Positions 1 to 64,000 of a stretch of 64,000 bases of DNA are shown here, one piece after another. A program made the translations under genes and the position numbers. Numbering within the stretch: position 1 is the first letter of the stretch; the number at the start of each line of letters is the position of its first letter. The notes beneath the pieces are model-generated. The model made no database searches. It was not told the origin of the DNA and worked only from the letters and a program-made list of their open reading frames with translations. The DNA lies in assembly GCA_025917655.1 (NCBI GenBank), contig CP084609.1:2046001-2110000 (forward strand). Direction: 5' to 3'. Source of the DNA: Chlorella sorokiniana. Its lineage: Eukaryota > Chlorophyta > Trebouxiophyceae > Chlorellales > Chlorellaceae.

Positions 1-3000
1 TCCGTTCTGCCTGCCGAAGCACGGGGTTTCGGGCGGCGGAGCGCACACGCTTGGCCGCTGGTGCACGCCAAGCCGGCAGCGGGCTCTCTTCCTCCTCCTC
101 GTCCTCCACGTCAGACGCCATGCTGCAGGGAGCCAGGAGCGGGCGGTTCACACGCTGCGGGGGAGCCTGCATAGAGCTGGGGCTCCGCCGGCGTGCCACA
201 CAGCATGTTGCACTGTTCGAGCATCATCGACAGCTCATAAGGGCAGGACGTTGCAGCCTTCACCCACCTGGCATACTCCTCATCCGCCTCCTCGGGCAGC
301 TTGAACTCCTCGTCGTCGCTGTCGCCGGAGCGGCGCCGCTTGCGCTCCCCGCGCCGCGCCTTGGGGCTGGGGGCCTCCCCCGCCTCGCCTCCGGCCTCTT
401 CAGAGCCCTCACCCCCTTCCTCATCATCAGAGGCTAGCCCGTTGCTGAGCTCAGCGTAGTTCACGCGGCGGCGCGCACGGCGGGTTGGCCGGCCGCCACG
501 GAATCCACGTGCCCGAGGCACAGGCGCCTGCTGCTCCTCCGCCTCCTCCTCCTCCTCACTATCACCATCGGCTTCCTCCTCGTCGTCGGAGGGCGCCCGC
601 CGCACCTTGGGCTGCCGCCGCGGCGCGCCCCGGCCCAGCGCTGCATGCGCGCGGCTGCTGCCCGCCGTCGCTGCCGCGGCTGCCTCCTCCTCCTCCTCAT
701 CATCATGATCCTCATCGCTGTCGCTCTCCGCCACCCTCGGCTCACCCAGAGCCGGCTCCTGCGGCAGACGCACCACAGGCAGCCAGCGCGTCAAGCAGTG
801 AGCTCAGGCAGTGCAGCGGCGGAGGAGTGGCGCACAAGTACCATGGCCCGACCACAGAGTTTAACAGGCTGGCGGCAAGCAGCCGAGCCAGAATCAAGCA
901 GACCAGCAGAGCGGTCAACAACAGACACACATAGACACACAGTTACTGTGGGGCTGCCCCCACCTGGAACAGCACTTCAAGCTCCCCCACCCGCAGGTTC
1001 TGGCGGTCGGTCTGGATGCTGCCCACAAGGTCCTGCAGGGGGCCGGGAAGAAAGCAAGGAACAGCAGGCCGTCAGGTGTGAAGCCCAGCAATGCACACCC
1101 GGGCAGCCAGCCGCGCCGCCCACCAACGCCGGAAATACAGGCAGGTCTGCAGCGGCGCATCGCCGCGGCGAAGCAGCGCTTGCCTGTGTGCGGACGTTGC
1201 TGCGCTGGCCGCGCATCTGCCCTGCTGCCGCCATGTCATGGTCCTCAACCGCAGCCGCTCGGCCGTTGCTGGCTCCGGCCTCCTGCCTGCACTCGATGCG
1301 CGCGGGTGATGGCCAGCGTCACGCAGCTGTCTTGCGCACCAGCCGGGCGCCGGGTCAGGACCGCTGCAGTGCCTTCCTCCGCCTTGACAATGCACTGTCC
1401 ACACGCAGGCAGCGGCACTGGGGCGGCAGGAAGCTGCAGGGATAGTCCAGGCAGGGGCCACCCCCGCAGCGCTCACCGGCTCTTCACCACCTCCATGATG
1501 CGCTCCTCCACCGACCCCTTCACGTAAAATTTCTGCACGCAGCGTCGCGGGAAGGGCGGCAGGGGACAACGGCCATCAGAAACGCACGCGCCAAGCAAGC
1601 GGCGGCCCCTCGCACAGCAGGCGGCGGCCGCTGTGAGCACTGCGCGCCATCGGTCAGCCAGCAACGCAGCGGAGACCCAGCCATCCGCTGAATGTCTGCT
1701 GGTCCTCTAGACGGCACTGCACGCACACGCGCGCGCGCGCCGCCCCCTCCCCCGGGCGCGCCTTGACGGCCACGCTGCGCTTCTGGCCCATGCGCCACGC
1801 GCGCCCGATGGCCTGCTCCTCCAGCGCCGGGTTCAGCGCGGGCTCCATCAGGAAGACGTGGGAGGCGGCGGTGAGGTTGATGCCCACCGAGCCGCTGCGC
1901 ATGGACAGCAGGAAGACTGCAAGGCACGGGGTTGGGAGTTCAGGTTGTTAGTGGAAGTGGTGGGGGGTCATGGGTGGCAGGGTATGCGGGCCAGCGTCAG
2001 CGGCATGTGCGCATTGGGTGCGGCGCTAAGTCTGGGTACCCAGCAGGCAGGCAGGGCACTGATTGCCAAGTCGCGCGGACAGGCTTTGTTCAAATTCAGG
2101 GGCAGGCAAGGCAGGGACACAGAGGAACGCGCAACTGCCACGCGCTGCCGGTCCCCCAGGCGCATGCATGGCCCACAGCATGAGCTGGCGGTCGAGATGG
2201 CGGTCAGTCGCTCGCGCCGCGCGCGCCCCCCGTCACCGCGCCACCCACCCGTGGTGGGCGGGTCTGCCTGGAAGGCGTGGATGGCCTTGGCGCGCTGCTT
2301 GAGCGGCATGGAGCCGGAGATGAAGCGGTAGCCAAAGCCCGCAGCCGTCAGCCGCTCCTTGAGCCACTCGATGGTGGTCACGTACTGCAGCCGGGGGGGG
2401 ATGCATCTTTCGTTGGTGGGTGCCTGGTTGGGAAAGGCTGGTGGGCTGCTACGCCCCTCTCTGACCAGCCTTGACGGCAGCAAAGATGACTGGGGCTGAT
2501 GGCGGGAAGGCGAGCAGGCTTTGCAGCCTCCACGGCTGCGCAGGGCGCGGGCGGGCGCTGGCTAGCATGCCGCCAAGCCCCGCCGCCGCCGCCCCACCTG
2601 GGAGAAGACGAGCGCCTTGGCGGTGGGGTCGGCCCGCCGCATCGCGCGCAGCTCCTTCAGCAGCGCCCGCAGCTTGCTCTCGCTGACATAGGTGGGCTCG
2701 GCAGGCGGCGGCGGCGCGCCGCCCTCCTCCTCCTCCACGGGAGCCTTGCCCTTGCCCGCGGCAGCCTGCGCGGCGGCCGCCTCCGCTGCCTCCGCCTCCG
2801 CCTCGGCCGCGTCCGCCTCCGCCGCCGTGACGCCGGTGCGCACTTCGGCGGGGGCCAGCTGGCGGCGGCACAATGGGCACTTGGGGTTGGCGGCCAGCAC
2901 ACCGAGGATGCACTCCCTGCGGTTCGGGGCACGCCAGCGGGTGGGCGGGGGTGGCCGTTGGTGCGGCACGCCAGACACCGCGGTCATGCAGGCAAACAAT

Positions 3001-6000
3001 CGCGGCGGCTGTCCTCGGCGGGCAGGTTGGCAAGGCTGCAGCGGGCCGCAGAGGGGGCAGTGCCGCCAAGGACAGCCCCCATCCCGCCCCTTCCCAAGGC
3101 GACAGGCAGCTCGATCGCGCCTGCAGAACCAGTGGCCGCAGGGGGTGATGGACGGCTGCTCCAGCATGTCGATGCAGATGGCGCACCTGCAGGGCGTCGG
3201 TGGGGAGGGGCACGCAGCGCGCAGGCGTGGAAAAGAGAGGGGCGGGCAGACCGAGCAGCGTCGCGATGCTTGGCCGCGGCGCACACAATGGTGCGTTCTT
3301 TTCAATACTTGCAATGCACTCCGCTCCCGAGAGACATGCAGAGCACCGGATGCACTGCAGGTGCCACTCACTCCTCCTCGGGCGCCACCAGCGAGGGGTC
3401 GACGGCGGCGGCGACGCCCAGCTGCGCGCCGCCGCCCAGCGAGCGGCGCCGCCGCCGGGCCCTCCCCGTCGCCAAACAGCGGGTCGTTCGCCTCCAGGTC
3501 CCGTCGCTTCAGGTTGCCGCCTGCCGCACGGACAGCACGCGGCGCGGTGGGAGGAACGAACGTCAGGAGCAGCCGTCAGGAGCAGGCGCATCATGCGCAG
3601 AAGGGGGCGAGGGAGAAGGCACGTAGCAGGGCGGGGCCATTGACAGCGCCGCCTCACCGCTGCACACGCGCCGCATGGGCAGCAGCAGGGCCATGATCTG
3701 CAACAGGTGCTTGTTGATCTGGGCGCTGCCCAAGGCGCGGTACTGCTGGAACAGGGCCGCCGACGCCGCGTGCGCGCGCTTGTACATCTCCTGCTCCGCC
3801 GCCGTCAGCACCACTGCAGCGGCACGGGGCAAGGGCGGCAGGTGGGTCAGCAATGCAGGAGGTGTGCTGGACGAAAACTGCACCGCCCTCCCAAGACTCC
3901 CAGGTGTAGACAGCGCGGCATAGTGCAGCCTGCCGCAGAGCTGGGCAGCGCCAGCACCAGCCCCACCCTCCCGCCCGCGTCCACACGTCAGCACCGCCGC
4001 ACGCGCAGCCACGCACAACCCGCCACGCGCGCTCACCCGCCACCGTCTCCTCCGTCTTGGGCGGCAGGCGCAGCACCTCCTCCCCGCCCAGCACCTGCAG
4101 CTTGGTGTGGCGCACCATGGTCTGGCCCAGCGCGCACAGCAGGGCGGGGCAGCTGCCGCCGTAGGAGGAGGCGCCGTAGGTGTGCTTGATGTTGGTGTCG
4201 AAGAAGACCTTGTTGTTGAAGGGCACCAGCCCCAGCACGCAGAACTGGCCGTACAAGTCGGACACGTCAGTGTTGATGGGCGTGCCTGCGGGGAGTGAGG
4301 GGCGGGGTCGACAAAACCAGAAGGAGGGCGGTTAAGGAGGGGGTGGCCGTTGCCAGCGGGGCGGGGCAGCGGGGCGGGACCCCCTGGTCAGACCCTCGGG
4401 CGACAAGCTGGCTCATTCGGCAGGCAGGCAGCGAGCGCGACTGCAAGGGGGCGTGCCGGGGCAGGGGAGGCCTGCCAGGCGGGCGGGCGACGCACCCGTG
4501 CACAGCCAGCGGCGGTCGGCGCGCAGCGCCACACACGCCTTGCTGTGCCCCACGGCGTGGTTCTTGGTCACGTGCGCCTCGTCCAGCACCAGCTGCGCGG
4601 AAACAGCGGGCGGCGGGTCAGTGCAGCAGCAGCAGCCGGCAGCCAGCAGTCAGCAGCCGGGCTGCGGCCGGCCCGCTGCGATCGAGTCGGGTGGGTACAG
4701 CGGTGCGCAGGAGCGGGTCCCGACGCGGTGCAGAGCAAGGCCCCGGGCTGCGCGGATCGCTTGGCTGCCACATGGAGCTTGCTGCTGTGAAATCAGGAGC
4801 AGGGTGCCCTGAAGGCCCGCAGCCAGGCTCACCCGGTGCCACTTGATCTTCAGCAAGGGGCAGGCCTGCAAGCGATCCGGGCGCGGGGGAGTGGGGAGAT
4901 GCCAGCGCGGCGCGGGTGCCGCCCGGCGCGCCAGGCAGGCAGCGCGGCAGCTGCATGGGAAGGCCCACCTGCGCGGTGGCGCCGCGCTTGCCGCCGAACT
5001 GGTGCTGAGGGTGGCATAGGTGGTCACCACCTGGAGGCGAGGAAGCGTGTGCCACCCATCAGCGGCACGCATCGCAGGCAGGCAGGCAGGCAGGGCAGAG
5101 AGCAGCCCGCATGCAAGCGAGGCGGGGTGAAGGCACAGCCACCCCGCCCGGCGGCCATGAACCGGCGCCGCCGCGCATCACCAACCGCGCTGCCTTCCCT
5201 CCACGCGTGCCCTCGCCCCCAGTCACCAGGTCGAATGCGGTTGCCAGGCGGCCCGGGTCCCGGATGCGGTTCTGCCCGTGGTACATGTGGATGCGCAGCG
5301 AGCCGCCCAGCTTGGCCTGCGCCTCCGCCACCCACTGCCCCACCAGGGACACGGCGCACACCTGCGGCGGCGGCATGGGTGCATGGCGCATGCAGACAAT
5401 GAGCACTGGGTGGGCTCGCACGAGTACGGCGGTGGCCCACATGGCGGGGTGGCGTGGCACCGGCAGGCCCAGCCTGACGCGAGCGCTGTGCGGGAGGAAG
5501 AGCGGCAGCCAGACTGTAGCCGCGCACGGACGCCGCACCACCGGTCAACTGGCTGCTGCGGTGACAGCTGACGGCAGGGGGAGGGCGCTGCGGCAGGCTC
5601 ACCACCAGCGTGGCGCGCGACCGCATCAGGCCGTCCTGGGTGCGCACGGTGCTGTCCTTGGCGCGCCCCTCGGCGGGCAGCGGCGGCGCGGGGTTGGCCA
5701 GGATGAGGCCCAGCACCTCAATGGTCTGTGGGGGCATGGGGCGGGAGTGGGGTGGGCGGTGTGGGTGGGTGGGTGGCAAACACATGCGTGTAGGTGGGAA
5801 TGCGGCGGTGCAGGTGTGTTGTTGGGCAGGCACGGGGGCCCCGAGATGAGAGGTGAGCGGCGCCAAGCCGACGCAAGGACGGGCGGAAGATGGGCAGGCT
5901 CCATTTACAAGGGCAGCCGCGCGCACGAGGGGGCCGCCAGCAGCCCACCTTGCCCAGGCCCATCTCCTCGGCGCACCAGCCGCCCCACGGCTGCTCCGGC

Positions 6001-9000
6001 ACCTCCAGGCTGGCGCGGCCCAGCAGCGGGCTCCACCAGTAGCGCACGCCGCCGGGGGTCTGCACCGGCTCCCAGAACAGCCTGCGCGGCAGAGGGAGCA
6101 GAGCTGGAGCCCTCAGCGCGGCTGCCAGCCCGCAAGGAAACCCAATGGAGCTGCCCGGCCAGATGCCCGTGCTAGGTTCTCGCCGAATCACAGCACCGGG
6201 GCCGCTGCAGAAGAAAGTGCATGTGCCAGCCCCCACCTGCGGAAGCCGCCCTCCCCCTTCTCGCAGTCCAGCATGAACTGCAGCGACTGCAGCTGGTAGG
6301 GCCGCATGGTGACCGTGAGGCCGCGGGGCTGCGCCGCCGCCGCCATCTCCCCACGCTCCAGCGCCTTCATCAGGCCTGGGATGCTGCGCTCAGAGGCACG
6401 CTCTTTCTCCTGCCTGCACGCGCGGCAGTGCAACATGGCTCAGACCACACACACGTTAAGTCCAAGCGTAAGGACAAAAGCGAGACTGCAGGGTACGTGC
6501 CGGGCGAGGACATTGAAAGAGGGGGCTGCCACGCGCACCCCCTCACCACTCTTTGATCGCCTGCCGCATGCGCATGTGCTGCGGGTTGTTCCACAGCAGC
6601 ACCTCCATCATGGAGCGCAGCGGGTTGGAGCCCAGCTCGCCATGGTGGTGGCGCGCGGTGCGGCCTTTTGATCGTCGGTTTGTTCGAGGGGTGGGGATGG
6701 GGTGGGGTGGGGTGTCAGTGCACATTGAGGAGGGGCAAGTGCGGAGGTGCGGTGTCGAGAGCAGGGATGGGCGCCCACACAAAGCAGACGTGGGCTGCCC
6801 TTCCTGACGTAGCTGCATGCTTCCTGAGAGCACAGCGGGTGCGTCACACCTTCCGCGTGCAGCGCACGCGGCACGCCAGGCTGCCGCAGCGGCAAAGCGG
6901 GCTGCAGGCTCACCCGACTCCACGGCCCAGGAGTCGAAGGCCCTGAACCACTGGCGATGGGCAGACCCGGAACCGTCCTTCCACACGTAGACCTGCAGGT
7001 TCGTGCGGCACAGGAGGCGCTCCCGAGTGCAACACAAAGCATCTGGCAACCCAGCCAGGAGCAGGTGCCACTCGGAGCAGCCTGTCTGCTGGCAAGAAAG
7101 GCATATGCGGCGGGGGCGATTCGCTGCAACTCCGCCTGAGCGACTGCCGCCGTCCCACCTTGAACACCACTTTGCCGCCCTTCTCCCCCTCCTTGTCGCT
7201 GTCAGGCACCAGGTCCAGCACCACCCGCACCAGGGGCTCGGTGCTCTGGCGGCTGCAGGCGGCGGGCGGCGTGGCGGCGGCACACACGCGTGGAGACCCG
7301 CACGCACCACCCGTCACACAGCGGGCCGTCGCAAGCATCGCAGCCGACTGGTCGCAGCAGCACGCAGCAGTGCATGCCAACAGGGCAGCCGCGTGGAGCA
7401 CGGCACGGGCGCGGCAGGAGCGCTGCTCACTAGGCTGGGTAGGGAATGGCGGGATCCCTTGTGAGGGCCGCTGCCTTCAGCTCCTCCACCATGGTCAGCG
7501 CCAGCTGCTTGGCCCACGACTTCTTGGACGCCCACGCGGCAACAGCCTGCACCCGGGGACGTGCGCGCGGCGTCTTCAAGCCCCGCGCCGACACCCCCAG
7601 GGCTGAAGAGTGGTCCGGCGGCAGTCGTGAAGCCGCTCGAACAATGGGGGCCGTGGCTTTTCTTGGCAAACACCCATGCGCGAGCGCGCCCCATCCGCCT
7701 CGTCCTTCCTCCCCCCACACACACACCACGCACACACACGCGCACACACCTTCATGACATCCAGCGTGGGCTGCATGGCCTCGGGCGACGCGGAGGCGTG
7801 CACCACGGGCTCCCGCCACGCCTGCAGGTCGTAATCGTCCAGCGCCCCACTCACCCAGTCGATGCGCAGCTGCAGGCGGCCGTCCCTGCGTGAGAAGAGG
7901 CGGTGGGCCAAGCGGTGTGAAATCCCGTCTTGACTCCCCATCGAGGTGCCAAGTGTATCCAGGCCATCATGTGGCCTGCACCTGACGAACGTTTCGCCGT
8001 AGCGCAGCACAGCGGTGTGGGGGCGCGGGGTGGCAAACACGGCGGCTGGGTCTGGCGACGAGTAGGTGGCGCCCATCACTGAGCTGCGGTACAAGCAGGT
8101 GCCCCAGCCCAGCAGGTCCTTCACAACCTGCAAGGCGGCACCGTCGACAGTCTCAGTTAACATCAGTAAGTGCAAATGAACGGGCTGGCTTGCAGACCCA
8201 CACATAGCTAATTGAACGGGCTGGCTTGCAGACCCACACATCCACGGGTGCGGCCCACCCTGCTTGCCTGCCCGGGCGGCGGTGCCCTCTCGGCCTCTTT
8301 GCGCAGCGGCTTCAGCGCTGCGAGCACGCGCTCCAGCACAGCGCGCTCAGCGGCCTTGCCGCCCCGGCCAGCGAGGTGGTGATTGGGACCATCGTGGCTG
8401 GCCCCCCCCCTCCCACTCCGGATACTCCAGCCCGGAACGGCGGCGGTGCACCACCACTGCAGGGAGCGGGCCAGCGGGGGTGTTGCACGACAGGCCATGT
8501 GCTGCAGCAAGCCAAAGAGGGGCCCCTGATGAGGCGGCAGTTGGAGGCTACGGCTGCCAGCCCTGGAGCCTTGCCTGCGTAGTTCACGGCGTTCTTCTTG
8601 TTGTCCGCAGGCTTGGGCACGCGCCACAGCCCCAACTTTTGCTGCTTGATCGAACGGTCCGTCACCTGCCAGCCACAGCCAGCACGCGGGCAGCAGTGAG
8701 CGAAGCCCCTAGGATCCATCAAAACGCAGGCCGGCACCGCGTTCCCAAAAAGAATCGGCGCGCACCTTGTGGGTGGGCGGCAGCAGTGCGCATTGGAGCG
8801 GGTGGCCCATGTCAGCCGCCAGGAACTGCTCCCGCCGCGGATCCAGCCCCACCAGCGGCGCCGCAGCCTCCATGAGCTGCTGCACCGTCGCCTCGGCTGG
8901 CACGTCAACGCCGTAGGTGGTGGGGCGGGCGGCGCCGTCGTAGTGAAAAATGGTGACCTGGCGTGGGGATGAGGATGGGGTGGGGGGGGTGACAAGCAGT

Positions 9001-10760
9001 GCTCAGCTTTACACTGAGGATGGGTGATTCTGGCAGCACCCAACAAACTCAATGACACGCTTTGGTCAAAGGCAAGCCAGAAAGGACGGGAGTCCAGCCA
9101 GAGCCCGCGCTGCACCCGTCCTGCACCGCACCTGGCGCCGCCGCATGCCGCTGTCGTGCGGCGGCTGCTCCAGCAGCGGCAGCTCCTCAAGCTCAAGGTA
9201 GGTGGGGGCAAACTTCTGGGTGGTACTATCCCATTGAGACGCAAACAGATTATCAATACTCAGCCTGGAACAAGCAGCAGCACACAGGCCGGGTAGTTGT
9301 TGGTTGGTGCGAGGGCATGCGGATGTCGCCTGGCAGCATGGCAGGCTTGGCGCAGAGCCCCCCCCGCCACCCGCCGGCCCCCTCCCCCGCCTGCGCCCCT
9401 CCTGCACAGCTGGTGCAGCTCGGCTGCCGCCTCACTTGTCGCCCGCAGCCGCCAATGGGTCAACCGGCAAGTAGAAGCCCGTGGGCTCCAGCCGCTTGCG
9501 CAGCGATGCAAAAGTGTGGTCGCCCCGCAAAGAGGCGCGGAGCTCGATGCGCGCCTGCGGGCAGGGGAGCGGGCGGCGTGGCGTGCGCCAGGCTCAGCAG
9601 GGGTCCTGGCAGGGATGCGCTGCCGTCCACGTGATGTAGGCAGGTTCTGCGCCGCGGCCAGCGCATTGGCTCCAGCGAGTACCCGGCACGCGGTTCAGCA
9701 CCCCAACGCACCAGCAGCATCAAAAAGGGGTCCTTCTCTGGGTCTGGAATGGGCTTCAGCAGGCAGGCCGGGGCGGCATGGGCAGTCTGCCCTTGCCCGG
9801 CTTCTTGTCCGACGCTGCGCCCCCCAGCTGCCCCATGAAGGCCAGGCCCAAGGATACAATGTCCTCATGGAAATTAGCCTCCTCCATGGCGGCGGCGGCT
9901 TCGGCGGCTTCCGCTGCTACCACGGGCCCGCGGTTGCGCCGCTTCAATCCGCAGTAGAAGTTTGAATCGCCGTGGGCATTGCAGTGGTCCGTGTATGATG
10001 TGCCTGCAGCGCATGGCAGAGATTGCAGGCTGAGCAGGCTACCAGCATGCTGCCATCCATACAAAGAGCTGGATGCAACGCTGGGCAGCACCCAACACAG
10101 CGCCCAAGCAGCTGCCCGCAACTCACCGTCGCCCCAATGCTCGCAATCGCTGGCCAGGCAGTCGCAAATGAAGCAAAAGCACTGCAAGGGGAGGGGAGGG
10201 GTGGAGGGATGCATGGGGCGGCATGGACCCAACGGCTTGCATGCATAAGCAACGCGGGTGCACAGGGCGGTGCGTGCATACACGCTTGCAACACCTTGTC
10301 ACAGTGGGACTTGTTGTTTGGGTCTCGTCCTTTCTTGAAGGGCACCTCGCCGCACTGGCAACGCATATGTGGCAAGTTCTTGTTCCAGACTGCGTGGGGG
10401 CAGGGACTAGTGTGGATGTGGATCGTCCCAGATGCGAACGCAACGCAACATGGGTCCCCGCCCCGCCCCCTCCTAGCGCTGCAGTGACTGCTATTCTGCA
10501 CCCCTCTCACCCTCTCCATGCTCCTCCACGACAGCCAGCTCCTCATCATCCCCTAAAGAGCGCCGGCGCTGCTGCTGGCGCTGCGGCTGAGTGTCGCCGC
10601 TGTCTTCCAGGCAGAGCACCTCGTCGCTATCCGACATCCTTCCGGGGTTTCCTATGCGGACACCTTGTCGATCATTATGCTGCCGCTGCTGGCTGTGAGG
10701 CTGCGCTAGCGGCTGCTCGTCGCTGTCGTCCAGAGTCAGGTCCACAATAGTCTCGGACAT
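1..10760 (-). CDS. SNF2-family ATPase with inserted RING finger (Rad5/Uls1-like), multi-exon, runs off left edge
   Basis: Predicted nuclear DNA translocase and E3 ubiquitin ligase. ATG at 10760 begins MSETIVDLTLDDSDEQ, an acidic-flanked SUMO-interacting motif. A Cys/His-rich stretch follows (HCDK..CFCFICDC, about 10390-10130). Helicase motif I EEMGLGK-T is split by an intron near 5950. WHRV-LVLDEAH (motif II) lies at 4850-4590 and TGTPINT at about 4500-4260. A C3HC4 RING (CAICIDM..CGHWFCR..CPLCRR) at about 3190-2870 sits between the two lobes, as in Rad5, Rad16, HLTF and Uls1. Lobe 2 carries LVFSQV (about 2600), SVGINL and QAIGRAWRMGQ (1890-1780). Exons 1 and 2 are 10511-10760 and 10286-10389. 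After the lobe-2 exon LVGSIQTDRQNLRVGELEVLF (1038-945), the gene either stops at 945 or splices to a very acidic tail (765-240) that stays open to position 1. Some internal exon edges are unresolved. The closest orthologue cannot be fixed by eye. Confidence 0.85.
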
Positions 10761-11197
10761 TCCAAAGGCTGGGGCGGCCTTACGGCCAATAAGCACACAC
10801 TGAAGGCCCGTCTAGCTATGCACAGCCGCGTTCGAGGGACCTGGAGTCCTTTAAAATGGCGGACCAGCTGTTTGCCCAACAAAAGCGTGGAACAGAGAAA
10901 TGGGCAATACAGGCGGGTTAAATTTAGCGATCCCCGTGGCGGCAAAAGCCCTTGAGCTAGAATTACCAGGAATGTACCTTGTAGCGGTACAAGCGTGGAC
11001 GCAATCGCTTGATCTCGCAAGCAAGGGAATTTGCATCAGTCAATCATGATCAATATAAATTGTTAAGGGCGGCGGGTTGCGGTCTTTCTGAGCCGGTCAG
11101 CATCCCACAGGCAGTCTCTTGACCCCTCAGTATTCCTTGAACGACGAGCTCCAAAGACTCAGCAGTGCCTTTGCAGTGTTGAGCATTAAAGGAAGCA
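10761..11197. promoter_or_regulatory. Divergent intergenic region between SNF2/RING gene and dynein light chain
   Basis: These 437 bases separate two start codons that point away from each other, so both promoters must lie here. The stretch is clearly more AT-rich than the genes, especially around 10840-11080. No coding sequence, RNA gene or clear TATA box was recognised. Confidence 0.5.
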
Positions 11198-11790
11198 ATG
11201 TCGGCAGCAGTGGCAGCCGGCCGGCCAGGGGGCGCCTCCCAGCTGGACCCGCTCGTTCTGGCCGACTTTGAGGCGGGGCTGGATGGGCTGCATGAGAATG
11301 ACCTCATTGACGAGGCAGAAGTAGATAGCATCGTGCGTGAGACCATATTGCACACCATTGGTGACACGCCATGGTCAGACACCAAGGCGAGTTGCAGTAG
11401 GCCTGCTGTGCGGAGGGCCATCGGACCTCAGCTCAACTCCTTCTTGCGAGCATCTTGCGCAGGTCAATGCCTGGACTAGCCACATTATAGAAGGTGCTTT
11501 GAAGAAGCTGTCAGCAATGCAGAAGCCCATGAAGTATGTGTGCCACGTCAGCCTGACCCAGCGCGCGGGTGCCGGCCTGCATGCCGCATCTTGCAGCCGC
11601 TGGAACCCCAAAACCGACGGTGCGTGAAACAGTCGAATGCATTCAGACGCCAGGCAGCTCTCTGCAGGATGTTGCCAAGCACCCACCGAGCTATCTGCCT
11701 GTCCTTGCCCCATACACAGGCCAGCTTAGTGTGCACTGGGAGAGCCTCACAGTGCTAGCGCTTGTGACTGTGTTCTGGTTGGCACTGTGA
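11198..11790 (+). CDS. Tctex-type dynein light chain (DYNLT/Tctex1 family)
   Basis: Light chain that binds dynein intermediate chain and cargo in the cytoplasmic or axonemal motor. The model resolves fully: exons 11198-11386, 11463-11619 and 11720-11790, giving 138 residues, the usual family size. Tctex1 hallmarks are VNAWTSHIIEGALKKL (helix 2), the strand KYVCHVSLTQRAGAGLHAAS and the terminal strands SVHWESLTVLALVTVFWLAL; human DYNLT1 has the same pattern with KNGAGLHTAS. The N-terminal 63 residues are the variable helix-1 region. Exons 1 and 2 join in phase only if the first intron uses a GC donor (AAG|GCGAGT at 11387). The second intron is GT-AG. A TGTAA polyadenylation signal lies at 11820, 30 bases past the stop. 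Confidence 0.9.
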
Positions 11791-11819
11791 GCTGACGCAG
11801 CGACCAGAACGCCTCGCCA

Positions 11820-11852
11820 TGTAAGTGACTTCGGTCGCAGCACCAGTTTACA
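11820..11852. terminator. Convergent TGTAA polyadenylation signals of the dynein light chain and L15 genes
   Basis: TGTAA on the + strand at 11820-11824 serves the dynein light chain. TGTAA on the - strand (TTACA at 11848-11852) serves L15. They are 23 bases apart, so mature transcripts ending about 10-20 bases downstream would overlap at their 3' ends. Confidence 0.6.
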
Positions 11853-12005
11853 GCCTCGTCAGGCTATCTTGAAACAAGTGCAGCATGGTGGTGGCGAGCG
11901 GGTTGGGGGCAAGGGAGTGGTGCGTGATTTGACAGCGAGGAACGGGAAAGAGCAAGCGGAAAAATGTGGCGCGGCGTCAAGCCTGAGTGCGCAGCCTGCT
12001 TCGCC

Positions 12006-13158
12006 TTAGTTCTTGGCTGCAGCCTGGGCGGCGTGCAGCTCGCGGGTCCAGGTGGGCTTCTGCGGCAGCTCCACCGCCTCGCCGCCAGCCGCTTCGATCT
12101 TCTGCTTCGCGGTGGCGCTGAACGCTGCCGCCTTCACCACCAGCTTGGTCGTCAGCTCGCCAGTGCCCAGCACCTGAAGGATGGAAAGGCCAGCGCCAAC
12201 AGCAGTGTTCAGCTCAGTGAGAGTTGTCAAGCAGCGCAACCGTGCGGGTGAGTGATGCGCCCGCCAATGCCTTGCAGCGGCTCTGGCAGCATAACCTCCG
12301 ATACGGCAGCAGCAAAGGATGCCACATGCGGCCAGGCTGCTGTGCACCGCACCTTGAGGGGCAGGCGCGACTCGCGGCCCGACAGGTTGACGATGCGCTT
12401 CTCCTCCAGGCTCTCCAGGCTGACCTCCTCGCCCTCGCCAAAGCGCGACAGCTGCGCCAGGTTGACCACCACGTAATCGGGCAGGCCCGCGCCCATGCCG
12501 CCGGCAATACCCTTCAGCTTGGGCAGCCGCCGGTAGAGGGGCGTCTGGCCGCCCTCAAAGCCGGGCGGATGCCGCTGCCGCTGCGCGACTTCTGGCCGCG
12601 CATACCGAAGCCAGCAGTGCCACCCTGCAGCGTCGGCGTGGGTGCAGCAAGACCTCAGTGCATGTAGACATTGGCAGGCCTAAGACAGTCACAAGACAGA
12701 ACTTGCCCCTACAAACTGAGCCGCTCAAAAACTCGACCCAGCCCTGGCAGTCGCCGCCGACAGCACCTGGCCGGCGCCATAGCCGCGGCCCTTGCGGTTC
12801 TTGTTCTTCTTTGAGCCTGGCTGCGGGGAAAGGTTGTTCAGGCGCAGACGCTCGCCCTCCTGTGTAGCTGCTGCGCAGACCACTGCCACGCTTGGGCGGG
12901 CCGCCTTGGCCACAAACGCCCGCTGCTGCAGCTGCTTGCCGCTGAAGGAAGACGCAGTAAGCGCAGGCTTGACCTGCAGGGGGTGGAGCGGGCAGTGCAG
13001 GCTCAGAGGCACATGGCGTCGCCCAGCCCACCACCGGGAGACGCGCATTGTCCCCTAGAAGCCTCTCCCGCCGTGTATACAACGCATGTGACGATGTCAG
13101 GCGAAAGAGGGAGGCCCCTCGGGCTGCTGCCGGCTCGCACCTGCGTGAGGCTCTGCAT
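12006..13158 (-). CDS. PRPL15: Plastid ribosomal protein L15 (uL15c), nuclear-encoded
   Basis: Large-subunit protein of the chloroplast ribosome. Exons: 13141-13158 (MQSLTQ), 12767-12973, 12353-12624 and 12006-12173, all meeting in phase 0. The first about 40 residues are a Ser/Ala/Lys-rich transit peptide. Then come [63 protein letters not shown] and the C-terminal domain ending in [13 protein letters not shown]. These are uL15 signatures of the bacterial and plastid type. Exon 3 is 272 nt where 273 is needed: the frame shifts between GSGIRP and GFEGGQ at about 12560, where one base of a GC run seems to be missing. All other joints and the stop are intact, so an assembly error is more likely than a dead gene. 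It shares its upstream region with the RING ligase gene. Confidence 0.93.
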
Positions 13159-13467
13159 GGCGGCGTGCGTCGCTGCTGCCGGCTCAATGCACTCCCACCA
13201 AGCTGTTGCAGCTGGTCAAAGGGGCGCTGCAACAGGTTAATCCCGTGTTCCCGGTGGGGTGTCCTGCTTGCGTAGTGCTGGAAGCCCTGTCCCAGCAAAA
13301 CGAACTTGTCAGAGGCCTGCTCACGGATGCAGAGCGCTGTCACGCATTGAAGATCGGCCGAAGCTTGTCTGTGCCTGAACTTCCTGTGAAACCAGGTGCC
13401 CGCTGCGTCGTCAACCCTCTGTCCGGTGCCAAGTTCTCAACAGATCCAGCAATCCAGATCGAAAGGC
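13159..13467. promoter_or_regulatory. Divergent promoter region of L15 and LUL-type RING ligase
   Basis: This 309-base gap lies between the L15 start (-) and the RING ligase start (+). It must hold both promoters and 5' leaders. No other gene or named element was seen. Confidence 0.5.
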
Positions 13468-16202
13468 ATGGGACAGAGAAACAGCAGGCACCGGACGTCC
13501 AACGCGGCCTCTGCTGGGGGCGCCCAGCAGCAGCAGCAGCCTCCCTCAACACAGACTCAACCAAATTATGCACCGTCTCAGGTTTATGCTCCGCCGGTGC
13601 GTGTGGCTGGCCAGCACGGGAGGTTGGTGACTCCCCCCCGCCCTGCCCCTGCCCGCCACAGCTTTGGCCACCTGGCCTGCCGGCAAGGCACCGGCAAGCT
13701 GAATGCTGTGCGCTTCTCAAGCGACGCTTCACCCAGATTAGATGCCAAATGTGCTGCTTCGTTTTCCGTCGCCCCTGCAGCAGGGCCAGTATGCATATCC
13801 CCAGCAGCCGCCGGCGTACATGAACAATGGGCAGCTGTACGGCGGCTGGCGCCCGCCCTACCCCCCGCAGGTGGGCAGCTGCTGTGCTGCGGTGTGCTGC
13901 AGTGTCAGGCAGCAGGCAGTGACCCATCCGACCTGGGTCAGCAAGCCAGACAGGGTACAGGGTTTGGAAAGCAAGGGGTCATGGATAGGTATCGCGCCTC
14001 TGGGCAGCGCTGCCAACCGTTGCCGCCATGGCCGCCCCTCTTCCCGCGTCTGGCAGTACCCCCGCAGGTGCCGCCGCACCCAGGGAGCCGCCTGGCGCCG
14101 CAAGCGCAGCAGCCGCCGCAGGGGGCGCAGCGGCAGCGCCGCCTCCTGGCGCGTCGCAGGAGCTCACCCAGACCGCCACCATCCGCAACGCGGTCAACCT
14201 CAAGAAGAACACGCTGATGGTGACGCCGCTGCCGGGGCCCCCAACAAGCTGGCCGTCTCCTTCACCTTTGACGCCTCCCAGCCGTGCGTGGCCACCACCT
14301 TTGTGGCCGCCACGGAGGAGCCCGCCCACGGCTGCCGCCTCACGCCCGCCAAGCAGGAGCCGGCGGCACCCATCCACTACGAAAAGGGGTGCGCTCGCCG
14401 CGGCGCGTGCGCCCTGCCCCAGCGCGCTGCGTGGGCGCGGCGCCTCCACCGCCACGCCCCTGCTTCTCGCCAGCTTTTCCCTTCTTCCACTGACCGTGCG
14501 CTGCCCTTCCCGCTCTCCTGCCCCGTGCCCTGCCGCCGCGTGCCTGCAGCTGGGCCTGCGCTTCCCGGGCGCCGCCCCGAGGGCGCGCAGCACCTCATCG
14601 ACATGGCTCTGTACGACGAGCAGCAGCTGTTCTCCGCGGGCGCGACACCTTCCCGCTGGTGGTGCGCCTGGAGACGGTGACGGACAAGGGGCGGCGCGAG
14701 GGCAAGACCCTGCAGGAGCTCAGGTGCGCGTGGGCGGCGGCGGCAAAGCAAGGGTCGGGGCAGCGCTGCTCATGTGTGGTGGTGGCGGCGGCGGCGAGGT
14801 TGAGGTCAACGCAGGACTGGCCCTGGATCAGAAGCGGGCAGGAGCGGAGGCTGGGCTTCCTGGGCAGGCGCTGCGGGTTCTGCGTGCCACGGCAGCCTGC
14901 AGCCTCCCTGCGGGCGAACGGCGCCCTGCCTGGCAGCACGGGGGCTGGGATTGGCTGCACCGTGGTTAGCCAGGCAGCTCTGCCTGCTGCCGACAGGGCA
15001 GCCCCCTCTCAACACCCCCACCCCCAAACCCTGCTTGCGACAGGCCCGGCGCAGAGCAGCAGGCGTGGGTGCAGAGCCAGACCACGTTTGCGATGCTGCA
15101 CCGCGAGGAGGACGGCTCCTTTGGGGTGCGCGTCGCCAAGCAGAAGATTTGGGTGGAGGGAGTGAGCTACGAGCTGCAGGTGGGCGGGGCGGGGCGGGGC
15201 GGGGCGGCTTGGTGGGCCTCCGCGAGCGCGTGTGCTCGCGCTCGGGCCGGGCGAAGGCTCGGACCTGCATGGGCATGTGGATGAGCCAATGTCCGCCTGG
15301 GCAGCGCTGCCAGGCACCGGAGCTGCAGCAGGCTGGCTCGGCGTTGCAGTGGGGACGTGGCGCGGAGGGTCTGCTTGTCGCTCCTGTGGCTTTGCTTTCT
15401 TGGCCCACCCACGGCAGACCCACCCAGCTCCCATCCACATGCTTCAAGGGCATGAAACCGACAGTTTCCATCACTGTTTTGCCTTCCTCTTCCTCCCCGC
15501 CCTCAGGAGATCTACGGGCTGGAGCAGTCTGTGGCGGCGGCCCGCGCCGACGCCGACGCCGACAACGAGGACCGGCTGTGCGTGATCTGCCTGGTCAACG
15601 AGCGGGACACCACCGTACTGCCCTGCCGCCACATGTGAGCCGCCAGCCGCGGGCGCCGGCGGGCTGGGCGGACCCGGGAACCCGGCGTGGATGGCTGCCC
15701 TGTATAGTAATCGCTGGCTGCATTTCGCTGGGCCCGAGGCTGGCTGTGTGCGCGTGCATGCTCCCAGCCCCACCCTCACAGCTGGCTTCCACCCACCCAC
15801 CCACACACACACACACCACCCACCCACCCCCATGCAGGTGCATGTGCCACGAGTGCGCTCAGGAGCTGCGCAAGCAGACGAGCAAGTGCCCCATCTGCCG
15901 CAACCAAGTGGAGTCGCTGCTGCACATCCGCATGTTCAAGTGAGGGCAGGGCGGCCTTGGCCCACAGCATAGATGGCTGCGCGCCCCCGATGCATGCCGT
16001 GGCTGCCCGGCCGTCCTGAGGCGCTCTCCTGACTCTTACACGTGTCTGCCTGTGGGCTCGCAGGGGGCCCAAGCCCGCGCCGCAGCAGGCGATGACGGAG
16101 CGACAGCTGGCGGACGCGCAGGCGGCGTCCAACGCGGCAGCGGCTGCCGAGGAGGCTGCGCGCGCGGCGTCCGCCGACGAGTCCGCCGTTGCCCGCGTGT
16201 AG
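13468..16202 (+). CDS. LUL/MGRN1-type RING E3 ubiquitin ligase, probably N-myristoylated
   Basis: Matches plant LOG2/LUL and animal MGRN1/RNF157 ligases. The N-terminus MGQRNS has Gly2 and a polar residue at 6, fitting N-myristoylation, as in LUL proteins. Exon 1 (13468-13596) and exon 2 (13781-13870) encode a Gln/Pro/Tyr-rich linker. The substrate-binding domain reads IRNAVNLKKNTL, KLAVSFTFDASQPC, HLIDMALYDEQQLFSAG, FPLVVRLETVTD and FGVRVAKQKIWVEGVSYELQ. The C-terminal C3HC4 RING is [29 protein letters not shown]..CPICR, on exons 15508-15635 and 15839-15939. The last exon (16064-16202) adds GPKPAPQQAMTERQL..ARV. If its intron is retained, translation stops at 15943 right after RMFK. Three conserved junctions (about 14235, 14576, 14640) each lack one G or C for continuous reading. 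The start of exon 3 (about 14010) is not resolved. Confidence 0.9.
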
Positions 16203-16644
16203 CTGGCAACGGTCGGTGCAAGCGCGGCGTCACGCACCCCCTCCCCACTCGTGTTGCCCTGTGTTTTGTGTAGCCCTCTGCCTGTCCTCCTTCCCTGTAG
16301 CTCATTGCGTACTTTGCGCGCCGACTGCGGCCGCTTTTGACCTGGCCTTGATGCAAGGCTCCCTCTCTCTTTCCGCTGACAGCATTCTACACTACACTTC
16401 CCTTACGGTGCCCCGCACCCCCGCACGCCCTGTTGATTTGCCAAGGGAGGCTACGCCCCTGTATACAAACAGTGCCTCCTTGATGTAACACGGCCTGCAA
16501 CCCCTGGTTGCCAGATTAGGTTCATCGGTGTGGGCGCCAGCTCTCCACCACCACCACCACCCGCCACCTGACCTGGCGCCCTGGCATTATGAAGGCATGG
16601 CGGGCAATGTGATTGCTCATATGCTTGCGTTGTGCTCCTCACCC
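16203..16644. other. Intergenic: RING ligase 3' end and aminopeptidase promoter
   Basis: This holds the 3' UTR of the RING ligase with TGTAA at 16484-16488, then the promoter and leader of the aminopeptidase. A (CAC)n run lies at about 16548-16562. Nothing else was seen. Confidence 0.5.
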
Positions 16645-19600
16645 ATGCCTAGCACGCTGACAGCCGCTCGCTCGCTGCTGCTGCGCTTCGCACAACCACA
16701 GCGGGCTGCTTGCCGGCCTTCTCAGCGCTTGGGGGCATTTTACCCTGCAACTCCATCTGCTTGGCGATCAGGTCCCAGCCGTTCGGCTCTCGCCGCGCGA
16801 GCAGTCTCGAGTGCCGCTGCAGCTCCTGCAACCATGGCTGGGCTTCCCTCTGCCGCTGATCACAAAATCGCGGCAGACCTGCTGGAGTTCTTGAATGAGG
16901 GCGTCACGGAGTTTCACGCCGGTGTGCTGCCAGCGCCGCCCGCCCGCACCACCCCGCCCTAGACGCTTTGCGTGCACTGCCCTGGCCTGCGCCGCTGACT
17001 GGGGCTGCGCTGCTCGCAGTGGATGCTGCTGTACGGCGCCTCAAAGCAGCCGGGTTTGTGGAGCTTTCGGAGCGGCAGGGCTGGGAGGGCGTGCAGAAGG
17101 GCGGCCGCTACTTCTTCACGCGCAACGCCTCCACCCTGGTTGCGTTTGCGGTGGGCCAGCAGTACGAGCCCGGCAACGGCTTCATGATGGTGGGGGCACA
17201 CACCGACAGGTGCGCCTCACCAGCAAGGGTGCTGCCCCCTTCCACATAGAGAGCTGGCTGCCTGGCATGAAATCAAGGGCCGCAGTCGACGCATCGCTGC
17301 CTGCCGTCCCCGCCGCCTGCAGCCCCTGCTTCAAGCTCAAGCCTGTCAGCAAGGGCGTCAAGTCTGGCTATGGTGAGCCGCTTGCTGAGCGACGGCATCA
17401 CGGGATGAGGCCTGGCGCCTGCCATCGCGCCGAGTGTTGCGTGGGCTGGGTTCAGCTCCATTTGAGCGACATCCCCCTCTCTCACACACGCACAACACTC
17501 TGCAGGGATGGTCAACTGCGAGCCGTACGGCGGCCTGCTGCACCACACCTGGTGCGACGCCCCTCGCACCCGCTGGCTGGCTGCGCCGCCATGCTGAGCC
17601 CGCACCGCTCGGCTGCGGCGGCCAGGGGGTGGGTCGGTGACCGGGCCGCTGAGCGCTGTCTCAGCTCCCCTTGGGTGCGTTGCGCCTGCTCTGCAGGTTT
17701 GACCGCGACCTCACCGTCGCCGGCCGGGTGCTGGTTCGGGAGGGCGACCGCATGGTTCACAAGCTGGTGAGTGGCTGCCCGCCGGGGAGCCGAGGCACCT
17801 GCGCCGGCTGCTGGCCGTCGGGCTGGCCTGCAGCGCCCTTCCTCAATGTCTCAAGCCACGGTGCTGGGCAGGCCGGCCTCCCGCTCTGTGGCTGCTCTTT
17901 GGCTGCCACCTGTCTGCCGTGCTTACTGCGCTGACCCTGCTGCGCTGCCTCCACCTTTCGACTTGATCATGTGCGCCCTTACCCCCGAGCCCCCCACCAC
18001 CACACACACACACCACCACCCCTCTGCCCCGCAGGTGCGCGTGCCCAAGCCCATCCTGCGCATCCCCATGCTGGCAATCCACCTGCAGCGCGACCTCTCC
18101 ACCGCCGGCTTCAACCCCAACAAGCAGACACACTGCACCCCGCTGCTGGCCACTGCCATCCGGCAGCGCCTGGAGGCCGGCAGCGGCGGAGCCCCGGCGG
18201 CGACGACGGCGGCGCGGGGGGCCGCCGCCGACGGCGCCGCCGCGCGGCACCACCCGCTGCTGCTGCGCCTGCTGGCCTCTGAGCTGGGCTGCGGGCCGGA
18301 GAGCATAGTCGACTTTGACCTGAACGTTGTTGACACACAGCCCGGCGTGATTGGAGGTGCGCCTCCCCCAGAGAGCCTTGCGCTCGGCGAGCCGCCGCCG
18401 GCGTGGGGCCAGCTGCTGCTCCCCCACCCCCCAACCAACCGAGCACAGCCTTCGGCCCAGCCGCGTGTGCTCCAGCGCCAGGGTGCTGTGGCCCCCAGCC
18501 CTTGCAGCCCTGGGGCCTTTCATTGCCCCTTGCATGCTGGTTGGTTCCCCGGTGACGGCTCCACCCAACCCGCATCCCTCCCGTATCCTCCCATGCCCAC
18601 CCAGTGCCTCCCTCCCTTGACCCCCCACCCCCACTCGCCACCCCCGGCGCCTCGTCCAGGCGGCGAGGACGAGTTTGTGTTCAGCGGGCGGCTGGACAAC
18701 CTGTGCATGTCGTGGTGCTCGCTGCAGGCGCTGGTGGACACGTGCGCCTCGCCAGACGCGATGGCCGGTGAGGGGCTGCCCCGCCGCGCTGCTGCCCCGC
18801 CGCGCTGCTGCCCCGCTGCGCCCGCTTGGCTGGCACCGCAAGCGCGGGAGGAGGGGCGGAAATCGCGCGCACCTGGGCGGGGGGGGTATTGGGGGAGCGG
18901 GGGCGGGGGCGCTCGCGCGAGAGCAGCAACGGGTGGCCGGATCGATGTCGAGGCGTGTTGCTCATGCTTGGCCAGCACAAGCGTGTGCGTGGAGGACTCT
19001 AGCCCCTTGCCTGTGTGGTGCTCTGTGTGGGTGCAGGCGAGACGGCTGTGCGCGCCATTGCCCTGTTTGACAACGAGGAGGTCGGCTCCGACTCAGCCCA
19101 GGCAAGGCCGAGTCACGCGCCCCTGGGCGGCCCATGCTTCGCCGCCGCCACGTGTGTGTGCATTGGCTTGGGTGGTGTGCAGCTCCGCACCGCTGGCGGA
19201 GATGCGGGTGGTTGACTGCCTCCCCCGTGTATATGGCTGGCCACGCGCACACTCTTTCCGAAAGCAACAAACCTGGGTTTCAACTTCAACCCGAAATCGT
19301 GGTTGCTGCCCCCACCATCCCGGCCTCACCTCCATCGTCACCCTCTCTTGCCCTGCCCTGCCCTGCCCCTTCCGAAACCCACCACCCACACACACCCTGC
19401 GCCCCACCGCCCTGTCTCTCAGGGCGCCGGCAGCCCCGTGATGCGCGACTGCATCACTCGCGTGACCCAGCTGCTGGCGGGCGGCGCCGAAGGGCGGTGC
19501 AGCGCGCCATGCGCAACTCCTTCCTCGTCTCCGCCGGTGAGGCTGCTGCCCCTCGCTGGCCGCGCCGCTCCGGCGGCGCCGCCCCTGCGCTTGCGTGCGC

Positions 19601-21241
19601 ACCATGCCACTGACAGTCAAGCCGCCTTACCCGCCTGTTACTCGCCCGGCGCCTCCCCGCCTGCTGTCTTCTCGGGAAGCCCCCTGTTTCCGCACGTCCG
19701 TGCACCTGGCAAGCCCTCATCCCGCGTGAGCCGTGGCTGGCTGGCTGCCTGGGCGCGCGGTGCAGGGCTCTGCAGTGCGACTCCGCCCGCCGCCGCCCGC
19801 CCGCACCCTGCGCTGCAGACATGGCCCACGCGCTGCACCCAAACTATGCCGACAAGCACGACCCGACCTCGCCCCCGCCTCGGCTCCGGCCTGGTGCTGA
19901 AGCACAACGTGAACCAGCGCTACGCCACCACCTCCATCTCGGCCACCCTGTTCAGGCGAGCGCCGCCGAGGGTGGGGAGGTGGGCTGGGGCTGACAGGGC
20001 CCTCCCCGCTCCAAGAAGAGAAGGCGCCGGTGTGCGCCAGGAGGAGGGCAGGGAAGCTAGAAGACCAGGCGGCGTTGCGGGGGCATCAGCACATGCGTGT
20101 CGCGCGGCCGTGCGTGCCACATCCGCATCCTGCTGCCCATGCCAGCAAGGGGTGGCAACCCCGCGCACCGCTGCTCGTGCCCTCCTCTCTTCCTGCCATC
20201 CCCAACCAAGTCCCTCTCCTCGATGCCCCCGGGCCCCTCAACCCTGCTGCCCACCCACCCACCCCATGCATGCACGCATCCACTCGCCAAAGCCAACCAG
20301 CCCCCACCTCCAGCACACCCGCCTCACAGTGCTGCCCCTCCACCCCCTCCCCCGGCAACTGCTGCAGGGAGGTGTGCCGTCGCGCGGGGTGCCCACCGCC
20401 GAGTTTGCGGTGCGCAGCGACATGGCCTGCGGCTCCACCATCGGCCCCATCCTGGCCTCGGGCCTGGGCGTGCGCACCGTGGACATCGGCGTGCCGCAGC
20501 TGGCCATACTCCATCCGCGAGGTGAGAGCTGGCTGCGGCGGGGGCGCCGCCGGTCCCGTCACCCACGTCGCTCCACGTCTCCGCACAACTGGGGGCTGGC
20601 AGCACAAGGGGTGGCGCGGCTGCGCTGCGTTGGCGAAGCAGCCTGGGCGCCCGTTGTATCCCTTTGTTGTTGAGTAGTTTGGGAGCGAGCTGGTCGTAGC
20701 GCGGCGGTGTGGGTGGGTGTGGCTGGTGGTAGGGAAGCGGTTGCGGGCGGGAGGCGGCGGGGCTGCAAGGTAACCGATGGCCCCCGACGTCGCTGGCTTT
20801 GAGGTGGCTCTGCACCGCCCCCAAGGCAACACCCACCCCACCCCCAACCCCCACACCAGATGTGCGCTGTGGTGGACGTTGCGCATGGCCTGCGCGCCTT
20901 CACCGCCTTCTTCGCCACCATCAGCGAGCTGGACCGCACAGGTGGGCAGGCAGGGCCAGTACTGCCCATGTTGGGCGGAGGCACCACACAACCGCAGCTG
21001 CAGTGGGGGAACCGCGTGGGACGGTGGCGCTGCGCGGATGAGGCAGGCAGTCGGCTGGCAGCCGGCCCTGCTGGGGCAGCCTGGCGCTTCTGCCCGCCAT
21101 GCCCGCGGTTTGAACTCATGCACCCTGCCTTGACAGCGTGCCGCCGCCTCGGCCCCCGCCCCTGCAGTGGACCCTGACACGCTGCCGCCGCCCGACATCC
21201 GCGGCACGCTGCGAGAGGCCGCCTGCGGCCACGTGCACTGA
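16645..21241 (+). CDS. DNPEP: M18 aspartyl aminopeptidase with N-terminal targeting peptide
   Basis: Zinc exopeptidase removing N-terminal Asp/Glu from peptides; the family forms dodecamers. ATG 16645 gives an Arg/Ser/Ala-rich presequence ([15 protein letters not shown]) pointing to plastid or mitochondrion. An in-frame ATG at 16834 ([11 protein letters not shown]) could give a cytosolic form. Family blocks in order: [38 protein letters not shown] (zinc His), [88 protein letters not shown] (acidic zinc and catalytic residues), [34 protein letters not shown] and a last exon with [17 protein letters not shown]. One intron (19956-20367) uses a GC donor in phase (TTCAG|GCGAGC). Frame breaks at about 19492 and 20505 fall inside conserved blocks and look like missing bases. 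Confidence 0.93.
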
Positions 21242-21703
21242 GGGCCTGGCATGGCGTCGGGCGACGCCTGCGCGGCGCTGCTGTGCATGCTGGGGCTCAT
21301 GATTCTGCGCCCCTGTAACCCCTTGACCACTTGGTCAGACTCAGGGAGGCCCAGGGAGGAGCTGACAGCGGCTGCTGCCGCCACAAGAGCAGGGCTCTCG
21401 CATCTTCAGCTGCCCCGGTGCCTCATGTTTCCGGCCTCCGGCCAGCCTTGAGGACACTACCCGCTGCACACCTCCAGGTGTTGCCCAGTGGATGGTGAGC
21501 ATGGCTCAGGACATCTTTAGTAGGAGCCCTTCCTGACCGCCCCCGCTGCACGCAAGGCTGGCTCACCCTGGCTAGTGCTGCCATGCCATGTTGGCGCCAC
21601 CATGCTGGCACCAGCGGCGGGCCTTCTTGGACAGTCCAAACCCGAGCCGGTTGCTGGGTTTGTTGCCCACAAGCACTGTGTCTCCCTCTTCAACTCATCA
21701 GAA
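21242..21703. other. Aminopeptidase 3' region and upstream part of an inverted repeat copy
   Basis: TGTAA at 21314-21318 is the likely polyadenylation signal of the aminopeptidase. From about 21545 the sequence becomes the reverse complement of DNA near 47330-47180 and is the presumed promoter of the small gene starting at 21704. No other gene was seen. Confidence 0.5.
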
Positions 21704-22075
21704 ATGGACTACTGCAGCCAGAAGTCGCTGAAAGGTGGGCAGCTGTCTAACCTTCTGCTCACACAGCTGTGGCCTGCAGTTCAGCCACAATCTGCATCGC
21801 TCCGTATTCCATCACCTTGCATACCCGCCCACGTCCCGCTGCAGGCCTCGCTAGGATCGCGTTGGATCCTTCCCGCCGCCTGCCCTACCGCCCTAGCCTG
21901 ACGCCCAACCTGTTGGCACCCATCGGCCCAGCGCTGCGACATGGGGCGCCCAGCACTGCCAGGCCCATCCAGACTGCGTCTCTCGGCAGTGATGACAATT
22001 TCGAGACGGTGAGTTGGCAAGCCTGAGCCTGAAGTGCAGCTGCAGGCTTTCGCTGGCTTGCGACAAGCCATCCCT
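21545..22075 (-). repeat. Dispersed repeat, inverted third copy (partial)
   Basis: Read as reverse complement, this stretch aligns over its whole length with about 46795-47340 and with 48465-49060. Shared blocks include the GGCGCCA.CATGGC block near 21580, the TTGCTGGGTTTG block near 21650, CAGCCAGAAGTCG at 21717 and the GGATCG..ACCGCCC region at 21855-21895. Divergence is visibly higher than between the two tandem copies. The homologous part covers only the small gene and its upstream DNA, not the membrane-protein exon half of the tandem unit. Confidence 0.8.
21704..22026 (+). CDS. Small protein of an unrecognised three-member family, copy A (70 aa)
   Basis: I do not recognise this family. 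Exon 1 21704-21734 encodes MDYCSQKSLK. Intron 21735-21844 is GT-AG, phase 1. Exon 2 21845-22026 continues GLARIALDPSRRLPYRP, TPNLLAPIGPALRHGAP, ARPIQTASLGSDDNFET and VSWQA, then stop. The same two exons, phase and stop recur at 47175-46838 and 48837-48512 on the opposite strand. Many differences between copies fall at third codon positions (AGG ATC/ATT, GAT/GAC, GAG/GAA). There is no transmembrane segment or signal peptide; the protein is basic and Pro/Arg-rich. A strong donor (ACG|GTGAGT at 22009) raises the possibility of a further exon instead of the VSWQA ending, but no convincing third exon was found downstream. Confidence 0.5.
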
Positions 22076-22760
22076 GCTGGTGGCGCGCAAATCTGAGTAA
22101 CCCCTTCCCTGTAACACATGTCAGAGCGTCGAACCTTCGAAGAGATTGAGGCGGGCAGCACAAAAAATCTCATGACCTGCGAGGGAATCATGAGATCAAC
22201 ACGGGCGGTCCCAATGGGGCAGACTGCAAAAGCAAGGGCTTCAAGCAGCGCGGCAGCCTGTGAGCGCAAGCGCATGCGCCATCGAACCTGATTGGTTGCT
22301 GGTGCAGCATGCTGCGCAGCAGAGCCGGTTAGCAGGAAAGAGGCGGGTGCTGTGGCCGGACATGCCATGTAGCCACCGACATGGCAGACGTCACTGCCGA
22401 TGGCCAGAAGACAATGTGTGGGTTGCAGGCAGCTCGCGCTGCGGAGGGGTGCATCGAAACCGCCGCTGCCGGCAGGACGGCAAGCTGCAGTGACCGCCCG
22501 TGAGATGCTGCTTCTTGCTGCTCTTGGGAGTCTGGCAGGCCGACAGGTTCCCATCAAGCCATACCATGTCGTGGAGGGGGAACTGGGGCATGCTGGGTTG
22601 TCACGGGAATTCGGGGCGCGCGCAGCAGGCTCGAGAGGTGGTGCACGGGCGGGATGCGAAACACCTCAGCGTTGAACCACGTTAGAACACACCACCACTT
22701 ATACCGCCAACAGCTCAGCGACGCAGTGCCAGGCAGCGGCTCACCTTGGACCCGACTACC
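22027..22760. other. Gene-free stretch before the BTB gene
   Basis: No conserved coding sequence was found in either strand over these 734 bases. It holds the end of the repeat copy (to about 22075), a perfect hairpin at 22167-22196 and the presumed promoter of the BTB gene. Short open frames here have no recognisable content. Confidence 0.5.
22167..22196. other. Perfect 9-bp inverted repeat with 12-nt loop
   Basis: ATCTCATGA at 22167-22175 is the exact reverse complement of TCATGAGAT at 22188-22196, with 12 bases between. It follows an A-rich run (CAAAAAA). It could form a hairpin in RNA or a cruciform in DNA. No function is assigned. Confidence 0.55.
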
Positions 22761-24423
22761 ATGGCTGAGGAGCAGCCCGGTGCCAGCCCATCAACCAAAG
22801 ACAGCAACCCTGCCCCCACAGCCCAGCCCCCAACCAGTCCGTGCCTGCCGCCGCGTCCTACCTGGGCGGCGCCCCTGCCGCCTTTGCCGCCCAAGCTGAC
22901 GTGCTGTTTGTGGCGGCGGGCGGCGAGGAGCTCCCCGCACACTCGCAGTTCCTGGCCCGCAGCTGCCAGCTCTTTGCAGAGATGCTGGACCCCAGCGGCG
23001 GCGTGGAGGGGCGGCCCGCCCGGGCGCCCCCTGCGAGTGCTGCTGCGAGCGCATGCTGCCGCCGACATCGCCCGAGCGCTGAGGGGCGTGTACCACCCTC
23101 ACGAAATCGCGGGGATGGCGGCGGGGCTGCGGGGAGCCGCTGCATACGGGGCCCAGCTGGATCTGGCCGCCTTCCTGCGGTGCGCGCCCTTGAGCAGTGC
23201 GCCTGACCGCGGAAGCGTGACTGCCAAGGTGTCGTTGCGTGCCCAAACATCCCGGAGGCTGCTCGCGTGCAGGCCGCAGCCACGCTGCACAAGCGCGACC
23301 CCTGCCCTCCCCTGCCGGCCCAGGTTTGGCCAGCTGGAGGCAGCGCTGCGCGAGCCCCTGGCCAGCCGCACGCCACGCATGGGCCAGCTGGTGCGCTTCC
23401 AGTTTGCGGCGTGGCTGGAGCTGGCGGAGAGGTGGGTGGCCCTTGGGAGCGCGCGGGCTGGGGCGCAGCGTGTGCCCGCTGGGCTTCCTGGGCTTTGCAG
23501 ACTGGAGGCCTGCTGGGCCCACCAAACGTTGTTAATCTGACTGGACATGAACCCAATCTGCTGCACTTTGTTCCGTGTTGTTGCTGGCAGGCACAGTCTG
23601 GGCGCGCTCCGCAGCTACTGCCTGGAATGCCTCCTGCACCTGCTGGCAGCCCCTGGCTGCACGGGGCGGGCGGAGGAGCCTGGGGTGGCCGATCTGCGCC
23701 TGGAGGCCCTCAGGTGGGCCGAGGGATACCGGCAGTACATGCAGAGGAGGGCAGCCGGTCCTTGTGCTGCAGCAGGCGGACAGCGAGCCTTGGTGTCAGC
23801 TGCTCCTGTCCCCCAAAAGTTGCGGTGGATGCCGGGGAGCAGAGGTTTGCATCGCAGCTGCTCCCCAGCACGTTGCCCCTGCTGGGAGGAGCACACAGCA
23901 GCTGGGCTGGCTTACAGCTCACACGCTTGCCCCGCTGGCCGCTGATCCAACCGCGGTGGTTCTCGACATAGTCATTGACCCCCCCCTCCTCCCCCAAACA
24001 GCAAGGCTGACCTGCTGCTGCTGCTGGACGGCATGGCTGCGGGCGTGCGACGCTGCCAGCAGGAGACATATATGCTGCGTGCCCGAGTGCCCTGCAGCGC
24101 CGCCGCTGCCGCCAGCCAGCCCATGCACGCCACGCAGGGCACCCCCGCAGCACTCGCTGCAGTCTGCCGGCTTCCTTCCTGGCGGAGGGGCAAGCCAGTT
24201 CAGCGCCGCTCCATCGACGCCGCCGTCGCCGCCGCCGTCGTCGTCGCTGCACGGCAGCCCCGGGTCGTGTGGTGGAGTGTACCGGCGGGCGGCAGACCAT
24301 GTGGCAGCTGTGGCGGTGCCCAAGCTGCGGGCGAGCGACATGGCCGGCAACCTGCCTGGTGAGGCCGCCATTGCTGCGTGGCGGCGCGTAGGCGACCTCT
24401 GCCGGATCGGCGGCGGAGCTTGA
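22761..24423 (+). CDS. BTB/POZ domain protein
   Basis: The BTB fold is read from ADVLFVAAGGEELPAHSQFL and ARSCQLFAEML (about 22895-22985), the classic start in which a hydrophobic strand leads to the A-H-S helix. Later pieces VLLRAHAAADIARALRGVY, HEIAGMAAGLRGAAAYGA and LDLAAFL are the second half of the fold. Further exons are helical: FGQLEAALREPL, LGALRSYCLECLLHLLAAPG and DLLLLLDGMAAGVRRCQQET. The end is a Ser/Pro-rich stretch then RASDMAGNLPGEAAIAAWRR, stop at 24421-24423. Such proteins often act as substrate adaptors for CUL3 ligases; that role is inference. The nearest ATG (22761) is one base out of frame with the BTB exon at about 22840, and a second frame change lies near 23015. Exon limits are therefore approximate. 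Confidence 0.65.
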
Positions 24424-24547
24424 CAACAGACTGCATTGAGTTATACACGCCAAAAAGAAGACGCATGTATAAGCGGAGGTGGCAAAAGTGAAGAAAGGCG
24501 CGGAGAGGGGAACGGTGTTCACGGCTGCAGGCGGAGGCGCGGCCGTT

Positions 24548-27500
24548 TCAGCTGCTTTGGCTGCCGCCCGCGCCCCGCTGCCGCCTGCCACCGCCTCCGC
24601 CGCATCGCCCAGCACCCGCTGGAGGTGCAGCGAGGGCGCCAGTACGGCGGCCGCCTCCGCCGCGCGTGCGCGCCAGCGGCCGCCTGGGGAGCCTCGGCGG
24701 CGGCGCTGTCAGCTGGGCCGCGCTCCCCGTTGCTGTGTGCCTCGGCCTGCGCCGCTGCCGCCCCTGCTGCCGCAGCCCACGCGGGCGGGTGCTGCCGTAG
24801 TAATACCGGAGCTCCCCTCGCTGGCGCCCGCTGCGATGGGGCGCCCTCAACCGCGACCGCGGCAAGCGCGGTGGCAGGCGCGGCGGTAGGCGCGCGGCAG
24901 GCGCGGTGGCAGGCACGGTGGCAGGCGCGGTGGCAGGCGCGGCGGCAGCTGCATCAGCAGGCGCGGCCTGCGCGTCAGTCGCCGTCGTTGCGGGCGCCAG
25001 CTGCTCCAGGGAGGCTGCCAGGGCGGCAGCCAGCATCGCCTCCTCCTCCTCCCTGCACACACCGCCGCGATCCGTGGCGCGATCTCTTCGAGTGCAGCAA
25101 CAGCAGCTCGAGGAGGCGTGAAAGGCAAGCCGAGGGCCGGGCGATCGGCCAGCAGCAAGCGGCGGCCAGGCGCAAGCCGGCGGCACAGCAGGCGCAGCGC
25201 CGCTCACGAGGTGCGCGGCGCCTCCACGCCGTCGCTGCCGCTGCCGCCAGCGGCCCGGTTGTGGGGGCGGGGGAGGTGGAAGGGCTTGGGCCTCCCCCGC
25301 CTTATCCAGCTGGCCGGCGGCGCCCGCTGGGTGAGGGCCGGCAGGTTGCCGGTCCTCCCAGCTCTCCTCCTGCCGCCCAGCCTGCTGACCCTCCTGGCCC
25401 TGCGGCTGGCCCTGCACCCTGGTCTGGTCCGCTTCTATCAGGGACGCCTCCAGAGCCAGCTGCAGCGCCTCCTCATCGCTCAGGTTCAGACCCGCCATAG
25501 CATCTGCCAGCCCCCGGCTGCCCCGCCGGGAAGCCGCGTCCCCGCCCTGCCGCCCCGCCTCTGCCTCCGCCTCTGCCTCCGCGGACAGCGAGCTCAGCAT
25601 GGCGGCCACGTCGGGCGGGCGGCGGCCGTTGGGGGCGCCGCGGCGCGCCGCAGGGACCAGGGCGGGCTCAGCGTGCGCGACATGGTGCGAGACAGGCCCT
25701 CGCCGTCATCGTCGGGCGAGCGCGGTGACGACGAGGCGGCGCTGGCGCTGGCCGCAGCCTCTGCCAGCTCGCCAGACAGGTTGCGCGAGGCCGTCACGTA
25801 GATGCTGCTGCTGGGGCGCGCCTGCGCGGCAGCGGCGGCCAGCGATGCGCGTCGAGCGGCGGCGAACGGAACAGTGGAGTCGCAGCCGCGCCCAGACCGA
25901 AATACTGTCAGCACGGCAGCCCGACTGCACAGCCCAAAGCCTGTTTCGCGCATGCTGCCTCCCAGCCTCCCCCACCATCATCAAGCGATGTATGCATGCT
26001 CAACAGCAACCCCCTGCCGCCCCCCCCTTTTTGCCCTTCCCCCTCACAGGTGCGGCAGCTCCTGCTCGGGTAGCGCCTGCAGGTCGGAGGGCCCCACCAG
26101 CTCCTCCACCCGCAGAGCCTGGTGCAGGAAGACGACGGAGGAGTCGTAAAAGTGGTCGGGCGGACTGCGGGGGAGGCAGAAGTCAGGGGGTGTGTGGGGG
26201 GCTGGGGGTAGGTGGGTGGGGGAAGGAATGTGAGCGCAGGGGCAGCGTGTGTGCGCAGCCCGACGGATGCGGCAAGCAGGGATCGCGCAAGGTGCGGGGC
26301 AGCACGTGGCATGCAGCAGCGCGCTGTCGTGGCGCGCATGGAAGCTGCGCGATGCTGGATGGGTGGGAGGGGAGTCGGTGTGCGGGGAGGCCGCCTGCTG
26401 CCCAACCAGACTCCCTGCAGCGCCTGCCCATTCCGCCATCCTGCATCGTGTGCTGCCCCCACACCCCCACGCCCCCAAGCGGGGCGCTGTTCCCGTCCCG
26501 TGCGTCGCGTTCCCCGCCCACCGCTGTTGTGGTCTCCCTCGAACGTGACCAGGTTCTTGTCCCCGGCATACGCTTGGAAGAGGCGCTCGCTGTGGTGCCG
26601 CGCCACAAACGTGTCGTCCAGGGCGTGGCCAAACTGCGCGGGGATGAAGCACTTGCCCACGGCATCCAGCGGCGCCACCGCATCCACCGAGAAACCCGCC
26701 CGCCGCCGCACGCTGCGCTTGAGCATCGCCAGGGCCACCTGCGGCACAGTGTGAAGGTGGCCGGGGGGGACGTAGCCAGGGTGGGGACTGCCACAGAGCA
26801 TGCTGGAGACCGAACGTGGATCGGGCGCCAGCACGGCACACCGAGCCCTGCATGCGCCAGGCGGAAAGCGCAGGGGCCGCCACCAGGGCCGCTGCACCTT
26901 GATCAGCGGCTTGGGCACGCGCAGCTGCTGGTCGGTGGCCAGCTCCATCATGAGGTCCACCAGGCGGGAGAAGGGGCTGTCCAGGACCTGTGGCGGTACA
27001 GGCAGTACAGAGGTATCGCAGAGGTACAAACGCTGCAAGGGACGCGCGCCACCCAGCAGAGGGCAGGGCAGAGCAGGCAGCGGGCAGGCAGGGCCTGAAG
27101 GCAGCCTCAGCCCACCATGCCGGCTATGCTGGGGTCGTGCTGGCTGTACAGCAGCGCAGTGACGGCGCCCATGGAGCGCCCCACAGGCCGATGGTGCTGG
27201 TGCTGCCTGCAGGGGCGGCTCAAGGGGGCCAGTTCGCAGCGACACCAGAGCGCAGCCGCTCGCGACTTTCAAGCTTGCCCCAGGATCCATCGCTTGCCTT
27301 GCATCGCTGAGTGCTATCCGCATGTACCGGCGTACCTTCATCCCGCAAGTACTGCACCACCGCCGCCAAGTCATCCACCTCAAACGCGCCGAGCGTCACA
27401 TAGCTTCCTTCGGACAGGCCCGAGCCCTGCACGTGCGCAAGGTTGAATGTGGGGCAGCGATGGGTGGAAAGCCCGTGGCAACAGGGTCAGGCATCACCGC

Positions 27501-28086
27501 CTGCTGCACGCACCGCAAAGTCAAAGGCCATGACCGTCATGCCTCGCGGCAGGCAGTGGTACAGTATCTCCTCCGCATCGCGCCGGCTGCCGCTGTTGCA
27601 GTGGCAGTACACGACGCAGGGCAGGCGCCCGTCGGAGGAGGTGACGACGCAGGGGCGATAGTGGCTGGCCTGCAGCTTCTGGCCCCGCCGGTTCTCCTGC
27701 AGTGAGCAGTGGGGCGGCCAGCTGCATGCTTGAGCCACCGCTGCAGCAGTGGATGTGTTGTCTGCCCTGAGCGCTCCAGATTGGCAGGCTGATTGGCAGA
27801 GAGGGCCCGGGTAGCGCATGCGAGCAGGGCAGCCCTGCTCACCAGCTGCACATCCAGGCGGTAGTAGCGGCGGTCGTATAGCCTGCGCGTCCCAACAACA
27901 AGAAAGGGGTGTCTAGCGGGAGCAGCGGTGCACCCACACTTAGTGGGTGCCAGCGGCAAAGGTTCGAAACCGGCATGCGCCCCTACCTGAAACTTGCGCG
28001 TCGCCCCCAACTAGATCTGCTTCTGTATAGGCATCGTCCCGCGGCGGACGGCACACCGCCGCGACCAGCTGATCCCAGAGATCCAT
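24548..28086 (-). CDS. Alpha/beta hydrolase with two C-terminal ubiquitin-interacting motifs
   Basis: Serine hydrolase fold of the plant type that begins MxQLVxxIIRPPR. Exon 1 (27987-28086) starts MDLWDQLVAAVCRPPRDDAY. Next exons give RRYYRLDVQL, RGQKLQASHYRP, PCVVYCHCNSGSRRDAEEIL, GMTVMAFDFA and GSGLSEGSYVTLG. The nucleophile elbow is LWGRSMGAVTALLYSQHDPS (about 27185), followed by VLDSPFSRLVDLMMELA. The acid and His parts are PAQFGHALDDTFV..FEGDHN. The tail carries two UIM-like helices, SDEEALQLALEASLIE (about 25480) and EEEEAMLAAALAASLEQ (about 25060), so it probably binds ubiquitin. The substrate is unknown. A Pro-Ala-Thr repeat follows UIM 2. The true stop is uncertain: 24548 is the end of the longest frame, and at least one frame change lies near 25640. 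Confidence 0.8.
24855..24955. repeat. GC-rich minisatellite, unit about 12 bp
   Basis: About eight tandem units close to GGCAGGCGCGGT with small variations. On the minus strand they encode a Pro-Ala-Thr/Val repeat after the second ubiquitin-interacting motif of the hydrolase gene. Unit length is mostly a multiple of three, so length changes could leave the frame intact. Confidence 0.7.
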
Positions 28087-28468
28087 CGTCCTAGGTTGTT
28101 GCTACGGCAGGCTCCGACTGGCGCCGCCGCTAGTCGGCCTAAGGCGACCAGAGCCGTGGTGGCGTGGCTGCCACAGCTTCAGGCACAGCTGCTCCTCTAC
28201 CCAGAAGCGCCCTTCGTTCACCCCGGCAAAGGTCAAAGCCTGAAGAGATCGCGTTGAGGGCCGGTGTGCTTGAGGATCCGTTGAACAGCACAGACGACGA
28301 GTATACGCAGTTGATCGACAAGTGCAAGGCTCCGGATGGCGCTTGGGGAACAACCACGCAAACCTGCGGTGTACATGAAGTGTACTTGGTCGGGTGCATA
28401 ACCCGGCGGGTCGCCGGGTCTGTGCAGCTCTCGAGGACATTGCTGCATCGCATGACCTCCCAGCAGCA
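28087..28468. promoter_or_regulatory. Divergent promoter region of hydrolase and RTF1
   Basis: These 382 bases lie between the start codons of the hydrolase (-) and RTF1 (+). No coding sequence or RNA gene was supported. Confidence 0.5.
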
Positions 28469-31400
28469 ATGAGCGAGTCCAGCCTCGACTCCGAGCTGCT
28501 TGCGGTGGCAGGCCGCAAAAGAGCGCGGGACAAAAGGCAAAGCCCAAGCGATTCCGGGTCCGAAGAAGTCTCTTCTGACGATGTGTCTTTGGACAGCGAG
28601 TCTTGGGATGGCAACAAAGCCGGCAGGCACGTTCTCCTTTTTGTCTCGTGCTGCACATGATAAGTTCACAACACGTAACATGTGATCGCTTTGCGACACG
28701 GTCACCGCGGCAGGTGCTGACCATTACCGCCGCTGCCAGTTGCGCCGCCTTCCCGCCCGTCACAGCCTGCTCGCTGTCTGCACCCTCTCCGCAGCAAGAA
28801 GCGCGGTGGCAGCGGCTTTAAGCCGCCTGCGCGCAAGCGCCAGGCCAGGGCGCGGGGCGCTGCCGCATCGGAGTCGGAGCAGGAGGGCGACGAGGAGTCT
28901 GAGGAGGAAGAGGACAGGCTGGAGATTGACGAGGAGGACCTGATTGAGGATGAGGAGGACCGCAAACGGTGAACCAAACTGCAGGGGGTCACCCATACCA
29001 AGGCATCCATCTTGTGAGGTGTACCAGGCATCGCGGCAGGGTGCTTGGCTCCGTGGGCGGGGCCTGTCCTGAGCCCGCGAGCTGAGCCGGCTGCCCTGCC
29101 CCTTGCATGCACGCAGCCTGGCGGCGATGACGGAGCTGCAGCGAGAGTTTGAGCTGGCCACACGCGCGGAGCGACGCAATCAGGAGCTGCTGCGCCAGAA
29201 GCTGCTGTCAAAGGTGGGTGGATGGGGTCAGATTTGTTGCGGGGACCGGGGTCTTTTCCCCGACACCCATCATCGCACTGGAGCCCCGCACCGTTTCCAG
29301 CCATACCATCTGTTGTTATTCTGTTGTTAGTGAGGGGCCAGCCGCATCCTGGCGTGCCTGGCGAGCAGAGTGCATGAGGGGCGTGTGCCTGCGCTGTTCG
29401 CCGCGGCGCAGAGCGACGCCAAGGCAGAGCGCGGGGGCCAAGGCGGCCAAGCGCGTGGGGCGGGCGAAGAGCGGGCGGGAGGAGCGGGAGGAAGCCGCCA
29501 AGAAGTCGGCCATGGAGGAGCTGCGGGCGGCGCGAGAGCGCAAGGCCCGCGGCGCGGAAGAGCGGTGCGCCGCTGCCGCCCTCGTTCACCCTTTCACCGC
29601 GGCCGGTCTGCTGGTGCATGCTGGGTTATGCTTCCTGCTGCTGTGCTGTGCTGTGCTGTGCTGTGCAAGCAGTATCATCGCCGGTGCGCAGCTGCCTATT
29701 CGCATCCCTGCGCTGGCCATGCAGCCTGAAGTTTCCCATCGCCCTTCTCCGCTCCCTCTTCCGCGTGCAGCACCCGCAAGCGGGAGGGCTCGGAGGAGCT
29801 GGAGGATGAGGAAGAGGATGGGGGCGGGGGGGCGGCGGCGCGGCCGGCGCGACGACCGCGACTCGGAGGAGGAGGGCGCTATCTCTGGTGCGGCCCGCCG
29901 CCACCCTCCCAGCGCGACGCCGTGCTGGCGCTGCGTGTGGGCTGCCGGCAGCTGACCCGCTCGGGCTGTTGGCTGCCGATGGAAGCGACCGCGTGCAGCC
30001 TTACTGGCGCCTGTGCTGATTACTGGTCTGCCGGCTGGCTTTTCCCTCCATTGCTGCAGACGAGGAGCTGTCAGATGTCGACAGGCGGCGCCTCTTCGGC
30101 CGGCGCGGATCAGACGTGCGTCAGCGTCGCGCTGCATGCGATCGGATGCTTGGCCGCTGCTCCTGCCCCAACTGTGGCGTGCAGCGGCATCAATGCAGGC
30201 GGCAGAGCCGGTCGCCCCCATGGGCTGTCGGGTGCCGGTGTGCTCAGCTTGATGCTATGATGCCGTCTTCATGCAGGACGGGGAGGATGAGGAGGACGAG
30301 GCGCCGCTGGAAGAAGTGAAGTTGATACAAGGTGGGGGAATGTGGCTGTGGCACCAGGTGCAGACGCTGCTGCGCCAGCGTCCGCCCTCAGCAGCAGCAG
30401 CCCGCCGCTTCCCCAGCCCAGCCTGCCCAGCCTGCCACTTGCGGCCCCCGTTGTTTCCGCGCGACCCTCGCTGCAGTGCGGCGCAGCAAGCTGGAGGAAT
30501 GGGTGAATGAGCCGTTCTTCGAGGACACCCTGCCCGGCTGCATGGTGAGCCGCCCGCGGGCCTGCCGGGCTGCTGCCAGCCGCGCCCCTCCGCCCAGCAG
30601 CTCACACCGCCGCTGCACCAAACACACTTTCCTGCCGAGGCGCGCAGCCTGTGCTGATCGCGGCAAAGATGGGCGGGGCCGACGAGCTTGCGTGCCGCAG
30701 CCTCCTTGTGCCGCCGCTGCCCCATCTCTACCTGTTCCCCCTCCCTCTTGTCTCTGCCCTATGCTGGACCCCCCTGCCCCACCTTTTCTACCCTCCCACA
30801 GGTGCGTGTTGTGGCTGGAGAGTACACCGACGCGAGCGGCATGCCCCAGCGCCGCTACCTGCTGTGCCAGGTGGTGGCGGTGGAGACGCGGGCGCCTGGA
30901 TACTACAAGTGAGGGGCATGGCGGCGCCTCGCCCACGCAGTCGCGTTCCACATGCTGCGCTTGCTGCATGCACTGACCTGCGCTGCAGGCTGTTTGTGGC
31001 TGCGGCGGTGTGGCACAACTCCCGCCCCTGTCCTGCTTGGCTGGAGCCACTTCTTCTTTTGTGGAGTGGATGAGGCGGTTTGTGGCGTGGGGGTATAGGT
31101 GGGGAAAGGCCAAGCAGGGGTTGTATGCCCGGCCCCGTCTGCAGGGACTCCGGCCAGGCGTGGCGCAACCCGTACCCCTTTGGCCCTCTCAACGAGAAGA
31201 CCAGCAAGTGGTTGGTGGTGGAGCGCGGCAGCAGCCAGCGCGGCATGCCGCTCGCGCTGGTGCGCTGGCGCTGATGCTTGCTCGTTGAGGGCTGCATCGT
31301 GCGCTGGGCTGGCTCGTGCATGCCCGTCGGCTGGCCACGTCTCTCCTCGTCTCTTCCTTGTCGCTGCCTTGTGTTTCAGCAACCCAAGTCGGCTGTTGTG

Positions 31401-33396
31401 TAGGGCCACCCCGACATCCACTTCTCCCTCCAATCGTGGTCACTGCTTTCCCAAGCCTTCCCCTCCCTCTTCCCTGCATTAGGTGTCCAACCACAGCTTC
31501 TCTGAGCACGAGTTTGAGAGCTGGCAGGCGGCGCTGAAGGACCAGGGGCGCCCGCAGCTCAGCCGCCGCGCCGTCAAGGAGGTGCATGACCGCATGGTCA
31601 AAGCCAACTCGTGAGCGGCTGCCCGACAAGCTTGGGGGTCAGGTCTGGCATGTACGGGCCCGCTGGCCGTCTCCCAGAATTCCTCCTTTCCGCACAGCAT
31701 GAGCTGCGTCACCTGACAGCAGCCGCCGGCGGGGCAGGCGATGTACTGCAGGCTTGAACCTGATTGTGCTGCCCCTGTGTTTGTACCGCAGGTACCGCTA
31801 CACCGACGAGGACGTGGCGCGCCTGCTGCAGGAGAAGCGCGCCAAGGGCCAAGCGCCGCACAACTTGGGTGCGGGAACTTGGGCCAGCGCTAAGCTCACG
31901 GTGCACGCCATGCGGTTGCGTGGCCTCCTCGTCTCCCCCTGCCGCCGACCCTCTCGCCGTTCCGCCGCCCCGCTGTGCAGCGCTGGAGAAGGCTCGCCTG
32001 GACGCGCAGCTGTCGTACGCCAAGGAGCAGGGGGAGGAGGAGAGGGCGGCAGAGTGAGGACCGCCGCTGCTGCGGGCCCCACCGCTGTCCGCCCTTCCTC
32101 ACGCATCCGCGGTTCGCCGGGCTCCTGGGCGCTGCGCTTGCGTGCCTCGCCTCCTAACCCACGCTGGCTGTTGCAACTTGTCGCGTCCCTGCCTGGCCCG
32201 CAGGCTGGAGGCGCAGATTGCAGCGCTGGGCGCTGTTCTGGAGGAGGGCAAGGCGCGGCGGCACAAACACAACATGGCGGACCTGAACAAGCGCAATGCC
32301 GACCGTAACTTCAAGGTGGGGCGCTATATGCACCCATGCTTGTAAAAACTTTGGAAGGGGGGCTGTTGGTGTGGGGCGGCTGGTGGGCAGGGTATGTGCA
32401 TGCGCCGCTTCATCCCTGCCGGTGCCGCAGTGATGGACTCACTTGGCCACATGTTGCGCCTCGACATGTTTCCTCTCCACTTCTTGAACTCGCGCACCCA
32501 CCCACTTGTTCACTGGTTTGCCCCATGGCCGCTTTCCGTTCAGAATGCGTTGGACAACGTTTCCAACCGGGTGGGGGCGACGGCTGGCTCCCAGGATGCC
32601 CGCACCTCTCAGTTGGATCCCTTCAGGCAAGTGCGGCGCTGGGGCTTTCCGCGCCGCGCAGCTGGCCCTTTGCATGCACCCTGGCCCCATCCCTGGCCTT
32701 CTTGTGGTTGAGCTGCGCTGCGTGTTTCTGCTTTCAGCCGCCGAGCCACGCGGCCCATGATCTACTGGAGCACCAAGCGGCAGCAGCAGGGTGAGCGGCG
32801 GCGGTGTGTGTCGATCTGATGCCCTGCACTTGCTGGTCTGCTTCCTGCTTGCTGCTTAGAAGCGGCTGCAGCCCGAAGCCCTCACCAACGTACTAGCGCG
32901 CATGCTGACCCTCCGTGCAGCCGAGGAGGGTGGCGAGGGGGAGGCGCAGGCTGGCGATGCCCAGCCCGCCGCCGTGGAGCAGCAGCAGCAGCAGGAGGGT
33001 GACGAGGCGGGGCAGCGCGGCCCGCAGCGGCCCAACCTGGACGAGATTGTGGACCTGAGCCAGCTGGACCTGTCCATCCTGCAGCAGCCGGCACGCATGC
33101 CGCCCCTGGCGCGGGTAAGCTGACTTGAGGGGCAGGCTGGTGGCCCGCTTCTCAAGTTTGGGGCCTCGCTGGGTTCACTGCGCGGACGTGGCGTGCGAGG
33201 CGACTGCGAGGCAAGGCTGCCATGGTTTGGATGGCAGGCTGTTTGTGAATGTGGTCTCTCACATATGTGCCCCCTCTCTGCACATATCCCCCTGCCGTGC
33301 AGAAGCTGCTTGGGCCCACGTGGCGGCCTCGGCAAGCCCCCCGGCGCCCGCATTATATCCCTGGAGGAGTTCAGGCGCAGCGGGGCCATGCACTGA
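28469..33396 (+). CDS. RTF1: RTF1, Plus3-domain subunit of the Paf1 transcription elongation complex
   Basis: Nuclear elongation factor; RTF1 links the Paf1 complex to Spt5 and promotes H2B ubiquitination. The N-terminus MSESSLDSELLAVAGRKR is acidic and Ser-rich and is followed by long Asp/Glu runs. Then come AAMTELQREFELATRAERR (about 29126), the Plus3 entry VRRSKLEEWVNEPFFEDTLP (about 30476), VRVVAGEYTDASGMPQRRYL, CQVVAVETRAPGYYK, WRNPYPFGPLNEKTSKWLVV, VSNHSFSEHEFESW and KEVHDRMVKANSYRYTDEDV. The C-terminal coil is LEAQIAALGAVLEEGKARR, NADRNFKNALDNVSNRVG and RPMIYWSTKRQQQ, then NLDEIVDLSQLDLSILQQP and the end SLEEFRRSGAMH. Intron 1 (28627-28794) has a GC donor, phase-consistent. The last junction is one base out of frame. 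TGTAA lies at 33447-33451. Its 3' exons have a decayed copy downstream. Confidence 0.93.
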
Positions 33397-33874
33397 ACTA
33401 CCGTATGCATAGTTTTTCTTTGCAGCACTCTGTTACGCACGCAGCTTGTAACTATCAACATGCACATGAATTCAAGCGGCACCGACATGCTGGGCTGCGC
33501 TGCGGTACCAGCCGTCAATGGGAGGCAACTGCGCTCTCATGCAGGTGTTGTGCTTTGACGCTTGAGCAACTGTCACTTGCACTGTATAGAGCGGCATTGT
33601 CTGTACAGCTGATTGCCTCAGTACAGCAACCATGGCTGACCTGAAGGGCGCCGTGCGGCATGCTCGTCCCACGGCCACATAGTCGCCCCTCGCTGCCCCT
33701 GGCCAACCAGCCTATTTGTTCTCGTTGTTGCACCTTTTCCTATCTTTCTGTCGAGTATTCCTAGCGTTTTCACGCACCCGCATAGACCGCCGAAGCAAAC
33801 CGGAGCTCCCCACGCAGCAAGCGAGCTTTGCGGTCTCCCGGCGTCCCTCTAGTTCTGCTATCCGACCACGAAAC
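33397..33874. other. Intergenic: RTF1 3' UTR and promoter of the next gene
   Basis: This holds the TGTAA signal of RTF1 at 33447 and a T-rich stretch at about 33715-33775 that probably belongs to the promoter of the gene starting at 33875. No gene was seen. Confidence 0.5.
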
Positions 33875-35170
33875 ATGGAGGGGCCCGCTGCTGGGCAGGT
33901 GCGATCAGCCAGGGGTGGCTGGGACTTGTCTCCGTTTGGTGCTGCAAGCCCTTCATCTCCATGACCTTCAACCTCTCACAAATGAGTTCAAGATGATGCC
34001 CTGCAGACCGCGGCCGTGACTGTCAAGGCTGTGGCGACCGGGCACGGCACCATTGTGCGGTCAGGCTCCACTGCGCAGGTGGCAGGGGAGCAGGCAGTTG
34101 TGGGTGCAGCAGCAGCCACTGGCAGTGAGCTGCAGGCGCAGGAGGTGCATGTGGGCAGCGAGACTGAGCCCGTGCACGACAGCCAGCACGACAGCCAGGC
34201 GCCGGCCGCCACGGCGGACGTGCAGGCGCCGGAGACTCTCGCCTCCAAGCTGTCCCACCTGATCGCGTGCCAGCAGCAGCGAGACCGCAGCAACGCCGTG
34301 CGCGACGGGCCGCGCCTGCGCAGCCTTGCAGCGCAGGTGCTGTGCATCGTGTGCCGCTCGGCCAGTGTGCGGCCGCCGGGCTCCCTCCGCCGCTCCAGGC
34401 GGGCGCCGGCACACTCGAGCATGGCGGCGCTGGCAGAGGCCATGGGCATGGAAGCGGGCGAACTGGCGCAGCACGTATCCTCGGTGGCGGGCAGGCACCA
34501 TCTGCTTGCCCACCCCCGGTCTGCCACGCTTGCTGAGCTGGATGCTGAGGTCGCCGCGGTGCGCCAGCTCATCACAGCAGAGCACGAGCAGCGGTACAGC
34601 TGGGAGTGCCTGCTCATACGTCACTACGAGGATTTCAAGGCGGCCTACGTGCAGCAGCGTGAGCGACGAAAGCGGCACCACCCAGATTCAGGTTCGCCTG
34701 CTGCCTGCCCGCCCTGCAGCGTTTGCCACCTCACAGGCTGCTGCCATGGCATGCCACCTGCGTGTGCCGCCCTCCAGGGCTTCCTATGCTTAACGTATGC
34801 CGTCTCCTGTGCTGCCCTGCAGCTCGGCAGCACTTGGCCTGATCTGGAAGCACCAGGCAGCAGCAGCAGCAGGGTGAGCTGCAGCAGGTGCCATGCTGCT
34901 TTGGGAACCCTGCCCCTCTTGTGTGGGCCTGAGCTGCTTGCCCTGAGCGTCGCCAAAGTGTGCCATCAGCTGCGGCTACTGTTTGTTTCTGCAGCTGCCG
35001 CCCCTCATCATATACATGTCAAGGGCAGGGTACGAGCTGCTTGCCCGGTGGGCGGTCGATCTGGAGGAGAAGGGGCGGCGCGGCCCGCGGCGGCCCAACC
35101 TGGACGAAATTGTGGACCTGAGCCAGCTGGATATGTCCATCCTCTGCAGCAGCCGCGCACTGAGCCTTGA
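33875..35170 (+). CDS. Unrecognised protein, about 390 aa, 3' half lying over RTF1-derived DNA
   Basis: I do not recognise it. Exon 1 33875-33898 is MEGPAAGQ; exon 2 starts 34007 in phase 0 with TAAVTVKAVATGHGTIVRSG, so the short first exon is well supported. The middle is Ala/Gln/His-rich, then helical: TLASKLSHLIACQQQRDRS, AALAEAMGMEAGELAQHVSS and ATLAELDAEVAAVRQLITAE, followed by WECLLIRHYEDFKAAYVQQR. That last part looks like a coiled coil with charged periodicity. The frame stays open to 35168-35170, but after about 34690 it becomes Cys-rich and odd and runs through DNA homologous to RTF1 exons in a different frame. The authentic C-terminus may lie earlier, after a donor at 34692. No membrane segment or signal peptide is seen. 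Confidence 0.45.
34823..35160 (+). pseudogene. Decayed duplicate of RTF1 3' exons
   Basis: Two blocks match RTF1. About 34838-34875 resembles 32757-32792, the exon reading RPMIYWSTKRQQQ, including the CAGCAGCAG|GGTGAGC donor. About 35075-35160 resembles 33012-33100: frame 34983 reads RRGPRRPNLDEIVDLSQLDMS against RTF1 QRGPQRPNLDEIVDLSQLDLS. The first block no longer encodes the peptide in a usable frame and the second changes frame just after SIL. The order of blocks is preserved, which suggests a duplication of genomic DNA with introns, not a processed copy. Confidence 0.8.
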
Positions 35171-35367
35171 CCCAGCGTCAGCGTTGAGGAGGCTTTCCTG
35201 GCTGGGTGCGCTTAGGTCTTCCTTTTGGGTTGTTACCATCGTACCTCACACAGCCATGCACAAACGAGGTGGGTGAACCGGCCCTATGCGGCAAGCAGCT
35301 GTGAACTGTGTGGCAGGTGGCAAGGCCGATCAGCCGTGACCTTCATGACAGCCAAACTCAGCTGCGC

Positions 35368-36529
35368 TCAAAAGCCACGGGGCGCGCCGGCTGCCTGGAA
35401 GCCGCCGCCAGCGGCGCCGCCAGGGGGCGCCAGGACGCGGCCCGGCCCTGCACAGCAGATGCAGCGCAGGTCACACCACCTGCTGCAGGCTGGCAGCTCC
35501 GCTCCACACCTCGGCAACTTGCCATGGCCAGTCATTGAGCGTAGCAGGCAGCTCACCTGAAGAAGGGGCGGGCGGGGGCTCCCGGTTCTTGCGGTCACGG
35601 CGAGAGCGCACGCGCACGATGCGCGAGTGGATGGCGGCCGACACCGAGTCTGCAGCGTATGGGGTGGAAGGAAGCGCACAGGATGGCATCAGGGGAGGCT
35701 GTTAGGTGTGTACTTGTTGCACTCCGGCTATGATCATGCGGCTGGTTGCCCGGATCAGCTGAGCTTCTGCATGCCGTTGGTGCCTCTGGTCGCCTACTCA
35801 CAGTAAACCTTGCTGCAGGGGGCGGGAGGGAGGTGGGCGGGCCGCACAGCGGGTTAGCTTGCTCGCTGCCGGCCGTTTCAAGCTGCCCTGAGAGGCGCTC
35901 CACAGCCCCTTCCGCAACATTGCAACAAACTGCACAAGCACTGTGCTGCAAGCAGCAGCTGCACAATGGGCCCGGGCTTCGACGCATTCCATGGGGGCTC
36001 GCTCCAGCAGGGCATAGGGCATGCCACTGCATCCGCTGATTTGAGCGCTCACCGATACATTTTCGGCAGCGCGTAGCCCTCGATGGCCGAAGCGTCAGTG
36101 AGGTCTCGCAGCGCCGAGGCATCCACAATGTTGCGCACCTGCGCTGGACACGAGTATGTCCGTGATGTCAATAAGAATTATGGCCGGACACACAAGCTGT
36201 TGAGCTATGCATGGCAGAAGAGGAGGTGGGAGCCAGCCACAGCAGCGGCGGCGGCAAGCCCTGAGCGGCCAGGCACCTGGAAGCGCTTGATGGCTTTGTC
36301 CTTGGGCACCATTGCAGCGCTGGTCTCGCAGCGCACGCGCTTCACGTGGCCCCTGCCGTGCTTGGAGCTGCGGGATTGGGCAGGCAACGAAGGCGTGGCA
36401 TGCATGTGCATGGGCGGCCAATCACCAAGGTGAAGCCTGCACAGTGCCAAGCAGCAGCCTTGGAGCAACCCAGGCGTGCAGCCGCCGCCAGGAGTCCCAC
36501 CGCCCGTTGTTGCGGCGCTTCTTGGTCAT
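35368..36529 (-). CDS. RPS26: Ribosomal protein S26 (eS26), cytosolic
   Basis: Small-subunit protein near the mRNA exit channel. Exon 1 36501-36529 reads MTKKRRNNGR. Exon 2 36277-36367 reads SKHGRGHVKRVRCETSAAMV and PKDKAIKRFQ. Exon 3 36053-36138 reads VRNIVDASALRDLTDASAIE and GYALPKMYR. Then come KVY in a tiny exon (about 35805-35815), VSAAIHSRIVRVRSRRDRKN, REPPP (35547-35652) and a Gly/Pro/Ala-rich end GGGFQAAGAPRGF. All blocks match eS26. Two points stand out. The zinc Cys pairs of animal and plant S26 (CxxC near residue 25 and in YCVSCAIHS) are mostly replaced here: RCETSAAM and SVSAAIHS. The RPFFR segment after EPPP needs one more C near 35571 to stay in frame. The exon 1-2 and 2-3 junctions are exact. 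Confidence 0.9.
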
Positions 36530-37004
36530 CGTGTCCGGCTAGGAGGAGCGTAGGGCCCACGAAAAAGCTACCAGAGAAGGAGCAGTCGTTTGTAAGCGGA
36601 TATCATGCCAAGCTTCGAGGTGGGCAGTACGCCAGAGGGACATGCCCAACACTGCTCTTTCGCCCATCTCAAAGCCACAGCCACATCATTTCAATCACTG
36701 TAAGTTAACGAAATGCTTCCTATCAACCAGTAGCAGGGATGGCAACCGAGCTGCCTTTTGATCCTGGGCTGCAGCAGGCCCTGGCCGCTGGACGGCCGTG
36801 GCACCCATCCAAGGAGAAGTCTTGCAGGCACTATGTTGCGCTTGGCAAATCTTTCATTGCATATTCTGGATGTGCTTCCAGTAACACCAGTTCACTGGGC
36901 AGTTCAGAAGTGCAGCACCACACGGTGCCGCAAACCGAGCCTGCCCAGCGTCAGCGACGCGGCTGCCGCGGCTCGACGGCGTCGACGCCGAGCAAGCAGA
37001 AAGG
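36530..37004. other. Intergenic: S26 promoter and deaminase 3' end
   Basis: Both neighbours run leftward, so this holds the S26 promoter and the 3' UTR of the deaminase. A stretch rich in A and T lies at 36640-36740. TGTAA on the + strand at 36698 has no gene to serve. No coding sequence was supported. Confidence 0.45.
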
Positions 37005-39829
37005 CTACGCCCGGCCATTGCCTGTGCGCTGCGCAAGCAACTCATCCTGGATGCGCGCCTTCAGCGCCTGCCGTTCCTCTGCACGCAAGCCAGCACGCGG
37101 CAGCACTGGATGCCAGGGCAGGCGGGCGGCGTTTGGGACAGGCAAAGGTCGATCGGCGGAGGGAGCAGAGCCGCACCCGGATCGAGGAAAGCGTAGTCCG
37201 CCGCCGCCAGGGCCAGCCGGCGCAGCTCCTCCTCGCTGCACAAAACACCGGCCAGGGATCGCATCGCCGCCCTGACCCAGCCCTGCATGTTGAACAGCGG
37301 CTGGACAGCGCCCCAAGTCTGAAGAAGAAGAGCGGCAGACGCAGCGCGCCGGCAGCGCACCTGAGCCGAAAGGCGGCCGCCGCCAGCGCGTACTCCCGCG
37401 AGAGCGAGGTGCCAAACACGCCCGAGTCGTCGGTGCACAGCGCCACGGGGTGCCCTGCACCCGCAGCGCGCAGCGTGAGCGGTCACCGACGGCATGCAGG
37501 CAGCTGAGAGCGTGCCCTTTCGCGTGCCGCGGTGGGAGCGCGGCCCCTTGGCGGGCAGCAGGCAGCAGGCGCGCGCTCACCGCCGCCGTGGAGCGCCGCA
37601 AAGTGGTGTTCCGCCAGGCTGGCGACGCTGCTGGTGGCCAGGTTGCTGGAGAGGCAGAGCTCCAGAGGGATCCCGGACCAGCAGGGACGGGGAGCGCGAG
37701 AGAGGATGCCAGCAGGGCGGCCTCAGCTCCGGCCCGCCGGCTTCCTCCTCAGCCCTGCCAGCGCAGCCAGTTGCAACGCACCTGCCGCCCAGCAGGCACT
37801 GCACGCACGTGTGCACGCAGCAAGCACATCATGCTGTGTGCATGTGCGCGGCCAAGGCGCGCCACAAGGCGGCTCCTCACCGCGCAAGCTGCTCCTCCAG
37901 CGCCGCATCCAGGCAGCACATGTGGCCCAGCCGGTCGGGGCCCCACGCCAGGATGGCCGCGGTCTCCTCTGCAGCGCCGGCATGGCAGGAGGGAGAGGGG
38001 GCAGGGGCTCAAAGCCCGGGTCGCATGGTTCCGTGCAGGGAAGGGCACCTGGATGGCCGGGCTGTGAGCAAGGGCGCGAAAGAGGATGAGGTGGAAGCGC
38101 AGGCAGCCGAGCGTCCCAATGCAGGGAAGGGATATCACGCGGCAGCGGGCCGACCACAGCCCATGGCGGCCGGTGTGGGTGACCACAGCATGCGAAGCGT
38201 GCTGTCCAGCGCCCCACCTGGGTTCCACACCTCCCGGCGTGCACCGTCACACGCAGGCCGTGCCGCCGCGCGAGCTCCAGCGCTGGCAGCCAGGTGTCCC
38301 ACTGCAGAGGGGCGAGCAGCCCGGACCGCTGTCTTTGCTTTGTTTTATGTGATCGTATGCAGATGCAGCCTGCCCTTCTGCGAGCTGCAGCAGACGCGGG
38401 TGGCGTGGGGCCGCCAGCTGGGCTGCCGAGCAAGCCGGGCACGGCTGACAAGTTCCTGCGTCGCTGGAAACACCGGCAGCAGGGAGCAGGGAGGCGGCAG
38501 GGCTGCACCCCTCCCACCTGGCCCACCCTGGGGTTGCCGCTGAGGTCCAGACCCACCACACCCCTCCCCCGGAGCGCCACCGCCAGCCGCGCCGTCTCCA
38601 GCGCCTCCTCCCCGCTCTGCCGCCGGTCCACGCTGAGCAGCAAGCGCACATGGATGCCTGCGGCAGGGCAGCACCATGAGCAAGCAGTTGCCAGCGGCGC
38701 ACGCGGGGCCCGGCAAGGTTGGAGGGCAGGCCGCGAGGCGCATGGCTCTCAGGTTCAAGGTACATCACGGGGAGCTTGTGGGGGCGCAGCAGGTGCGATA
38801 ATCTACAAAACACCAGCCCCCCACCCCCACCCCCAACCCCACCTTCACCCCCACCCCCACCCTCACAAGCTGCGGTGCCCTGCATGGCACCCCTGCACGC
38901 CGGCAGCGCACCATTCGGCCTGCGGCTCTCGGCGTAGTAGTCGGCGATTCCGCGGTACACAGCATCGAGGTACGACTCCTTCGTCATGCCCTGCTCCGGC
39001 CGCGCCTATGGCCAGCAGGGCGCCGTGCGACGGCAGGAGCATGCCATGTGTAGGTGCAAGCGCAGCGGGGTGGCGCCCTGGCGCTGCGCTGGTGTGGCCG
39101 TGCAGCAGGCACAGGGAGTGCTGCCCTTGTTGCGCTGTTGCTGCCCCTTGCCTTGGGGGTGGTGCGCAGCTCTGCATACACCACATTGTCCCTGGCCATG
39201 CCTGCAATCACCTGCAGGGTAACGACAGCGGGGGGTGCCTGGCCAGGCCTCAGCTAACTGCCGCTGCTGCACACTCGCACCGGGCTGGCCAGGCAGAGGG
39301 CTTGCGGCGGCCGTGCCTCTCTGGTGATGCGGCTGATGGCGGCGTGGGTGGTGGTGATGCGGTGGATCAGGTCGAACAGCTTGAAGCAGTCGTCCAGGGT
39401 GCGGCGGGCTGCAGGGCAGCGGCCGCGGCGGGCATGAGGCGCAGTGGCGAGCGCGGGAGGCTCGCCGATGCGACGACGCTTCCAGGGCTGCAGCTGCAGG
39501 GCAGTGCGGCTGGGAGGCACCTTGCTGGGTGAGTCGTTGCAGCTCCTGCGCATCCAGTGAAGGGTCCTGCAACTCCTCTGCCATTTCCCTGCAGGCAGCG
39601 AGGGTACTTCAGCGCCGCCACCGAGGGAGGAGGCGCAGGTGCCGCAGGGCGCCGCGGCGGCGGGCGCACCGGCAGCCATTTTGGTCCAATCCCCCGTTGT
39701 CGCGAGATCGGCGCACCTGATGACATGCAATGGGATGCTTCCATTTAAATGAGCGTGGAGCTCTACTTTTGGCAGCGCTCTACAGAACTCAAGCTGCTGC
39801 TGGGTGTATGGTTCACTGTCGCTTGCCAT
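37005..39829 (-). CDS. Adenosine deaminase-like protein (ADAL/MAPDA type)
   Basis: Metal-dependent purine deaminase; plant and animal ADAL act on N6-methyl-AMP. ATG 39829 gives [20 protein letters not shown] followed by [12 protein letters not shown], the zinc-binding HxH. Next are [73 protein letters not shown] and [10 protein letters not shown]. Then [20 protein letters not shown] (zinc His and catalytic Glu), [13 protein letters not shown] (catalytic His), [35 protein letters not shown] (catalytic and zinc Asp pair) and a helical end [20 protein letters not shown]. All active-site residues are visible. [11 protein letters not shown] fits the ADAL subgroup better than classical ADA. A further in-frame ATG at 39871 is less likely. 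It diverges from the DDHD lipase gene across about 190 bases. Confidence 0.92.
38812..38870. repeat. CCCCA-rich tract in a deaminase intron
   Basis: A run of CCCCCA and CCCAC units, C-rich on + and G-rich on the transcribed minus strand. It has several groups of three or more G, so a G-quadruplex in the pre-mRNA is possible. It is intronic. Confidence 0.6.
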
Positions 39830-40021
39830 TTCTATAAAGTAATTGGTGCGTTGATCGCAACAAACGTTCAATGATCTATCTGCGTTCTAGGGTACCCTCA
39901 ACCCCTCCCCCGGCGTACCGCCTGTGCGGTTGCTTCGAGATTCAGCTCTTTGTCACGCTCAATGGGCTTCCTAAACGTACTGTTACACCTCCTCACATGA
40001 CGCAGCGTCCCCGATCACAAC
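39830..40021. promoter_or_regulatory. Compact divergent promoter of deaminase and DDHD lipase genes
   Basis: Only 192 bases separate two opposed start codons, the shortest such gap in the window. It is AT-richer than its flanks near 39835-39890 and must contain both promoters. No motif is named with confidence. Confidence 0.55.
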
Positions 40022-43000
40022 ATGGACTCGCCTGAAGTGCATATTGAGTTCATTTACAGGCCCCTGGACCCTTCATTAGTGCGTTGGTACAGTTATAGAG
40101 CCCGATATGATCAGAAAGGCGAGAATGCGGGCGGGGGCCCTCGTGCGCTGGGGCTCTGCCGGTGGGCGCCGGCGCGCTCGCAGCCTCAACGCTCTGCCAA
40201 CCCATCTCGTGCGCCGCCCTGCCGCAGAGCTCTCCAAGGCCACAGAGGTGCCCCACCGCGGCTCCCTGCTGCGCTTCTGCGACGCCGACAGCGCAGCGCT
40301 GGAAGCTGCCTACAGGTGGGTTGTGCGGCGCCAGCGGGCCCACCGGCACTACAGCTCCATGCGCTCCATGACGCACAGCCTCAGCACCCACCTGTCCCAC
40401 GCTTCTGTCAGCGACAGCTGTCCCTCTTTCATGATTGTAGATCTCGGCAAGAGGACCTGGACAAGCTTTGGTGGGAGGAGGAGGCTGAGCTACAGAAGGG
40501 GGACGCGGAGCCAGCCTCTGCCGCCGCCCCTGCTCCGTCAGACGCGGGCGACGGCTGGGGGCCTTCATGGGACGCGACTGCGCGGGTGTGGACATAAGCC
40601 TCATATCTCGCTGCCGCCTGTGCAATTGCTCCATCGCTTTTGCAACCTGTTACCATTCCTTCAAAGGGATTGGAGGGCGCCGTGGAGGTTGAATGTGGCA
40701 TGAATGATGCCTCCGCTGTCCAGGCTTTCCAGCCACACTGATCGCCGTCCTCCCAACCTGCACCCGTTCCTGCATCTACACCTCACAGTCTCATGCGACT
40801 CCATTGAATTTTGCTTGCGCCTCGCCCGCAACCCTCAATGGCTGCTGCGCAGATGGCGAGGCGGGTGTGCTGGTGCGCAGCGGCGCATACGAGGTGGACC
40901 TGCCCCGCCGCCAGCTGCGCCCCTGCTACTGGCCTGCCAGCCGCCACCGCTGCCTGCGCGGCACCTGGTTCGCGGAGAAGGGCGGCGAGTGGGTGCCGCT
41001 CAAGGTGTGCGGGGTGGATGGAGGGGCCGGTTGCCAGGGTGGCGCAGCTGCGACAGAACGCCGCTCCGCCCTTGCTGGGCTGATCATTGTGCCCCCAGCA
41101 GCGCTGCGGGGGCGGGACTTGCTGCCGCCTACACCTTGCCTAGCAGCCTCCTGCCACTGCCATCGCCGCCCTAGTGCACTGCTGTGCCGTCACTGTACCG
41201 CCGCTTCATCGCCGCAGGAGTCGCTGGCTGAGCAGGTGGAGGAGGGCTTCCGCCAGGCTCTCTGGCTGCCGCAGCGCGGCCGCCTGGCGGCGCAGCCCGG
41301 CGGCGGCTACGCCTCCCGCCTCGAACTGACCACCGCCGTGGAAAAGGGGCTGTACGCCCTCTTTGCCTCGGGTGAGGTGGGGCACGGGGCTGTGGGAGGG
41401 GTTCAGACTGTGGCGGCCTCCCCCTCCCGCTTCCTTCCTCACTTAGTAGCCCCAGGGTCTGCTGCCTCGCTGCTCGCTCTCCTGCAACCCGCCCCCACCC
41501 TGCTTCTGCAGAGGACGAGGTGTTTCTGTGCCAGGAGACGGGCTGGGGCTGGCTGCGCAAGATCGGCGCCTCGGCCTCAGCGGGGCAGCAGCGCCTGCGC
41601 CTGCGCCGCGGCTACGAGCAGCCCGCCAGCAGGGTGGGTGCGGGCTTGGGTGCTGCACGCATGCGCCACGTGGCTTGCAGGGCTAACCGCGACGCCGTCC
41701 CAACGCTTGCCGAGGAGCCCTGGTTGCAGGGCGCTGCCTGCAGCTGCCCTCTGGCTGCTCCCGGTGGGCTCGAGTCTGAACTATCACCACCTACCCGCTG
41801 CATGGTGCCGCCGCCTGCCCCCTGCACAGGCTCTGTTGGAGAAGGAGGCGGACCTGCGGCAGGAGGAGCTCGACGAGGAAGCTGCGGGCACACCTGTGTC
41901 CCGCCTGGTTCTAATAGTGCATGGCATCGGGCAGAAGCTGCAGGGAGCCAACATAGCGCAGGTACCGCTGGCCTGCGCCGGGCTGGGCAGGCAGCCGTGC
42001 TGTCTGTGAGGCGGCCCTGCCGCGGCAGCGGCGCCTGCAACCCGCACACTGGGACTGCTGTGTTTTGAAGCTTGCCTGCTGTCTCTGCGGTGTGCCTCAG
42101 GATGCGGCCAGCTTCCGCTCGGTGCTGCGCCAGGTGGCGCAGGACCAGGTGCAGCAGGGGCTGCTGGAAGAGCGGGACACGGGTGCGGGACGGCAGTACT
42201 GCAGGCTGCAGCCGATCTGTATTGCTGCGCCGGCCTGCTTCAGCCTGCCTGCACACTCCTGCCTGCTGCCAGGCTGGGACTTGTTTGCCTTGAGCCGACT
42301 GGGCTGTCAGGCGACGTCTTTGCGTGTCAAGTGCTGGCATGCACAGGGATGCGCCACCCGATTGTGCCTGCGCCGCCCTCACCTCCCTGCAGGCCGCACC
42401 GAGGTGCTGCCGGTGCAGTGGCGCAAGCACCTTCACATTGAGGCCGACGCGCTGAGCCGGCGCCTGATGCCGCCGGGCATCCCCGCGCTGCGCCAGGCAC
42501 GCCGCACTTGCTTGGGCCGGCGAGGCAGCCAGAGCAGAGGCCTGTGTCATACTGGCTGCGTTCTAAGCCCCTGTCCCCCCAAACGTTGCCTGCACGCCAG
42601 CCTGTGGTGGAGGACTGCCCACCTACCCACCCTCCCTGGGTCCCCCCCCCCCCCACCCCACCCCCGTTCTTCAGGTGTTGCACTCGACCGTTGTGGAGAT
42701 CCTGCTCTTCATGACCCCGGCCCACCGCGCCGACATTGTGGCCACCCTGATCACCTCCCTCAACGCCGCCTACGCGCGCTTCCGGTGCCGCAACCCGCGC
42801 TTCAAGGCAAGCTCCCAAGCTTGCGGCTTGAAGCGAAAGAGCCATACCCGGCCGCTCTGCAGAGCAGCAGCTTGCCTGCGTCCTGTGCATATGGTAGCAC
42901 TGGGCCGTGCAGGGGGCCGTGGGCTTGGGTGCAAGGCAGCCTGCGCAGCGCTGCGGCCGCCGCTGATGCTGCTGATGGCCGCATTCTTGCCCTCCCCCTT

Positions 43001-45881
43001 CCCCCTTCCCTCAGGGCTCTGTGTCCCTGCTCGCTCATTCCCTGGGTACCGTGCTATGTTATGATATACTGTGCGCGCAGCCGCTCTCGCCGCAGCTGGT
43101 GGAAAGTGCCGGGTTGCTTCCGCACGACGCCGCTCCCGGCCCCGCCCCTGGGCAGCCCTCCCCAGCGGCGTCACCACGCGCAGCGGCGGCAGCGGTGCTC
43201 GGCGGCGGGGAGGCGTCTCCAGGGGGAAGCCGCCGCCCGGGCAGCCCCTCGGCCGCGCTGCTGCAGGAGCTGTCTGTCGCGGCTGCGCGCAGACAACCAG
43301 CGGCTGGCGCTGCAGCTGGAGGTATCTCGGGCGGAAGGCGGCGCGCACCACGCCGCCACCAGCACCGCTGCTGTGTCGGCCTTGTCGCCTGGGAAGCAGC
43401 AGCACGGACTGTATACAGGGCAGGATGGCTCGCCGCCACTTTGGCCGGCTTTGGACTTCAGGTGAGGCCCAGGCGGCGCCTCCTTTGCTGGGAGACGCCG
43501 CTGCCTGGTGGCCGCTGCCGCCAGCTTCTTGGTGTGCCTACCCTGCTGTGCACCTCCACCTGCCCCCAGCGTCCCTCCGCTGGTTTTGCTCGCCGCATCG
43601 CTCGTGCTTACCACTCACATCCTCCCATCCCGCTCCTCACGCTGTTCTTCACGCAGCGTGGACGCTTTGGTCATGCTGGGTTCCCCGCTGGGCTGCTTCC
43701 TTGCTTTGCGTGGGGTCAGCGCTGACGCAGGCGCCGGCCTGGGCAGCGCTGCCAGCGGGCCGCTCATGCAGGTGGGTCGCAGGGAGGAGCTGGCCCTGTT
43801 GGGGTTCCTGACACTGATCCAGAACTGCCTCGCTGTGCCAGCTGCAAGCGGCCGCCTGTGCTAGTGACAAGGCGTGCGCCCTGCTGCCAGTTCGTGACCT
43901 GGCCTCGCTTGCTTTTCTGTGGCGGCTGGCGCCTTGCCGTCGAGCCGCGCTGCAGTGGCCGGATCCCATCCGAGCTATGAAGCGACTCCTCAGCGCTAAC
44001 GCCTCCACCGATGCGCCCCCATTGCATGCAGCTGGCCCCGGGGCAGCGCTACTCGCCCGACGGTCTGCCGGCGGTGCGGCGCCTGTTCAACGTATACCAT
44101 CCCTACGACCCGGTGGCGCACAGGTTGGCGGCGGTGCTGGCTGGATGAGGGAGTGGGGTGTGGTTGGGTGGGTGGTGGGTGAGGGGGCTGGCTGGTTGAG
44201 GGAGAGGGGTGTGAATAGGTGGGTAATGGTAAAGGGGTTGGGGGCTTGCGAGGTACGTGGGGTGGATGGGTGTGTGGAGGAAGGGAAGGGAGCAGGAGGG
44301 CATGATGCACCACCGCCTCTGCAAGCAGTCCATGGCTCCCGCCACCCCACAGCCCATCGCCTCGTTGATTCTTGCCTCTCTCGTTGATCGCCTCCCCACT
44401 TCAATTCACCCTCTCGCCTTGCCGCCCTCCCCCACGACCCACCCTGCGCTTCGTGCAGGGTCGAGCCTCTGGCGCAGCCGTCGTCAGAGGTGCAGCGCGC
44501 CCCCTTTGTGCCCCTGTACAAGGGCGGCAAGCGGATCCATCTGGCGGTGCAGGCGCGCTGCCTATGCTGCGCTGAGGGGGCCGGCCAGCATCGGCTGCTG
44601 GCAGTGACTGCCGCACCTAGCCATGAGGGGCATCGCTTGAAAAAGCCAGAGCGCATAGATCACAGCGTGAACCAGCCATGTTAGCGATGTCTGAGTGGTG
44701 CGCTGGTGCTTGCTCTACTGCAGGAGTTCTCAGAGGATGTGGGCACCGCCGCCAGCCGCCTCGGCACCTCTCTCCTCAGCAGCCTCGCATTTGCCAAGTT
44801 CAAGGGCAGCGCGGCATACAAGGCAGAACACGACGGCAGTGAGGAGGGCGGCAGCGCGGCCCGGGCGGAGCTGGCGGCGGCGGCCGCCAACGCGGCGGAG
44901 GAGGCGGCAGCAGCGCGCCTGGCGGACGGCAGGTCGCCCCCGCGCTGGCGGGCGGCGGCTCGTATGCGGAGGAAGACTTGTGGGAGGATGAGGGGCAGCC
45001 GCAGCAGCAGCAGCAGGTGCAGCCGCGGCAGCAGCGGGGGCAGCCGCCGCAGCAGCTGGGGCGACAGCAGCGGCAGCTGTACGCGTCCCTGAGCTTCGGC
45101 ACGGTGGATGACGGGGAGGCGGGGCGCACCCTGTCGCCAGAGGCATCCGCCAGCGACGCCTCCCCCGCCAAGCCGGCCCACGGCGCTGGGTCGCCTGCTG
45201 CAGCTGGCATCGGTGGCAGCGGCGGCGACGAGGGCCGCGGCGGGATCGCAAGGGTCGCCGACGGCCTGGCTCCGGCAGGCAGCAAGACCGCACAGGGCAG
45301 GCTGGACTTTGTGCTGCAGGCAAGGCGTCTGCGATGCGCTGCTGTATCCGGGCTCAAAGGGCTGCTCCCTGCCTCTATACTTGCAGTACTGCTAGTTCCA
45401 CTCGTTCTGTTGCTGGGCCCATGCCCTCCCCTGCTCTGGTTGCACCCACCAGCGGCCCTCGTGGCCTCCAGCGCGCCCCCCCCCCCCGACACCCCCACAC
45501 ACACGCCCCTCTCTTCCTTCCCACCCCACACCACCCCCACCGCCACCATGTGCACACATTTCCCCCACCACCACCACACCTCCAACCCCCTCATCCCCCC
45601 CGCAGGAGTCGTCCCTGGAGAACCAGTACCTTTCAGCCCTGTCGGCACACTTTGCGTACTGGGCCAGCCCGGACGTCGCGCTGCTGCTCCTGCGCGCCGT
45701 GCACGGCCTGGACGTGCTGACTGGCAGCCCAGTTGTGGAGGCGGCTGGGGAGGAGGCCGGCGAGGCCGGCGCGGATGCAGCCGCGGCGACCGCGGCAGCA
45801 CCCCTGGAGGGCGGCGGCAGTGGCGGGCGGCCGCGCGGCACGCCCACCTCGCCGCGGCAGCACCTGGTGGCGCTGCCCTGA
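40022..45881 (+). CDS. DDHD-domain phospholipase A1 (SGR2/PA-PLA1-like)
   Basis: Intracellular phosphatidic-acid-preferring phospholipase family; plant SGR2 acts at the vacuolar membrane and animal DDHD1/2 at ER and Golgi. ATG 40022 begins MDSPEVHIEFIYRPLDPSLV then RWYSYR. Next are LLRFCDADSAALEAAYR, EDLDKLWWEEEAELQ, VLVRSGAYEVDLPRRQLRPC, GTWFAEKGGEWVPL and LELTTAVEKGLYALFAS. The lipase core is SRLVLIVHGIGQKLQGANIA (about 41900), VLPVQWRKHLHIEADAL and SVSLLAHSLGTVLCYDIL (nucleophile Ser in HSLG, about 43040). The DDHD domain starts VDALVMLGSPLGCFLALRG (about 43660), continues RLFNVYHPYDPVAHRVEPLA and VPLYKGGKRIHLAV, and ends GRLDFVLQ-ESSLENQYLSAL with ALLLLRAVHG, stop 45879-45881. About fourteen exons are recognised. 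TGTAA lies at 46217 and 46224. Linkers near 43100-43350 and 44850-45100 are low-complexity and may contain frame errors. Confidence 0.9.
44140..44295. repeat. G-rich degenerate repeat in a DDHD lipase intron
   Basis: Irregular GGGTG/GAGGGAG units on the + (coding) strand, with related phrases GGCTG-GATGAGGGAGTGGGGTG and GGCTGGTTGAGGGAGAGGGG about 40-45 bases apart. It is intronic, between exons at about 44033-44126 and 44460. Many G runs make quadruplex formation possible. Confidence 0.6.
45475..45605. repeat. C/CA-rich tract before the last large DDHD lipase exon
   Basis: Poly-C (11 C at 45477) followed by CACCC, CACA and CCCCCAC units up to the acceptor CGCAG at 45605. It behaves as an extended polypyrimidine tract for the final exon. 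Confidence 0.6.
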
Positions 45882-46342
45882 GGGGGCGCTGGAGGCCGAC
45901 ATTGTTGAAAAATGTTGCACCCTCACCTGGCGGCATTGCCTTGAGCATGGTAGGCGCCGGCGGCGCAGCTCCGTGCCGTTGCGCCGCTGCCTGCGGGAGG
46001 CCAGCATGCGTTGCCCGCCACCCCACCCCTGACTGCCCAGCTGGCATCTGCGTGCCGGAGCGGACGCAACCGAACATGTCTGGCCACAGCACCTGCCTTT
46101 CCCCTTTTGACCAATGCCACCAGTTGCACTAGCCATCAACATCAGTTTTGACAGCTCATGCGCTTGCGCTCATGGGCGCAGCGCTGCTCAAGCCCCCGGA
46201 GTTGCAGGTCGTGCATTGTAAATTGTAAGCATTCTGCTCAATCAGTCTCAAGTATCCTTCAATCAGGCCATGACCCTCTGTACTCCCCACAAAAAAAGAC
46301 GCAGCTTGGATACAAGGCAAGCGGGGCTGTTACATGTTTCCG
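45882..46342. other. Convergent 3' intergenic region with polyadenylation signals
   Basis: This holds the 3' UTR of the DDHD lipase with TGTAA at 46217-46221 and 46224-46228. Facing it on the minus strand is TGTAA (TTACA at 46330-46334), nine bases past the stop at 46343. No gene was seen. Confidence 0.5.
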
Positions 46343-46684
46343 TCACATGTTTCGGGCAAGTTCCTCTGCCAGCAGGCTGCGAAAGCAGTCAAGGCGCGCT
46401 TTCGTTTGCTGCATTGCACTAAACGATGCCGTGCATGCCTGCGCAGAACGTATCAATGTGCACAGCAGCCCGGCGATGGCAAGCACCTGCCACTTGAGCA
46501 GCACGCTGTGGCCAGCTGGAAGGTGTGGCTCCCAGACCGCGTCATAGCTGATAACGGCGAACACAATGGTGCCTGCAATGAGGATGCACGCTGCGGCTCG
46601 CTTGATCACAGTGTGGAAGCTGCGCTCAGAGACCGCCAGATCCGCCTCCAGCTGGTCTACCTGGCCGAGCAGCCGGTCTGCCCT
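46343..46684 (-). CDS. C-terminal exon of a coiled-coil protein with two transmembrane helices
   Basis: Open exon of 113 codons ending in a stop at 46343. It starts after an acceptor (CGCCTGTGCAG, 46685-46695) with RADRLLGQVDQLEADLAVSE, an amphipathic helix. Two hydrophobic helices follow, AAACILIAGTIVFAVISY and LKWQVLAIAGLLCTLI. The end is MQQTKARLDCFRSLLAEELA. There is no ATG at the exon start, so the 5' part must be upstream. The donor at 46855 (AAG|GTGAAC) of the neighbouring small-protein exon 46856-47031 would join it in phase 0, giving a 182-residue three-exon protein from ATG 47175. That join is one reading; independent genes are possible. Function is unknown. Confidence 0.5.
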   Translation of the reverse strand, partial: RADRLLGQVDQLEADLAVSERSFHTVIKRAAACILIAGTIVFAVISYDAVWEPHLPAGHSVLLKWQVLAIAGLLCTLIRSAQACTASFSAMQQTKARLDCFRSLLAEELARNM

Positions 46685-46837
46685 CTGCACAGGCGACCAG
46701 AGGCAATTCCATCATACAGGTGCGATTCGACACTGGCAGGCACGACGTGTGTGTGGCACGCGCCGGCAGCCAAACAGGGCACCACAAGGCGATGGGTGGC
46801 CTGACAGCCGCTGGCAGCCCGCAGCTGCACTCTTTGC

Positions 46838-47175
46838 TCAGGCCTGCCAGTTCACCTTGCCGAAAGTCGGGCTGGTCTGCCCATCACCACTGCACGGCGC
46901 AATCTGGATGGACCCGGCGGTGTTGGGCGCGCCACGCCGCGGCGCTGAGCCAATGGCTGGCACCAGGTTGGGCGTCCCGCCCGGGCGGTAGGGCGGCAGG
47001 CGGTGAGGTTCCAACGCAATCCTGGCGAGGCCTGCCGCTGCACGTGGGCGCGTATGCAAGCAGGTGAGTGCGGAGCACGGCAGATGCTGGCTCGAACTGG
47101 AGGCCACAGCTATGTGAGGGCAGAAGGATTTGCCAGTTGCCTACCTCTTGGCGACTTCTGGCTGCAGCCTTCCAT
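46838..47175 (-). CDS. Small protein of the three-member family, copy B (74 aa, or 5' part of a 182-aa protein)
   Basis: Exon 1 47145-47175 reads MEGCSQKSPR. The intron 47032-47144 is GT-AG, phase 1. Exon 2 47031 downward reads GLARIALEPHRLPPYRP, GGTPNLVPAIGSAPRRGAP and NTAGSIQIAP. It then either stops at 46838 after VNWQA or leaves at a donor after FGK (46855) to join the membrane exon 46343-46684. The exon layout and start match the copies at 21704 and 48837. This copy has diverged near the end, where SPTFGK replaces SDDNFET and a few codons are inserted. The reading frame is intact. Confidence 0.5.
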
Positions 47176-47635
47176 TTACTGGAGTTCTGAGTTCCTTAAG
47201 GATGTAGAATGGCTCGTGGGAAAACAAACCCAGCAACTGGCTGGAATTAGGACCGTCCAAGGGATGACAACGCTGTCCGCTGTTGGCGCCGGCATTGCAA
47301 TGCATTGTGGCGCCAGCATGGCGTGGCAGCTCCCGTCAGATGTGCGGCCAGCTGCAAACCGCTACTCTTCCGCTTTATGTTTGGCTCGCTGCGCTTGCAG
47401 CTCGTTTCCCGCAGCCCGCTCTCTAGCCGGGAGGTGTTGGGTGGGGTGGCCCTCCCAGGCAAGGGTTGCGTGTAATACCGATTTTCTGACACCCAGATAC
47501 TTGCTTGTAGCGGCTTTTGCCGCTCCAAATGTCGTCTCAGTTGCTGCTGCCCTTGCTGGTATCCTGGGTGGGCTTACACACAGCTAGCTGTTCCCCTTAT
47601 AACCCTTTGCAGGCCATGTTCATGTTTTAAGTCGG

Positions 47636-47911
47636 TTGGCCACTGCGCCGTGGCTGCGAGCGTCCACGTGGGCGGGAGCCCGTGCTGAGCACGGCGAGCG
47701 TGATGTGAGGGTGCGAGCGGGGAAACAACCGGCAGAGGGTCAGCGAACCCCTTTTCTGTTCACCTTTAAAGGGAAGGTTACTTACTTCGTGGTGGGATTA
47801 TTCGCGCTGTGGGTCATGCTGATGGTGAGCCACAACCTCATCACCTTCACCGCCTTCCTCTGCTCGGCCTTCTCAATGTGCTGTGCTTTTGTCATCATTT
47901 GCATGGTCTAA
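47636..47911 (+). CDS. Exon encoding a small two-helix membrane protein, tandem copy 1
   Basis: The open frame begins without an ATG, so it is probably a last exon; the 5' part is unknown. The conserved portion starts at KQPAEG. Hydrophobic helices are VTYFVVGLFALWVMLMV and LITFTAFLCSAFSMCCAFVI, separated by SHN, with a stop at 47909-47911. The equivalent exon in unit 2 (49424-49645) keeps length, frame and hydrophobicity but differs at over half of its residues, whereas the flanking DNA is much more alike. Confidence 0.4.
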   Translation: MATAPWLRASTWAGARAEHGERDVRVRAGKQPAEGQRTPFLFTFKGKVTYFVVGLFALWVMLMVSHNLITFTAFLCSAFSMCCAFVIICMV

Positions 47912-48511
47912 CCATTTGACTACTCGTGGGCAAACCTGCTATAAGACATGTTCGCCTGACATAGCCTGCCAGATTCTGGCGCAACACAGGGGCCTGCACC
48001 TCAAGCGCCGATGTAAAGCCAGTGTGCAGCACTGCCGCGCACGACGGGCAGGCCCAAGCCGCAGCTCCTCCCATTCAAACATGACGCTGTCCACACGCTT
48101 GCAGTCCACGCTTCTGACCGGAAAGAAGTACCCTGCTCAGCGCTGTTCCGCGCGCTGCCGTCTCCTCCTCATTGCAGCTGCTTGCACAGCGGCGCCAAGC
48201 AGCAGCTCCTGAAACCAGGCTGGGCTGGCGGCCAAAGTGTTCAGCCCTTTGCCACAGTCAGCAGTAGGCCGGAATAGCAGTGCTCCTGGGAGGGACGGCA
48301 TCAGGCTGCCCGCTGCATGACCATGACGACGACGACGCGGAGAAGAGGCGGGACACATCGCTGTACAACATGTACACATGTGCATGCTACCTGGCGCTGT
48401 GGGGCAGAGGCTGTGCATCCTGACCTCCGGCAATCTGGCAGAGGCGGTGCTGCCCGCGGTAGGCGATGGGTGGCCTGACAGCCGCTGGCAGCCCGCAGCT
48501 GCACTCTTGGC

Positions 48512-48837
48512 TCAGACCTGCCAACTCACTGTTTCGAAGTCGTCGTCACTGCCGAGAGATGCAGTCTGGATGGACCTGGCGGTGTTGGGCGCTCCACGCC
48601 GCAGCGCTGGGCCGGTGGCTGCCACCCGGTTGGGCGTCCCGCCCGGGTGGTAGGGCGGCAGGCGGCGAGGAGGATTCAACGCAATCCTGGCGAGGCCTGC
48701 AGCTGCACGTGGGCGCGTATACTCGATGGAGCACGGAGCACGGCAGATGCTGGCTCGAGCTGGAGGCCACAGCTATGTGAGGGCAGAGGGTTTGCCAATT
48801 GCCTACCTCTCGGCGACTTCTGGCTGCAGCGTTCCAT
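48512..48837 (-). CDS. Small protein of the three-member family, copy C (71 aa)
   Basis: Exon 1 48807-48837 reads MERCSQKSPR. The intron 48697-48806 is GT-AG, phase 1, the same length (110) as in copy A. Exon 2 48512-48696 reads GLARIALNPPRRLPYHP, GGTPNRVAATGPALRRGAP, NTARSIQTASLGSDDDFET and VSWQV, then stop. Its C-terminus is nearly identical to copy A although copy A sits 26 kb away on the other strand; copy B in the sister tandem unit has diverged more. It has the strong donor ACA|GTGAGT, as in copy A. Confidence 0.5.
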
Positions 48838-49423
48838 TTACTGGGTTCCTGAGGGGATGTAAAATGGCTCGTTGGAAACAAATGCAGCAACTGGTTCGGA
48901 TTAGGGCCGTCCAAGGGACAGGGTTGCAAAACGCGCCTGTTTTCCCGTCTTGAACTTTCCCTTCTTGGTAAGGGATGACAAGCCAGCCGCTGGCGCGCAT
49001 GGGGCCAGCGTGTGTGCCAGCATGGTGCCACCAGCATGGCGTGGCAGCTCCCGTCAGGTGTGTGGGGAGCTGCAAACCGCTACTCTTTCGCGTTATGTTT
49101 GGCTCGCTGCGCTTGCAGCTCCTGTCCCGCAGCTCGCTTTCTGGCCGGGAGGTGTTGGGTGGCGTGCCCCTCCCAGGCAAGGGTTGCGGTGCACCACCTA
49201 TTTCCTGACACGCAGATGCTTGCTTGCAGCAGCTTTTGCGACTCCACATGTCGCTCTCAGCTGCCGTGGCCCTTGCTGGTATCCTGGGTGGGCTGACACA
49301 CAGCTAGCCGTTCCACTTATAACCCTTTGCAGGCCGTGTTCATGTTTTGAGTCGGGTGACCGCCGCGTCGCCGCTGCGAGCGTCCCCGCGGGCGGGAGCC
49401 CGTGCTGAGCACGGCGAGCGTGA

Positions 49424-49645
49424 CGTGAGGGTGGCAGCGGGAAACAACCGGCAGAGGGCAGGCATTTGCTGCTTGGGTTCAGCTTCAAATGGAAGCTCAC
49501 TTTCTTCGTGGTGAACGCATCCTCTTTGTGGGTCTTGTGGATGGTGAGCCATAACCTGTTTGGCTACATCGTTTTCTTCACTCTGGCATGCTTATTTTCC
49601 TGCCTCGGCATGCTCATCTGCTTGGTCGAGCCATATGAGCTTTAG
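49424..49645 (+). CDS. Exon encoding a small two-helix membrane protein, tandem copy 2
   Basis: Frame open from 49424 with no ATG, so it is probably a terminal exon. It reads SGKQPAEG, then LGFSFKWKLTFFVVNASSLW, VLWMVSHNLFGYIVFFTLAC and LFSCLGMLICLVEPYEL, then stop. It aligns without gaps to the unit 1 exon but with many replacements. The invariant core is LWV.xMVSHNL. The role is unknown. Confidence 0.4.
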   Translation, partial: REGGSGKQPAEGRHLLLGFSFKWKLTFFVVNASSLWVLWMVSHNLFGYIVFFTLACLFSCLGMLICLVEPYEL

Positions 49646-50050
49646 GTGGACATACCTGCTATAACCCATTTGCAGAGCAGCGCCCGGTATAGCCTGCCAG
49701 CTGGGGTGCACAGCAGGGCCCTGCCTCAAGCGCCACTGTCAAGCTTGTGAGCAGCGCTGCGGGGCACAGCTTGCAAGGCGCAGCTCCTCGCAATCAAGGA
49801 TGACGCTGCCTGCACAGATGCAGCCCACTAGTCCAATCGGGCAGGAGGACGCTGCCAGGCGCCTTTCCGCGCGGTGCCATCTCCTCCGCATTGCAGCTGC
49901 TTCCCCGGCGGCGCCAAGCAGCAGCTCCTGGAACCAGGCTCGGCTGGCGGCCAATTTATCAAGGCCTTGGCCACAGTCAGCAGCAGGCTGGAACAGCAGT
50001 GCTCATGACTAGCAGCGGTCGAGGCTGGCAAATGGCTGCCTGCTGCATGA

Positions 50051-50742
50051 TATGAACGAGCCGCTGACGTACCCAGCCCCGCTTCAGCGCCGCCCTCAGC
50101 GCTTGCTTGCCGGCTGCCCGCGCCGCCGCTGTGACGCCGCCATTGCCGGCTGTGGCATAGTGCAGCGCCACCATATGGGCTGCTGGCAGGCGCAGCAGGC
50201 ATTGCAGGGCGCCGTCTTCTGTATCCGCACCCCCTGGCCCATGAGCAGGGTGGAGGCCAAGGCTCTTCACACCAGCTGCGCCTGAAAGTCGCATGCGGAA
50301 AGGGGAGACGGGCAACAAAACCAGAGACGATCTGCGACAGACCAACACACGTGCAGCGTGAACAGGGGGCGGGTCGACGCCCTGGCAGCGCAGGGCAGGA
50401 TGGAATGAGGTGAGAAAAGGGCCACAAGCTCCAAGGCTGACGGCACGCGGCAGGCAGCAGAGGCGGCAAGAAGCAGCGGTAGAGTATTGCTTTGCTGCCG
50501 CAAAGGGAGGGTGAGCCAGGCTTGTTGGCTGCCAATGCCAGCGCCGGCCAGGGACTGTCCCATGCATCCCCCGCCTGCCCAGGGTAGTTCAACTGCTCTG
50601 CCCACTGCCATTCTGGAGGAACGAAGTGGGGTGCGGCTTGCACACAGAACAATGCCAAAATAAAACAAAATTGCAGTACAGGCAGCTAGGTTCACAGGCT
50701 ATCGAGCATCGCCTTCAAAATGCTGCACCGACAGGCTCCTGC
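50051..50742. other. Gene-free stretch after the tandem duplication
   Basis: A 276-codon open frame on the minus strand (49828-50658) spans this area but runs on into the duplicated DNA and has no family features, so I do not call it. No RNA gene or repeat was recognised. The 3' UTR of the gene at 50743 must lie here. Confidence 0.4.
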
Positions 50743-52154
50743 TCACAGCAGCACCCACCGCTGCAGCTTCCGCGCCAGCCGCTCCCCGCCCACAAGCCGA
50801 GCCGCATCCAGCGCCCAGCACTGCCACAGGCCGCCCTTACCGCCCGGCCTGAGCAGGTGCCTGCCGCGGCCCCCAGCGCTGCTCCTTCCTCGCTGATGGA
50901 GGGGGCGCGGCGGTGCGGCGTCGCCCTCCAGCCTGTGCCCCTGCAGCTGCAGCCGCCCCTGCTGCTGGAGCAGAGGCCGCCCAGGCACTGTGCCCTCCTG
51001 GCTGCTGCTGCCGCCTCCGTGGCTGTCTTCATGGTCAAATAGGAACCCACTGCCGCCGCCGCCAAAGCTGCCGCTGTCGCCCTGCGCTTGCGCCTCGCCA
51101 AACTTGAGGGTGGTGGCCCGCACCCCGTGGCCCTCCAGCCCCAGCACCCTCCCCAGCACATCGGCCGCCAACAAGTTTATGTTGCCTGCAAGCGGCGCAG
51201 CAGGGTTGCAAAAGGCGCCTCATTGTAAACTTCTGCAAGATTGTATGGTGGCGGCAGTAAGTAGCATTCACCACATCTGGGGCCCAGGAGGCGCATGGAG
51301 CATGAAGTGCAGATGCGGCGGCCTGGCGGCGAGGCTGCTTCTGCCGGCTGGGCTACCGCCTGCCCCGCCAGCTTCTAAGACACAGTCTGCACTCACCCCA
51401 TAGGTCCGCCATGTTGTCCACCCACAGCTGCACGATGGCTGGCTGGAACACGACCTACTTTACGGGAGGGGAGCAGGGGAGCAGCAGTGGGCGAATATGC
51501 GGCTGCGCTGATCCGCCTGCGTTGCGCGGGCGGGTGAGCGTGTGCACGCATGCCCGGGCGTCTGACTGGTTGCCCTGCCAGCCACGCTCCCCTGCGCCCT
51601 CACCCAGTACAGTTCCAGGCAGGGCAGCGGCTGCGTCACCGCCGTGCGCACAAAGAACTCATTGTTGGCCAGCGCCGCAGCCGCCAGCTGCAGCGCGTGC
51701 TTGCCGTTGCGCACGGGCAGCGGCCGCGCCTCGCGCCCGCGGCATCCAGCACGCGGCAGGCGAAGTGCGTGCCGCCAAAGTTGTACCGCACGCTCAGGAA
51801 CGCGGCCAGCCCTGCCAGCTTCTCTGGCGGGGCGGCCGCGCACACGGTGACGTTGAAGGCAAAGGTGGCGGTGGTGGCCGCCGGCTCCGGCTGCAGCTCG
51901 CTGATGTTCAAGCAAGGGTCACTCTTGAGTGCGGCGTCAAACATGCCGTACGCCACCCACCTGCCGGGTAGAGCTGCGATGGGTCAGAGGCCGCTCTGCA
52001 GGGCCTAGCGGTAGCTGCGGCGCCACCACGTGCACAGAGCTCACCAGGGCGGACTGAGCTGCTCAGATCTCCTAGCAACGGTCGAACTCACGCTTGCCGC
52101 GAGAAGGGCGAGGGACAGCAGGGCTGCACGCCCTCCCAGCCCTGCAAACCCCAT
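50743..52154 (-). CDS. Unrecognised protein with N-terminal signal sequence
   Basis: ATG 52154 gives MGFAGLGGRAALLSLALLAA S, a clear signal sequence ending at a strong donor (GTGAGT at about 52092). The main exon (about 51955 down) reads AYGMFDAALKSDPCLNISEL, TATFAFNVTVCAAAPPEKLA and LSVRYNFGGTHFACRVLDAA. The next frame gives VRNGKHALQLAAAALANNEF and FVRTAVTQPLPCLELYW, so one base seems to be missing near 51736. Next come FQPAIVQLWVDNMADLWG and NLLAADVLGRVLGLEGHGVR with a Gly/Ser/Gln-rich tail to a possible stop at 50743. NIS and NVT are potential N-glycosylation sites. Paired Cys and alternating hydrophobics suggest a secreted beta-rich domain. No family is assigned. Confidence 0.5.
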
Positions 52155-52983
52155 TGAAACCCGAAACCGTGGGGGATAGGCAGGAAGGACTTGACGATGC
52201 TGGTAACAATGACTAGTTGTTCGATGTGCCCCTGAAGGAGCGTCGGGCACAGTGCAAGCGTGCCACAGGGCGCCGACAGTGCCACCGTGTACAGCAGATC
52301 GCAGGCCTTTGGGCCCGAAGTGCCCCGCCATCCCCAGTCCACACGCAGGTTGGTAGAGCTTTTGCCACGCTCCCTTGCCCTGCCTTTTGATTGTGTGGCG
52401 CTGGCCCCAGCGGGAGTGCCGCCTCCCCTCGGCTTTCAGCGCCCACTACATTGTCCTTGCGCAACTTCCAATCCGCAAATAGACCAGAGGAGCGTGCCGT
52501 GGCAGATACATCCTCGCAGCTCCAGCCGCGCTTCCTGTGGTGGCTGGGGCCTGGGTATGGCCCTGCCAGGCGCGTGCATCCCGCTCAGGCAGCCATGTAG
52601 CCGCGCGCCGCGGACGCAGCCGTTGCTGCCTTCGGGCAGGAGCCAACCACCGGCCAGGGCGGCGCAGCAGCCCTGCCGCGCCCAACACCAGCAGCACCAG
52701 CAGCAACAGGCGGACCGGCACAGCCTAGACCATGCAGACGGGTGCCTGCTAGCCGAGCATGGCCACGGTGCGCAGCCAGGCTGGTGCTTGACAGCTTGCC
52801 GCCCGCGCGGGTGCCCCAGCCTGCGCTCCCGTTTTGAATCGCCGGCCGGCTGCCCGCCGCACCACAGCTCTGCCCCTCTTCTCGCAGCACCCACATCCGT
52901 CCTCCCCTCCACCCGTGCATGGCACACTGCAGGCTCTGCGGGGGGTCCCTAGATGTGCTGTCGCACGGGGCTGAGGCCGCCAC
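52155..52983. other. Divergent intergenic region upstream of the MATE gene
   Basis: The promoter of the secreted-protein gene (-) lies at the left. On the + strand an Arg/Ala/Gln-rich frame from ATG 52557 (MALPGACIPLRQPCSRAPRT) has the composition of a transit peptide. It could be a first exon of the MATE gene through a donor near 52769, but the join cannot be proven by reading. No other gene was seen. Confidence 0.4.
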
Positions 52984-55900
52984 ATGCCCCCCGGGTCGGC
53001 TGCGCGCTGCCACCACGACGCCAACACACGCTGCGGCCTCTGCGACCTCACCACCAAGGCCCCCGTCCGGGACGCCGACTGGACCGCCCTGGTGGGCACC
53101 CTCTTCCGCGCCTCCAAGCACGACGGCGCCATCTTCTCGCTGGCGGTGCCCGCGGTGCTGGCACTGGCCGCCGACCCGCTCCTCTCCATGGTGGACACCA
53201 TCTTCGTGGGCCAGGTGGGTGCCGGGTGCTGCGCTCCCCACGTTTGAATGAGCCCTGTTCCCCCCCGGTTGACTTTCCCGTGGTATACTCGTGTGGTACG
53301 CCTGCGACACCTGTGCTGGCAGCGAGGCAGCAGCGGCGGGGGCCGCAGCGCTTGCCGCCGCGCGCTGTGCCTGGCCTGCCGCGCCGAGCCTGCCGCCGTG
53401 CCGAGCGCGCCTCCACGCCGCACCCGCGCCCGCTGCAGGCCGGCGCCGACGCGCTGGCGGCCCTCGGCGTCAACTCCGCGCTCTTCACCTTCTCCTTTGT
53501 TGTCTTCAACTTCCTGGCCACCGCCACCACCCCCATGGTGGCTTCCTCACTGGCGCTGGGGGACCGCCAGGCGGCGGGCAAGGTCACGCTGCAGGCGCTG
53601 GGCCTGGCCAGCGTGCTGGGCGCCGCGCTGGCGGGGGGCTGCTGCATGGCGCGGACGGCGCGCTGGCGCTGATGGGGGCGGGGCCCGAGACGGGGCGTGT
53701 GCACGAGCTCGCGACCGAGTTCCTCACCATCAGGCAAGCACCCTTCCGGCGCGGGAGGAGGGGGAGGGGGCATGTGTGTGCCTGCTGGAGGTTGAAGGGC
53801 TGTGTGGGAGGGTTTGATGGGGAGGGGGTGGTCGGCCGCCGCGTCAAGCCTGCAGCAGGCATGCCGGCAAGAGGCTGGCAGCCCCGGGGTGCTCAAGGAG
53901 TCGGGCGGACGGGGAGGTTGATGGCACTGGCTGCGCCATTGGGCCGGCCGGCCAAGCCCCTGCCCCCCTTTCCCCCGCAATGCGTGCAGGGCGCTGGCGG
54001 CGCCCGCCGCGCTGCTGATGACGGTGGGGCAGGGGGCCTTCAGGGGGCTGCAGGACATGCGCACGCCGCTGGGCATCACGCTGGCCGCCAACGCCATAAA
54101 CCTGGCCCTGGACACCGTGCTCATCCTGGGCCTGGGCTGGGGCGTGCGCGGCGCCGCCACCGCCACCACCACCCGCGGAGTGGGTGGCGGCGGCGGCGTA
54201 CCTCGGCCTGCTGTACCGCCGCCGCGCGGAGCTGGGCGGCCTGGACCCCCGCCTGCTGCTGGGCGCGCGGCTGCGCGAGGCGGCGGCGGAGATGGCGCCG
54301 TTCCTGCAGGCGGGGAGCGCGATGCTCATGCGCACCGCCCTGCTGCTGGGCACCAAGACGCTGGCCTCCGCCACGGCCGCCAGGTGGCCGCCGCCGCCTG
54401 CCGCGCCAGCCTGCCTGCCGCCGCTGCCGGCCCTGCTTGCTGCGCGAGCTGCTGCCCAGCCTGGCGGTGGTCCTTGCATTGGCCGGGCTCCAGCTGGCCG
54501 CCCGCTCAGCTCAGGGCAGCAGTGGCCGCATCAGCGGCGCACCACCCCCTTTCCCTCCCCACCCCCCACAGGCTGGGCGTGGTGCCGATTGCCGCCCACC
54601 AGGTGGTGACCCAGCTCTGGCTGCTGTCCTCCCTCATAGTCGACTCGGTGGCCATCGCGGGGCAGACGCTGGTGGCTGTGCAGGCACGCCCGCGCTGCGC
54701 GTGGCTGGCTGCGGGGGAGGGAGGAGGGGCCACGGCGCCGGGGCTGGCCCCCTGCAGGGTCTCACCCTGCGACTTCCCTGCCGCGGCGCCCAGCACCGCG
54801 TGCAAGGCGGTTCCCGGCCGCGGAGCTTTGCTGCGGCCAGCCAAGGACCCCCCCCACACACACACACTCTTCTCACTCATGCCCACCCTCTCGTCCCCCC
54901 CCCGCATGCAGCTGGGCAAGGGCGATGTGGCGGAGGCCCGCGCCGTGAGCAACCGGCTGCTGGGGCTGGGCATCGGGGCGGGGGCGGCGCTGGCAGCCGC
55001 CTTCTGGCTGGCGGAGCCGGTGCTGCCGGGCATCTTCTCCAACGATGCGGGTGGGTGCGGCGGGGGCGGCTAGTGCGCTGGGGCGAAGCGGGGGGCTGTG
55101 GGGGCAGGGTGGGTGCGGTTGGGGGGGGATCCAAGCTGGGGCGAAGTGGGGGCTGTGGGGGCGAGGGCAGGGGTGGGAGGGCGAATGGTGCGCAGAGCCT
55201 GTGCAGGGGAGGGGGCCAGGGGCGGCACGCCCTTCGCCCCCTGGTCTCCAGCTGAACACACACACATGTGCAGTTCGAGACGCACCCGCACACACATGTG
55301 CACTTGGGGACACACACACGCACGCATGCATGCACATGCGCACACGCGCAAACCCCAACCTGTCGCTGCGCGTTCTTGCCGCAGAGGTGATGGCCGCCGT
55401 GCGCGAGGTGCTGCCCATCGCGGTGGCCATGCTGCCGGTCAACGCCGCCGTGTACGTGTTTGACGGCGTCATCACCGGGGCCGCCGACTTCAAGTTCATG
55501 GCTGGTGCGTGGCGCCTGTTCCTCCCCTCCTCCCTCTTGTTTGTGTGGCTGCTTTTGGCAGCTTCTGCACCGCTGCCACAAGGCCGGGTGGGGTGCGGTG
55601 GTGGTGTTCGGATGGCTGTCGCGTGCCGGGCGTGCCCTGGCAGCGCTGGCTCCTCCACTGCCCGCGCTGCCGGCTGAAAGCCGCGCCGCGGCCCCTCGCC
55701 AGCGTTGCACCCTCCCCGCCGCGCCAGCACCAGCTGGCGTCATTGTCTGGCCGGCTGGTGGGCCGAGGCACCGAGGCTCGCTCCTCATGCGTGCCCGCCC
55801 CCACCCCCGCAGGCGCCATGGTGCTTGCGGGCGGCACGGCGGCGGCGCTGCTGCTGGGAGTGGAACCGCTGGAGCTGGGTCTGCCTGGGGTGTGGTACGC

Positions 55901-56191
55901 CATGGGCCTGCTCATGGTCAGCCGCCTGGGCACCATGATGTGGCGCTACCAGTCGGAGAGCGGGCCGCTGCCGCCTCGGCGGAGCGCCGGCCCCAGCCGG
56001 ATGCAGGCGACGGCGGCGGCGGCGTGGCGGCGGCGGCCGGCCTTGGCCCGCCCTCCCTTGCCAGCAGCAGCAGCAGCAGCAGCAGCGCCCTGAGCAGCCT
56101 GGATGACGTGAGCAACAATGCGGTGGAGGGGCCGCGGCCGGCGCAGGGCGCGGCGTGGCGCGAGGCGGGCCCCGCGGGCAAGCGGCGCTGA
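52984..56191 (+). CDS. MATE-family efflux transporter (plant DTX/EDS5-like)
   Basis: Multi-pass antiporter exporting small organic molecules. ATG 52984 follows an in-frame stop at 52972; a spliced upstream leader is possible. Helix 1 is IFSLAVPAVLALAADPLLSM, then the MATE signature VDTIFVGQ. Next are LAALGVNSALFTFSFVVFNF, TATTPMVASSLALGDRQAAG, VGQGAFRGLQDMRTPLGITL, AINLALDTVLILGLGWGVRG and GSAMLMRTALLLGTKTLASA. Later blocks are LGVVPIAAHQVVTQLWLLSS, DSVAIAGQTLVAVQLGKGDV, AVYVFDGVITGAADFKFMAG and GVWYAMGLLMVSRLGTMMWR. The Ser-rich C-terminus ends AWREAGPAGKRR. An intron at 53734-53989 uses a GC donor (ATCAG|GCAAGC). One-base frame breaks near 53635, 54178 and 55976 fall inside GC runs. TGTAA lies at 56568. 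Confidence 0.9.
55079..55165. repeat. Two direct G-rich repeats in a MATE intron
   Basis: CTGGGGCGAAG(C/T)GGGGG(G)CTGTGGGGGC occurs at about 55078 and again at about 55135, a 57-base period. It is intronic and G-rich on the coding strand. Confidence 0.65.
55254..55350. repeat. Alternating purine-pyrimidine CA/TG/CG tract in a MATE intron
   Basis: ACACACACATGTGCA, CACACACATGTGCA and ACACACACGCACGCATGCAT blocks give nearly 100 bases of alternating purine and pyrimidine, with two short palindromes around ATGTGCA and GCATGC. Such tracts can adopt Z-DNA. It lies before the exon starting EVMAAVREVLPIAVAM. Confidence 0.65.
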
Positions 56192-56946
56192 GCAGCCCGC
56201 CGCGCGCCCAGGCCCTCGGCCCCCTCAGTTCCTCGCAACCAGCACGGCTGAGCACGAGTACTGAGGGGTAGCGTTGGCGTGCAGACGTTTTGCCAGAGCG
56301 ACCCAGGCTGCAGGCTTGCCTGTCTCCGGCCTGGCCTCATGGGCAGTCTAAGCGCCCCCTTCCCAGCGTTGTTTTCTCTTCCTAGATTTCCCCGGACTCC
56401 GCTGGACCCGCTGCAAAGTGTATTCTTAATTGTACAACATTGCTAATGTGCCTCCCTGTCCACACGCCACTCGCACGCCTGTCTCTCCCCCCCAAAACAC
56501 ACCGCCCATCGGCGACCAATTTTTTAGCCAACACCCGGTTTCATGATCGATCAGAACCCCCAACCCTTGTAACCATGGGTCCGTATGAGATGGTTGACCA
56601 TGCAGAGGCGTTCTTCAGTGTACAGCATTGCAGCCTAACTGGCGGCAGCCGATCGGTCGCCACAGCGCTGCAGCTAAAGCCTGGGCGCTCCACGATCGCT
56701 GCTTTTCGTGGCAATTGAGCTGTTGCCTGGTGAAGTATTACAAGCGATATATCAAGCTCAGAGACTGACGCCTCCGGCGGCATAGCCTCTTTCGTGCTGC
56801 AGCTTTTCAGTCTTAGACTACAGGTACGTTTTAGATGATATGATTTCACGCATTCTCAGGTGGACCGCTGCGCTTGCCCTAACTGCAGCACCCACTGCTG
56901 CTGCGCCGCCTCGCCGCCGTCGCAGGTCCACCTCGCTGCCGCCCCG
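56192..56946. other. Intergenic: MATE 3' UTR and promoter of the dioxygenase-like gene
   Basis: TGTAA at 56568-56572 is the candidate signal for the MATE gene. The AT-rich part 56400-56860 contains the promoter of the next gene. A frame from ATG 56839 (MISRILRWTAALALTAAP) looks like a signal peptide but is out of frame with the downstream protein, so it may be leader or chance. Confidence 0.45.
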
Positions 56947-58578
56947 ATGGCTCCGCCGGCCAAGAAGCGGCGCGGCGCCGCTGCTGGGCCGGACGACGGC
57001 GTCGTCTCCCGCGCGGTGGCCTGGCTGGAGTCCTACCCGAAGGTGTCCCGCTGGGCGGCGCGGTACGACCTGCTGCGCCTGATCGACGGCGGCGGCGGCA
57101 TCGTGCGCCTGGACAGCTTCCTGCCCGGCTTCGTGGCGGAGGGCGCGCTGCGCATGCTGGAGGGCCTACCCCTGGGCGCTGGAATGATACGGCCGCTGAG
57201 GAGGACTATACGGTGGGTTGCGGGGTGGGGAGCACTGCCGAGAGGGTGTTGTGATTGGGGGGGCCCAGTGATGCGGCAACACCCAACGCTGCAATGAGTG
57301 CAGCAGGGCACACAGCTGGGGTCCTAGCCATGCCAGGCAATCCCCTGATCCACGCCGTACTCTGAGTGCGCTCTTCCTTGCCTGCCGCCGCCCGCCGACC
57401 CCTGCCGCCGCAGCACAACAACATCGCCCACCGCTTCTGGAGCGTCAAGGCCGGCCCGCCCGGCGGCGGCGCCGGCGGCAGCCCGCTGGCCGCGCTGCTG
57501 CGCATCTTCTCGCTGCTGCTGCCGGAGCACTACGATGCGTTCAGTGCGGCGCGGTACGAGCGGGACCACCACATCGCCCCCACGACGACCGAGCCTACAC
57601 CCAAGTGCGGCTGGACGGCGGTGAGGCTGGTCATCTGCTTTCATTACATCACGGGGTCTCTTTGCGGTCCCCCCGGAAAACAAAACACACACACATGAAC
57701 CCAATCCATGTTTGCAACCGCTGTGGCTGCGCCAGACATTGTGGGCTCGCCCTGACGTGGCATCCGCGTGCGCTGCAGGCGAGGTGATCACGTGCAGCCG
57801 CGACGTCACGTGCGTGCTGCACCTGTGCAAGGGCTGGAGCGAGGGCATGGGGGCGCCTTTGTGGACCTGGAGGCCCCGCAAGCAGCGGCGGCGGTCCCGC
57901 ACGCAGCGGCAGCGGCCCCGCACGCAGCAGGCGCTACGCCGGCGGAGAATGGCGGCCTCCTCCGCGGCCGCGTGTACGTGCCGCGCTTCAACTCAGCCAT
58001 CTTCTTCAGGGTGCCGCGGTACCACGCGGTGACGCCGCTCAGCACCGACCGGCCGCGGTGGGTCACCTGGCTGCGCCGAGCGCTGCGCATGCCGCCCGCC
58101 GCCGCTGGCCATGCCCCACCCCCAAGCCCTCCTGCTTGCATTGCTTTGCTATCGTTGTTATGAAAACAAGTACCCCACTGACTCTCGTTGGTTTCAAGGT
58201 CGATTTTTGACCTCTTTAATGCTGGTCTGCCTCAACAAGGGTCACTTTGCTCGCCCCACCAGCTGCAGGTACTCTATCTTCGGCTGGTGGCTGGTCCCCG
58301 GCAAGCTCTACGACCTGTACACAGGCGACAACGCAGAGGAGCAGCGGAAGCTGGCGGCCGCCACAGCCGCGGCAGCATCTGCGACTGCAGATGGGCAACG
58401 GGAAGAGCAGCAGCCCGCGGCGGCCATGGCCACTGGGCCGCCGGCCAGCAGCGGCGGCATCGCACCGCGCACCGCTGCAGTGGTTGAGCTGGAGCCGGAA
58501 GAGGCGGCGGCGCGGTGCAAGCTGGCTCGCAGGCTGCTCGGGGATCAGCGGGCGCCGCGGGGCAGCAGGATGCAATGA
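56947..58578 (+). CDS. 2-oxoglutarate/Fe(II) dioxygenase-like protein (prolyl 4-hydroxylase fold)
   Basis: ATG 56947 gives MAPPAKKRRGAAAGPDDGVV, with a basic PAKKRR that could be a nuclear signal. Then come RLIDGGGGIVRLDSFLPGFV, ALRMLEGLPLGAG and NNIAHRFWSVKAG, with LLRIFSLLLPEHYDAFSAAR. The catalytic part reads APHDDRAYTQVRLDG (HxD iron ligands), ITCSRDVTCVLHLCKGWSEG, GGAFVDLEA, FNSAIFFRVPRYHAVTPLST (distal His) and DRPRYSIFGWWLVPGKLYDL (Arg for 2-oxoglutarate). The order HxD, H, R matches the fold. The Ala-rich tail ends QRAPRGSRMQ, stop 58576-58578. The HDD block needs one more C near 57580. The intron 58060-58268 joins RPR|YSIFGWW in phase. The substrate is unknown. TGTAA lies at 58619. 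Confidence 0.7.
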
Positions 58579-58618
58579 TGCCGTCGCAGCTTGCAGCACT
58601 GGTGGCACTCCTTGCGAC

Positions 58619-58644
58619 TGTAACTGCAGGTGACTTTCATTACA
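58619..58644. terminator. Facing TGTAA polyadenylation signals of convergent genes
   Basis: TGTAA on + at 58619-58623 serves the dioxygenase-like gene. TGTAA on - (TTACA at 58640-58644) serves the S1-domain gene, whose stop is at 58722. The signals are 16 bases apart, so the two mRNAs should overlap at their ends. Confidence 0.65.
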
Positions 58645-58721
58645 GTGGCAAATCACAGATCATGTCACACGCTGGAAGCTGTAGCAAAGATGCAGCAGCC
58701 CTGTCCGCCTGGCCACGCCCG

Positions 58722-61700
58722 TCAATCGCTGCCGCTGCCGCTGCTGCTGTCGCTGCCGCTGCTGCGCCTGCTGCGCTTCTCCTTCCGGTGCTTGCTCCGC
58801 TTCTCCTTCTTGCTTTTCTTCTCCTTCCTCCCCTTCTTTTCCTTCTTGTGCTTCTTTCTCTTCTCCCTCCTCGCCTGCAGCCGTAGCGTGAGGAAGGTGG
58901 AACGTTTCCCCGGAAGGGCAGCCTGCGGTTGAGCAGGGGCAGGGCACTGGGCGCGCAGGGCAGCAGGGGATGCAGAGCGCTGCGCCCTGCCTGGGGGCCT
59001 GCCTCAACAATGGCCAGGGCTTGTTCAATGGAGGTGATCTTGAACGGCGCATCGCCGCCGCCGCCGCTGCCCGGGGCTGCAGGCGCGCCGCCGCCCCCGT
59101 CATCCACGCCGGCAGCACGGCGCCGCCGCCGCGGCCGCGTGGCGGCAGCGGCGCCAGGTTGGCGCCGCTGGCGGCGCCGGGCGGCGGCGCGCCGCGGCCG
59201 GGGGCGGCCGGGCGGGGCCCCCTGCCGCCGCGCTCGCCGTCGTCGGAGTCGGCGGCCAGGATGTCGTACTGCTGGGCCCCCGCTCCGTACTGCACCACGT
59301 CCGCCTTCAGGTGGCCCCAGTCCACCGCGCCATCCTGTGCCACACCCGCCGAGGACCCAATGGGCTGCTGTCCCTGCAGGCACGGGGGGCTGGAGAGTGT
59401 GTGTGAGGTGTGTGGGCTGGGGGCTGCGACCAGCCCAGCATCGTGTACCCTGAGCGTGGGCCACCAGGCAAGCGGCGGGTATCGCCGCCATCAGCGGCGG
59501 CGCCCATCCTGGGGGCGTGTGCAGAGTGTGAGGGCCCCAGGCTCTTGATGAGGTGGGCTGGCTCGTGCCTGGCCGCCGCCGCCGCCGCCGTCGCCGCGCG
59601 GGCGGTACTTGCTGTTGGCGGGGTCCAGGTCGGTGCCATCGCTCTGGCTGACGTGCTTGATGGAGCAGCCAATCTGCGGCGCACACGCAGCCGCCACCGC
59701 AATCAGCACCAAACGGTCGACAGGTCTGCCACGCCCCAGCCGGCCTGCCGGCGCCAAGCCTCCGGCTGGCTGGCATCAGCAGGGGCGGCGCGTGCGTGCG
59801 GCGAGCAGCGGCTGAGCACCGCGGCGGCTGCCGGCTGCAGCAGGGCTGCCGGCCGCAGCAGCCCCCACACACCCACCCAACAACCCTCACCACCACCACC
59901 ACCACCAACCCTTTGTGCCCCGCCCCCTCCCTCCCCAATCCCCCAGCACACCTTGGGGCCGCGGTCGTCGGCGGTGATGTCCACCACCTTGACAAACACT
60001 GCGGCATGGTCGGCACAGAACTGCTGGGGCGTGCACATGTTCATGACGAGCCGGTGCACAGCGACAGCCGCTGCTGCGGGCTCGGAGGGGAGGGGAGGAC
60101 GAGGCGAACGCGGAGAGAGGGAGGCTATGGGGGACCGCGGCGCTTACTGGGGCTGCCCGGCTTCACAGCGGCTGCACACGGTGCGCGCCGCGCGCCGATA
60201 CCGACGTCGAAGCTGCTGGGGCGGCGGCAGCAGCAGCAGCGCTGGCGGCAGCGCCAGCAGCAGGGCCCACCTGGGTCTCCCACCGACAGAATCTCGGAGA
60301 TCTCCTTCACCTTCACGTCGTCCGGGTCCTCTCGAGAGAAGCTCAGGTGGTCGCTGATCTGCGCAGCAGCGGCGGCAGCACGAAGGGCAGAAGCCAGGGG
60401 GTCGGGCGATGGAGGGGACGGAGGCAAAGGCGTGCCGCCGCATGGAACCAGCGGGCCGGGTGCTGCACCGAGACCCCGCAGGCTGTCGGCCGACTGCCGG
60501 AGGACCTCAAAGCGGCTGCCCAACGCCCAGCAGTACCCAACAAGTCGAGGCAATCAACTGACTATTTGAATAAAAAGTAAAGGGAACAAGGGAGAAAGAA
60601 AGAAGGAAGGGGAGGAGGCCCCACCTGGGAGAAGTGCACCAGCCCGTACTTGCGGTACCCATCCAGCTTGACAAACACGCCAAACGGCCGCACCTGCTGC
60701 ACCGCTGCAGGGACAGGAAGGGGGCGGAGAGGGAGGCATCAATGCAAGGTCGGCGATTGACTTCCCATCAGGGATGCAGGCAGGGCGTTTGGGGGCGACA
60801 GGGCAAGCCGGCCCCCCACACAGCAGACCCAAACCACACCGCCAGTATTCAATGCAACTGTGTCAAAAGAGCACAGAGCGACTCTCACCAGCGCGGTGGA
60901 TGGAGTAAAGCTCGGGCGATTCGTCGCTGTCGCGACCGCCGCCGCCGCCGCCGGGGCCGCCCGGCCCTCCGCCGCGTCCTGCAGTGGCGGGAGACAGCAG
61001 GGGCTGAGCTGGCAAATCCGAACTCCGTGTGACCTGAACCCCACGTCCGACACATGCCCGCAGCCTGCAACGCTGCGGACAGGCTCGCCAGCGGCATGCA
61101 GCCATGCGGGGCGGCCCAGAGCGGCCGCTGCTGTGCTGCAGCGCGGCACACGCCGCTGCCCCACCGCCCGGCAGCACCCATGCCACCGATTAATGCGGCC
61201 TGAAACGCAGCAGACGGGTGGGTTGACGGACAGGGGAGCAGGTCTGACCTGCTGCCGCCAGCGCATTGTCTGGATCCAGGTCCCGCCCATCCTCTTGGCT
61301 GACAGCCCGCATGGAGGCGGCCACCTTGATGCCCTGGGGGCCGGGCCCCTCCTGCCTCACCTCCAGCACCTTGATCCACACCTGGCTCGTTTTAGGGGGT
61401 GGGGGTGGGGAGGAGGGGGCAGGGTGCGGGTGGTAGAGGTATGGGTGGGGCGCATGGTAGAACTTGTGGCAGAGTTGCAGCAGCAGCCGGTCAAACCAGC
61501 AAGCTTCGCAGAGCAGGGGCTGCTGGGCTGAGATGCGACAGATGTGGCTAGCATGCGGCGGGGTTGCCCCGCAGGCAACCTATTCCTCCTCCAGCAGCCC
61601 CTCCTCTTGCGGGCACTGAGGGCATTCCGTCCCCCCTTGCCTGCTCGCCGCGCGGCACGAAAAACTCCAGCGCCTTGACCTTCATCTCGTCGTCGTCCTC

Positions 61701-62680
61701 CCGCCCAAAGCGGACGTCATCGGACACCTGCGGCGGGCAGAGAGGGTGGGAGTTCCTTTCAACTGCTGGACGCGGCAGAGGCAGGGGCGGGCGGCTGGCT
61801 CGCCGAGGTGCCGACGCGCAGCCCATGCAGGCGGCGGCCTGTGGTTGCACAGATCACGGGCTGCTGAAGCAGCCGGCAGAAACTAAAAACCCAGTGTAGC
61901 ATGCCAAGCTCCCTGCGCAAGCAGTGTGAAAGGTCTGTGGCGCTGCGCACCTGCGTGTGGTGCACCAGCGCCTGCTTGCGGTAGCCCGGCAGCTCCACAA
62001 AGGCGCCAAAGGGGCGCACAGACACGACGCGGGCGCGGTGGATGGAGCCCACATCGGGGGCAGGTCTGGCAGCGGTGGGGGGGGCGGGAGAGTGGTTACA
62101 GCAGGCGTGAGAGCAGTGTGGCAATGTGGAGAGGCGCCCGGCACGCAGCAGCTGCACACAAGGAGCTGCGGGGGAGGTGCATCAGGGCGGGAAAGGGGGA
62201 GGGAGAGGGAGGGCAAAGCTCACCAGACGGCGGCGGCCCCCGAGGGTCTTGCCCAGCCGGCTCCCACCGCGGCCTGCCACGAGGCGGCGGCGACCTGCTG
62301 CCCGCCCGCCTGCGGCCCGGTGGCGACACGCTGCTGCTGCGGCGGCCGCCGTGGCCCCTCCGTGGCGGCGACAGGTTGCGCCGCGGCGGCGACCGCTCCC
62401 TGGTGCCTGCCGCAGGGAAGGCCTCATTAAAGCGCATGTGGCTATTACTCAAGGCTTTGGACAGCACTCGCAGCATGCTGCACGATCTCTGCCCCTACCT
62501 CTGGCGTAGCGCTCCCTGCTCCTGCTGCGGCTGGGAGCGGCGGCGGCGCCGGTGCTCGTCGCGTTCCCTGCTGTCGCGCCTCCTCCTGTCCCGGGGGCTC
62601 CGGCCATCGCCTGATCGGCCTCTTCTCCTCTCTCTGCTTCTGCTGCGGCTCCTGCTTCTGCCATCCCAGCGGTCTGCCAT
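58722..62680 (-). CDS. Nuclear-type RNA-binding protein with two PNO40/ZCCHC17-like S1 units
   Basis: ATG 62680 gives MADRWDGRSRSRSRSRERRR, an Arg/Ser domain, then GTRERSPPRRNLSPPRRG and more SP/RS repeats. S1 unit 1 is VGSIHRARVVSVRPFGAFVE and LPGYRKQALVHHTQ (about 62060-61950), then VSDDVRFGREDDDEMKVKAL. Its C-terminal strand block is GIKVAASMRAVSQEDGRDLD-PDN (about 61330). S1 unit 2 is VQQVRPFGVFVKLDGYRKYG-LVHFSQ (about 60700-60630), then ISDHLSFSREDPDDVKVKEI and IGCSIKHVSQSDGTDLDPAN (about 59650). Human PNO40 has one such unit, with SLSMKVVNQGTGKDLDPNN. After an Arg/Gly/Pro linker come ITSIEQALAIVEAGPQ and a Lys-rich tail KRKKHKKEKKGRKEKKSKKE, ending SSSGSGSD, stop 58722. A nucleolar or splicing-related role is likely but inferred. 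Confidence 0.8.
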
Positions 62681-63120
62681 CACCCCTGCGCTCACGGCGG
62701 CTGATCAGGGCGCGACAAGAGCGGGTTTCCAGGAAAAGTTAGGAACTTCTGTGTATCGGATTTGTAAAACATCGCACTGTCCCCTTTCCACCTCCCAACC
62801 CACCCCTTGCCGCCAGTGCCGCCTGCCGCCAGGTGCCCTATCCCACTCAACCTTTCACTGGGCGTGACTTGCCCTTGATTACGTTTCTGTGCGAACTCCA
62901 CGGTTCAAGGAGGCTCATTACGATCCACCTAGCCTTCAAGAACCGTTAATGTGGACTCCCTTGTTCATGCTGTTGCGGTCCGTCACCGCTCGGCGGGCAA
63001 AGCATACCTTGGCCTCTGGCTCTCGAGGTTTGAAGGACTCGAGTTGTTCAACATTGAACCCACATTTCAACCTGCAATGTCGTTGTTCTGATTTTCAGTC
63101 CCAAGACTGATCAAGTTGCC
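62681..63120. promoter_or_regulatory. Divergent promoter region at the right end
   Basis: These 440 bases lie between the S1-domain gene (-) and the gene starting at 63121 (+). The stretch 62870-63110 is clearly AT-richer. No gene was seen. Confidence 0.5.
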
Positions 63121-64000
63121 ATGGCAGGGGTACAGGACGGCAGCTCTGCCTTGATCGAGCGGCTGCTCGATGTTGATGACGCGAACGAACAGGCGAGGGC
63201 CCGGCTATCGCAACGACCCCGCCCCGCTAAACTTACTGCCTGACCGAAGGCCTGTGCGTGACGCAGGGCGCACTTACATCGACCGCATTGCAAGAGTACC
63301 TGACCAAAGTGGATGTGCGCCGCGAGGAGGTGGGGTATCAGCAGCGGGCGCCGGGCGGGCGCCGCTGATTGCTGCTCGAGCGCCGCGCGGCCAGCAGCAC
63401 ACCAGCCTGCACGGTTTGCGTGCTGCAGGTTCTGCTGGCACTGTATGCCACCGTGGCGGAGCGCATGGGTGCCGAGGCGCAAGGCGACGAGGCGGGTGCA
63501 GGCGGTGGCGCCTCCAGCCGCCAGCTGGACCTCGCAGCCCTAGAGGAGGAGACTGCGTTGAGCTCTGCGCTCGCCCAGCTGGCAGACGAGCAGCATGGGG
63601 CTCTGGCAGCCGAGGACCCCGCCCTGGCGCAGCTGGCGCAGCTGGCGGCGCAGCACGCGGCGGTGGCGGCGGCCATGCGCGCGGCCGCCGAGGCGGCAGA
63701 GGCGGTGCGGGTGTCGGCGGAGCTGCACCAGCGGCTGCTGGATTTCGATGCGGCAGCGGCGGCCGGAAGCTACACGGAAGCTGCATGGATCGCGCTGGAG
63801 CTGCAAAAGGCGGCGGCGGCGGTGCCCGGCGCTGCCGACACCGCGGCGGCGGTTGAAGCGCGGGTGCAGCCGCTGCAGGACCACCTGCTGACCACCATCT
63901 ACGGCTGCTGCACCATCGACCCAAACAGCCGCATGCCAGTGCTCATCCCAGCCGCGGCGGCAGAGCAAGGGCAGGCGGGGGCGGGCGGCGGCGGCGGCGG
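63121..64000 (+). CDS. 5' part of an Ala-rich coiled-coil protein, possibly ZW10/Dsl1-like; runs off right edge
   Basis: Exon 1 63121-63192 reads MAGVQDGSSALIERLLDVDD-ANEQ. Exon 2 63267-63329 reads GALTSTALQEYLTKVDVRRE-E. Exon 3 from 63429 reads VLLALYATVAERMGAEAQ. The first intron uses a GC donor (CAG|GCGAGG), the second GT. All joints are phase 0. The remainder is helical: DLAALEEETALSSALAQLAD, LAQLAAQHAAVAAAMRAAAE, LHQRLLDFDAAAAAGSYTEA, WIALELQKAAAAV and VQPLQDHLLTTIYGCCTIDP. This layout, an N-terminal coil followed by a helical solenoid, resembles ZW10 and other tethering-complex subunits, but no diagnostic motif is visible. The reading frame is open to the window end. Confidence 0.6.

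Follow-up and report, generated by a model that had tools for sequence, protein, structure and literature searches.

Gene A of Chlorella sorokiniana, candidate member of a fast-evolving, lineage-restricted pair of small membrane-protein genes

A stretch of 64,000 nt of Chlorella sorokiniana DNA (the window; positions 2,046,001 to 2,110,000 of contig CP084609.1) contains copies of a short frame, gene A, and an adjoining frame, B. On our best reading, A and B form a fast-evolving, lineage-restricted pair of predicted small membrane-protein genes. Specifically, A would be a lineage-restricted small gene, read divergently from B, of which the three copies previously described represent the 5' part; judged from the DNA, we regard this account as fairly probable. 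In its full form (copies c3 and c4) gene A would consist of three or four exons, the first two encoding a basic, Arg/Pro-rich, transit-peptide-like stretch and being followed by a membrane exon for a helix, two membrane segments, and a closing helix. The modelled protein has 182 aa in c3 and 171 aa in c4, intron 3 of c4 having been chosen to match c3. The A-B unit appears to have been duplicated on two contigs, and the A and B products may work jointly in one membrane.

Copies of gene A and their front exons

The three copies of the preliminary description were recovered at 21704-22026 (+) (c1), 48837-48512 (-) (c2), and 47175-46838 (-) (c3), with the anatomy it had given. Each has a 31-nt first exon (21704..21734 (+), ending in phase 1, in c1; 48807..48837 (-) in c2; 47145..47175 (-) in c3), a phase-1 GT-AG intron of 110, 110, and 113 nt, respectively, and a second exon reading GLARIAL...V[SN]WQ[AV]-stop. 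Copies c1-c3 have their start, splice sites, phase, and stop in common, and the products would be 70, 71, and 74 aa long. A DNA search of the genome (38.8 Mb) found at least three copies, namely c1, c2, and c3. A protein search added a fourth, c4, at C8:1959311-1959463 (-), about 86 kb outside the window. The V[SN]WQ[AV]-stop ending shared by c1, c2, and c3 is absent from c4, which has no stop at that point; its exon-2 frame is open for 172 aa. In a further copy, c5, the start and front frame are altered and the ATG is lost. The proposed family of about 70-residue proteins stands as a family, and a frame is probably translated, but a length of about 70 residues does not fit the wider evidence: c4 lacks the stop and both c3 and c4 are predicted to run on into a membrane exon.

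Codon positions were compared over exon 1 and exon 2 up to GTGA in the six pairs of c1-c4, with dN/dS calculated by NG86. Differences at positions 1/2/3 numbered 9/9/13 for c1-c2 (dN/dS 0.52), 15/13/16 for c1-c3 (0.92), 10/10/12 for c2-c3 (0.91), 13/19/22 for c1-c4 (0.58), 16/19/20 for c2-c4 (0.70), and 15/16/15 for c3-c4 (1.05). The third-position excess noted earlier is therefore not borne out, changes being spread evenly over the three positions. A lower rate at non-synonymous sites, which would mark a family of 70-residue proteins, was not detected in these pairs: the pooled pN/pS of 0.79 was equaled or undercut in 27% of 3000 neutral simulations (P 0.27). All four copies stayed stop-free in 24% of these simulations, and were stop-free with pN/pS as low in 6.3%. 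Only the c1-c2 pair leans toward third positions, and just in its final ~17 codons, where a count by eye put 6 of 8 differences at that position; this region was picked afterwards. Codon scores of the front exons are low, at -0.07 to -0.18 versus about 0.41 for kinase exons.

The indels are of a different character. All 10 pairwise indels in exons 1 and 2, which are not independent cases and reflect four distinct events, are multiples of three; for intron 1 and the 5' flank the figure is 7 of 29. It had been proposed that equal rates at all codon positions would reduce the frame to a passenger in a repeat. Near-equal rates largely hold for the 70 codons, but the frame-keeping exon indels and the downstream membrane exon speak against a frame that is only a passenger.

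The predicted membrane exon and its loss

In c1-c4 a phase-0 GT donor falls exactly where the VSWQ codons lie; it reads GTGAGT in c1 and c2, GTGAAC in c3, and GTGGTG or GTGGGC in c4. In c1, exon 2 up to GTGAGT spans 21845..22008 (+); the frame continues for 18 nt to the stop at 22026, the VSWQA-stop codons (22009..22026 (+)) starting with this donor-like motif. The corresponding part of exon 2 lies at 48530..48696 (-) in c2, where the stop ends at 48512, and, up to GTGAAC, at 46856..47031 (-) in c3, where it ends at 46838. In c3 a second intron of 171 nt in phase 0 is predicted at 46685..46855 (-) (GTGAAC...CTGTGCAG) and contains this stop; in the full form of the gene the stop would accordingly lie within intron 2. 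Exon 3 of c3 (46343..46684 (-); 113 codons and TGA) would encode a helix, two membrane segments, and a helix. The donor phase equals the exon-3 phase in both c3 and c4. The donors of these two copies are weaker than GTGAGT, which occurs in the copies without exon 3.

Intron 2 of c3 is homologous to that of c4 (176 nt), with differences at 57 of 165 aligned sites. The DNA homology spans intron 2 and extends into exon 3; with the first 60 nt excluded it scores 33, whereas the best of 300 shuffles reached 21. The membrane exon has outpaced the intron: exon 3 of c3 and c4 agrees at 45% of nucleotides and at 26 of 96 residues, whereas intron 2 matches at 108 of 165 sites (65%). Within exon 3 the second codon position is best kept (0.54 versus 0.43 and 0.39). 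GC contents by codon position are coding-like (0.65/0.46/0.70 and 0.73/0.41/0.71), the frame being the best of six. Both modelled proteins have their membrane segments starting at residues 101 and 128/129. None of 1500 runs of neutral drift to 45% identity left the frame open with both segments in place; among 4000 random open frames, 21 had two segments, 2 of them at matching places. Single-sequence AlphaFold2 predicted a two-helix hairpin for exon 3 (mean pLDDT 83.3, pTM 0.56). Exon 3 needs an upstream exon, because no ATG precedes its first membrane segment. In c5, exon 3 had no significant similarity to that of c3 or c4 (P 0.06-0.12), and its codon score of -0.23 was tied with that of another frame.

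The membrane exon has been lost from c1 by deletion and from c2 through a tandem-duplication breakpoint. The deletion in c1 is marked by a block beyond the gene that only c1 and c3 share (22236..22364 (+) in c1, 46195-46075 in c3). The tandem duplication comprises one unit at 46787..48288, which holds B and the stretch of c3 from intron 2 back to exon 1, and a second at 48461..50007, containing c2 plus B. Copy c2 has no exon 3 because the left edge of the second unit falls in the equivalent of intron 2. A search of c1 and c2 for exon-3 remnants found none. Since no membrane exon follows, the VSWQA-stop of c1 is a probable true C-terminus. A TGTAA motif, the poly(A) signal in green algae, lies 83 nt past this stop (22110..22114 (+)). 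Because both c1 and c2 have lost the membrane exon, these two are the only copies whose true product may be 70 aa long, and they would make at most a soluble version of about that size.

The adjoining frame B and the search for relatives

A divergent frame with two membrane segments, B, adjoins c2, c3, and c4, and two further B units are present on another contig. In the window the predicted frames lie at 47759..47911 (+) in the first duplication unit and at 49466..49645 (+) in the second, and an intact B of 66 aa from an ATG is found at locus L052. B has a dN/dS of 0.48 and was retained in 0.7% of 3000 neutral simulation runs. Between the c2 and c3 units, 52 of 150 sites of B are different; for the flanks of B the counts are 47 of 427 and 77 of 354. 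The B-like frame of c4 showed no significant similarity to the other B frames. An antisense frame is also present beside B.

The preliminary description could not place gene A in any family, and our searches of Pfam, PDB, IMG/VR, and GTDB likewise returned no match. A Pfam search with the modelled proteins found nothing up to E 10. A fold comparison of exon 3 with PDB gave 243 matches within E 10, none of which reached 0.001. Searches for viral and prokaryotic relatives gave 12 and 23 pattern stretches, respectively, with 0 confirmed. No RNA gene or tRNA was found in the window. A CP26-like exon had its nearest matches among chlorophyll-binding entries, with 8bd3, from Chlorella ohadii, at the top. 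The palindrome TTGGACNGTCCAA was rejected as a special promoter element, since it occurs at three places in the genome, the same count as for the reversed control; the third place (L051) showed short weak DNA matches only and no family member.

The best PDB match of the front-exon profile was the ASHI chain of 9f5x (E 0.36); in Chlamydomonas, ASHI is the NDUFB8 subunit of complex I. The likeness consists of SLRGLAR.AL near the N terminus (chain residues 2-34); the front end alone matches, and exon 3 has no counterpart. An ASHI origin of the front end was rejected given this weak match and a search of the genome for PF05821 that gave 0 matches within E 10. The mitochondrial calcium uniporter MCU consists of a helix, a membrane segment, a short loop, a membrane segment, and a helix, with a DxxE motif between the two segments. 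Exon 3 has the same order of elements, but its loops (SYDAVWEPHLPAG in c3, ATPEEVWYDRI in c4) contain no DxxE, and with no Pfam or significant fold match MCU membership was rejected. The modelled A proteins carry a net charge of +5 to +9 in residues 1-55 and an 11-residue hydrophobic moment of 0.71-0.76, and the A product is perhaps organelle-targeted. Orphan (lineage-restricted) green-algal genes are mentioned for Chlorella sp. MEM25 (PMC12902096). Gene A resembles such genes in being small, loosely constrained, and matchless in the libraries searched, and differs in that A-B is a duplicated divergent pair with a defined exon anatomy. The wtf spore-killer genes of fission yeast are small multi-copy membrane-protein genes with short and long forms. 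Gene A would share with them these features, fast divergence, and signs of gene conversion; its anatomy is different.

Alternative readings and significance

That all A copies are decaying duplicates, with a formerly coding frame that is merely carried along by a segmental duplication, is unlikely. Although dN/dS near 1, a pooled pN/pS not below neutral, exon loss in two of four copies, and the lost ATG of c5 are as decay would predict, exon indels keep the frame, exon 3 of c3 and c4, at 45% identity, still has its frame and both membrane segments, and the dN/dS of B is 0.48. We consider it slightly less likely still that the copies encode two-exon proteins of about 70 residues ending in V[SN]WQ[AV], with exon 3 part of something else. 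The start, splice sites, phase, and stop common to c1-c3 fit this proposal, as do the missing exon 3 of c1 and c2, the TGTAA motif, and the third-position lean at the end of c1-c2. Against it stand the absence of the stop from c4, the need of exon 3 for an upstream exon, the matching donor and exon-3 phases, and the equal rates of change at the codon positions. A regulatory or non-coding RNA unit made up of a promoter block and intron 1, with the frame incidental, is the least probable account. Intron 1 and a block ~70-20 nt before the ATG are indeed roughly as conserved as the exons; however, Rfam gave 0 matches above the gathering score in the window, the palindrome is no commoner than its reversed control, and neither the frame-keeping indels nor the protein signature of exon 3 would be expected.

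A more specific proposal, which we regard as highly improbable, is that A and B make up a two-component membrane system caught in evolutionary conflict, whether in self/non-self or mating recognition, in algal-virus defence, or as a selfish pair. The promoter, front exons, and introns would be held while the membrane exons were driven apart, and the short, soluble products of c1 and c2 would modify the full proteins.

Under the favored reading of gene A as a small membrane-protein gene divergent from B, the copies illustrate how the front of a gene can pass for a complete mini-gene when a stop codon closely follows a splice donor. The A-B unit would also provide a case in which two divergently read small membrane-protein frames have membrane exons that diverge faster than the introns and flanks.

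Copies of gene A and the coding signal of the 70-codon frame

Re-reading of the sequence bore out the preliminary description of three copies of gene A, c1 (21704-22026 (+)), c2 (48837-48512 (-)) and c3 (47175-46838 (-)). The window corresponds to C8:2046001-2110000, and a DNA search of the genome (38.8 Mb, 15 contigs) returned these three as the only copies among the matches listed. A protein search using the second exon of c1 added a fourth copy, c4, on the same contig, with its ATG at C8:1959592, ~86 kb outside the window. No relatives were confirmed in Pfam, PDB, IMG/VR, or GTDB. Of ten frames submitted to Pfam, two gave matches: the neighboring frames at 53922-55070 (+) and 3657-4331 (-) matched MatE (E 2.8e-8) and, below threshold, an SNF2-related entry (E 4.7e-5). 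Elsewhere in this genome, a CP26-like exon has its PDB matches among chlorophyll a-b binding proteins (top E 3.7e-70), in agreement with the alga of the preliminary description. Self-comparison of the window also showed a self-complementary stretch at 59058-59231, where inverted repeats match over 161 and 86 columns (71-77%).

The 70-codon frame formed by the first two exons is weakly conserved at the protein level. Many differences had been reported at third codon positions, but changes proved to be even over the three positions, with a dN/dS of 0.52-1.05 over six pairs. Neutral simulation on a fitted tree (3000 runs) gave pN/pS no higher than the observed value in 27% of runs, stop-free frames in all copies in 24%, and both together in 6.3%. 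The exon indels point the other way: all 10 pairwise cases, representing four distinct events, keep the frame, compared with 7 of 29 indels in the 5' flank and intron 1 that have a frame-keeping length. Frame 0 had the highest codon score of the six frames in each of c1-c4, yet the score was low (-0.07 to -0.18; 35 kinase-exon stretches score 0.41, and random open frames, n = 1606, score -0.32), and its lead over the second-best frame fell to 0.04 in c2.

A predicted membrane exon and its loss from c1 and c2

The stop previously described as common to the copies after the VSWQ motif is found in c1, c2, and c3 but is absent from c4. The VSWQ codons begin with GTGAGT in c1 and c2 and with GTGAAC in c3, in phase 0; at this position c4 has GTGGTGGGC, in which two GTs three bases apart are each a possible donor, also in phase 0. 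In c3 and c4, gene A would continue beyond this point into a predicted further exon, exon 3. DNA homology between c3 and c4 spans the next 171 nt (c3) or 176 nt (c4) and reaches this exon after CTGTGCAG. As judged by eye, in both copies the exon-3 frame is closed upstream by a TGA and has no ATG ahead of its first membrane segment, so exon 3 would need an upstream exon.

Exon 3 encodes 113 aa in c3; in c4 it would encode 72 aa, followed after a predicted 83-nt intron by 27 aa. The c4 join aligns QAC...S[FY].A....K.RLD..R with c3 at a local score of 63, favorable by construction because the join was picked to match c3 (shuffle p = 0.0035 in one test and 0.005 in a second, at the strictest setting); without the join the score was 43 (p = 0.065, strictest setting). 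In the protein alignment the two exons agree at 26 of 96 residues, nucleotide identity is 45%, and codon position 2 is the most conserved (0.54 versus 0.43 and 0.39). None of 1500 neutral runs at either of two drift levels set to about the observed identity (mean 0.46 and 0.52) retained both membrane segments in an open frame, and 2 of 4000 random open frames had two segments at the exon-3 places. Single-sequence AlphaFold2 modeled c3 exon 3 as a two-helix hairpin, with which a PDB fold search gave no significant match.

A block downstream of the gene is common to c1 (22236-22364) and c3 (46195-46075; 73% identical), with no other matches in the genome search. Because this block lies beyond the gene, the stretch between it and the end of exon-2 homology is shorter in c1 (188 nt versus 621 nt in c3), and no trace of exon 3 was found in c1, we infer that the c1 membrane exon was removed by deletion. 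A tandem duplication holds c3 (unit 1, 46787-48288) and c2 (unit 2, 48461-50007), and c2 lacks exon 3 because the left edge of the duplication falls in intron 2. TGTAA is a poly(A) signal in green algae; in keeping with this, all six LHC loci looked at have a sense-strand TGTAA beyond the match, within 1.5 kb (strand and place by eye). TGTAA occurs 83 nt past the c1 stop and 8 nt past the c3 exon-3 stop; none was found for c4 in the 2500 nt looked at. The 70-aa product would therefore be natural for c1 if the gene is expressed.

Divergent frame B and probable gene conversion

Beside c3 (47759-47911 (+), unit 1) and c2 (49466-49645 (+), unit 2) lies B, a short frame on the opposite strand that has two membrane segments and is oriented divergently to A. 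No other part of the c2-c3 duplication has diverged as far: B differs at 52 of 150 sites versus 47 of 427 in the left flank (Fisher p = 4e-10) and 77 of 354 in the right (p = 0.004). Its dN/dS is 0.48, and neutral runs retained frame and segments in 0.7% of 3000. Membrane exons that change faster than introns and flanks suggest either diversifying pressure or gene conversion homogenizing the flanks. Since the dS of B is 0.82, in contrast to flanks differing at 11 and 22% of sites, at least some such conversion is favored. Despite the tandem duplication, the exon-2 tail of c2 (48512-48590) is c1-like (compare 21970-22026) and that of c3 (46838-46910) is c4-like. Ectopic conversion in the exon-2 tails is likely, because c2 is close to c1 in its tail but to c3 in the sequence around it.

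A DNA search with the B region found two further units on contig C1, at loci L052 and L053; outside the window, frame B was placed at L052 4527-4727, L053 about 1400-1560, and locus L008 5870-6073. B is intact in L052 (66 aa from its ATG), with no A found beside it, and carries a one-base break in L053. Acceleration of B is not supported for this pair (identity 0.87-0.90 versus 0.78-0.94 in the surroundings, so not faster). L053 also holds c5, the fifth A-like copy, whose alignment with c1 covers 300 columns (61%, E 1e-8). This copy keeps GTGAGT and an exon open for 125 codons, in which the two hydrophobic stretches are weaker (1.49 and 1.45); the ATG is absent at the homologous place and the front frame is changed. 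Similarity of its exon 3 to that of c3 or c4 is not significant (p = 0.06-0.12), and the codon score ties with another frame. A B-like frame near c4 has no significant similarity to other B frames; the B 3' flank is common to c4 and unit 2 (61%, E 1e-5).

Upstream block, front exons, and proposed roles

Ahead of the ATG, c1-c4 share a conserved block of ~60 nt (21625-21685 (+) in c1), within which TTGGACNGTCCAA is intact in c1 and c4. As a special element this palindrome was rejected, being no commoner in the genome than a reversed control. The front exons encode a basic, amphipathic stretch under loose sequence constraint; transit peptides are often loosely constrained in sequence. The best PDB match of the front-exon profile was the ASHI N terminus (E 0.36), with unrelated proteins close behind (0.48-0.53), and this likeness is a lead only. 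We propose that A may be a small hairpin protein, putatively targeted to an organelle membrane, and that B could be its partner in the membrane, expressed from the opposite side of a promoter region common to both.
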